64,000 nt of DNA from assembly GCF_006088715.1 (NCBI RefSeq), contig NZ_CP030771.1, forward strand, positions 9,794,001 to 9,858,000. Direction: 5' to 3'. Position 1 is the first letter of the stretch; every line of letters starts with the position of its first letter. Shown piece by piece: positions 1 to 64,000 of this stretch. The notes under the pieces were generated by a model that was given only the letters and a program-made list of their open reading frames with translations, was not told where the DNA came from and made no database searches. The DNA comes from Streptomyces sp. YIM 121038 (GTDB taxonomy: Bacteria > Actinomycetota > Actinomycetes > Streptomycetales > Streptomycetaceae). A program made the position numbers and the translations under genes.

Positions 1-85
1 CGCGCGACGGCTGAACGCCACGGCCGGGACACCCTGCGCCGCGGCTCGAGTGAGACTCCGCGCGCCCGTGGGGTACACGGAGCCC

Positions 86-751
86 ATGGTCTCCGGCATC
101 CAGTGGGCTTCCTTCTTTCCCGCCGCGCTGCTGCTCGCCGCCACCCCCGGGGCGAACCAGCTGCTGGCCCTGCGCAACGGACTGCGGCACGGCCCGCGTC
201 CTGCCGTGGGCGCGCTCGCTGGCCGCTTCAGCGCGTTCGCGTTGATGGTCGTCGCCGTGGCAACGGGCCTCGGGGCCGTGCTGACCGGTTCCGCGGTGGC
301 CTTCCACGTCATCAAGTGGTGCGGCGTGGTCTGTCTCGTCTGGCTCGGCGGACGCACGGTGCTCACGGCGGTGCGCCGGCGGCGGGGCGCGGGGCACACC
401 TCGTACACGGAGCGGGAGGCCCCGCCCGCCAGGGGCGACGGCGGGCGCACGGGCCGGCGGCTCGCCCGGCAGGAGTTCGTCGTCGCGGCCTCCAACCCGA
501 AGGCGCTCCTTCTGTTCGCCGTGTTCCTGCCGCAGTTCCTGGGCAACGGCGTCGACGAGGCGGCGGTGCCGCTGCTCCTCCTCGGCGCCGCGTACATCGC
601 CGTGGAGTTCCTCTGCGCGTGTGGGTACGCCGCCCTGGGCGGGCGGTTGCAGAGCCTGGGGATGACGCGGCGGACCCGGCGGGCGCTGGACGCGTGCACC
701 GGGGTCGCGATGCTGGGGCTCGCCGGGTGGCTGGCCGCTGAGCGTCGCTGA
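86..751 (+). CDS. LysE/RhtB-family amino-acid or metabolite exporter
   Basis: Predicted inner-membrane exporter of about 221 residues, the usual size for LysE/RhtB permeases, which expel amino acids or related small molecules. The N-terminus has the family-type segment ATPGANQLLALRNGLRHG, followed by alternating hydrophobic helices. A second conserved stretch, EFVVAASNPKALLLFAVFLPQF, matches the NPK..LF motif of the family. I placed the start at the ATG at 86, after a GGAG at 77-80, rather than at an upstream in-frame start that would add 12 non-hydrophobic residues. A strong hairpin follows the stop codon directly. The substrate cannot be told from sequence. Confidence 0.8.
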   Translation: MVSGIQWASFFPAALLLAATPGANQLLALRNGLRHGPRPAVGALAGRFSAFALMVVAVATGLGAVLTGSAVAFHVIKWCGVVCLVWLGGRTVLTAVRRRRGAGHTSYTEREAPPARGDGGRTGRRLARQEFVVAASNPKALLLFAVFLPQFLGNGVDEAAVPLLLLGAAYIAVEFLCACGYAALGGRLQSLGMTRRTRRALDACTGVAMLGLAGWLAAERR

Positions 752-797
752 CCTCGGCTCGTACCGGTCCTGGAGCGGGGACCGCTGCGAGCCGAGG
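752..797. terminator. Stem-loop after the exporter gene
   Basis: A 10-bp perfect outer stem pairs 752-761 with 788-797. An inner 5-bp stem pairs 766-770 (GGTCC) with 779-783 (GGACC). It starts at the base after the exporter stop and lies between convergent genes, so a transcription terminator is likely. There is no U-run, which is normal in Streptomyces. Confidence 0.6.
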
Positions 798-820
798 GCG
801 AAGGGGCGGGCGGTGCGGGG

Positions 821-1112
821 TCACCCCGTGACGATCCGGCCGCCGAAGGTGGGGGAGAGGACGTGGGTGAGCGCGTGGTCGACGCGGTCGAACCTGAAGT
901 TCCAGGCGCAGATGCGACGGGGCCGGTTCTCCCCGCGGCAGGGCACGCGTGCGTCGGAGGCACCGGAGGTCACCGTGCCCAGGGCGATCACCCGGGAGAG
1001 GCCGCCCGTGAGGCTGAAGACCGGACCTCCGCTGTCCCCCTGGCCGGGACCGTACTGGGCGGCGTCCTGCGACGCGCACCCGGCGGCACCGGGGGCCCAG
1101 GACGAAGGTTCT
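821..1112 (-). pseudogene. C-terminal remnant of a trypsin-like serine protease
   Basis: Read on the minus strand, this stretch encodes GPGQGDSGGPVFSL, the active-site serine motif of chymotrypsin/trypsin (S1) proteases. It continues through a plausible C-terminal barrel with two cysteines and ends at a TGA (821-823). No start codon, signal peptide, catalytic His or catalytic Asp is found upstream. The frame loses protease character near 1110 and meets a stop near 1170. This is therefore the distal third of a secreted protease gene, truncated at its 5' end. The frame has kept protein-like content, so the truncation may be recent. Confidence 0.65.
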
Positions 1113-1266
1113 CTTGCGCTGGGTGCCGCGGGACTTGAGCCCGGTCCCGCGCGGAGCCGATCGGTGTGTCATGGCATCCTCGCGTGGCCTGGGGAGGCAT
1201 CAGGCGGAGGAGGGGCCGGAGCGACGCGGGACGTCACGTTCTTATTCCGCTCAGCGGAGCACCGCG

Positions 1267-1755
1267 CTACTTGACCTCGCTCAGGCGCCCCGTGGCGACG
1301 TCGAAGACGAAGCCGCGGACGGAGTCGGTGTGCGGGACGAACGGGCTGGAGGTGATGCGTTCCACGGACCGGCGTACGTCGTCCTCCAGGTCGGGGAACG
1401 CCTCGGCGGCCCAGGGCGGGCGGACCCCGGTCTCCTCCTCGAGCTGTCGCGCGAAGGCGTCGTCGGTGAAGGTGAGCATGCCGCAGTCGGTGTGGTGGAT
1501 CAGGATGATCTCCCGCGTCCCCAGCAGGCGCTGGCTGATGGCCAGCGAGCGGATCTCGTCGTCGGTGACCACGCCGCCCGCGTTGCGGATGACATGGGCC
1601 TCGCCGTCCTTGAGGCCGAGGATCGCGTACACGTTCAGGCGGGCGTCCATGCAGGCGAGGACCGCCACCTGCCGCGACGGGGGGAGGGGCAGCGGGCCGC
1701 GGAAGGACGCGGCGTACGCGGTGTTGTGGGCCAGGTACTCGTCGGTCGCGGACAC
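1267..1755 (-). CDS. Beta-class carbonic anhydrase
   Basis: Cytoplasmic zinc enzyme interconverting CO2 and bicarbonate; 162 residues, typical of the short actinobacterial beta-carbonic anhydrases. Visible zinc and active-site motifs are CMDARLN (first Cys ligand and the Asp/Arg dyad) and HHTDCGM (His and second Cys ligands). I chose the GTG at 1755 because an AGGGGAGGA ribosome binding site lies just upstream; an upstream ATG start would add 55 residues of low-complexity sequence. It has no obvious operon partner. The next minus-strand gene upstream stops at 1917. Confidence 0.88.
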   Translation of the reverse strand: MSATDEYLAHNTAYAASFRGPLPLPPSRQVAVLACMDARLNVYAILGLKDGEAHVIRNAGGVVTDDEIRSLAISQRLLGTREIILIHHTDCGMLTFTDDAFARQLEEETGVRPPWAAEAFPDLEDDVRRSVERITSSPFVPHTDSVRGFVFDVATGRLSEVK

Positions 1756-1916
1756 GGCGTCCTCCCCTTCTGAGGCCGGGCCTCCCCGGCATCCGTCGCT
1801 CGGCACCGTAGTGACGGGCCCGGCGCGGCGGAAGGCCTCGGCCGGTTCGGCCACGGTCCTGCAACGCCCCCGCAATGAACGCGGGTACGCCGCTCGTGGC
1901 CCGCCCGTGGAAGCCG

Positions 1917-2288
1917 TCACACGATGCCGCTGACCGTCACCGTCACGCGTACCGGGACCGGCGTCGCCAGCGTGGTGCGCGCCGCCCGCGTCACGGCCTC
2001 GCGGACCGCGCGGGTCACGTCGACGGCACGGTGGCCCCGGTGCACCACCACGAACACGTCCACGGCGAGCCCATCGGCGTCACGGGCACCCCGCGTGCCG
2101 CTCGCGCCACGGACGCGTATGCCCGAAGTCGACGCCGTCGGTGCGCCGTTCGTACGGGGTGCCGACATCGTGGTGGCGCGCAGGCGTCCGGCGAGGCCCG
2201 GCCGCAGGAAGGCCACTCCGGGGACCTCGCCCACCGCCGTGGCGACGGCCTCGACGAGCCGCCTGCCGTCGTGTGCCCGGGTCACCAT
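1917..2288 (-). CDS. Small Asp23/Gls24-like protein
   Basis: A 123-residue protein. Its C-terminal half (VDVFVVVHRGHRAVDVTRAVREAV followed by a beta-rich tail) has the Asp23/Gls24 alternation of a hydrophobic strand, an amphipathic helix and a valine-rich strand. The start codon overlaps the stop of the preceding gene by 7 bp (2282-2288), so it is the third member of the sigma factor operon. Asp23 proteins are membrane-associated envelope-stress proteins in Gram-positive bacteria; a specific role here is inference. Residues 40-75 are Ala/Gly/Arg-rich and probably disordered. Confidence 0.65.
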   Translation of the reverse strand: MVTRAHDGRRLVEAVATAVGEVPGVAFLRPGLAGRLRATTMSAPRTNGAPTASTSGIRVRGASGTRGARDADGLAVDVFVVVHRGHRAVDVTRAVREAVTRAARTTLATPVPVRVTVTVSGIV

Positions 2289-2989
2289 GCCTCGTCTCCG
2301 TTCGCGTCGAGCAGATCGGTGATGACCACGTCGACGGCCGCCAGGCGCAGGCCCAGGGCGTCCGCGGCCGCGTCGGCGATCCGGCGCCGTACGCGGTCGG
2401 CGACGTCCGGAAGGTCCCAGGACGGGGCGGTCTGGACCTCGATGCGCACGGTCACCGGGGCGCGCGGAGCGCCGCCGGGCCCCGCCGGGGCCACCCGGCA
2501 GCTGCCCGCCCGCACCCCCGGCAGCGTCTCGGCGGCCGCGCGGAAGGTGCGCGCGGCCGCCGCCTCGACGATCCACGCGTCCTCGTCCGCCTCGCCCAGG
2601 GGGAGCGTGCGGCCGGGCCGCAGTTCGAGGCGGACCACGTCCATGATCCGCGCGCTGAGCGCCGAGGCGTCCGCGGGCCACGCGGAGCGCTGCACGTCGC
2701 GGGCCCGCCACACCACGTCCTGCAACTCGTAGAAGCCGTCGAGCGCCGGGAGGCAGTACGGACAGTCCGCGATGTGCGGATCCGGCTCGCCCGCCTCCCC
2801 GGCCTCCCACACGGCGGCCAGCCGGCGGCCGCAGGGCAGCCGTTCGTCCTCGGGCGCCGCTCCGCCGCGCATGCCGTCGTACGCGGGCCGCGGCCCGCCC
2901 CTGTCGTCGGAGGGCACAAGCCCGTCACCGTCGTACGGGACCGGTGTCTCGTCGCCCGCTCCGGGCCCGCCGTGCTCGTTCACCGCCAT
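2282..2989 (-). CDS. Zinc anti-sigma-type protein with Asp23-like C-terminus
   Basis: 235 residues. Residues about 72-79 read HIADCPYC, an HxxxCxxC motif like the ZAS zinc anti-sigma domain that clamps ECF sigma factors, followed by a helix-rich stretch. Residues about 175-230 (PVTVRIEVQTAPSW, then helix, then VDVVITDLLDA) look like an Asp23/Gls24 module. The start overlaps the stop of the ECF sigma gene by 10 bp (2980-2989), so the two are translationally coupled, the usual layout of a sigma/anti-sigma pair. No transmembrane segment is visible, so it would be a soluble anti-sigma factor. Anti-sigma function is inferred from the motif and position. Confidence 0.7.
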   Translation of the reverse strand: MAVNEHGGPGAGDETPVPYDGDGLVPSDDRGGPRPAYDGMRGGAAPEDERLPCGRRLAAVWEAGEAGEPDPHIADCPYCLPALDGFYELQDVVWRARDVQRSAWPADASALSARIMDVVRLELRPGRTLPLGEADEDAWIVEAAAARTFRAAAETLPGVRAGSCRVAPAGPGGAPRAPVTVRIEVQTAPSWDLPDVADRVRRRIADAAADALGLRLAAVDVVITDLLDANGDEAW

Positions 2990-3567
2990 GCCGCCATCGT
3001 CTCCATCAAGTGGCGGCGCGCCCGGAAGACCCGGGCGCGGGCCGCTCCCGTCGTGATGCCGACCGTCTCGGCCACGGACTCGTACGGCATGTCGTCGAGC
3101 TCGCGCAGGACCCAGCACACGCGCTGCTCCACCGACAGGCCCTCCATGGCCTTCGTCAGTTCCTCGACGGCGGCGATGCCCTCCACGGCCCGCGGGGGTG
3201 AGACCTGGTGCTCCGGCGCGGCGGGCTCGGGCACGTCGTCCAGGCCCGCGACGCGCGTCCGGCCCCGGAGCAGATTGAGACACCGATTGGTGACGATGCG
3301 GTGCATCCACGTGCCGAAGCGAGCGTCGCGGCGGAATTCGGGCAGCTTGCGCCAGGCGCTCACGAACGATTCCTGCACGGCGTCCTCCGCTTCCGTCGGG
3401 CTGCCGAGCAGCCGGGTGGCCAGCTGCAGCAGCCGGGGTCCGTGGCGCAGGACGAGCGCCTCGAAAGCCTCCTCGTCCCCTTCCGCCGCACGCACCGCGA
3501 GCAACGCGTCGTCGTGCCGGGGGGAAGGGCCGGCCTCCCACGGTGTCCCGTCCTCGTCCCCGGGCAC
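2980..3567 (-). CDS. ECF (group IV) RNA polymerase sigma factor
   Basis: 195-residue sigma-70 family factor. Region 2 spans about residues 25-95 (EAFEALVLRHGPRLLQLATRLLG, then EDAVQESFVSAWRKL and the promoter-melting TWMHRIVTNRCLNLLR). Region 4 spans about 135-190 (GLSVEQRVCWVLRELDDMPYESVAETVGITTGAARARVFRAR), the helix-turn-helix that reads the -35 element. It heads a three-gene operon with a ZAS/Asp23 protein and an Asp23-like protein, and is transcribed away from the asp23 operon at 3748. This suggests it controls envelope-stress genes on both sides. Confidence 0.88.
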   Translation of the reverse strand: MPGDEDGTPWEAGPSPRHDDALLAVRAAEGDEEAFEALVLRHGPRLLQLATRLLGSPTEAEDAVQESFVSAWRKLPEFRRDARFGTWMHRIVTNRCLNLLRGRTRVAGLDDVPEPAAPEHQVSPPRAVEGIAAVEELTKAMEGLSVEQRVCWVLRELDDMPYESVAETVGITTGAARARVFRARRHLMETMAAWR

Positions 3568-3632
3568 GCTCGCTCCTCTCTGGTGGTCCTCTCCCTACGA
3601 CCCGGCCGGGGGCGCGGACGTTACGCGACCCT

Positions 3633-3651
3633 GACCGATTCCTATTCGGTC
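3633..3651. promoter_or_regulatory. Inverted repeat between divergent sigma and asp23 operons
   Basis: GACCGA (3633-3638) and TCGGTC (3646-3651) form a 6-bp dyad around an AT-rich 7-nt centre, inside the 180-bp divergent promoter region. This is a plausible operator or core promoter site. A dyad this short could be chance. Confidence 0.25.
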
Positions 3652-3747
3652 GAAGAAGTGCGCGCGGATGCGTAACAACCGGCCGGGCACACGGGTCAGA
3701 GCAGAAAGAAGGCACCTACGGACACCGTGAGACGAGGAGACGGCCCC

Positions 3748-4260
3748 ATGGCGACACAAGAGCTGGCAGCGAAGGCGAACACGCCCCAGACCGCGGAGCA
3801 CACCGGCGGCACCCGGCAGAACGCGCCGGGCGTCACCACCCTCACCGGCCGCACCGGAGCCGACGAGCCGGCCGCCACGCGCGGCAGGACGTCCATCGCC
3901 GACGTGGTCGTGGTCAAGATCGCGGGCATGGCCACCCGTGAGATCCCCGGCGTGTACGACATGGGCGGCGGCCTGTCCCGCGCCATCGGCGCCGTGCGCG
4001 ACCGCGTCCCCGGCGGCCGCTCGAACGTGGGGCGCGGCGTGAAGGTGGAGGTCGGCGAGCGGCAGACCGCCATCGACCTGGACGTCGTCGTCGAGTACGG
4101 CGTACCGATCACCGACGTCGCCCACGACGTCCGCGAGAACGTCATCGCCGCCGTGGAGCGCATCACCGGCCTGGAGGTCGTGGAGGTCAACGTCGCCGTC
4201 AACGACGTGCACCTGCCCGAGGACGACAGCGCCGACAACGGCCCGGCCCGCGTGGAGTGA
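3748..4260 (+). CDS. Asp23/Gls24 family envelope stress protein
   Basis: 170 residues. After a disordered N-terminus of about 45 residues it has the full Asp23/Gls24 core: TSIADVVVVKIAGMATREIPGV, a glycine-rich turn, VKVEVGERQTAIDLDVVVEYG, an amphipathic helix (ITDVAHDVRENVIAAVERITGL) and a final strand EVVEVNVAVNDVHLP. Such proteins coat the inner face of the membrane through AmaP-type anchors and respond to envelope or alkaline stress. The ATG at 3748 is preceded by GAGGAG. It is the first gene of a five-gene operon that also encodes an AmaP-like anchor. Confidence 0.88.
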   Translation: MATQELAAKANTPQTAEHTGGTRQNAPGVTTLTGRTGADEPAATRGRTSIADVVVVKIAGMATREIPGVYDMGGGLSRAIGAVRDRVPGGRSNVGRGVKVEVGERQTAIDLDVVVEYGVPITDVAHDVRENVIAAVERITGLEVVEVNVAVNDVHLPEDDSADNGPARVE

Positions 4261-4312
4261 CCGTCCGCGCGCCCGTCGGCCGTGACGTCCTGCCCCTGAC
4301 ATGAGGTGAAGC

Positions 4313-4498
4313 GTGAGTACAGCCCTGGTGGGTTTGATCGTGGGCATGGCCCTGGGATTCGCCGGCTGGTTCGGCGGCTTCGGCGCCTTCCTGCTGGTGG
4401 CCGCGCTCGGCGCGGTGGGCTTCGTGGTGGGGCGGCTCGTGGACGACGGCGTCGGCCTGCGCGAGTTCCTCAGCGGTCGCGGCTCGGAGCGCCGATGA
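4313..4498 (+). CDS. Small membrane protein of the Asp23 operon (DUF2273-like)
   Basis: 61 residues with a GTG start and GAGGTGA ribosome binding site. Two closely spaced glycine-rich transmembrane segments (ALVGLIVGMALGFAGWFGGFGAFLLVAALGAVGFVVG) are followed by a short charged tail ending GLREFLSGRGSERR. Size, topology and position between asp23 genes match the DUF2273-type proteins found in Asp23/AmaP operons, which probably help tether Asp23 proteins to the membrane. Its stop overlaps the next start (ATGA, 4495-4498). Confidence 0.75.
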   Translation: MSTALVGLIVGMALGFAGWFGGFGAFLLVAALGAVGFVVGRLVDDGVGLREFLSGRGSERR

Positions 4499-4906
4499 CC
4501 GCGCCCCCGCGCCCCTCGGCGTCCCGTACGCCCGCCGCGCCGCGCGGCACGACGACCGTCGCCGACCGCGCGGTCCGCCGTGTCGCGCAGCGCGCCGCTG
4601 CGGAGACGCCGATCCCCGGCGGCGTACGCGCCGACGGCGGGACGGCGGCCGTGCGGGGCGCGAACGCCCGCGTCGGGGTCACCGTGGCGCTGCCGTACCC
4701 GGGCGGCCTCGACGCCTCGGCCCTGGCGGTGCAGCGGCACGTCACCGCGCGCACCGCCGAACTCACGGGCCTGGCCGTGCGACCCGTCAGCGTGCGCGTC
4801 CGGGCCCTGGAACGGCAGGCCCCCGACCGGCCCCTGGACCGGCCGGAGCGGGGCCCCGAGGAGCCGGGCGGCCCGCCGGGAGCCCCCTGCGCGTCCTCAC
4901 CCGTGA
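4495..4906 (+). CDS. Second Asp23-like protein, 3' end uncertain
   Basis: From the ATG at 4495 the frame gives about 110 Asp23-like residues: TTVADRAVRRVAQRAA, a beta strand ARVGVTVALPYPGG, a helix LAVQRHVTARTAELTGL and a strand VRPVSVRVRALERQ. After about 4810 it becomes Pro/Gly/Arg-rich, and this reading frame has no stop until 5823, running through the next gene out of frame. A stop at 4904-4906 in a different frame overlaps a GTG (GTGA), as expected at a normal gene junction. An indel between about 4810 and 4903 would restore it. I give 4906 as the likely original end. Confidence 0.5.
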
Positions 4907-5006
4907 CCCTGGCCGAGCCCGGCCCGCGCGCCGGGCCCGGCGGCCCTGGTCCCCGCGCCGCCTGCCCGTCGCCCTGGGCGCCCTGGCGGTCGCGGCCGGG
5001 TGCGCG

Positions 5007-5501
5007 GTGCTCCTGTACGACGTGGTGGCCGTGCACGCGGCCGGGCGCGCCCCCGCCGCGTGGCGGGTCCGCCTGGTCGCGTGGCTCACGGCGCACGGGC
5101 CCGACGGCGGCACGGTCACCGGCCTCGCGGCGGCCGCGACCGTCGTGCTCGGCCTGGGAATGGTCGTGCTGGCCCTCACCCCGGGCCGCCGCGCGAGCCT
5201 GCCGATGGCGCCGCCCGACGCGCACACGCACGCCGTCCTCCCCCGGGGCGCGGTCGCCGTCCTGCTGCGGGACTCCGTCGCCGTGCTGCCCGGGGTCACC
5301 CGGGTCCGGGTGCGGGTCGGCCGCCGTCGGGTCAGGGTGGGCGCGGAGCTGGCCTTCGGGGACCGGGGCGGCGCCGTGGCAGCGGCGACGCGCGCGGCGG
5401 AGGACGCCCTGGCCGGGTGCGGCCTCGCACGGCCCCCGCGGCTGCGCGTGCGCCTGCGGTCGGGTCCGGGCGTCACGGCCGGTGGCGGGGTGCCGGAATG
5501 A
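5007..5501 (+). CDS. DUF6286-like membrane protein of the Asp23 operon, 5' end uncertain
   Basis: In this frame the protein has an N-terminal membrane helix (VALGALAVAAGCAVLLYDVVAVHA, starting upstream of the GTG at 5007) and a second helix (AAAATVVLGLGMVVLALTPG). An Asp23-like soluble tail follows, with VAVLLRDSVAVLPGVTRVRVRVGRRRVRVGAELAF. The coding signal continues upstream to about 4940 (RRPWSPRRLPVALG, a usual positively charged lead-in), but I find no start codon there in this frame. Either the gene starts at 5007 inside its first helix or an indel separates it from its true start near 4903. Its stop overlaps the next start (ATGA). Confidence 0.6.
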   Translation: MLLYDVVAVHAAGRAPAAWRVRLVAWLTAHGPDGGTVTGLAAAATVVLGLGMVVLALTPGRRASLPMAPPDAHTHAVLPRGAVAVLLRDSVAVLPGVTRVRVRVGRRRVRVGAELAFGDRGGAVAAATRAAEDALAGCGLARPPRLRVRLRSGPGVTAGGGVPE

Positions 5502-6100
5502 GCGGCCTGCGCTCCGCCGCCAACAGAGCGGTTCTCCTGGTGACCGGGGCCCTCGCCGTGCTCGGCGGGGCGGCCCTCGCCTCGACGACCGACGCCGTGC
5601 GTCGGCGGCTGCCCGAAGCCCTGCCCCGCCTGGACCCCGACCGGGTGTGGCTGGACGGGGCCGCCCTCGACCGGTGGCGGGCCCACGGCTGGTGGGCCGC
5701 CGCCGTGATCGCCGCGCTCGCGCTCGGGGTGCTCGCGACGGCGGCCTGGGTGGCGTACGAAGCGCGGGCGGGCCGACTGCGGCACCTGCCGCTCGGAGAC
5801 CCGGGGCACGCCCGGCACGGTGACGTCACCCTGTCCGGTGCGGCCCTCGCGGCGGCGGTCGGCGACCGGGCCAGCGCCACGCCCGGCGTCGACCGGGCCC
5901 GGGTGCGCCTCCTCGGCCGCCCACGGCACCTGCGGGCCCACGTCACGGTCACGCTCGCGCCCGGCGTCGCACCCCAGGTCGTCCTCCAGCGGCTCACCCG
6001 CGACGCGATCGCCGAGGCAAGGGCGGCCGCGGCACCCCGGACGCTCCATGCCGAGATCCACTTCGAGGTCCGTGCCCACGCCCCGCGCCGACTGCGGTGA
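5498..6100 (+). CDS. AmaP-like Asp23 membrane anchor
   Basis: 200 residues. Two transmembrane helices (residues about 10-30 and 66-90) flank an extracytoplasmic loop of about 35 residues. A cytoplasmic Asp23-like domain follows: VTLSGAALAAAVGDRASATPGVDRARVRLLG, then HVTVTLAPGVAPQVVLQRLTRDAIAEA and a closing strand HAEIHFEVRAH. This is the layout of AmaP, the protein that anchors Asp23 to the membrane in Firmicutes. It is the last gene of the operon, entered through an ATGA overlap at 5498-5501. Confidence 0.75.
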   Translation: MSGLRSAANRAVLLVTGALAVLGGAALASTTDAVRRRLPEALPRLDPDRVWLDGAALDRWRAHGWWAAAVIAALALGVLATAAWVAYEARAGRLRHLPLGDPGHARHGDVTLSGAALAAAVGDRASATPGVDRARVRLLGRPRHLRAHVTVTLAPGVAPQVVLQRLTRDAIAEARAAAAPRTLHAEIHFEVRAHAPRRLR

Positions 6101-6151
6101 CCGCGGCGCCGTTCACCCGGCGGGCGACGGGCCGGGAGACGCGCGCGGCCG

Positions 6152-7528
6152 CTACGGCTGCTTGCCGCGCGCCTGCCGGAAGCGGTCGAGCCCGTACGGG
6201 AGCTCGACGATCGGGTCGGGGTAGTCGAGGGCCGCGCGGTCCAGGCCGGGCAGCTTCCACGGCTCGTGCACCGACGGGGCCTCGACGCCGGAGAGTTCCG
6301 GCACCCAGCGCCGTACGTACGTGCCGTCCGGGTCGTACTTCTTGGCCTGGGTGACCGGGTTGAGGACCCGGTTGGGACGGGTGTCGGTGCCGGTGCCCGC
6401 CATCCACTGCCAGTTGAGCTGGTTGTTGGGCACGTCGCCGTCCACCAGCCAGTGCAGGAAGTGCTCGGCGCCCACCCGCCAGTCGACGTAGAGGGTCTTG
6501 GTCAGGAAGCTCGCGGTGAGCAGCCGTGCCCGGTTGTGCATCCAGCCCTCGTGGCGCAGCTGCCGCATGGCCGCGTCGATGAGGGGGTAGCCCGTGCGGC
6601 CCTCGCGCCAGGCCGCGATGTCGTCGGCGGCGGTGCGCTCCGTGCGCCAGCGGTCGTGCTTGGTGCGGTAGTCGGCGTGGGCGGCGTCCGGCCGGGCGGC
6701 GAGGACCTGACGGTGGAAGTCGCGCCAGGCCAGCTGCCGGACGAAGGCCTCCGCGCCCGGACCGCCGTGGCGGTGCGCGCGCCGCACGAGCTCCACCGGG
6801 GACAAGGTGCCGAAGTGCAGATGGGGCGAGAAGCGCGAGGTGGCGTCGGCCGCCAGGTCGTCGCGGGTGTCCTCGTAGGCGCCCAGACCGCGGCGCCAGT
6901 ACGCGCTCACCCGCTTGCGGGCCTCGCTCTCCCCGGCGGGCGGCAGCGCCGGTGACACCTCGGAGCTCGCGTCGCGTGCGCACACCTTCTCGCCCGCCAC
7001 CCCGTCGGGCACGGGCACCCCGCGGGGAGTGCCGATGACCGGCCGCAGCGGCACCTGCGCCCACTGCCGGTAGTACGGGGTGAACACGGCGAAGTGGTCG
7101 GACGCGGCGGGGGTCACCGTGCCCGGCGGCACGGCGACGGTGACCGCGTCGTGCACGAAGAGCCGACGGCCCGCCGCCTCCAGGGCCGAGCGCAGCCGCT
7201 CCTCGCGCCGCGCGGCGAACCGGGTGTGCCCCGCCGACATGTGCACCTCGTCGGCGTCCGCCTGGGTGACGACCCGGCACACCTGCTCCACCAGATCGCC
7301 GGAGCGCACCACGAGCCGCCCGCCCCGGTCACGCAGCGCGGAGTCCAGATCGGCCAGACAGCCGTCGAGGAACGCGGCGCGGTTGGGCGCCGCGAACCCG
7401 GTGGCCTCCACGGCGCTGTCCCGGACGAAGAGCGGCACCACGGCGTCCGCCGCGTCCAGGGCCGCCCGCAGCGGTGGATGGTCGGCCAGGCGCAGGTCGG
7501 AGGTGAACAGGACGACCGAGACGTGCAT
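6152..7528 (-). CDS. phr: Deoxyribodipyrimidine photolyase (class I)
   Basis: 458 residues, full length for class I photolyases, which use blue light and reduced FAD to split cyclobutane pyrimidine dimers. The N-terminal Rossmann-like antenna domain starts HVSVVLFTSDLRLADHPPL. The C-terminal FAD domain carries SRFSPHLHFGTLSPVEL, FVRQLAWRDFHRQVL, TGYPLIDAAMRQLRHEGWMHNRARL and the strongly conserved VDWRVGAEHFLHWLVDGDVPNNQLNWQWMAG. It is downstream of and co-oriented with the SDR gene (96-bp gap). A LitR-type light sensor gene lies about 6 kb away, so light-dependent expression is plausible. Confidence 0.93.
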   Translation of the reverse strand: MHVSVVLFTSDLRLADHPPLRAALDAADAVVPLFVRDSAVEATGFAAPNRAAFLDGCLADLDSALRDRGGRLVVRSGDLVEQVCRVVTQADADEVHMSAGHTRFAARREERLRSALEAAGRRLFVHDAVTVAVPPGTVTPAASDHFAVFTPYYRQWAQVPLRPVIGTPRGVPVPDGVAGEKVCARDASSEVSPALPPAGESEARKRVSAYWRRGLGAYEDTRDDLAADATSRFSPHLHFGTLSPVELVRRAHRHGGPGAEAFVRQLAWRDFHRQVLAARPDAAHADYRTKHDRWRTERTAADDIAAWREGRTGYPLIDAAMRQLRHEGWMHNRARLLTASFLTKTLYVDWRVGAEHFLHWLVDGDVPNNQLNWQWMAGTGTDTRPNRVLNPVTQAKKYDPDGTYVRRWVPELSGVEAPSVHEPWKLPGLDRAALDYPDPIVELPYGLDRFRQARGKQP

Positions 7529-7624
7529 GCGTGTCAGCTTCTTTCGGTGGGCGGGCAGTTCTGTCGGCGGGCGGGGAGCCGCTGCGGGCCCTCAGGGCCC
7601 CGGGCACCCAGGACTCCGGACCAC

Positions 7625-9220
7625 TTAAGGCTTCGGCCGGAAACCGCTCCCCGGATGCGGTGGCGCCGCGTCCGGTCGGGTGCCGTCGTGCCCGGACGCC
7701 GGGGGAGCCGCGCGCTCGGCCGCGCGGACGATGTTGCGGGCCATGCCGCCGAAGACCACCGCGTGGAAGGGCGAGACGCTCCACCAGTACAGCTGGCCAA
7801 GCAGGCCGTGCGGATGGAACAGGGCCCGCTGCCGGTAGCGCACGCCCCCGGCCCCGTCGTCGTCCACCCGCATCTCCAGCCAGGCCAGGCCCGGCAGGCG
7901 CATCTCGGCGCGCAGCCGAAGGAGCCGCCCGCGTTCGATCTCCTCCACCCGCCAGAAGTCCAGCGAGTCGCCCACCCTGAGCCGGTGCGCGTCACGCCGG
8001 CCCCGGCGCAGGCCGACGCCGCCGACCAGCCGGTCGAGCCAGCCGCGCACCGCCCACGCGAGCGGGAAGGAGTACCAGCCGTTCTCCCCGCCGATGCCCT
8101 CGACGACGTCCCACAGCGCCTCCGGCGTGACCTCGGCCGCCCGTTCGCGCACGTCGGTGTAGAGGCTGCCGCCCGCCCAGTCGGGGTCGGTGGGGAGCGG
8201 GTCGCTGGGCGCGCCGGGCACGGCGGCCGACGACCAGCGGGTGGTGACCTCGGCCTCACGGACGCGGTGCAGGGCGAGGGCGACGGCGCGGTCGAAGCCG
8301 AGGGGGGAGCCCGGCGGAGCGGGCACGTACCGCGCGATGTCGTTCTCGCCGCACACCACCTCGTACCGCAGGGACTCGGTCAGTGGACGGGCGATCCGGG
8401 TCGGCACCGGTGTCACCAGGCCCACCCAGTGGCTGGACAGACCTGGGGTGAGGACGGGGACGGGCAGGATCAGCCGCCGGGGGAGACCGGCGACGGCCGC
8501 GTAACGGCGCATCATGTCGAGGTACGTGAGCACCTCGGGGCCGCCGGCGTCGAAGGTGCGGTTCACGTCCGGGGGCAGCCCCGCGCAGCCGACCAGCAGC
8601 CGCAGGACGTCGCGCACGGCGATCGGCTGGATCCGGGTGTGCACCCAGCGCGGCGTGACCATCACCGGCAGCCGTTCGGAGAGGTAGCGCAGCATCTCGA
8701 AGCTGGCCGAGCCGGAGCCGATGATCACGGCGGCGCGCAGCACGGCCGTCGGCACCCCCGAGTCGAGCAGGATGCGGCCGACCTCGGCACGGGAGCGCAG
8801 ATGCGGCGACAGCTCCCGCTCGGGCACCGTGTCGGGGGTGAGCCCGCCCAGGTAGACGATCCGGCCGACACCGGCGCCGCGGGCCTGCTCCCCGAACACG
8901 TGGGCCGCCCGCCGGTCGGTCTCCTCGAAGTCCCGCCCGGTGCCGAGGGAGTGCACCAGGTAGTGGGCGACGTCCACGCCGCTCAGGGCGCGCGCGACCG
9001 ATTCGGGGTCCGTGACGTCGCCCCGGACCACCTCCACCCGCCCGGCCCACGGGTGATCACGCAGCTTCTCCGGGGTACGGGCCAGACAGCGCACCCGGTG
9101 GCCCGCGTCGAGGAGCTCCGGGACCAGCCGACCCCCGATGTAGCCGCTCGCACCGGTCACCAGGCACAGGCGACCACCGCCCGCGCGCTGCCCGGCCGGG
9201 GTGGTGTCGTCGTCGCTCAT
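7625..9220 (-). CDS. SDR/NAD(P)-binding oxidoreductase with DUF2867 domain
   Basis: 531 residues. Residues 15-290 are an atypical short-chain dehydrogenase fold with the NAD(P)-binding motif VTGASGYIGGRLV, RVEVVRGDVTDPESV, and no clear catalytic YxxxK (LRSRAEVGRIL takes its place). Residues about 340-510 (DVRERAAEVTPEALWDVVEGIGGENGWYSF and LLRLRAEMRLPGLAWLEMRVDDDG) are a DUF2867 domain. Proteins of this two-domain type are common in actinobacteria and often sit near photolyase or carotenoid genes; the substrate is unknown. It is divergent from the sigma factor operon at 9552. Confidence 0.82.
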   Translation of the reverse strand: MSDDDTTPAGQRAGGGRLCLVTGASGYIGGRLVPELLDAGHRVRCLARTPEKLRDHPWAGRVEVVRGDVTDPESVARALSGVDVAHYLVHSLGTGRDFEETDRRAAHVFGEQARGAGVGRIVYLGGLTPDTVPERELSPHLRSRAEVGRILLDSGVPTAVLRAAVIIGSGSASFEMLRYLSERLPVMVTPRWVHTRIQPIAVRDVLRLLVGCAGLPPDVNRTFDAGGPEVLTYLDMMRRYAAVAGLPRRLILPVPVLTPGLSSHWVGLVTPVPTRIARPLTESLRYEVVCGENDIARYVPAPPGSPLGFDRAVALALHRVREAEVTTRWSSAAVPGAPSDPLPTDPDWAGGSLYTDVRERAAEVTPEALWDVVEGIGGENGWYSFPLAWAVRGWLDRLVGGVGLRRGRRDAHRLRVGDSLDFWRVEEIERGRLLRLRAEMRLPGLAWLEMRVDDDGAGGVRYRQRALFHPHGLLGQLYWWSVSPFHAVVFGGMARNIVRAAERAAPPASGHDGTRPDAAPPHPGSGFRPKP

Positions 9221-9378
9221 GGTGGCTCCCGCCGCTCGCCTGCTCGTCGTCCGTCGTCGCCGTAGCGCCTGTCCTTACTTCTACGGTGCGAACGTGCCGG
9301 ACGGATGCGCCCGGTACGGGGGCCTGCGCGAGTGACCTGAGCGCCCTCCGCGTGCGGTACGGCCGGGAGGCGCCCGGC

Positions 9379-9462
9379 GCCGATCGCCCGGCGCCGATCG
9401 CGCGGTGCCGATCGCGCGGTGCCGATCGCGCGGTGCCGATCGCGCGGTGCCGATCGCGCGGT
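9379..9462. repeat. Six tandem copies of a 14-bp repeat
   Basis: Six head-to-tail copies of GCCGATCGCGCGGT. The first copy is degenerate (CCCGGC at its end) and the next five are identical. Each unit contains the palindrome CGATCG. The array is in the 331-bp divergent region between the SDR gene (start 9220) and the sigma operon (start 9552), ending 90 bp before the latter. It could be a multi-site operator or a slippage-prone microsatellite. Confidence 0.9.
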
Positions 9463-9551
9463 GCCGGGAAAAATCGTGCGTCGGGCCAATCCGTCAGGCC
9501 GTCGGCTCCGGAATACGGAACAACATCCACCGCTCTCCGGGAGGCCGTCGC

Positions 9552-10136
9552 GTGAAGGAAGTCGTGCACATCGGGTCCCGGGCGGCGCCGGGGCCCGACC
9601 TCCAGGAGCTGATGGCCCGGGTGGCCCGCGGCGACCAGCAGGCGTTCTCGTCCCTGTACGACGCGGTGGCCGCCGCCGTCCTCGGGGTGGTGCGCAGCGT
9701 GCTGCGCGACCACGCCCAGTCCGAGGAAGTCACCCAGGAGGTCCTGGTCGAGGTGTGGCGCACCGCGCCGCGCTACCGGCGGGACCGGGGCACGGCCATG
9801 AACTGGGTCCTGACCCTCGCGCACCGCCGCGCGGTCGACCGCGTCCGCTCCGTGGAGGCCGCCACCGCCCGCGAGCACAAGGCGGCACTGCTCACGCACA
9901 CCCCGGAGTACGACGAGGTCAGCGAGCAGGTCGAGACCCGTCTCGAGCGCGAGCAGGTCCGCCGGTGTCTGCGCACGCTCACCGAGGTCCAACGGCAGTC
10001 CGTGACGCTCGCCTACTACCGCGGCCTGACCTACCGCCAGGTCGCCGAACTCCTCTCGCTGCCCTTGGGCACCGTCAAGACCCGCCTGCGCGACGGACTC
10101 ATCCGGCTGCGCGACTGCCTGGGAGTGAGCGCATGA
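9552..10136 (+). CDS. sigK: ECF sigma factor, SigK type
   Basis: 194 residues. Region 2: QQAFSSLYDAVAAAVLGVVRSVLRDHAQSEEVTQEVLVEVW, then GTAMNWVLTLAHRRAVDRVRS. Region 4: LTEVQRQSVTLAYYRGLTYRQVAELLSLPLGTVKTRLRDGLIRL. The GTG start at 9552 has GGGAGG upstream; the longer frame above it only reads through the 14-bp repeats. The stop overlaps the start of an RskA-type anti-sigma factor (ATGA). Together with the nearby fasciclin and molybdopterin genes this matches the mycobacterial sigK-rskA-mpt70/83 neighbourhood, which is the basis for the name. Confidence 0.85.
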   Translation: MKEVVHIGSRAAPGPDLQELMARVARGDQQAFSSLYDAVAAAVLGVVRSVLRDHAQSEEVTQEVLVEVWRTAPRYRRDRGTAMNWVLTLAHRRAVDRVRSVEAATAREHKAALLTHTPEYDEVSEQVETRLEREQVRRCLRTLTEVQRQSVTLAYYRGLTYRQVAELLSLPLGTVKTRLRDGLIRLRDCLGVSA

Positions 10137-10888
10137 CCATCGGCGCGGACCCGCACACGCTCACCGGCGCCTATGCCACCGACGCCCTGGACGACGACGA
10201 GCGCCGTACGTTCGAGGAGCACCTGGCCCGGTGCCCGTCCTGTGCCCAAGAGGTGCGGGAGCTGACGGCCGCCGCGGCGCGGCTCGGCCTCGCGGCGGCC
10301 GTCGCGCCCCGCCGCGCGCTGAAGGACGAGGTGCTGCGGCGCCTTGCCACGGTCCGCCAGGAAGCACCGCGGCCGGGCCCGGGACCGCAGGCCGGTACCG
10401 CGTGGCACCGGGCCCGCCGCGCGTCCCGGTGGGCCCTGGCCGCCTGCCTCGCCGCGGCCGCCGGGCTCGGCGGCACCGCCGTCTGGCAGCACCGGCAGGC
10501 CGACGAGGCACGCGAGACGGCCCGCCGGGCCCAGGCGCGGTCCGAGGACCTGGCCGCCCTGCTGGCCGCGCCCGACGCGCGGGCGCGCACCGCGAAGCTC
10601 CCCGACGGGGCGAGGGCGACGGTGGTCGTCTCCAGCAGCCGCGACCGGGCCGCGCTCCTGGCGTCCGGCATGGCGAGGCCGCCACGCGGCAAGGTCTACC
10701 AGCTGTGGTTCGACGACAAGGGGTCCATGCGCCCCGCCGGGCTCATGGACCCCGACCGCACGACCGCGGCGGTCCTGCTGACGGGCCCGGTCGGCGGGGC
10801 CACCGGCATGGGCATCACCGTGGAGCCCGCGGGCGGTTCGACCGAGCCGACCTCACCGCCCGTGGCGCTGGTGGACTTCCCCGCCTGA
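10133..10888 (+). CDS. rskA: RskA-family membrane anti-sigma factor
   Basis: 251 residues. The N-terminal zinc anti-sigma domain has EEHLARCPSCAQEV (HxxxCxxC). A single transmembrane helix (WALAACLAAAAGLGGTAVW, residues about 102-121) and an extracytoplasmic RskA domain follow (GVVYQLW-type motif seen as GKVYQLWFDDKG, then VLLTGPVGGATGMGITVEPAGGS). It should hold the upstream sigma factor at the membrane until an envelope or redox signal triggers release by regulated proteolysis. It is translationally coupled to the sigma gene by a 4-bp overlap. Confidence 0.9.
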   Translation: MTIGADPHTLTGAYATDALDDDERRTFEEHLARCPSCAQEVRELTAAAARLGLAAAVAPRRALKDEVLRRLATVRQEAPRPGPGPQAGTAWHRARRASRWALAACLAAAAGLGGTAVWQHRQADEARETARRAQARSEDLAALLAAPDARARTAKLPDGARATVVVSSSRDRAALLASGMARPPRGKVYQLWFDDKGSMRPAGLMDPDRTTAAVLLTGPVGGATGMGITVEPAGGSTEPTSPPVALVDFPA

Positions 10889-10916
10889 CCTCGCCGCCCG
10901 ACTTCCCCGGCAGGCG

Positions 10917-12524
10917 TCAGCGGACGGTGACGAGCACGGAGTGCCAGCCGCTCGCGCCGTCGGGGACGGTGCGGGTGCGCTCCTTGGTCTGCGGAGTGCC
11001 CGTGCGGTCGGTGGCGCGCACGGTCAGGGTGTGGCGCCCGGACGTGGCCTTCCAGGGGAGGGACCACTGACGCCAGGTGTCCCGGGTGTCCTCCGCGGCG
11101 AGGTCGGCCCTGCGCCAGGGGCCGTCGTCGACGCGGACCTCGACCGCGGCGATGCCGCGGTGCTGGGCCCACGCCACACCGGCGATCATGACCGTGCCGG
11201 GCTCGGGGCGGGCGAAGGGCCGGGGGGTGTCGATGCGGGACTGGGTCTTGACGGGGGCCCGCTGGGCCCAGCCCCGCTTGACCCAGTACGCGTCGTAGGC
11301 GTCGAAGGTGGTGAGCTCGATGTCCTCGATCCACTTGCAGGCGGACACGTACCCGTAGAGGCCGGGTACGACCATGCGGACCGGGAAGCCGTGGGCGAAG
11401 GGCAGCGGCTCGCCGTTCATGCCGAGCGCGAGCAGCGCGTCACGGCCGTCCAGCACGTCTTCCACGGGCGTGCCGAGGGTCATTCCGTCGACCGAGCGGG
11501 CGACCAGCTGGTCGGCGGGGCCGCCCCGGGACGGCGGCTCGACGCCGCACCGGGCGAGCAGCCCTGCCAGCGGTACGCCGATCCAGCGCGCGTTCCCCGC
11601 GTAGGGGCCGCCGACCTCGTTCGACACGCAGGTGAGGGTGATGTCGCGCTCGATGAGGGGCATGCGCAGCAAGTCGTCGTAGGAGAGCCGCAGCGCACGG
11701 GTGACGCCCCTGCCGTGGATGCGCAGGCTCCAGGACGACGGCACGACCTTGGGCACGACGAGGGCGGTGTCCACCCGGTAGAAGTCCGCGTTGGGCGTGG
11801 TGAACGGGCTGATGCCCGGCACGCGCGGCGCCGCTCCCCGGGGCACCGGGGAGGCGGGCGAGGACGGCGGCGGCAGGGTGACGCGGTCGCGGGCCTTCAC
11901 CGCCCGCTCGGCGTCCGCGCCGTGCAGCGCACGGCCGAGCAGCCCGGCACCCGTCGACGCGGCGGCCGCGGTCGTGGCGATGACGAGGAACCCGCGCCGG
12001 TCCCACCCGGGGCTCCCGGGACCCCCGGGCCCGGCGGCGGGCGGCGCGGGCCGCAGCCGCCCGGCGAGCCGGTACAGCAGCGCCGCGCCGACCAGGGCGC
12101 CCACGACGGAGGGCAGCGCGTCCCGCGCGCCCACGGAGTCCGGACGGCCGGTCGCGGCGAGCGCCCCGACGGCTCCGAAGAGGAGTGCGCCCGCGGAGCC
12201 GACCCGCCGGTGCCGTGCGGCCAGGAGCCCCAGGGCGAGGGCGAACAGGGCCAGGACGCCGAGAATGCCCAGCTGCAGGACCAGCTTGTCGTTCGCGCCG
12301 AAGGAGCGGATCGCCCACGTCTTGAGGGACGCCGGGGTCCGGTCGATGGCCGCGCCGCCGACAGCGACCACCGGCCCGGCCTCGGGGCGCACGGCGGCCG
12401 ACACCAGCTCGGCCACGGCCAGGGCCGTGTAACCCGCCAGCGGTCCGCTCAACGACCCCAAGACGCCCCGCCCGCGGGCCGTTCGACGCCCAGAGGTTCT
12501 CAGTTCATCGCTCATACGGGACAT
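10917..12524 (-). CDS. Membrane-anchored molybdopterin oxidoreductase (sulfite-oxidase family)
   Basis: 535 residues. Four or five N-terminal transmembrane helices (residues about 25-150) precede a twin-arginine-like segment DRRGFLVIATTAAAASTGAGLLG. The sulfite-oxidase molybdopterin domain follows (residues about 210-400), with the molybdenum-ligating cysteine in ITLTCVSNEVGGPYAGNA, FPVRMVVPGLYGYVSACKWIEDIEL and VKRGWAQRAPVKTQSRIDTP. A C-terminal Mo-co dimerisation Ig-like domain ends the protein. The start at 12524 is preceded by GGGAG; a second ATG lies 9 bp downstream. It is convergent with rskA and divergent from the fasciclin gene. The extracellular substrate is unknown; methionine-sulfoxide or sulfite chemistry is possible. 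Confidence 0.85.
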   Translation of the reverse strand: MSRMSDELRTSGRRTARGRGVLGSLSGPLAGYTALAVAELVSAAVRPEAGPVVAVGGAAIDRTPASLKTWAIRSFGANDKLVLQLGILGVLALFALALGLLAARHRRVGSAGALLFGAVGALAATGRPDSVGARDALPSVVGALVGAALLYRLAGRLRPAPPAAGPGGPGSPGWDRRGFLVIATTAAAASTGAGLLGRALHGADAERAVKARDRVTLPPPSSPASPVPRGAAPRVPGISPFTTPNADFYRVDTALVVPKVVPSSWSLRIHGRGVTRALRLSYDDLLRMPLIERDITLTCVSNEVGGPYAGNARWIGVPLAGLLARCGVEPPSRGGPADQLVARSVDGMTLGTPVEDVLDGRDALLALGMNGEPLPFAHGFPVRMVVPGLYGYVSACKWIEDIELTTFDAYDAYWVKRGWAQRAPVKTQSRIDTPRPFARPEPGTVMIAGVAWAQHRGIAAVEVRVDDGPWRRADLAAEDTRDTWRQWSLPWKATSGRHTLTVRATDRTGTPQTKERTRTVPDGASGWHSVLVTVR

Positions 12525-12752
12525 CCGTAGCCGCTCCCGGGGGCGGATTGGTGCCGGGCCACGGGTGGAGCACACCGCGCCGCACCACCCGAATTCCGCT
12601 GACAGCTCCCTGCTGACCTGCACGGATTCGGAACATGTCGATCTCCTGGGGTGAATCACCAAGCCGGAAGGGCCACAGCTTCGAATCACGGGCGTACGGA
12701 GCACACCAGAAGTTCCGCTTCCGCAGGCCCACCCCCCATCGAGGAGCAGATG

Positions 12753-13412
12753 ATGAGCAGCACCTTCCGTATCCGCCGTGTCGCCCTGGCCCTGACCGCG
12801 GCGGCCGTTCTGCCGCTGTCCCTCTCCGCCTGCTCGGACGACGGCGGCGGCAAGGACGGCGCCTCCGGCAAGAAGTCCTCCGCCGCGCGGGACGACGCGA
12901 GCAAGGACGCCTCCGCCGACGGCGCGAAGAGCGCGGACGAGCCGTTCGGCCCCGCCTGCGCCTCGGTTCCCCAGAACGGCGCGGGCAGCTTCGACGGCAT
13001 GGCCAAGGACCCGGTCGCCACGGCCGCCTCGCACAACCCGGCCCTGTCGACCCTGGTCACCGCGGTCAAGAAGGCCGGACTCGGCGACACGCTCAACAAC
13101 GCGAAGGACATCACGGTCTTCGCACCCACCAACGACGCCTTCGCGAAGATCCCCAAGGCGGACCTGGACCAGGTCCTCAGCGACAAGGCCCAGCTGACCA
13201 GCATCCTGACCTACCACGTCGTGGGGAAGCGGCTCGCCCCCGCTGACCTCGCGGACGGCTCCTTCCCGACCCTGGAGAAGGGCCGGATCCGCACCTCGGG
13301 AACGGGCGAGTCGTACAAGGTCAACGGCTCCGCCGACGTCGTGTGCGGCAACGTGCGGACCGCCAACGCGAACGTGTACATCATCGACACCGTGCTGATG
13401 CCGAAGAAGTGA
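12753..13412 (+). CDS. Fasciclin-domain lipoprotein (MPT70/83-like)
   Basis: 219 residues. The signal peptide ends in a lipobox (PLSLSACS), followed by a Lys/Asp/Ala-rich linker (residues about 28-65) and one fasciclin (FAS1) domain. That domain carries FGPACASVP, NPALSTLVTAVKKAGLGDTLNNAKDITVFAPTNDAFAKIP and the closing H-box-like region LTYHVVGKRL with ANVYIIDTVLMPKK. I chose the second of two adjacent ATGs (12753), 6 nt after GGAG. In mycobacteria MPT70/MPT83 fasciclin proteins are SigK targets, so control by the sigma factor at 9552 is likely. It is an adhesion or surface-interaction protein by family. Confidence 0.88.
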   Translation: MSSTFRIRRVALALTAAAVLPLSLSACSDDGGGKDGASGKKSSAARDDASKDASADGAKSADEPFGPACASVPQNGAGSFDGMAKDPVATAASHNPALSTLVTAVKKAGLGDTLNNAKDITVFAPTNDAFAKIPKADLDQVLSDKAQLTSILTYHVVGKRLAPADLADGSFPTLEKGRIRTSGTGESYKVNGSADVVCGNVRTANANVYIIDTVLMPKK

Positions 13413-13435
13413 GGCGCGATGCCGAAGAGGTGACA

Positions 13436-13454
13436 CGCGTGCGGGCGGCACGCG
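13436..13454. terminator. Short hairpin between fasciclin and litR genes
   Basis: CGCGTGC (13436-13442) pairs with GCACGCG (13448-13454) around a 5-nt loop, in the 69-bp gap between convergent genes. This is a likely bidirectional terminator. The gap also repeats the gene end: GATGCCGAAGAAGTGAGGCGC is followed at once by a near-copy ending in GAGGTGA. Confidence 0.4.
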
Positions 13455-13481
13455 CGGTGATCCCCGCGGCCGGGGCGGTGG

Positions 13482-14504
13482 TCAGCCCTCGGCCGCGGGC
13501 TCTCCGGGCCCCGCCGGGCCCAGGAGGTCGCCGTACAGGGCGCTGAGCGTCGACGTCGCGTCCCCCAGGTTGTGGCAGCGCACGAGCCCCGGCACCGTCC
13601 TGCCCGCCCAGCCGGGGCCCGCGGTCAGGACCACCGGGCTGCGCCGCGCCCCCTTCACGCCCCACTCCATGGAAGTGAGGTGCTGGGCGAGCGGGACGCT
13701 GGCCGTGGAGCGCGCCTGGGACCACAGCACCACGGCCGCAGGGCCGACGCGGCGCACCGACGCGAGCAGCGCCTCCACGGGAACGGCGGCGCCGAGGATG
13801 CGCGTGGGCACGCCCCGTGCCCCCAGGGCGGCGTGCAGCGCCTCCAGCGGCAGGGTGTGCTGCTCGTCCGGTACGCAGGCCAGCAGTACCGGGGCGGCGT
13901 CGACGGGCGGCCCCGTCGGGACAAGGAGCGGAACGCTGCGCAGCGTGGTCGAGATGTGCCACGACAGCAGGTGCTCGACCTCCACGTAACGGTCCCCGGA
14001 CGACGCCCACTTCCGCCCCACGGCCCGCAGGGTCGGCACCATGACCTCGTCCCAGGTGACGGTCAGGCCGTGGCCCCTGACCAGGGCGTTGAGCCGGCCT
14101 TGCACCTCCGGCGCGTCGAGCCGCACGGCCGCGCGGGCCAGGCCCCTGGACTCCTGCCGCACGTTCCCGAGCGGCAGCCCGCCCCCGGCGCGGTCGCCGC
14201 GCACAGGGGCGGGCGGGGCCGCACCGCCGGCCCGCTCGGCCGGGCCGCGTTCCCTGGCGATGCGGGCCGCCTCCGCAGGTGGCACACCCGTGGCGGTGAG
14301 GCGGCACATGTCCTCGACCATCGCGACGTCCTGACGGGTCCATCTGCGGTGCCTGCCGTCCGCGCGCACGGCGGGCCCCAGGCCGTAACGCCGGTCCCAG
14401 GACCGCAGGGTGGTCGGCGAGACGCCGAGGCGTCGCGCGAGTGCCCCGGTCGTCACGGCGGCACCGTCGTCCCCGCCCCGATCTTCCTGCTGTTCGTCGA
14501 CCAC
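13482..14504 (-). CDS. litR: LitR/CarH-type B12-dependent photoreceptor repressor
   Basis: 340 residues. A MerR-type winged helix (TTGALARRLGVSPTTLRSWDRRYGLGPAVRADGRHRRWT) is followed by a disordered linker. A cobalamin-binding region then has the four-helix cap signature WASSGDRYVEVEHLLSW (W...EH) and the B12 Rossmann domain with PDEQHTLPLEALHAALGARG, whose His is the expected lower axial ligand. Such proteins bind adenosylcobalamin, repress DNA in the dark and are released by blue light. I prefer the GTG at 14504. The longer reading from 14582 adds 26 residues that would cover the operator-like repeats. It is divergent from an ECF sigma gene, like litR-litS in S. coelicolor. Confidence 0.82.
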   Translation of the reverse strand: MVDEQQEDRGGDDGAAVTTGALARRLGVSPTTLRSWDRRYGLGPAVRADGRHRRWTRQDVAMVEDMCRLTATGVPPAEAARIARERGPAERAGGAAPPAPVRGDRAGGGLPLGNVRQESRGLARAAVRLDAPEVQGRLNALVRGHGLTVTWDEVMVPTLRAVGRKWASSGDRYVEVEHLLSWHISTTLRSVPLLVPTGPPVDAAPVLLACVPDEQHTLPLEALHAALGARGVPTRILGAAVPVEALLASVRRVGPAAVVLWSQARSTASVPLAQHLTSMEWGVKGARRSPVVLTAGPGWAGRTVPGLVRCHNLGDATSTLSALYGDLLGPAGPGEPAAEG

Positions 14505-14515
14505 ACGGCCACCAT

Positions 14516-14535
14516 ACGACGCATAAACGACGCAT
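14516..14535. promoter_or_regulatory. Two direct repeats in the litR-sigma intergenic region
   Basis: ACGACGCAT occurs at 14516-14524 and again at 14527-14535, a spacing of exactly 11 bp or about one helical turn. CarH/LitR proteins bind direct repeats of this period as head-to-tail subunits. The repeats lie 12-31 bp upstream of the preferred litR start, so they fit an autoregulatory operator. Confidence 0.5.
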
Positions 14536-14652
14536 GTTGCTGCGTTCGACGAGGCCTGCGGACGATGGGAGTCCGGTCGCACCCCCTCCGGTGGACCGCG
14601 CCCCGGCCGTTCGCCGCGCCGGTACAGCCCCCTTGTCTAAGGAGCCGCAGTC

Positions 14653-15399
14653 ATGCCCTCCACCCGCACAGTTCGCCGGACGCCCGGCACCCACGGCACA
14701 CGGGGACCGCACGCGGCCGACCGACTGCCGCCCCGGCCGCGGCACTTGGGCGCGGACGGCGCCGACCTGGGCGCGGACGGGGCCGAGGGGCAGCCGTGCG
14801 ACGCGGACATCGCCCGCGGCTTCGTGTCCGGCGACGAGGACGCCCTCGCCGCCGCCTTCCACCGCTGGGGACCTCTGGTCCACGCGCGGGGGCGGCAGGC
14901 ACTGGGCGACGCGCGCGAGGCCGAGGACGTCACGCAGCAGGTGTTCCTCGCCGCCTGGCGGGCGCGCGCCACCTATGCGGTCGGCAGAGGCACCTTCCCC
15001 GGATGGCTCGTCGGCATCACCCGCCACAAGATCGCCGACGCCCTCGCGGCCCGCTCCCGCCGGGCGGACCTCGTCACGCTCGCGGCCGCGGTGCCGCCCG
15101 CGCGCGCGGACCGGCGCGCCGACCACCCGGAGGCCGTGCTCGACCGCGTGATGATCAGCCACGAGGTGAGCCGTCTGTCACCCGCCCAACGGCGCGTCCT
15201 CAGGCTCGCGTTCTACGACGACCTCACCCAGCCGCAGATCGCCGTCGTCACCGGCTGGCCGCTCGGCACGGTGAAGAGCCACGCGCGACGGGGCCTGGAA
15301 CAGCTGCGCCGCCGACTGCGGGAGAGCGGCGCCGTCGAAGCGGGCGAGGAAGAGGAAGGCGCTGACGGAAACGTGGGGGGACGCGATCGCGATCACTGA
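14653..15399 (+). CDS. ECF sigma factor, LitS-like by position
   Basis: 248 residues. A disordered N-terminus of about 50 residues precedes region 2 (EDALAAAFHRWGPLVHARGRQALGDAREAEDVTQQVFLAAWRA and GTFPGWLVGITRHKIADAL). Region 4 is LSPAQRRVLRLAFYDDLTQPQIAVVTGWPLGTVKSHARRGLEQL. AAGGAG precedes the ATG. It is divergent from the LitR-type gene. In S. coelicolor the equivalent sigma factor (LitS) drives light-induced carotenoid genes. No carotenoid genes are in this window, so its targets are unknown; photolyase/SDR is one candidate. Confidence 0.83.
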   Translation: MPSTRTVRRTPGTHGTRGPHAADRLPPRPRHLGADGADLGADGAEGQPCDADIARGFVSGDEDALAAAFHRWGPLVHARGRQALGDAREAEDVTQQVFLAAWRARATYAVGRGTFPGWLVGITRHKIADALAARSRRADLVTLAAAVPPARADRRADHPEAVLDRVMISHEVSRLSPAQRRVLRLAFYDDLTQPQIAVVTGWPLGTVKSHARRGLEQLRRRLRESGAVEAGEEEEGADGNVGGRDRDH

Positions 15400-15433
15400 G
15401 AACAGGTCAGCTACTGTCGCGTGCATACCCCAA

Positions 15434-15479
15434 GCATTGGCCAGGGCATTGGCCGTTAACCCGACATTCGCCGTTAACC
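15434..15479. repeat. Two pairs of short direct repeats, possible operators
   Basis: GCATTGGCC occurs at 15434-15442 and 15446-15454 (12-bp period). GCCGTTAACC occurs at 15452-15461 and 15470-15479 (18-bp period); each of these contains the palindrome GTTAAC. The group lies 35-80 bp after the sigma gene stop. Clustered direct repeats in a promoter-bearing gap suggest regulator binding sites. Confidence 0.5.
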
Positions 15480-16174
15480 GGAGAGAATTCCACAGAGATG
15501 AAGAAGGGAAGAAGTTTCTGCCGGAAGCGTGCGCCCGCGCACAATGCGTGACTGTGCGCCCCTGTGCGCCCCCTATGGAATTCGGCCACGCCTGCACCTC
15601 CGTCCGACGGGCCCTCCGAGGGCTGGACATCCCCGATCCGTCCATGTCGTGGGATGGAGGGCAAGTGGGCAACGAGGGTGCGTATTCGGTCAGCATCTTC
15701 CATCCCGGTAGTCGTTCATGGCCGGGCCTCGGCGGCTGTGCCTGGTCGAAGGCGTTACTGGCTGGATGCGGGTGGACGGAAGGCGGCGATTTCTATGGTT
15801 GGGTGTTTGGTCATGGGGCGGCGGGGCACACGCGTGGCGGCGGTCCGTACTGGATTGTTGAGGCTCGAACGAGACCGTTCGAAAGCTACTCGACGGTTAC
15901 GCAAAACAGACGGCGGAAGCACCCTTCGTTCAACTTCTGGGGGTTGCTATCGAGTGACCCACCGTGAAGACTGTGGCGAGGGTGCTCTGAATATGCGTGG
16001 TGCAAAGCACAGGACCGCATCCATGGGATGTGCGTACGTTGTCGTCCGCAGCGGGGAGTCCCGTCTTCGCGGGACCGCGCCACCGATTCGTACGAGCAAG
16101 GGGAAATCTCGCGCCACCGCGAGGAACGTTTCACTGGGGGATGAGTGATGTCGGCTTGGTTCGCACAACAGGTG

Positions 16175-16195
16175 CCGCCCTTCGCCGAAGGGCGG
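16175..16195. promoter_or_regulatory. 10-bp perfect inverted repeat in the cluster leader
   Basis: CCGCCCTTCG (16175-16184) and CGAAGGGCGG (16186-16195) flank a single central C. As RNA it would form an 8-bp stem with a 5-nt loop. No T-run follows. It lies 318 bp before the P450 start, so an operator or 5'-leader hairpin is as likely as a terminator. Confidence 0.4.
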
Positions 16196-16512
16196 ACGGA
16201 AAGCCGAAGTGCGATGGGGCGGACGTGTTGAGCCAGGCCAAGCGGCCCCGGTGACGGCGGAGAGCAGGCGTGCGGGTCGGTGAGGACACCACCGCCCGCC
16301 GCTAGGGCCTGCCCGCCCTCCGTGACGGACGCTCCATCGGCCTGCCCGCACACCGCGTTCACCGCGTGGGGCCCTTCGGCGCGCGCGGGGACATGCGGCC
16401 CGCATCCGGCCACGGTGGCCCCGCCCCGCGTGCCGGAGTCGACTCAGCCCGAGCGACCACCCCACCCCCTGCTTTCGTCGTGCCTCCGCATCCCCCCACC
16501 CAAGGGAGAGAA

Positions 16513-17733
16513 GTGACCAGCAATTCGACCAACAGCTCCTCGACGCAGGGCCACTTACTGTTCGACGCGCTGACCGAACAGTGGCGATCCCTGCGCGAGG
16601 CCGGCCCGGTCCGCCACGACGAGGCGCAGGGGGTGTGGCACGTCGTAAACCACGAAGGGGTTGCCGCCGTGCTCGCCGACTCGGCGACGTACTCCTCGGA
16701 CATGACCCCGATCGCCCCCTCCCAAGAGGACTTCGAAGCCTTCAGGCAGGGCAACTTCGTCGGCATGGACCCGCCCGAGCACCGCAAGTTCCGCACCCTG
16801 GTGAGCCAGGCGTTCACCCCGCGCGTGGTGCACGGGCTCGAACCGCGCATCGAAGCCGTGTGCGCCCGTCTGCTCGACGCGGTGGCCGACCACGACCGGA
16901 TCGACATGGTCGACGCGCTGGCCTACCCCCTGCCCATCATCGTGATCGCCGAACTCCTCGGCATCCCCACCGAGGACCACCCGCTGTTCCAGGAGTGGGC
17001 GGCCACCCTCTTCGGCGGCGACCAGCTCGGCGAGTCGCCCGACATGGCCGACCTGGAGCGCGCCCTCGAAGCCATCGCCCCGACCGTGCGCGAGATGAAC
17101 GGCTACGTCCTGGACCACATCCGCCGCCGCCGCGCCGAGCCGGGCGACGACCTCATCAGCAAGCTCATCGCCGCCGAGGTCGACGGAGTCCGCCTGGAGG
17201 ACCAGGAGATGGTCGGGTTCGTCGCCCTGCTCCTCGTGGCCGGACACATCACCACCACCGCCCTCCTGGGCAACGCCCTGGTCGCCTTCGACCGCAACCC
17301 CGGCACGCTCACCGCCCTGCGCGCCGACCCCGCACGGCTGCCCGACGCCATCGAGGAAGTGCTGCGCTGGCTGCCGCCCTTCCCCGAACTGGGTCGGCGC
17401 GTCACCCGCCCCGTGGTCCTCGGCGGTCACGAACTGCCCACCAACACCCTGGTGATGGCCCACCTGGGCGCCGCCAACCGCGACCCCGACCGCTTCACCA
17501 AGCCGGACGTCCTGGACGTGACCCGCAGCCCGAATCCCCATCTGACCTTCGGCCACGGCATCCACTTCTGCTTCGGCGCGCCCCTGGCCCGCCTGGAGGC
17601 CCGCATCGCGCTGCGGATGCTGCTCGACCGCTTCCGTGACCTCTCCGTCTCCTCCTACGGCGACGTCACGTACCAGAACCCGGCCGTCCTCGTCGGCGTC
17701 CGCCACCTGCCGGTCGACGTCGTCAGACCGTAA
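16513..17733 (+). CDS. Cytochrome P450 monooxygenase of the NRPS cluster
   Basis: 406 residues, normal for soluble bacterial P450s, which need separate ferredoxin partners. Visible motifs are the oxygen-activating I-helix LLVAGHITTTALL, the K-helix ExxR in AIEEVLRW, and the heme-cysteine loop FGHGIHFCFGAPLARLEAR. The GTG at 16513 follows AGGGAGAG; the frame open above it is low-complexity leader. It is the first gene of the peptide operon, so it probably oxidises the peptide or a carrier-bound residue; the site cannot be told. Codon 15 (16555-16557) is TTA, the bldA-dependent leucine codon. No ferredoxin gene is adjacent. Confidence 0.9.
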   Translation: MTSNSTNSSSTQGHLLFDALTEQWRSLREAGPVRHDEAQGVWHVVNHEGVAAVLADSATYSSDMTPIAPSQEDFEAFRQGNFVGMDPPEHRKFRTLVSQAFTPRVVHGLEPRIEAVCARLLDAVADHDRIDMVDALAYPLPIIVIAELLGIPTEDHPLFQEWAATLFGGDQLGESPDMADLERALEAIAPTVREMNGYVLDHIRRRRAEPGDDLISKLIAAEVDGVRLEDQEMVGFVALLLVAGHITTTALLGNALVAFDRNPGTLTALRADPARLPDAIEEVLRWLPPFPELGRRVTRPVVLGGHELPTNTLVMAHLGAANRDPDRFTKPDVLDVTRSPNPHLTFGHGIHFCFGAPLARLEARIALRMLLDRFRDLSVSSYGDVTYQNPAVLVGVRHLPVDVVRP

Positions 17734-17818
17734 TCACCCGCGCCCTCACGCCCGGCCCGGAGCCCGCCGGCCGTCGCGCCACCCGCCCTGAGCCACTGTT
17801 AACGGGAGCCACTTCGTC

Positions 17819-19168
17819 ATGCCGTACACCACCGCCGCCACGATCATCGAGCGGTCGCCGTCCCGCTTAAGCGAAGTCCTGCAAGATCGTCTCGATGTGC
17901 TCGCGCGCACCCACCGGGTCCCCGGTGCCCACCTGGCCGTGGACACCGGGACGGACGTGGTCAGCGTGCACACCGGCACCACCGACGCCTCCACCGGCAC
18001 TCCGTTCACCGCGGACACGGCCGTTCCCCTGGGGTCCGTCACCAAGGTCTACACCGCCGCCGCCGTGATGCTCCTCGCCGACGACGGCGATCTGGAGCCC
18101 GACGACCCCGCGGCCTCGTTCATACCCGAGCTACGCGCGTTACCTGAGGTAACGATACGTCACCTGCTCAGCCACACCGCCGGGCTGCCCACAGGACCCG
18201 ACTCGGACACCGCCGCCGGGACGACCGCCCCGCGCTATCTGGCGGAGGTCTGCGCCGCCCGGGACGCGCTGTTCGCGCCCGGAGCCGGATTCTCGTACTC
18301 CAACGCCGGTTACATCGCCGCCGGACGGATCATCGAGTCGGTCACCGGCATGACCTGGAAGGAGGCCGTCCGCGCCCTGCTCCTGGAGCCCCTCGGCACC
18401 ACGGCCGCCTACCTCGGCGAGCCCGCCCCCGCCCGCACGGCCGCCGTCGGCCACGCGCTGAACACCGCGACCGGACAACCGCGCCCGGCCCGGCAGAACC
18501 TCGCCGCCGTCGAGGCACCGGCGGGCGCCCTGCTGGCCAGCGCCCTCGACCTGGCGGCCCTCGGAAGATCCCTGACAGGCCGGTCCGCCGTGCTGCCGCC
18601 CGCCGTCGCGGCGCTCATGCGGACCCCCGTGCCCGGCGCCGACCCGGGGGTCCTCGCGGACGCCTGGGGCCTGGGCGTCGCGCTGTTCAAGGAGGACGGC
18701 CGCTGGTGGTGCGGCCACGACGGGAACGCCCAGGGCACCTCCTGCCACCTGCGGGCCGAGCCCGACAGCGGCGTGGTCGTCGCCTTCACCGGCAACGCCG
18801 GCGGCGCCACCGCCCTGTGGCAGGACCTCGCCGACGACCTCACCCGGCTCACCGGCGTACGCGTGCCGACCGCTCCGGCACCCGCACAGCGGGGCGAACC
18901 CATCGCCCTCCCCGAGTGCGCCGGCACCTACCGCAACGGCGCCCTCGAATACCGGATCACTCTCGACGTCGACGGCTCCCCAGCGCTGTCCGTGGACGGC
19001 GACCTCCCGCTGCCCCTGGTCTGCTACGCCGACCTGACGTGCGACCTGGTCGACCCGGCCACCGGTCGCCGCGAGCCCGGCGGACGCTTCCACCGCGACG
19101 CCGCCACCGGCACCGTCGACCGCGTGCAGATCTCGGGCCGCACCGCCCGCCGCACCCGCACCTCCTGA
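17819..19168 (+). CDS. Penicillin-binding-protein-type thioesterase (SurE-like), peptide-release cyclase
   Basis: 449 residues of the serine beta-lactamase/PBP-like fold. The three active-site motifs are present: SxxK in LGSVTKVYTAAAVM (about residue 73), YxN in FSYSNAGYIAAGR, and HxG in GHDGNAQGTSCHL. A beta-rich tail of about 95 residues (LPECAGTYRNGALEYRITLDV onward) matches the lipocalin-like C-terminal domain of SurE. In surugamide-type clusters such stand-alone enzymes take the chain from the last carrier protein and cyclise it head to tail, preferring a D residue at the C-terminus. Both NRPSs here lack a TE and the last module ends in an epimerase, which fits. Two TTA codons lie at 17867-17869 and 18140-18142. 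An unrelated esterase is the alternative, but the context argues against it. Confidence 0.85.
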   Translation: MPYTTAATIIERSPSRLSEVLQDRLDVLARTHRVPGAHLAVDTGTDVVSVHTGTTDASTGTPFTADTAVPLGSVTKVYTAAAVMLLADDGDLEPDDPAASFIPELRALPEVTIRHLLSHTAGLPTGPDSDTAAGTTAPRYLAEVCAARDALFAPGAGFSYSNAGYIAAGRIIESVTGMTWKEAVRALLLEPLGTTAAYLGEPAPARTAAVGHALNTATGQPRPARQNLAAVEAPAGALLASALDLAALGRSLTGRSAVLPPAVAALMRTPVPGADPGVLADAWGLGVALFKEDGRWWCGHDGNAQGTSCHLRAEPDSGVVVAFTGNAGGATALWQDLADDLTRLTGVRVPTAPAPAQRGEPIALPECAGTYRNGALEYRITLDVDGSPALSVDGDLPLPLVCYADLTCDLVDPATGRREPGGRFHRDAATGTVDRVQISGRTARRTRTS

Positions 19169-19270
19169 GCACACCCAGCTCCGGCGTGAGCACGTCCCGG
19201 CCCCGCCCTGCCGGGAGCAACCCGTGCCCGCGCGCACCCGCACCGTCCCCGCGCCGAAGGACATCCCCCC

Positions 19271-22200
19271 ATGACGGACCTGCATGACAAGCCCACCCCG
19301 GCGACCAACCCGCCGTCGGCCGACCACGCCGCCACCGGCGGCGGAAGCGGGAGCTCCGGTGCGCACCCGCACCCGTCGCTCGGTGAGCTGTTCGCCGCAT
19401 GGGTGGCCCGGACACCCGACGCGCCCGCGGTCACCGACGGCCGACGCACCTGGTCCTACCGGGAGTTGGCACAGCGGGCCGACCGCCTCGCCGCCGACCT
19501 CGTACGGCGCGGGGCCGGACCGGATCGCACGGTGGCGCTCGTCCTGCCGCGATCAATGGAACTGATCGCGGCAGAGATCGCCGTGACACGTGCTAGTGCC
19601 GCCTTCCTGCCCGTGGACCCGGGCTACCCCGCCGAGCGGCGCGCGCTGATGCTGGCCGACGCCGCACCGGTGGTGGTCCTCGACGACCCGGCCCGGGTCC
19701 GCGCCGTCCTCGACGACGCGGCCGGTCCCGTGCCCGACCGGTGGCCCGAGCCGGTGGGCGCCGACCACGCGGCGTACGTCATCTACACCTCCGGCTCCAC
19801 CGGCACCCCCAAGGGCGTGACCGTCACCCACCGGGGCATCGCGGCCTTCAGCCGCGGCTGCGCCGAGCAGTACGCCGTGCGGCCCGGCGACCGGATCCTG
19901 CAGTTCTCCTCGCCCAGCTTCGACGCCGCCGTCCTCGAACTGTGCAGCTCCGTCCTGTCCGGAGCCACCCTCGTGGTGCCGCCGCACGGACCGTGGCTCG
20001 GCGACGAACTCGCCGCCGTCCTCGACGAGCACCGCATCACCCACGCGCTGATCCCGCCCGCCGCCCTCGCCACCCTGCCCGACCCGGCGCACGGCGCCGC
20101 GGGCAGCCACCTGAGCAACCTGATCGTAGGAGCGGAGGCCTGCCCGCCCACCCTCGTCGACCGCTGGGCCCCCGGCCGCCGGATGATCAACTCCTACGGC
20201 CCCACCGAAGCGACGGTCGTCGCCTCCTGGACCGGCCCCCTGACCGCGGGCAGCGGAACACCGAGCATCGGCACCCCCCTGTCCGGCACCCAGGTACACG
20301 TCCTCGACGCGGCGCTGCGCCCCGTCGCGCCCGGCGCCGACGGCGAGCTGTACGTGGGCGGGGACGGCGTGGCCCGCGGCTACCACGGCCGCCCCGGCCT
20401 GACCGCCACCCGCTTCGTCGCCAGCCCCTTCGGCCCGCCCGGCGCTCGGCTCTACCGCACCGGCGACCGCGCCCGCTGGAACGGCGAAGGAGAGCTGGAG
20501 TTCCTCGGCCGCGCCGACCGCCAGGTCAAGGTCCGCGGCTTCCGCATCGAACCCGGCGAGATCGAGGCCGTGCTCCTGCGCCACCCCGGCGTGCGCGAGG
20601 CCGTCGTCGTGGTGCGCGAGGACGACCCGGGACGGCGGCGGCTCGTCGGCTACGTCACGCCCACCGACGCCGACCGCGCCCCGGAGCCCGCCGCGCTGCG
20701 CGCGGCGACGGCCACCGCCCTGCCCGCGCACATGGTCCCGGCCGCCGTCGTCGTCCTGGACGAACTCCCGCTCACCAGTCACCACAAGGTGGACCACCGC
20801 GCCCTGCCCGCCCCCGTCCGCGAGACCGCCGACGGCTGGACCCGGCCGCGCACCCCGCAGGAGGAGGCACTGGCCGCCATCTGGGCCGAGGTCCTCGCCG
20901 TCGACGCCGTGGGCGCCGACGACGACTTCTTCGACCTGGGCGGCGACTCCGTCCTCGCCGCCCGGACGCTGTCACGGATCACCGAGGAACTGGGCGTGCG
21001 CCTCGCGGTGCGGGACGTGTTCACCGCCCGGACCGTCGCCGCTCTCGCCCCGCTCCTCGGCGACCCGTCCGCCACCGCACCGCCCGAGCCGATACCGCCC
21101 GCCCCGCGCGACGGCCCGCTGCCCCTGTCCAGCGCGCAGCAGCGGCTGTGGTTCCTGGACGACCTCACCCAAGGCGGCACGGAGTACAACACCGGCGTGG
21201 CGCTGCGGCTGCGCGGCGACCTCGACGGCGCGGCCCTGCGCCGCGCCCTGGACCGGCTCGCCGCCCGCCACGACGCGCTGCGCACCACGTTCGCCACGGT
21301 CGCCGGACAGGGCGTGCAGCGCGTCAGCGCGACGGCCGAACTGCCCCTGCGCACGGCCGACGTGGCGCACGTGCCCGCCGCCCGGCGCGCCGAGGTCGCC
21401 GAACGGCTCCTCACCGTGGAGCTCGGCCGCGCCTTCGACCTGGCCACGGGCCCCCTCACCCGGGCGCTCCTCATCCGCCTCACCGACGGGGAACACCTGC
21501 TGCTCCTGGCCCAGCACCACATCGTCACCGACGGCTGGTCGGTGGGCCTGCTCACCCGCGAACTGGCCGCGCTCTACCACGCGGAGGCCACCGGAGCGCC
21601 CGACGGCCTGCCCGCGCCGACGGTGCAGTACCCGGACTTCGCGGTGTGGGAGCGGCGGCAGCGCTCCTCCGGCACCGACAGCGACGACCTCGCGTACTGG
21701 AAGCGGCACCTGACGGGCATGCAGCAGCTCGACCTGCCCACCGACCGGCCCCGGCCGCCGGTGCGCACGACCGTCGGCGACGCCCACCGCCACCCGATCC
21801 CGGCGGACCTCGTCGAGCGGCTGCGGCAGCTGGCCGCGGGCCGCGGCACGACGTTGTTCACCCTGTTCGCCGCGGCGGCGGCCGTGCTGTTCTCCCGGTA
21901 CTCCGGCCAGCGGGACGTGGCCTTCGGCACCGTCACCAACGGGCGCGGGCGCCGCGACCTGGAGGACGTGACAGGCTTCTTCGCCAACACCGTGGTGCTG
22001 CGCGAGGAAGTCGACGACACCACCACCGTCGGCGCGTTCGTGGAGCGCATGCGCGCGACCGTCCTGGACGCCTTCGCCCACGACGGGGTGCCCTTCGACC
22101 GCGTCGTCGAGGAACTGGCACCGCCCCGCGACCCCAGCCGTACGCCGCTGGTGCAGGCGCTCGTGGTCCAGCAGACGGCCCCCGCCCATCCGCCGCGGGC

Positions 22201-25200
22201 CGGCGCGCTGCGCGTCGAGGAGCACCCGCTGCCGCGCCCGGCCTCCCGCTTCGACCTGGTCCTTGAGTTCGCGCCGCGCCCGGACGGCGGCCGTGAGCTG
22301 ACCGTCGAGTTCAACACCGATCTGTTCGACGTGGACACGGTCGCCCGGATGAGCCGCCATCTGCACCGCCTCCTGGAGGACATGGCGGACGGCCCGCACC
22401 GGACGCTGGCCGAGCTGCCCCTGCTCCTGGAGGGCGAGCGGCGCACCCTCCTGGAGACCTGGAACCCGCCCGCGCGCACCGGGGACGACGACACCGCGCG
22501 CACCCTGCCGGCGCTCTTCGAGGCCCAGGTGGCCCGCACCCCCGAGCACACCGCCGTGGACTGCGGCACCACACGCCTCGACTACACCGAGGTGAACCGG
22601 CGAGCCAACCGCATCGCCCGGCAGCTCGTGGCCCGCGGCGCCGGGCCCGAGACGCTCGTGGCCCTGTGCCTGCCCCGCACCGCCGACCTGGTCCCGGCCC
22701 TGTGGGGCGTCCTGAAGTCCGGCGCGGGCTATCTGCCCGTCGACCCCGGCTACCCCGCCGAGCGCATCCGCTTCATGCTCGCCGACGCCCAACCGGGCCT
22801 CGTCGTCGCGGGCCGCGAGACCGCGGGCGCGCTGCCCGCGGACTGCGAGCCGCTGATCCTGGAGGACTGCCTGACCGACGGCGCGGACCTGCCGGGGGAC
22901 ACGGACCTGACGGCGGCGGACCTGGCACGCCCCCTGGTCCCCGACCATCCCGCGTACGTCATCTACACCTCGGGGTCGACCGGCCGCCCCAAGGGCGTCG
23001 TGGTCGCCCACCGCAGCGTGGCGGCGCTCGCCGAGTGGGTGGCGGAGCGGTTCGGGCCCGAGCGCCTCGCCCATGTGATCGCCTCGACGTCGCTCAACTT
23101 CGACGTGTCCGTGTTCGAGTTGATCTGCCCCCTGCTCGCGGGCGGCAGCATCGAGGTGGTCGCGGACCTCGCCGCCCTCGCCGAGGCCCCCGACCTGCGC
23201 AGCGCCGGGCTCGTCAGCGGTGTGCCGTCCGTGATCGCGCGGCTGCTCACCGAGGGCCACACGGCGATCGCCTCGGACACGTTCGTCCTGGCCGGGGAGG
23301 CGCTGCCCGCGCAGACCGTGCGCGACCTTCGGCGGGCCATGCCGTTCTGCGAAGTGGCCAACATATACGGCCCGACCGAGGCCACGGTCTACGCCACCGC
23401 CTGGTTCGCCGACGACACCGAACCCGACCAGGCCCCGCCGATCGGCAGGCCCGTGGCGCGCACCCGCGCCTACGTCCTGGACCACCTGCTGCGCCCGCAG
23501 CCCCCGGGCGTGACGGGCGAGCTCTACCTCGGCGGCGGCGGCCTCGCCCGCGGCTATCTGCGCCGCCCCGGGCTGACCGCGACCCGCTTCCTCGCCGACC
23601 CCTTCGGCGCCCCCGGGGACCGCATGTACCGCACCGGTGACCTGGTGCGGTGGACCCAGGCGGGCGAACTGGAGTACCTGGGCCGCACCGACCAGCAGGT
23701 CAAGGTGCGCGGCTTCCGCATCGAACTGGGCGAGGTGGAGGAGGCCCTGCTGCGCTGCGAGGGCGTGGCGCAGGCGGCCGCCGCCGCCCGCGAGAGCGAA
23801 GGACACCGGCGCCTGGTCGGCTACGTCGTGCCCGCCCCGGGCAAGCGGGTGGACCCGGACGCGGTGCGCCGCGAACTCGGCCGCGCCCTGCCCGACTACC
23901 TGGTCCCCGCCGTCGTCGTCGGGCTGAGCGCGCTGCCCCTGAACCCCAACGGCAAGCTGGACCGCGACCGGCTGCCCGACCCCGGGCCGCTCGCGCGCAC
24001 CGCCCGCCACGTGCCGCCGCGCACGCCCACCGAACGGCTCCTCGCCGGGATCTGGGCGGACGTCCTGCACGTGGAGCGGGTCGGGGCGGACGACAACTTC
24101 TTCGCGCTCGGCGGCGACTCCATCCTCAGCATCCAAGTCGTCGCCCGGGCCCGGCAGGCGGGCCTGACGGTCACCTCCCGCGATGTGTACCGGCACCAGA
24201 CGGTGGCCGACCTCGCCCGCTGCGCGGACGCCGCGGAAGGCCGCAAGGCCACCGCCCCCGTCCAGGTGGCGGCCACCGGACCGGCGCCGCTGACGCCCAT
24301 CCAGCACTGGCTGTTCGACAGCGCCGGAGACCGCTCCGGCCACTTCTCCCAGACCCTGTCGGCCCAGCTGCGCGGGGCGGTCGACGCGGCAGCTCTTGAG
24401 GACGCGCTCAACGACCTGGTCGCCCACCACGACGCGCTGCGCTCCCACTTCGTGACCGAGGGCGCCGCAGGTCCCGGCGGTACCGGCCCCGCCACCGCCC
24501 GGTGGCGCATCGGCGAACGGACGCCGCGCCTGCGCCTGGCACGCCACACGGGCCCCGACGCCGACGCGCCGCACCTGGGCCCCTTCGACCTGAGCGAGGG
24601 CCCGCTGCTGCGCGCCGTCCTGCACGAGCGGGGCGCGGGGCTGCGGCCCGTCCTGCACCTGGCCGTCCACCACCTCGTGGTCGACGGCGTCTCCTGGCGC
24701 GTCCTGCTCGAAGACCTCGACCTGGCCTACCGCGCCCGCCGCGAGGGCCGCGACGCGACGGCGGCCCTGCCCGCCAAGTCCTCGCCGCTGCGCCACTGGG
24801 CACAGCGCCTGGCCACGCACGCGGCCGACGGAGGCTTCGCCGACGAGACGGCGTACTGGACCCGAGCCCTCGCGGGCGCCGAGGCGGCCCTGCCCACGGA
24901 CGGGGCGGGCCCCAACACCTACGCCTCGGCCCGCTCGGTGACCGTACGCCTCACCCCCGAGCACACCACCGCGCTGCTGCGCACGCTGCCCGACACCTAC
25001 CGCACCCGGGTCAACGACGTGCTCCTGAGCGCGCTCGGACGCGTGCTGTGCGCCTGGACCGGCCACGAGCGGGTCCTGGTGGACGTCGAGGGGCACGGGC
25101 GCGAGGAGCTGTTCGCCGACGTCGACACCAGCCGGACCGTCGGCTGGTTCACCACCCGCCACCCCGTCGCGCTCGCCGTCCCGCCCGACGCCGACTGGGA

Positions 25201-28200
25201 CGCCGTACTCAAGCAGGTCAAGGAGCAGCTGCGCGCGGTACCCCGGCACGGCCTGGGCCACGACGCGCTGCGCCACCTGACCGGGCCCGGCACGGCGCCC
25301 CCGGCGCCCGCCGCGCAGGTCAGCTTCAACTACCTGGGCCGTTTCGGGCTCCCGGACGCGCCGGACGGCCTGTACGGCGAACCGTTCCGCCCCCTCGAAC
25401 TGGACGCCGACCCGCTGTCCGCGCGCCCGCACCCGCTGGAGGTCGTGGGGCAGCTGGACGGCGACGCACTGGAGTTCACCTGGTTCTACTCCGACGCGCT
25501 GCACCACGAGGCGACCGTCGCGGATCTCGCCGCGGGGTTCGCGGACGCGCTCGCCGGGATCGCCCGGCACGCGGCCCGGCCCGGCACCGGCGGCCGCACC
25601 CCGTCGGACTTCCCGCTGGCGCGGCTCGACCAGACGGCCGTGGACCGCCTCGTGGGCGACGACCCCGGCGCGGTCGAGGACGTCCACGCGCTCACGCCCA
25701 CCCAGGCGGGGATGCTCTTCCACGGCCTGTCGCAGGACGACCAGAGCGTGTACTTCCAGCAGGTGTCGTTCGTCCTGGACGGCGTGCCCGATCCCGCCGC
25801 CCTCGCGGCGGCCTGGCAGCACGTGACGGACCGCACCCCGGTGCTCCGCTCCCGCGCGGTGTGGCAGGACGTGCCCGAACCGCTCCTCGTGGTGCGGCGC
25901 CACGCGACCGTGCCGGTCACGCACCTGGACTGGCGCCGGCTGACCGACGACGAGCGGGGCGGCGCGCCGCGGGACCTGCTCGACCGGGACCGCGAGCGCG
26001 GCGTCGACCTGGCGTGCGCCCCGCTCCAGCGCCTGGCCCTGGTCCGGCTCTCCGACACCTCCGTACGCGTGGTGTGGTCCTTCCACCATCTGATCCTGGA
26101 CGGCTGGAGCCTGTTCCAGGTCCTGTCCGACGTGTTCGCCCGCCACGCACGGCCGTCCGGCTCCGAGGACGGGGGCGACCCGCTGCCCGTGCGGCGCCCC
26201 TTCAGCGACTACGTGGCCTGGCTGCGCGACCGCGACGACGACCGGGCCGAGCGGCACTGGCGCGACCGCCTCGCCGGCCTGACCGAGGCCACCGCGCTGC
26301 CCTACGACCGCGAACCGCGCGAGACCCACCACGCGGAGTCCACCGAGGCGGTCCGCGTCACGGTGCCGCAGGCCACGACGCGCGCCCTGGAGGACCTGGC
26401 CAAGGCGGCGGGCCTGACCCTGAACACCCTGGTCCAGGGCGCCTGGGCGCTCCTCCTGAGCCGCCTTGCGGGCAGGGACGAGGTCGTCTTCGGCACCACC
26501 GTCTCCGGCCGCCCGCCCGAGCTGCCGGGCGCCGACTCCATCACCGGCCTGTTCATCACGACCCTGCCCACCCGCGTCCGGGTGGCGCGCGACGGCACCC
26601 TCGCCGACTGGCTGGGCGCCCTCCAGTACGACCAGAGCGAGGACCGCCGCTTCGACCACGTGCCGCTCACACGGATGAAGGCCCTCACCGAACTCCCCGA
26701 GCGGGCCGCCCTGTTCGACAGCATCGTCGTCTTCGAGAACTACCCCGTCGACGACGACCTCGCCGCCGCCCACGGGCTGCGCCTGAGCGACCTCGACGGC
26801 ATCGAGACCACCAACTACCCGCTGAGCCTGGTCGCCTATCCCGGTACGGAACTCGGCCTGCGCCTCGGCTACGACCCCGCGCTCCTCGACGCCGCCACGG
26901 TCGCCCGGATGGGCGAGTACCTCACCGTGCTCTTCGAGGGCATGGCCGCGGGACCCGAGCGCCCGCCCGCGCTGCTGCCGCTGCTCACGCCCGCCCGCCG
27001 CCGCCAGGTCGTCGACGAGTGGAACGACACCGCCACCGCCGTCCCCGAGGAGACGGTCGCGCGGCTGTGGACGGCACAGGCGCGCCGCACGCCCGACGCC
27101 GTCGCCCTGGAGGCCGGTGCCGACCGGCTCACCTACCGGGACCTGGACGTCCGGGCCACGGCACTCGCCGCCCGGCTCGCCGCCCGCGGCGTCACGGCCG
27201 AAGTGCCGGTCGGCGTCCTCATGGACCGCTCGGTCGGCCTGGTCGTCGTCCAGCTCGCGCTCGCCCTCGGCGGAGGCGTCTACGTCCCCCTCGACGGCCG
27301 GGCGCCGAGCGAGCGGCTGCGGCGCATGCTCGCCGAGGTCGGCGCGGACCTCGTCCTGACGGACGCCGAGTGGGAGCGCACGGCGCGGGACGTGCTGCCC
27401 GACGGAACCGTGCTGCGGCCCGACCGGGAACCCGAGGGCGAAGCGCCGGACGCTCCCGACGCCCCGGCCGTGCACCCCGACTCCGTCCAGTACGTCATGT
27501 TCACCTCCGGCTCCACCGGCACGCCCAAGGGCGTCGCCGTGCGCCACCGGGACGTCGCCGCCCTCGCGTCGGACCGCGCCTTCGCCGGGCACGACCGCGT
27601 CCTCGTGCACTCCCCGCACGCCTTCGACGCCTCCACGTACGAGCTGTGGGTGCCCCTGCTGCGGGGCGGAACGGCCGTCCTCGCCCCGCCCGGGGACGTC
27701 GAGGCCGCCGTCGTCCGGAACGCGATCACCGAGCGCGGCGTGCGGTTCCTGTGGCTCACCGCGGGCCTGTTCCGCCTCCTCGCGCAGGAGGACCCCACCT
27801 GCCTGCGCGGCGCGCGGGAGGTGTGGACCGGGGGCGAGGCCGTGCCGGGCGCCGTGGTGCGCCGCGTCCTCGACGCCTGCCCCGACCTCACCGTCGTCGA
27901 CGGCTACGGCCCCACCGAGACCACCACCTTCGCGACCCGGCGCCCCTTCCGCGCCGGTGACCCGCTGCCCCCGGTGCTGCCCATCGGGCGCCCGCTCGAC
28001 AACACCCGGGTGTACGTCCTCGACGCCGCGCTCCAGCCCCAACCACCCGGCGTGCCGGGGGAGTTGTACGTCGCGGGGGCCGGGCTCGCCCGGGGCTACA
28101 CCGGGCGGTCGGGGGCGACCGCCGCCCGCTATGTGGCCGATCCGTTCGGTCCGCCCGGCTCCCGCATGTACCGCACCGGCGACGTCGTGCGCTTCGGCGG

Positions 28201-31200
28201 CGACGGCGAACTGCACTTCGTGGGGCGCGCGGACGACCAGATCAAGCTGCGCGGGTTCCGCGTCGAGCCCGCCGAGATCGAGGCCCGCCTCACCGCGCAC
28301 GCGGGTGTCGCCGAGGTCGTCGTGTCCGTGTGCGAGCACGCCGGGCGCAAGCGCCTGGCCGCCCACGTCGTGCCCGCCCCCGCGGCGGCCGCGCCGACCG
28401 TGCGCGAACTGCGCGCCCACGTGGCCGCCGAACTGCCCGACTACATGGTCCCCGCCGCCTTCGTGACGGTGCCGGAGCTGCCGCTGACCGCCAACGGCAA
28501 GGTGGACCGGAGCAGACTGCCCGCACCGGACTGGTCGGCGGCGGGCGACACCGCCTACCGGCCGCCCCGCACCGAGGCCGAGCGCGTCCTCAGCGGCATC
28601 TGGGCGGACCTCCTGGGCGTGGACCGCGTCGGCGCCGACGACAACTTCTTCACCCTCGGCGGCGACTCGATCCTCAGCATCCAGGTCGTCTCACGGGCCC
28701 GCGCCGCCGGGCTCGGGCTCACCCCGCGCGACCTGTTCCGCCACCCCACCGTGGCCGCCCTCGCCGCGGCCAGCGGCTCGGCCGGGGCCGTCGCCGGAAC
28801 CGGCCCCGTGGCCGGCGAGGTGCCGCTCACGCCCATCCAGCACTGGTTCCTCGACCCTGGGCCGCGCCGCCCCGAGGTCTTCGACCAGTGCCTGCTCGTC
28901 GAGACGGCCGGGGACGTCGACGCGGACGCCCTGCGCCGCGCCCTCGCGGCCCTGTGGTCCCACCACGACGCCCTGCGCGCCCGGTTCGTCCAGGGCGACG
29001 ACGGGGCCTGGCGGCAGCACTGCCCCGGCCCGGACGAGGCGGCACCGGACCTTCTGGAGATCGTGGACCTGAGCGGCCCGGACGCCGAAGCGGCCGAAGC
29101 CGCCGAGGCCCGCGCCACCGCCGAGGCGCACGCCGCGTTCCGCCTCGCCACCGGCCCGCTGCTGAACGCCCTTCTGTTCACCGGCACGCGACCGCGCCTG
29201 CTCCTGACCGTCCACCACCTGGTCGTCGACGGGGTGTCCTGGCGCATCCTCCTGGAGGACCTGGACACCGCCTATCAGCAGGCGCGTACGGGCGAGCCCG
29301 TACGGCTTCCGGAGCGCACCACGTCGGTCCAGGAGTGGGCCCGCCGCCTGCGTGCCCGCACCGCGTCCGGCGGCTTCGCCGACCAGCGCGCCCACTGGGA
29401 GGACGTGGCACGGCACTGCGCCGCGCCCCTGCCCCTGGACACCGGCGCGGCACCGGACGGCACCACCATGGCCGACGTGCGCGCGGTCACCGTACGCCTG
29501 GACCGGGAGCGCACCGACGACCTGCTGCGCAAGGTGCCCGGCGCCTACCGCACCCGCATCGACGACGTGCTCCTGACCGCGCTCGGCCGTACCGTCGCCG
29601 ACTGGATCGAACGTTCTACCGTCGCTGTCGCTCTGGAGGGCCACGGCCGCGAGGACCAGCTCTTCGACGACGTCGACCTGTCCCGCACGGTCGGCTGGTT
29701 CACCAGCCTGTACCCCGTCGCCCTGCACGTGCCGGACACGGACTGGGGGACCGCCCTGAAGTCCGTCAAGGAGCAGCTGCGCGCGGTGCCGGAGCGGGGC
29801 ATCGGCCATGGCGCGCTCACGCACCTCGCCGGGGACGACCGGCTCACCGCCGCGCCGACGCCCGGCATCAGCTTCAACTACCTGGGCCGGTTCGACTGGT
29901 CGGCCGACGGCGGCGGCGCCCTGGTGCGCGGCGTGCCCGGCGGCCTCGGCGGCGCCGACGCGCCCGACGCGGCGCGCCCGCACCTCCTCGACGTGATCGC
30001 CCGCGTGGAGGGCGGGGAGCTGGAGATCACCTGGCACTACAGCCACACCCTGCACCACGAGGAGACCGTCGCGGGCCTCGCCGACGGCATGCTGCGGGCG
30101 CTCACCGAGCTCGTAGCCCACTGCTGCCGCGAGGACGCCGGGGGCCGCACGCCCTCGGACTTCCCGCTGGCCCGCGTGGACCAGGAGGCCCTGGACCGCG
30201 TCGTGGGCGACGGCCGCGCGGTCGAGGACCTGTACCCGCTGACGCCGATGCAGGCGGGCATGCTGTTCCACAGCCTCATGGATCCCGACGCGCGGACGTA
30301 CGTCAACCAGGTCCAGCTGGTGCTGCGCGGCGTCACCGACCCGGGCGCCCTGGCCGAGGCGTGGCAGCGGACCGCCGACGCCAACGCCGTGCTGCGCACC
30401 GGCCTGGTGTGGCAGGAGACCTCCGAGCCGCTCCAGGCCGTGCGGCACCGGGCCACCGTGCCCGTCACCCACCACGACTGGACCGGATGGCCCGCCGACC
30501 GGTGCGCGCGGGAGATGGACCGGCTGCTCGACGCGGACCGGGACGCCGGGATCGACCTGGGCACCGCGCCCCTGATGCGCCTCACCCTGATCCGTCTGGC
30601 GCCGGACCGCGTACGGATGGTGTGGACGTTCCACCACGTCCTGCTCGACGGGTGGAGCGCGGCCCAGGTCTTCGACGAGGTGTGCGAGCGGTACGCGGCG
30701 CTGACCGCCGGACGCCGCCCGGAGATCGCCGACCGCGCGCCCTTCCGCGACTACCTGGAGTGGCTGTCGCGGCAGGACGCCGCCCGGTCGGAGCGGTACT
30801 GGCGCGAGACCCTCGCCGGGTTCTCCGCCCCGACCGAACTCCCCAGGGACCGGCGGCCCACCGAGGCCCACCGCGCGTCGTCCTCCGGAACCGTCGGCGT
30901 GGAGCTCGACGCCGGGACGTCGGCGCGGCTGCGGGAGACGGCACAGCGGGCCGGACTGACCGTCAACACCATGGTGCAGGGCGCCTGGGCGCTGCTCCTG
31001 TCGCGGTACGGCGGCGGGGACGACGTCGTGTTCGGCACCACCGTCTCCGGGCGCCCCGCCGAACTGCCCGGAGTGACCTCGATGGTCGGGGTGTTCATCA
31101 ACACCCTGCCCACCCGCGTCCGGATCGACGGCGGTCGCGGCCTCCTGGAGTGGCTGCGCGAGCTCCAGGCCGCCCAGTCGGAGTCCCGCAGGCACGACTT

Positions 31201-34200
31201 CGTCTCCCTCGCCCAGCTCCAGACGTGGAGCGAGGTGCCCGGCGGCACGAACCTCTTCGACAGCATCGTGGTCTTCGAGAACTACCCGTTCGACGAGGGC
31301 GCCCTGGCCCGGCACGGCCTGGCCATCGAGCAGGAACGCGACGTGGAGCCGACCAACTACCCGCTCAACGTGGTGGTCGCCCCCGGGGACGTCCTGTCGG
31401 TCATCCTGGACTACGACCCCGGTCACTTCGAGGAGCCGACCGCGCGTTCCCTCGCGGCGCGGCTGCTGCACACGCTGCGCCTCCTGGCCGACGCCTCGGA
31501 CGACATCCGCCTGGACGCGGTGGACATCCTGGCGCCGGAGGAGCGCGAACGGCTCCTGCGGGGGCCCGCGCGCCCCGCACTGGCCCCGGTCGCGCCGGAG
31601 GTGCTGCCCGTCCTGGTCGAGGCCGCCGTGGACCGTACGCCCGAGGCGACGGCCCTCGTCGGACCGGGCCTCACCCTGTCCTTCGCCGAGGCCGAGGTGC
31701 GCGCGAACCGGGTGGCGCACGGGTTGATCGCCCGCGGTGTGGGCCCGGGCGATCTGGTGGCCCTGGTGCTGCCCCGCTCCGTGGACATGGTCCTCGCGCA
31801 GCTCGGCGTGGCCAAGGCCGGTGCGGCCTTCGTGCCGGTGGATCCGGGGTATCCGGCGGAGCGGGTGGCGTTGATGCTGCGGGACGCGGCGCCCGCGGTG
31901 ACACTCGACGCGGAGCAGGTCGCCGAACTGCTCGCGGCACAGGGCGTACCGGAGCACCGGCCGACGGAGGCGGACCGGGTCCGTCCGCTGCGTCTGGAGG
32001 ATCCGGCGTATGTGATCTATACGTCGGGTTCCACGGGGACGCCCAAGGGTGTCGTGGTGACGCATCGCGGTCTTGCGGGTTTCTCGGCTGCTGAGGCGGC
32101 GCACTATGAAGTGGCGCCGGGGGACCGGGTGCTGGCGTTCGCCACGCCGAGCTTCGACGCTTCGGTGCTGGAGTTGTGCATGTCCCTGCCGCTCGGCGCG
32201 AGCCTGGTCGTGCCCGCACCCGGGCCACTGCTCGGCGCGGAACTCGCGGAGGTGCTCCGGACGGAGCGCATCACGCACACGCTGCTGCCTCCGCCCGCGC
32301 TGTCCACCCTGCCACCGGAGACCCCGGGCACCCTGCCGGACCTGAAGACCCTCACGGTCGGCGCCGACGCCTGTGGTCCGGAACTGGTGGCCGCCTGGGC
32401 GCCGCACCACCGTCTGGTCAACTCCTACGGGCCCACCGAGGCGACGGTGGTGGCCACTTGGTCGGCGCCGTTGACCGTGGAGGGGACCGCGCCGCCCATC
32501 GGGCGGCGGCTGCCGGAGACGGGTGTGTATGTTCTGGACTCCCGGCTGCGGCCGGTTCCGGACGGGGTGGCGGGGGAGTTGTGGCTGAGTGGTCCGGCTC
32601 TGGCTCGTGGTTATCTGAACCGTCCGGGTCTTACGGCGTCGCGGTTCACGGCCGATCCGTTCGGTCCGCCCGGCTCGCGGATGTACCGCACCGGTGACCT
32701 GGTGCGCCGCGACGCCCACGGCGAGCTGCACTACCTGGGCCGCACCGACCACCAGGTGAAGGTGCGCGGCTTCCGCGTCGAGCTGGGTGAGCTGGAGGCC
32801 GCCCTCGCCGGGCACCCGGACGTGGCCGCGGCCGCCGCCCGCGTGTCGGAGCGCGACGGCCACCGCCGCCTCGTGGCGTACGCCGTACCGAGGGGGAGCG
32901 AAGCCCCCGACCCCGCGGCCCTGCGCGACTTCCTCGCCCGCACCCTCCCCGACCACCTGGTCCCCGCGGCCGTCGTACCGCTGGAGCGACTGCCGCTCGG
33001 CGCCAGCGGCAAGCTCGACCGGAACGCACTGCCCGAACCCGTCTGGTCGGCTCCGGCCGACGGCGGCGGCGTCCCGCCCCGCACCGACACGGAGAAGGCG
33101 CTCGCCGCGATCTGGTCCGAGGTCCTCGGCGTGCCCGACGTGGGCGCGCAGGACAACTACTTCACGCTCGGCGGGGACTCCATCCTCGGCATCCAGATCG
33201 TCGCCGCGGCCCGCCGCGCCGGATTCGCGCTGACGCCCAGGCACCTGTTCCGCCACCAGACGATCGCCGAGCTGGCCGCCGCCGCTGAGGACCTGCCCGC
33301 CGCGGGAACGACGGCCGAACAGGGCGCCGTCGTCGGCGAGGCACCGCTCACGCCCGTCCAGCACCTGCTGTTCGACACCCTCACCGGCGACCCGGCACGC
33401 CTCACCCAGGCCGTCGCCCACCACCTCGCCAGCGACACCGACGAGGCCGCGCTGCGCGCCGCCCTCGCCGCCGTCCACGACCACCACGACGCGCTGCGCC
33501 TGCGCTACCCGGCACACGCCGACGGGGCCCGCCGCCAGTACGGCACCGCGCCGGGCGCACCGGTCCACCTGGAGGTGCACGACCTGCCGGGGGAGGTGCC
33601 CGCCGCCCTCGTCGACGAGCTGTGCGCGGGCTTCGACCTGGACACCGGGCCGCTCCTGAAGGCCGCGCTGTGCCGCTCCGGCGACGAGCGGCGGCCCGTC
33701 CTGGTGCTCGCCGCGCACCACCTGGTCGTGGACGCGGTGTCCTGGCACTTGATCCTGGAGGACCTCGACACCGCCTACCGGGCCCTGCGCGCGGGGAACC
33801 CGCCGGACCTCGGCCCGAAGACGACCTCCTTCCAGGCGTGGGCCCGCCGCCTCGCCGCGCACACCGAGGCCGGAGCCTTCGACGGCGAGCTCGACCACTG
33901 GCGGAACGTGCCCGACGGCCACGCCCTGCCGACCGATCTCGCCGGGGCCAACACCGCCGCGAGCGAGGAGTCGGTGACGGTGGGCCTCGACGCCGAGGAG
34001 ACCCGCCGCCTCCTCCAGGACGTACCGGGCGTCTACCGCACCCGCGTCAACGACGTGCTGCTGTACGCCCTCGGCCGGGTCCTGGCGCGCTGGACGGGCC
34101 GGGACCGGGTGGCCGTGACCCTGGAGGGCCACGGCCGCGAGGAGCTCTTCGACGACGTCGACCTCTCCCGCACCGTCGGCTGGTTCACCAGCGTGTTCCC

Positions 34201-37200
34201 CGTCGCGCTCGACGTACCGCGCGACGCGGACACCGCCACCGCGCTGAAGTCCGTCAAGGAGGGCCTGCGCGCGGTGCCCCACGGCGGCATCGGCTACGGC
34301 GCCCTGCGCCATCTGCACCCGACCGCGGGCGCGGGACTGCCCGCGCTGCCGCAGATCTCCTTCAACTACCTGGGCCAGCAGGACCGGAACACCACCGGAG
34401 ACCTGCTGCACGCGCCCCACGGCGACCTGACGGGCGGCATGGACACGGCCGCGGACCGCCCGCACCTGCTCGACGTCATCGGGCGCGTGACGGACAAGCG
34501 CCTGGAGTTCACCTGGTCGTACTCGCGCGACGTGCACCGCGGTGACACCGTCGCCCGGCTCGCGGCCGAGCTCACCGACGAACTGCGGGCCCTCGTGCGG
34601 CACTGCGCCGAACCCGGCGCCGGGGGCCGCACCCCGTCGGACTTCCCGCTGGCCCCGCTGGACCAGGCCGCCGTCGACCGCCTGGTCGGCACCGGACGCG
34701 ACGTCGTGGACCTCTACCCGCTCACCCCCACCCAGGCGGGCATGCTCGTCCACGGCATGGACGAGCCCGCCGAGGGGCTGTACGTCGAGCAGATCACGTT
34801 CGTCATGGACGGCGTGCCCGACGCCCGCGTGCTCGCCGCCGCGTGGCAGCACGTCGTGGACCGCACCCCCGTGCTGCGCACCGCCGTCGTCCTCGGCGGG
34901 GCGCCCGTCCCGCTCCAGGCGGTGCGGCGCGCCGTCACCGTGCCCGTCACCGAGCACGACTGGAGCTCTCTCGCGCCCGAGGCGCGCGCGGCGGAGCTGG
35001 AACGGCTGCTCGCCGAGGACAAGGCCCGCGGCATCGACCTGGACCGCGTGCCGCTGCTGCGCGTCGCCCTGATCCGCCTCACCCCGGACGAGGTGCGCGT
35101 GGTGTGGACCTTCCACCACGCCCTGCTCGACGGGTGGAGCGTCTTCCACGTCCTCGGGGACGTCGTGGCCGCTCACGCCGCCCTCTCCCGGGGCGAGGAG
35201 CCGCGGCTGCCCGAGCGCAGGCCGTTCGCGGACTACGCCGCCTGGCTCGCGGCCCGCGACACCACACGGGCCGCGGAGCACTGGACGGGCGCGCTCGCCG
35301 ACCTGACCGCACCGACCCCGCTGCCCTACGACCGCAGGCCCGCCCCGGGCGCCCCGTCCCGCTCCGGCAGCTGGCTCGCGGAGTACCTGGAGGAGGCCGA
35401 GACGGACGGCCTCGCGGACTACGCCCGGCGCCACCGGCTGACCCTCAACACCGTGGTGCAGGGCGCCTGGGCGCTGCTGCTGTCCCGCTGGAGCGGCGAG
35501 CGGGACGTGTGCTTCGGCACGACCGTCTCCGGGCGGCCCGCGGACATGCCGGGCGCCGACACCATCGCCGGCCTGTTCATCACCACCCTGCCCGCCCGGG
35601 TCACCGTGGACGGCGCCGCCCCGTGCGCCGCGTGGCTGCGCGAGACGCAGGCCGCGCGGGCCGAGGACCGCCGCTTCGACCACGTACCGCTCACCGACCT
35701 CCAGGCCGCCAGCGGACTGCCCGCGGGAACCCCGCTGTTCGACAGCCTGCTGGTGTTCGAGAACTATCCGGTCGGCGACGACACCGCGGGCGCGCACGGC
35801 GTCCAGGTCCGCGACCTCGACGCCCACGAGTCCACCAACTACCCGCTGACCGTGGTGATCCTGCCGGGCAGCCGGATGGGTGTCGTCGTCGGCTACGACC
35901 CCCGCTACTTCGAGGAGGCCACGGCACGCTCCCTCGCGGACCAGCTTGTCCACACCCTGCGTGCCCTGGTCGCCGCGCCGGACGGGACGTCCCTGGACGC
36001 GGTGGACGCCCTGGCGCCGGAGGAGCGCGAACGGCTGCTGCGGGGGCCCGCGCGCCCCGCACTGGCCCCGGTCGTACCGGAGGTGCTGCCCGTCCTGGTC
36101 GAGGCCGCCGTGGACCGTACGCCCGAGGCGACGGCCCTCGTCGGACCGGGCCTCACCCTGTCCTTCGCCGAGGCCGAGGTGCGCGCGAACCGGGTGGCGC
36201 ACCAGCTGATCGCCCGCGGTGTGGGCCCGGGCGATCTGGTGGCCCTGGTGCTGCCCCGCTCCGTGGACATGGTCCTCGCGCAGCTCGGCGTGGCCAAGGC
36301 CGGTGCGGCCTTCGTGCCGGTGGATCCGGGGTATCCGGCGGAGCGGGTGGCGTTGATGCTGCGGGACGCGGCGCCCGCGGTGACACTCGACGCGGAGCAG
36401 GTCGCCGAACTGCTCGCGGCACAGGGCGTACCGGAGCACCGGCCGACGGAGGCGGACCGGGTCCGTCCGCTGCGTCTGGATGACCCGGCGTATGTGATCT
36501 ATACGTCGGGTTCCACGGGGACGCCCAAGGGTGTCGTGGTGACGCATCGCGGTCTTGCGGGTTTCTCGGCTGCTGAGGCGGCGCACTATGAAGTGGCGCC
36601 GGGGGACCGGGTGCTGGCGTTCGCCACGCCGAGCTTCGACGCTTCGGTGCTGGAGTTGTGCATGTCCCTGCCGCTCGGCGCGAGCCTGGTCGTGCCCGCA
36701 CCCGGGCCACTGCTCGGCGCCGAACTGGCCGAGGTCCTGCGCGCCGAACGCATCACGCACACCCTGCTGCCCCCGGCCGCGCTCGCCACCTTGCCGCCGG
36801 ACACACCCGGCACCCTGCCCGACCTGAAGACCCTCACGGTCGGCGCCGACGCGTGCGGCGCTGACCTGGTGGCCCGCTGGGCGCCGCACCACCGCCTGGT
36901 CAACTCCTACGGGCCCACCGAAGCGACCGTGGTGGCCACTTGGTCGGCGCCCCTGACAGCGGACGGCGTCGCGCCGCCCATCGGGCGGCGGCTGCCGGAC
37001 ACCGGGGTGTACGTCCTGGATTCCCGGCTGCGGCCGGTCCCGGACGGGGTGGCGGGGGAGTTGTGGCTGAGTGGTCTGGCCCTGGCCCGTGGCTATCTGA
37101 ACCGTCCCGGGCTCACCGCGTCGCGGTTCACGGCCGATCCGTTCGGTCCGCCCGGCTCGCGGATGTACCGCACCGGCGACCTGGTGCGCCGCGACGCCCA

Positions 37201-37840
37201 CGGCGAGCTGCACTACCTGGGCCGCACCGACCACCAGCTCAAGCTGCGCGGCCACCGCATCGAGGCGGGCGAGGTCGAGGCGGTGCTCGTCCGTCACCCG
37301 GCGGTGCTCGACGCCGTGGTCACGGTGCGCGAGGACGAGCCGGGGCTGCCGCGCCTGGTCGCCCACCTGCTCGCCGCGCCCGACGCCGAGCCGCCCGCCA
37401 CCGCGGAGCTGCGGACCCTCGCCGCCCGCACCCTGCCCGGCCCCCTGGTCCCCTCGGCATACGTCGTCCTCGACCGCTTCCCGCTCACCGAGAACGGCAA
37501 GACGGACCGGGCCGCGCTGCCCGCGCCGCCACCGGACCAGGAGGAGACGTCCGGGCACGTCGCCCCGCGCACCCCCACCGAGGAGGCCGTCGCCTTCCTG
37601 TGGGAGGAGGTCCTGCAGACGGTGGTGGGCGTGGAGGACGACTACTTCTCCCTGGGCGGCGACTCCCTGCGCGCCCTGCTCATCGCCTCCCGGGTGGGCG
37701 AAGCGTTCGGCGTGACCCTCACGCCCCGCGACGTCCTGGTCCACCGCACGGTCGCCGCCCTGGCGGACCTGGTGGAGGAACAGGTGCTGAGCGAACTCGA
37801 AGACGCCGCACGCGGCGACAGCGACCACGACGAACGGTGA
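19271..37840 (+). CDS. Nonribosomal peptide synthetase, modules 1-5
   Basis: 6189 residues with 17 domains in the order A-T, C-A-T-E, C-A-T-E, C-A-T-E, C-A-T. It starts directly with an adenylation domain, with no starter condensation or acyl-loading domain, so the chain has a free N-terminal amine. Phosphopantetheine serines are at residues 560, 1617, 3133, 4637 and 6132. All C domains keep HHxxxDG-type motifs and all three E domains keep HHxxxD. The start at 19271 has GAAGGA upstream. The C-terminus ([21 protein letters not shown]) is acidic and helical, a likely docking tail for the second synthetase, whose gene begins 13 bp after this stop. Adenylation codes are given under the modules. 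Confidence 0.96.
19370..21100 (+). other. NRPS module 1: A-T (loading, L residue)
   Basis: Loading module. The adenylation pocket reads D-A-L-L-I-G-S-V-V(-K), the same as module 10. It is near the tyrosine code DALVTGAVVK known to me, so an aromatic or large hydrophobic residue is possible but not assigned. The A10 motif is SHHK instead of NGK, with the lysine kept. The carrier serine codon is at 20948. No epimerase follows, so the residue stays L. Confidence 0.75.
21110..25595 (+). other. NRPS module 2: C-A-T-E (D residue)
   Basis: The C domain is of LCL type ([20 protein letters not shown]), matching an L donor. The adenylation pocket reads D-V-F-S-V-A-I-V-Y(-K); I cannot assign it with confidence. 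The carrier serine codon is at 24119 in [10 protein letters not shown], the pre-epimerase type. The E domain has [18 protein letters not shown] and FNYLGRF. Confidence 0.75.
25600..30145 (+). other. NRPS module 3: C-A-T-E (D-Val-like)
   Basis: The C domain is of DCL type ([12 protein letters not shown]), as expected after an epimerase. The pocket reads D-A-Y-W-W-G-G-T-F(-K), close to the classic valine code DAFWIGGTFK, so Val or a close analogue. The carrier serine codon is at 28667. The E domain has [10 protein letters not shown] and FNYLGRF. Confidence 0.78.
30150..34640 (+). other. NRPS module 4: C-A-T-E (D residue, same code as module 5)
   Basis: DCL-type C domain. The pocket reads D-A-L-L-T-G-S-V-V(-K), seven of nine positions matching the tyrosine code DALVTGAVV; an aromatic residue is a tentative guess. 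The carrier serine codon is at 33179. The E domain has [10 protein letters not shown] and FNYLGQQ. The adenylation core is nearly identical to that of module 5. Confidence 0.75.
31510..32755 (+). repeat. Adenylation-core repeat, copy 1 (module 4)
   Basis: Near-identical to 35992-37237 at a constant offset of 4482 bp (1494 codons). Two blocks of more than 230 bp (about 31730-31997 and 32005-32238) show no differences. Identity ends at the A8 motif (GRTDHQ). Codons in 31840-32200 are less G/C-ending than in the rest of the gene. Confidence 0.9.
34645..37840 (+). other. NRPS module 5: C-A-T (L residue)
   Basis: DCL-type C domain. The pocket is identical to module 4 (D-A-L-L-T-G-S-V-V). The carrier region is [12 protein letters not shown] with its serine codon at 37664, the non-epimerase type. 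The protein ends about 55 residues later in an acidic tail that probably docks to the second synthetase. Confidence 0.75.
35992..37237 (+). repeat. Adenylation-core repeat, copy 2 (module 5)
   Basis: Second copy of the tract at 31510-32755. It covers the end of the C-A linker and the adenylation core up to motif A8, whereas the C-terminal adenylation subdomain and carrier are unrelated to copy 1. The pattern suggests gene conversion or a core swap rather than whole-module duplication. Confidence 0.9.
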
Positions 37841-37853
37841 GGACTGCCAGACC

Positions 37854-57806
<19,953 letters not shown>

Positions 57807-57815
57807 CCCCACGCT

Positions 57816-57854
57816 CCGCCCCGGGGCACCCGCACCGCCGGTGCCCCGGGGCGG
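57816..57854. promoter_or_regulatory. 15-bp stem-loop between the second NRPS gene and mbtH
   Basis: CCGCCCCGGGGCACC (57816-57830) pairs perfectly with 57840-57854 around a 9-nt loop. It lies 10 nt after the NRPS stop and 31 nt before the mbtH start. No T-run follows. It could be a partial terminator, an RNA-processing or stabilising hairpin, or a leader element setting mbtH level. Confidence 0.75.
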
Positions 57855-57885
57855 CGACACCGCACCCACGAGAGGAGACCACACC

Positions 57886-58092
57886 ATGGACGAGAACACC
57901 CGCTACCAGGTGCTGCGCAACGACGAGGACCAGTACTCGCTGTGGCCCATAGACGTCGACGTCCCGGCGGGCTGGCACCGCACGGACAAGGAGGGCACCG
58001 AAGCCGAGTGCTCCGCCTACGTCGACCAGATCTGGACCGACATGCGTCCCCGCAGCCTGCGCGAGCGAATGGAACGAGAGGCATCCCGATGA
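57886..58092 (+). CDS. mbtH: MbtH-family NRPS accessory protein
   Basis: 68 residues. It carries the family signature: YQVLRNDEDQYSLWPIDVDVPAGWH, then DQIWTDMRPRSLRERM, including the conserved tryptophans. MbtH proteins bind adenylation domains and are often required for their folding or activity. I set the start at 57886, 9 nt after GGAG (57873-57876); the in-frame GTG at 57841 lies inside the stem-loop. It sits directly downstream of the two synthetases and overlaps the next gene by 4 bp (ATGA). Confidence 0.95.
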   Translation: MDENTRYQVLRNDEDQYSLWPIDVDVPAGWHRTDKEGTEAECSAYVDQIWTDMRPRSLRERMEREASR

Positions 58093-58619
58093 CGCTGCCG
58101 ACGCCCACCACGCCACCCCTGTGCACCGAGCGCTTGGACTTCACGCCCTACCGCCCCGAGGACGAGGACCACTTCGTCGCCCTCCTGCGCAACGAGGTGG
58201 TCTGCCGCTGGATGGGCCAGGACCAGGTTCCCGAGCCCGACCTGCGCAACCTGTTCAAGGCGATCTTCACCGATGTGTATCCCCAACGCCTCTTCGACGT
58301 ATGGGGCGTCTGGCACGACGGCACGTACATCGGCCATGCGGAGTGCAAGAAGACCGGCAATGTCGACGGCCACGAACTGATCACCGCGCTGCTTCCGGAG
58401 TACTGGGGGAAGGGATTCGGCACCGAGGCCGTGTACGGCCTGATGCGGCACGCCGCCGAGAACCTCGGCCTCAAGGAGGTGTACGGCATGGTCGGCGCGG
58501 AGAACGCCGCGAGCCTCGCGCTGTGCCGGCGCCTGAACGCCCAGCACGTCCGTGACGTCGTGGGCGACGACGGCACCGTGACCAAGATGATCCTGATCCC
58601 GCTCACCGACCTGATCTGA
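58089..58619 (+). CDS. GNAT-family N-acetyltransferase (RimJ/RimL-like)
   Basis: 176 residues. The GNAT fold is clear: CTERLDFTPYRPEDEDHFVALL, the acetyl-CoA pyrophosphate-binding motif region LLPEYWGKGFGTEAVYGLMRHA, then LGLKEVYGMVGAENAASLALCRRL. It should transfer an acyl group from CoA to an amine. The 4-bp overlap with mbtH places it in the peptide operon, so it could acylate a side-chain amine of the product or precursor, or give self-resistance by modifying it. A cyclic product has no free N-terminus, so a side chain is the likelier target if the peptide is the substrate. Confidence 0.87.
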   Translation: MTLPTPTTPPLCTERLDFTPYRPEDEDHFVALLRNEVVCRWMGQDQVPEPDLRNLFKAIFTDVYPQRLFDVWGVWHDGTYIGHAECKKTGNVDGHELITALLPEYWGKGFGTEAVYGLMRHAAENLGLKEVYGMVGAENAASLALCRRLNAQHVRDVVGDDGTVTKMILIPLTDLI

Positions 58620-58630
58620 TCCGCCGCGTC

Positions 58631-58655
58631 CGTCCCGGCCGCCGGATCCGGGACG
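58631..58655. terminator. Hairpin between convergent GNAT and flavohemoglobin genes
   Basis: CGTCCCGG (58631-58638) pairs with CCGGGACG (58648-58655) around a 9-nt loop, 12 nt after the GNAT stop. Genes converge here, so a bidirectional terminator closing the NRPS operon is likely. Confidence 0.55.
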
Positions 58656-58732
58656 TACGTCGTGACGTTGCGCACCGCCCACGCCGACCGGGCGGTGACA
58701 GCGCGGCGGCACGGCCAGGACGGACGCCGGTT

Positions 58733-59998
58733 TCAGACCCCGGGCCCCTGGGGCGCGGATGCGGTCAGGTCGTGGCGTATCCGGTTAGCGGGCAGGCCAA
58801 GGGCGGACAGGCGCCGCACCGTGGTGGCCAGGGCGGGCGGGCCGCTCACGAAGACGGGCCCGCGTGAGAAGGCCGGACACCGGGCGATGGCGTCGGCCAG
58901 CGCGTCGCCCTCGGCGGCCGCACCGACGACGGTGACGGTGCTCAGCCACGGATGGCGGCTCTCCAGATCGGCCGCGGCGGCCGCGGCGTACAGCTCGTCC
59001 CGGGTGCGCGCGCCGAGGAACAGCCGGGCGGTCCGGCCCGGCAGGCGGCGCCGGGCCAGGTCCTGGAGGAGCGCCCTGGCACCGGCCCAGCCGGTGCCGC
59101 TCGCCGCGATCAGCACGTCGTGCCGGAGGTCGCCGTCCCTGAGCGTCATCGTCCCCTGCGCGGGGCCGACGAGAAGCGAGTCCCCGACGCGGGTGCGGTT
59201 CACCAGGGCGTCGCTCACCCCGCCCGGACCGGTGCGGCGGACGTGGAACTGCAGCTCGCCGTCCGGGCGCGGGGCGCACGCCACGCTGAACGGGCGCCAG
59301 GCCCGCGCCAGGAGCGGCGACTGGAGCAGGGCGTACTGACCCGCGCGGTACGGAAACGGCTCGGTGGGGGAGACCCGGAGCACGGCCAGGTCCGGCCGGC
59401 ACTGCCGGTGGCCCGTCACCGTGGCGTGCCAGAAGGGCCGTTCCGCGAGAGCCGCCTCCGCGCCCCGCACCATGGCTGCCACCGCCCGCCGCAGCATGCG
59501 CTTCCACGCCTCTTCCGCGTCCTGGCGCCACCAGCTGCCGCCACGGCGGCGCAACGCCTCCACCAGGGCCGTCTCGAACACCTCGTAGTGCACGGGGCGC
59601 ACGCCCAGCTTGCGGTGGTCGCGGCCCAGGCGGCGGCAGAAGGCGGTCACCTCGTCCGGGCGGTCCAGGTGGTCGATCAGATAGCGGAAGGCCTGTTCCA
59701 GATGGGCCCGCTGGAAGTCCAGCGACTCGGGGAAGAGGCGCCGCAGATACGGGTGCTGGTCGAACATCGCCGCGTACAGCTCCGAGATGAGCCGGTCGAA
59801 GGGGATGACGAGGGGCAGCGACTCGGTGATCAGCCGGTGGTCCTCGGCTCCGTCGTGACGGTCGCCGCCGGTCCCTGCACCGGGTGACCCCGCACCGGTG
59901 GGGGCGGGGTCCAGCAGGCTCTGCCGCAACCGCTTCGCCTCCTGTCGCGCGAGCAGTACGCGGTATTCCTCGAACTGGTCGGTGGGGTCGGTCTGCAC
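58733..59998 (-). CDS. Flavohemoglobin-type protein (globin plus FAD/NAD reductase)
   Basis: 421 residues. An N-terminal extension of about 50 residues precedes a globin domain: the distal tyrosine in LISELYAAMFDQHPYLRRLF and the proximal histidine in LGRDHRKLGVRPVHYEVFE. A ferredoxin-reductase-like domain follows, with the flavin motif RPFSVACAP and the NAD(P) motif IAASGTGWAGARAL. Flavohemoglobins oxidise nitric oxide to nitrate; reductase motifs here deviate from Hmp, so the redox partner or reaction could differ. The GTG at 59998 is preceded by AGGAG. It lies downstream of the ctaD gene pair. Confidence 0.85.
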   Translation of the reverse strand: MQTDPTDQFEEYRVLLARQEAKRLRQSLLDPAPTGAGSPGAGTGGDRHDGAEDHRLITESLPLVIPFDRLISELYAAMFDQHPYLRRLFPESLDFQRAHLEQAFRYLIDHLDRPDEVTAFCRRLGRDHRKLGVRPVHYEVFETALVEALRRRGGSWWRQDAEEAWKRMLRRAVAAMVRGAEAALAERPFWHATVTGHRQCRPDLAVLRVSPTEPFPYRAGQYALLQSPLLARAWRPFSVACAPRPDGELQFHVRRTGPGGVSDALVNRTRVGDSLLVGPAQGTMTLRDGDLRHDVLIAASGTGWAGARALLQDLARRRLPGRTARLFLGARTRDELYAAAAAADLESRHPWLSTVTVVGAAAEGDALADAIARCPAFSRGPVFVSGPPALATTVRRLSALGLPANRIRHDLTASAPQGPGV

Positions 59999-60098
59999 AG
60001 CGGCTTCTCCTGCTCTGGCTCCGTGGAGTGCGCTCCCGCCCGTCCCCGGAGCGCCTCGCGAGTCTCGCACCGGGCCCCGCCGCCCGAACGGCCCTCCC

Positions 60099-60120
60099 CA
60101 TGGGGTCCTTCGGCCCCATG
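60099..60120. promoter_or_regulatory. DevR/DosR-like box upstream of the flavohemoglobin gene
   Basis: Contains GGGTCC-TTC-GGCCCC (60103-60117) inside a longer dyad with CATGGGG/CCCCATG ends. It lies 101-122 bp upstream of the flavohemoglobin start, in the only gap before that gene. The same core occurs at 62544-62558. Confidence 0.45.
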
Positions 60121-60138
60121 CGGAACGCGGGAGCGGGC

Positions 60139-60702
60139 CTACCGCGGGGGCCGCGCGGGCCCGGCCCCGGCGCGGCGGTGGACCGCGCGGCCATGGGCGA
60201 ACGCGATGGTGAGGAACAGCGCGAGGACCGCGGCGGGAGCGAGGGCCGCGGTCAGCCACGCCGAGGCGTCCCCGGGCCCGGCGGCCACCTTGACGACCGC
60301 GACGGCCACCGCGGTGACGAGGCCGCAGCCGACCAGGACCGCCACGACGTTCCGGGAGTCCCTCCGGCCGGCCGGGGGCGGGCCGACGCGCAACCGCGCC
60401 CAGTGGTACGCGGCCTCCCGCGACTCGCGGCGCCGCCACAGAGCGGCGCGGACCCGCAGGGCGGCCGTGACCACGGAGCCCGTGGCGGCCGCGGCGCCGG
60501 GCGCCCACCACGTCCGGTCCAGGAGCAGCAGCACGGCGGTCACGGCGGCCGCGGCCCAGCCGCTCACACAGGCGGCCGCGGCCGTGCGGCGGGAGACGGG
60601 GCGGTCGGCTCCCGCGCGCAGCTCGGCGAGCGCGGGAACGTACCAGACACAACCGGCGGCGGTGACCAGGGCGGTGCCGAGGGCGAGAGCGGCGTGGGGC
60701 AC
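60139..60702 (-). CDS. Integral membrane protein downstream of ctaD
   Basis: 187 residues with about five hydrophobic helices (LALGTALVTAAGCVWYVPALA, AAAACVSGWAAAAVTAVLLLL, NVVAVLVGCGLVTAVAVAVV, and ALAPAAVLALFLTIAFA near the end) and an Arg-rich loop. I recognise no family. The GTG start is 3 bp past the ctaD stop with GAGG inside ctaD, so the two are translationally linked. It may be an assembly or accessory factor for this oxidase; that is inference from position. Confidence 0.7.
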   Translation of the reverse strand: MPHAALALGTALVTAAGCVWYVPALAELRAGADRPVSRRTAAAACVSGWAAAAVTAVLLLLDRTWWAPGAAAATGSVVTAALRVRAALWRRRESREAAYHWARLRVGPPPAGRRDSRNVVAVLVGCGLVTAVAVAVVKVAAGPGDASAWLTAALAPAAVLALFLTIAFAHGRAVHRRAGAGPARPPR

Positions 60703-60705
60703 GGC

Positions 60706-62385
60706 CTACCTCGCCGCCCCTTCGAGCTCGGCGACCTCCGGGTGGTGCAGGTCGAAGGCCGGGGACTCGGAGCGGATGCGGGGGAGCCGGGCGAAGTTGT
60801 GCCGCGGGGGCGGGCAGGAGGTCGCCCACTCCAGGGACCGGCCGTAGCCCCAGGGGTCGTCGCCGCCGACGGGCTCGCCGTACTTGGCGGTCTTCCAGAC
60901 GTTGTAGAAGAACGGCAGCAGGGACAGGCCGAGCAGGAACGAGCCGATCGTGGACAGGGTGTTGAGGGCCGTGAAGCCGTCGGCGGAGAGGTAGTCGGCG
61001 TACCGGCGGGGCATGCCCTCGGCCCCGAGCCAGTGCTGGACGAGGAAGGTGAGGTGGAAGCCCGCCGTGAGCGTCCAGAAGGTGAGCTTGCCGAGGCGCT
61101 CGTCGAGCATCTTGCCGGTGAACTTGGGCCACCAGAAGTGGAATCCGGCGAACATCGCGTACACGACCGTGCCGAAGACCGTGTAGTGGAAGTGGGCCAC
61201 CACGAAGTAGGAGTCCGAGAGGTGGAAGTCCATCGGCGGCGAGGCGAGGATGACGCCGGTCAGGCCGCCGAAGACGAAGGTGATGAGGAAGCCGACGGTC
61301 CACAGCATCGGGGTCTCGAAGCTGAGTGAGCCCTTCCACATGGTGCCGATCCAGTTGAAGAACTTCACGCCGGTGGGCACGGCGATGAGGAAGGTCATGA
61401 AGGAGAAGAAGGGCAGCAGCACCCCGCCGGTGACGTACATGTGGTGCGCCCACACGGTCACGGACAGACCGGCGATCGCGATGGTCGCGCCGACCAGGCC
61501 CATGTAGCCGAACATCGGCTTGCGGGAGAAGACGGGGATGACCTCGCTGACGATCCCGAAGAACGGCAGCGCCAGGATGTACACCTCGGGGTGGCCGAAG
61601 AACCAGAAGAGGTGTTGCCACAACAGCGCCCCGCCGTTGGCCGGGTCGAAGACGTGGCTGCCGAACTTGCGGTCGCACTCCAGGGCGAACAGGGCCGCCG
61701 CGAGGACGGGGAAGACCATCAGGACCAGGAGCGCGGTGAGGAGGACGTTCCAGGTGAAGATCGGCATCCGGAACATCGTCATGCCCGGTGCGCGCATGCA
61801 GATGATGGTGGTGATGAAGTTGACCGCGCCCGCGATCGACCCGAACCCGGACAGGGCCACACCCATGATCCACAGGTCGGCTCCGACGCCCGGCGAGTGC
61901 ACCGCGTCGGACAGCGGGGCGTAGAGGAACCAGCCGAAGTCGGCGGCTCCGCCCGGGGTGAGGAAACCGGCGGCCGCGATCGTGGAGCCGAACAGGAACA
62001 GCCAGAAGGACAGCATGTTCAGGCGCGGGAAGGCCACGTCCGGGGCGCCGATCTGCAACGGCATGATCCAGTTCGCGAAGCCGGTGAACAACGGCATGGC
62101 GAACATCAGGAGCATGATCGAACCGTGCATCGTGAAGGCCTGGTTGAACTGCTCGTTCGACATGATCTGCAGCCCGGGCCGGGCCAGCTCGGCCCGCATG
62201 AACAGGGCCATCACACCGCCGACGATGAAGAAGACGAACGCGGTGACCAGGTACAGCGTCCCGATCCTCTTGTGGTCGGTGGTGGTCAGCCACTCCGTCC
62301 ACGACGGCCGGTCCGCCTCGGCGGCCACCGGCAGCCCGCCCCGGGGCCGTGCGGCCGTCACCTGCTGTATCTGCGCCTCGTCCAC
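60706..62385 (-). CDS. ctaD: Cytochrome c oxidase subunit I
   Basis: 559 residues and twelve predicted membrane helices, the heme-copper catalytic subunit of aa3 oxidase. Ligand motifs are intact: [12 protein letters not shown] (heme a His), [14 protein letters not shown] (CuB His and the cross-linked Tyr), [10 protein letters not shown] (CuB His pair) and [10 protein letters not shown] (heme a3 and heme a His). The GTG start has AAGGA upstream. ctaC, ctaE and ctaF are not adjacent, so this is probably a second, stand-alone subunit I copy working with subunits encoded elsewhere. It is divergent from a DevS-like kinase gene. Confidence 0.96.
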
Positions 62386-62420
62386 CGGACGGCGTCCTTC
62401 CCTTGGTGCTCATGTCGTCG

Positions 62421-62473
62421 GCGGCCGGGAAGCGCCGTGCACACGGGGGGACGGGGCGGCGCTTCCCGGCCGC
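62421..62473. promoter_or_regulatory. 17-bp perfect inverted repeat upstream of ctaD
   Basis: GCGGCCGGGAAGCGCCG (62421-62437) is the exact reverse complement of 62457-62473, separated by 19 nt. It lies 36-88 bp upstream of the ctaD start in the divergent gap. It could be a large operator or, if transcribed, a very stable leader hairpin. Confidence 0.75.
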
Positions 62474-62543
62474 AGCCACATGATCGCCGGTGGGGCACGG
62501 GGTCCTGCCAGGGCCGAACAGTCCCCGACCGGGTCCGCGGGTA

Positions 62544-62558
62544 GGGTCCAACGGCCCC
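62544..62558. promoter_or_regulatory. DevR/DosR-like box in the ctaD-kinase divergent region
   Basis: GGGTCC-AAC-GGCCCC, identical to the core at 60103-60117 except for two bases of the spacer. It lies about 159-173 bp upstream of ctaD and 117-131 bp upstream of the kinase gene. Confidence 0.45.
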
Positions 62559-62575
62559 TGTCCGCACGCCCTTGA

Positions 62576-64000
<1,425 letters not shown>

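Follow-up and report, generated by a model that had tools for sequence, protein, structure and literature searches.

A Streptomyces gene cassette predicted to make a head-to-tail cyclic decapeptide with a stand-alone PBP-type thioesterase

Described systems and the gene cassette

The thioesterases of desotamide (a hexapeptide) and wollamide (DsaJ/WolJ) and of ulleungmycin (Ulm16) belong to one enzyme family with the PBP-type thioesterase (TE) described here. PenA of pentaminomycin, specialised for penta- and tetrapeptides, is assigned to the same family in a review (PMC11735501), the available sections of which give head-to-tail macrolactamisation as the only known chemistry of PBP-type TEs, natively between an L N-terminus and a D C-terminus. 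The same sections describe ulleungmycin as a hexapeptide, and SurE as cyclising the surugamide F decapeptide, with a size series that extended to a 23-residue equivalent and gave monomeric rings only. A similar cluster, NRPS 1.8 of Streptomyces sp. H-KF8, is described in the accessible text of PMC10788856. It comprises two NRPSs with ten A and six E domains and has a predicted cyclic decapeptide of plan X-dAla-dVal-dAla-Trp-dOrn-X-dOrn-Val-dTyr, for which MALDI-TOF MS/MS supports 8/10 residues.

We analysed a stretch of 64,000 nucleotides from Streptomyces sp. YIM 121038 (the window), in which the span 16513-58619 begins with a cytochrome P450 gene and ends with a GNAT acetyltransferase gene. 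Six open reading frames follow one another on the + strand:

16513..17733, + strand: cytochrome P450, 406 aa from GTG 16513 (PF00067 5.1e-29, longer reading frame)
17819..19168, + strand: stand-alone PBP-type TE, 449 aa (PF00144 E 4.9e-55; closest solved proteins SurE and Ulm16)
19271..37840, + strand: NRPS 1, 6189 aa, modules 1-5 (domain searches)
37854..57806, + strand: NRPS 2, 6650 aa, modules 6-10, ending in an E domain, without a TE (domain searches)
57886..58092, + strand: MbtH-like protein, 68 aa (PF03621 at G000:C1:9851889-9852026, 70.6 bits, above cut-off)
58089..58619, + strand: GNAT acetyltransferase, 176 aa, start overlapping the MbtH stop (PF13302 1.5e-18, longer reading frame)

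The best overall explanation, to which we give a probability of roughly 0.83, is that these six genes form one cassette for a predicted head-to-tail cyclic decapeptide. The arrangement of the ten modules is not due to chance, as the identical module order is kept in 28 of the 30 relatives examined whole (24/25 in a first set and 4/5 in a more distant set). Domain and Pfam searches recovered everything that the sequence-only reading had claimed for the synthetases: two NRPSs, ten modules, an A-T start, an E end and no TE. Its gene list was incomplete, with the MbtH gene (57886-58092) overlooked and the GNAT start placed at 57942, where 58089 is most likely. No NCBIfam family was found for the MbtH-like protein, and a scan of 15000-19300 for promoters and terminators found none.

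Among solved structures the P450 matches CYP113A1 (7ayx), 4e2p and 4ggv first. It is a probable tailoring enzyme and directly precedes the TE in 61 of the 68 assessable named loci. At E 1e-5 the GNAT protein has a single solved match, bleomycin acetyltransferase (2zw4, E 5.8e-8). Because a head-to-tail ring would have no free N-terminus, its substrate is most plausibly a basic side chain of the peptide. In the available text of PMC11012974, no acetyltransferase was found in the surugamide cluster studied there.

Compared by description, the window cluster shares with H-KF8 NRPS 1.8 its two NRPSs, ten A domains (the first stand-alone), six E domains, a TE beside the NRPSs, D-residues at 2, 3, 4, 6, 8 and 10, and Val at 3 and 9. 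Independent agreement with the H-KF8 residue plan consists of Val at 3 and 9 and, in most relatives only, of like codes at 2/4 and at 6/8. Position 4 differs, being D-Ala in H-KF8 and served by an aromatic-type A4 code in the window. The accessible text on H-KF8 names neither the type of its TE nor a P450, MbtH or GNAT gene. H-KF8 is absent from the 69 named loci with a TE orthologue.

With the surugamide system (PMC11735501, available sections) the cluster shares a trans PBP-type TE and, by prediction, the joining of an L N-terminus to a D C-terminus and a decapeptide ring (cyclosurugamide F). Two lines, one for an octapeptide and one for a decapeptide, depend on SurE, whereas the window has one line and its TE falls in a separate clade. 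The earlier suggestion that a ten-residue ring would be unusually large for this family fails, as SurE closes cyclosurugamide F and larger rings. The claim of an orphan cluster with no matching product survives in part: no isolated, structure-solved product was found in the open-access literature by name or composition, but a like cluster with a predicted product is published and the TE family is common. The available portions of the DeepAden paper (PMC13335487) and the H-KF8 genome paper (PMC5312570) contain no decisive information, and the PARAS paper (PMC13126170) concerns in its available portion tryptopeptin, from a different cluster. The ring-closing chemistry is already known, ten-residue rings included, and what we describe is a cluster for which no fully characterised product was found.

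The PBP-type thioesterase and release of the chain

The stand-alone PF00144 protein beside the NRPSs has intact SxxK (S73-V-T-K76), YxN (Y160-S-N162) and HxG (H300-D-G302) motifs; an alignment of 28 shows no variation at these residues or at G236. Its best solved relatives by sequence are SurE (6ksu, E 5e-62) and Ulm16 (8fek, E 1.3e-53), and a Foldseek search with the predicted fold also ranked SurE first (alignment of 445 columns) and Ulm16 second, at an identity of just 34-36% in structural alignments. The model is of moderate confidence (pLDDT 76.6, pTM 0.79), and at that confidence its C-terminal beta domain has eight predicted strands (369-448), as in a lipocalin-like domain. Sequence, motifs and predicted fold thus bear out the proposal of a SurE-like PBP-type TE with a lipocalin-like tail directly upstream of the NRPSs. 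G236 aligns opposite chain residue 255 of 6ksu, which we take as SurE G235 after subtracting a 20-residue tag. The available sections of PMC11735501 link this SurE glycine to tolerance of a D-residue bearing a side chain at the C-terminus.

The TE orthologues form a clade of their own on a long branch, with support 100/100 in a tree of 27 rows. This second tree left out six rows of the first, L014 and L019 among them. In the first tree (33 rows) the clade had support 87/83, and the rows for L009 and L012, most likely wrong-strand reads, lay on very long branches. Ulm16 and DsaJ group together, apart from the window clade (the tree is without WolJ and PenA).

As in SurE systems, the partner NRPSs lack a cis TE and, by domain logic, offer a D end and an L start. 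Sequence, fold, motifs, module logic and conserved pairing together support well the proposal that a trans PBP-type TE joins the D C-terminus to the L N-terminus; the catalysis itself we infer. Module 1 would load an L-amino acid directly, and the ten modules would act in order, with epimerisation at 2, 3, 4, 6, 8 and 10. The TE would then accept the chain on Ser73 from the final carrier domain, the amine of L-residue 1 would attack the carbonyl of D-residue 10 to close the ring, and the P450 and GNAT would tailor the cyclised peptide.

The TE might instead be mainly hydrolytic, with a linear decapeptide as its main product, much as surugamide F is known in a linear form besides cyclosurugamide F. 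The available sections of PMC11735501 also have PenA hydrolysing a tetrapeptide more than cyclising it, and the window TE belongs to a separate, long-branched clade. We consider this outcome improbable, however, because the chemistry known for the family there is macrolactamisation between an L N-terminus and a D C-terminus, and the window line supplies both ends by domain logic.

Less probable again is release by another enzyme, such as the TE of a locus at G000:C1:9.88-9.92 Mb, with the PBP-like protein as a resistance or D-peptidase gene. PF00975 and MbtH hits are present at that locus, several PF00975 hits begin some 29 kb past the GNAT gene, and the weaker solved relatives of the PBP-like protein include D-peptidases and ClbP. 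Of the 41 PF00975 matches in this genome, none falls inside the window; the nearest begins 23 kb beyond its end. Pfam searches found no cis TE (including in the last 800 residues of NRPS 2) and no TE elsewhere in the window. Moreover, the PBP-like protein is nearest to SurE and Ulm16, has the extra C-terminal beta domain and precedes NRPS 1 in 30/30 relatives examined whole. Given these nearest relatives and this constant place, we consider the resistance or D-peptidase role unlikely.

Modules, predicted residues and the A4 core

The domain order under the favoured reading of one cyclic decapeptide is as follows, with L-type and D-type C domains marked C(L) and C(D):

19271..21121, + strand: module 1, A-T without a starter C; code DALLIGSVV; putatively aromatic
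21125..25687, + strand: module 2, C(L)-A-T-E; code DVFSVAIVY; putative Ala, solely from H-KF8 position 2
25691..30235, + strand: module 3, C(D)-A-T-E; code DAYWWGGTF; predicted Val (code, PMC9113097)
30239..34717, + strand: module 4, C(D)-A-T-E; code DALLTGSVV
34721..37840, + strand: module 5, C(D)-A-T; code DALLTGSVV; predicted aromatic, Trp from H-KF8 position 5
38037..42543, + strand: module 6, C(L)-A-T-E; putative Orn, solely from the H-KF8 match
42549..45749, + strand: module 7, C(D)-A-T; code DFWNIGMVH; predicted Thr (after DFWNVGMVHK, PMC9113097)
45753..50270, + strand: module 8, C(L)-A-T-E; putative Orn, solely from the H-KF8 match
50274..53368, + strand: module 9, C(D)-A-T; code DAFWWGGTF; predicted Val-type
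53370..57806, + strand: module 10, C(L)-A-T-E; code DALLIGSVV; putatively aromatic

Domain motifs are complete in the window (T, GG[DH]S, 10/10; C, HHxxxDGxS, 9/9; E, HHxxxDxxSW, 6/6) and nearly so in the relatives (E 150/150; L-type C 99/99; D-type C 121/123; T 246/249). The C-domain start motif fits the preceding module in 9/9 cases, D-type after E and L-type after a module without E, and NRPS 2 stops directly after its final E domain (from about 56469). The stereochemical plan predicted from these domains is most likely L-D-D-D-L-D-L-D-L-D, with D at 2, 3, 4, 6, 8 and 10.

Searching the literature for exact matches to twelve codes returned one, DAYWWGGTF, given as a Val code in PMC9113097; the other eleven, the aromatic codes among them, were absent. 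The same paper gives DFWNVGMVHK as a Thr code. The available portion of the PARAS paper (PMC13126170) associates small hydrophobic residues with a large pocket for Trp, with which DALLIGSVV may be loosely compatible. Modules 5 and 10 have one common code in most clusters, though H-KF8 has Trp and dTyr at these positions; tallies for modules 5 to 10 include one misplaced row, from G065, whose modules are off by one from module 5 (NRPS 1 partly unreadable), and G061 has no readable module 5 code. For modules 6 and 8, one extraction gave E at code position 239 and another gave L or W. The predicted core is cyclo(Aro1 - D-Ala2 - D-Val3 - D-Aro4 - Aro5 - D-Orn6 - Thr7 - D-Orn8 - Val9 - D-Aro10), where Aro is Trp or Tyr and the residue identities are putative.

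A non-colinear line, with a module skipped or used twice or with the TE joining chains to another ring size, is the least probable alternative: most of A2 is missing in three relatives, but all ten window modules have intact motifs, the consensus reported for H-KF8 has ten residues (PMC10788856, accessible text) and the SurE size series gave monomers.

Within the predicted decapeptide line, the A4 core has been replaced by an A5-type core in the window's clade, which is new in the present analysis:

31499..32758, + strand: A5-type core in place of the A4 core (DNA identity to module 5)

Compared in steps of 90 bases, modules 4 and 5 are 84-100% identical within 31499-32758 and 46-81% identical outside. 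The module 4 code is DVFSVA[IV]VY in 20/25 readable clusters and DALLTGSVV in the window. The replacement is expected to put a D-aromatic residue where D-Ala4 would stand. In the three relatives from which most of A2 is gone, the module would be skipped or loaded via another A domain, if those lines are active.

A broader picture is a serious, if tentative, possibility. Ten-residue rings, common but chemically unsolved as a family, would come from a PBP-type TE clade of their own, and the A4 core swap in the window's clade, ending at the core/subdomain hinge, would be a natural and working one, its D-aromatic residue 4 accepted by the C, T and E domains of module 4 and by the downstream line. 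Other members lack most of A2 but retain C2, T2 and E2, and there A4, the second Ala-type domain, would load both carriers.

Distribution and significance

The TE orthologue occurs in 43/392 sampled Streptomyces genomes, our own included (about one in nine), and in 69 named loci. The NRPS 1 start comes next after it in 65 of these 69; the remaining four contigs end within about 0.6 kb. In the first set of relatives, MbtH and GNAT are each present in 25/25 and the P450 in 19/25; in the five more distant relatives, neither a GNAT gene nor an upstream P450 was found. Overall, this is a frequent cluster among Streptomyces, not a one-off.

Annotations of the relatives are general, for example serine hydrolase (among the best 120 of 401 matches). 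With about one genome in nine carrying the TE, one isolated product would explain many genomes, and its mass can be roughly predicted from the conserved plan. Both the A4 replacement, specific to the window's clade, and the A2 losses offer naturally occurring cases in which NRPS reprogramming can be tested, and the TE clade might supply new ring-closing biocatalysts acting natively on ten residues.

The gene cassette and proposed release of the chain

The window belongs to an 11.1 Mb genome and carries these features:

16513-58619, + strand: cassette of a cytochrome P450, a PBP-type thioesterase (TE), two NRPS genes, an MbtH gene and a GNAT acetyltransferase
57886-58092, + strand: MbtH gene, between NRPS 2 and the GNAT gene
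58089 (start), + strand: GNAT acetyltransferase, its start overlapping the MbtH stop

The observation made in the sequence-only reading is confirmed, although it overlooked the MbtH gene. The NRPSs, of 6189 and 6650 residues, together form ten complete modules. The first lacks a condensation (C) domain, and module 10 closes with an epimerisation (E) domain, where the protein stops. Domain reading and intact motifs in the window (T 10/10, C 9/9, E 6/6) confirm the proposed ten modules on two proteins, with an A-T start and a terminal E. The flanking genes at 6152-13451 and 60706-62385, for a photolyase, an NAD-binding/DUF2867 protein, an RskA-type anti-sigma factor, a molybdopterin oxidoreductase and cytochrome oxidase subunit I, look unrelated. 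From 23 kb beyond the window end, several PF00975 thioesterase matches and one MbtH match on the same contig (G000:C1:9881201-9921580, contig coordinates) suggest a second biosynthetic locus nearby.

The stand-alone TE belongs to PF00144 (E 4.9e-55), and its nearest solved chains are SurE (5e-62) and Ulm16 (1.3e-53). A predicted model (pLDDT 76.6, pTM 0.79) matches SurE first and Ulm16 second (TM about 0.64-0.72) over nearly its whole length, with the C-terminal beta domain also aligned. Residues S73, K76, Y160, N162, H300 and G302 are invariant in the TE alignment (n=28). Sequence, alignment and model agree with the earlier description of a SurE-like enzyme with intact motifs and an extra C-terminal domain. 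G236 is likewise invariant, and we take the residue opposite it in the solved-chain alignment to be SurE G235. Passages of a review (PMC11735501) describe SurE G235 as the pocket residue deciding between a C-terminal D-residue and glycine. The TE and its orthologues form one clade apart from SurE and DsaJ/Ulm16 (100/100 in a second tree of 27 rows; 87/83 in a first, flawed tree).

E domains occur in modules 2, 3, 4, 6, 8 and 10. C domains are of D or L type according to their start motif; in the window those following an E domain have the D-type motif and the remainder the L-type motif (9/9). This agreement is a consistency check rather than an independent test, since the motif rule is general knowledge and the domain models applied to relatives were built from the window. 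Domain logic predicts the plan L-D-D-D-L-D-L-D-L-D, leaving an L amine and a D carboxyl as free ends. These are exactly the ends required by the D-to-L joining proposed earlier, and the same pair that the review, in the passages concerned, gives for PBP-type TEs (PMC11735501). Closure of the decapeptide ring by the stand-alone TE, as first proposed, is the best explanation, at roughly five chances in six. The ring had been called unusually large; this is wrong, because SurE cyclises rings of ten residues and more, according to passages of the same review (PMC11735501).

Predicted residues and tailoring

At the nine positions normally used, the adenylation (A) domain codes of 26 clusters are nearly constant. 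Module 1 has DALLIGS[IV]V in 26/26; module 2 has DVFSVAxVY in 23, the other three being truncated; module 3 has DAYWWGGTF in 22 and DAYFWGV[TA]F in 4; module 4 has DVFSVA[IV]VY in 20 and DALLTGSVV in 5, with one unreadable; and module 5 has DALL[IVT]GSVV in 24. Modules 6 and 8 show two related codes whose third letter varies with alignment, and modules 9 and 10 are nearly constant, with G065 (S. aureocirculatus) out of register. In part of its text, PMC9113097 assigns Val to DAYWWGGTFK and DAYFWGVTFK, and Thr to DFWNVGMVHK.

The predicted cyclic decapeptide of Streptomyces sp. H-KF8, compared by excerpts of its published description (PMC10788856), has exactly the same six D positions as our plan. 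Its Val residues at 3 and 9 match our codes independently, and its like residues at 2/4 and 6/8 are paralleled by like codes, whereas the alike codes of modules 5 and 10 are not mirrored by its Trp and dTyr. Ala and Orn assignments were taken from that paper and so offer no independent check. Its authors consider X1 possibly not an amino acid (same excerpts). The code at this position, module 1, is nearly that of modules 5 and 10 in all 26 clusters, and on this basis we take residue 1 to be an aromatic amino acid.

The best solved matches of the P450 include CYP113A1, 4e2p and 4ggv, the latter two presumably the himastatin enzymes HmtN and HmtT. The sole solved match of the GNAT protein at E 1e-5 is the bleomycin acetyltransferase. 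Once the ring is closed, the remaining free amines would sit on basic side chains, making these candidate acetylation sites. Acetyl-lysine in acyl-surugamide A2 provides a precedent; the consulted portion of PMC11012974 reports that no acetyltransferase was found in that cluster, whereas the window cassette encodes a GNAT.

Exchange and loss of adenylation domains

The A4 code DALLTGSVV occurs in the window and four relatives (G061, G062, G066 and G067), that is, 5/25 clusters with a readable module 4. Window modules 4 and 5 share 84-100% DNA identity over about 31499-32758, compared with 46-81% outside (90-base steps), a block running from near the A-domain beginning to just past motif A8. 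Blocks in G062, G066 and G067 have the same end point, start within about 30 residues of the window's and contain more internal differences. A tree of 69 A domains places the four exchanged A4s that it includes in the module 5 group (98/98), as sister to all of that group's rows rather than nested among the module 5 domains of their own clusters; other A4s fall beside A2. On this sequence evidence the A4 core is replaced by an A5-type core, a natural A-core exchange (31499-32758) with a predicted change from D-Ala4 to D-aromatic4.

In three relatives A2 is largely lost and C2, T2 and E2 are kept (L037-L040/G042, L041-L044/G039 and L169-L171/G081). The C2-T2 spacing is 266 residues in C. pinistramenti, 249 in C. 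pinisilvae and 120 in Streptomyces sp. CB02056, versus 526 in the window. In these lines A4 may do the loading, the module may be skipped, or the line may be dead.

Distribution and conserved core

TE matches (E at most 1e-140) occur in 43/392 Streptomyces genomes, own included. A species-level contig set yielded 69 TE loci with 62-92% identity; their records bear the names Streptomyces, Streptantibioticus, Streptacidiphilus, Kitasatospora and Catenulispora, and one copy of the cluster is plasmid-borne (L101, the 1.07 Mb Streptomyces nigrescens HEK616 SNP1). Of the 68 loci in which it can be judged, 61 have the P450 upstream, and the NRPS 1 start follows the TE in 65/69, the other four contigs ending there. 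Counting double model matches as one, reading split frames in order and scoring truncated A2 as A, we recovered the full domain order in 24 of 25 relatives read across the whole cassette, the exception being S. aureocirculatus, with an unreadable NRPS 1 end. A membrane-protein-like ORF, MFS-like by eye, follows the GNAT gene within the fetched stretches of 6/25 relatives, including L027 (G016); no counterpart matched in the window.

MbtH and GNAT genes are present in 25/25 relatives and the P450 in 19/25. One P450-less relative (L172-L174, G085) retains a 56-residue P450 match upstream of the TE (about 2733-2900 of the joined cluster) with the rest missing, which suggests gene loss. A more distant TE (58-61% identical) occurs in ten genomes, five of which were fetched (G434, G120, G410, G147 and G231; L181-L195). 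Four have the same domain order and nearly the same codes, and frames are broken in G231. Neither an upstream P450 nor a GNAT was found in any of the five, and three have a P450-like gene of a different kind downstream. Given these gaps, the TE, both NRPSs and MbtH are the core, and the P450 and GNAT look like accessory tailoring. The G434 neighbourhood also includes a SAM methyltransferase (PF04672), a P450, a TetR gene and a copper amine oxidase.

The family matters because it is widespread, because the papers searched contain no solved structure of its product, and because it displays clear natural reprogramming events.
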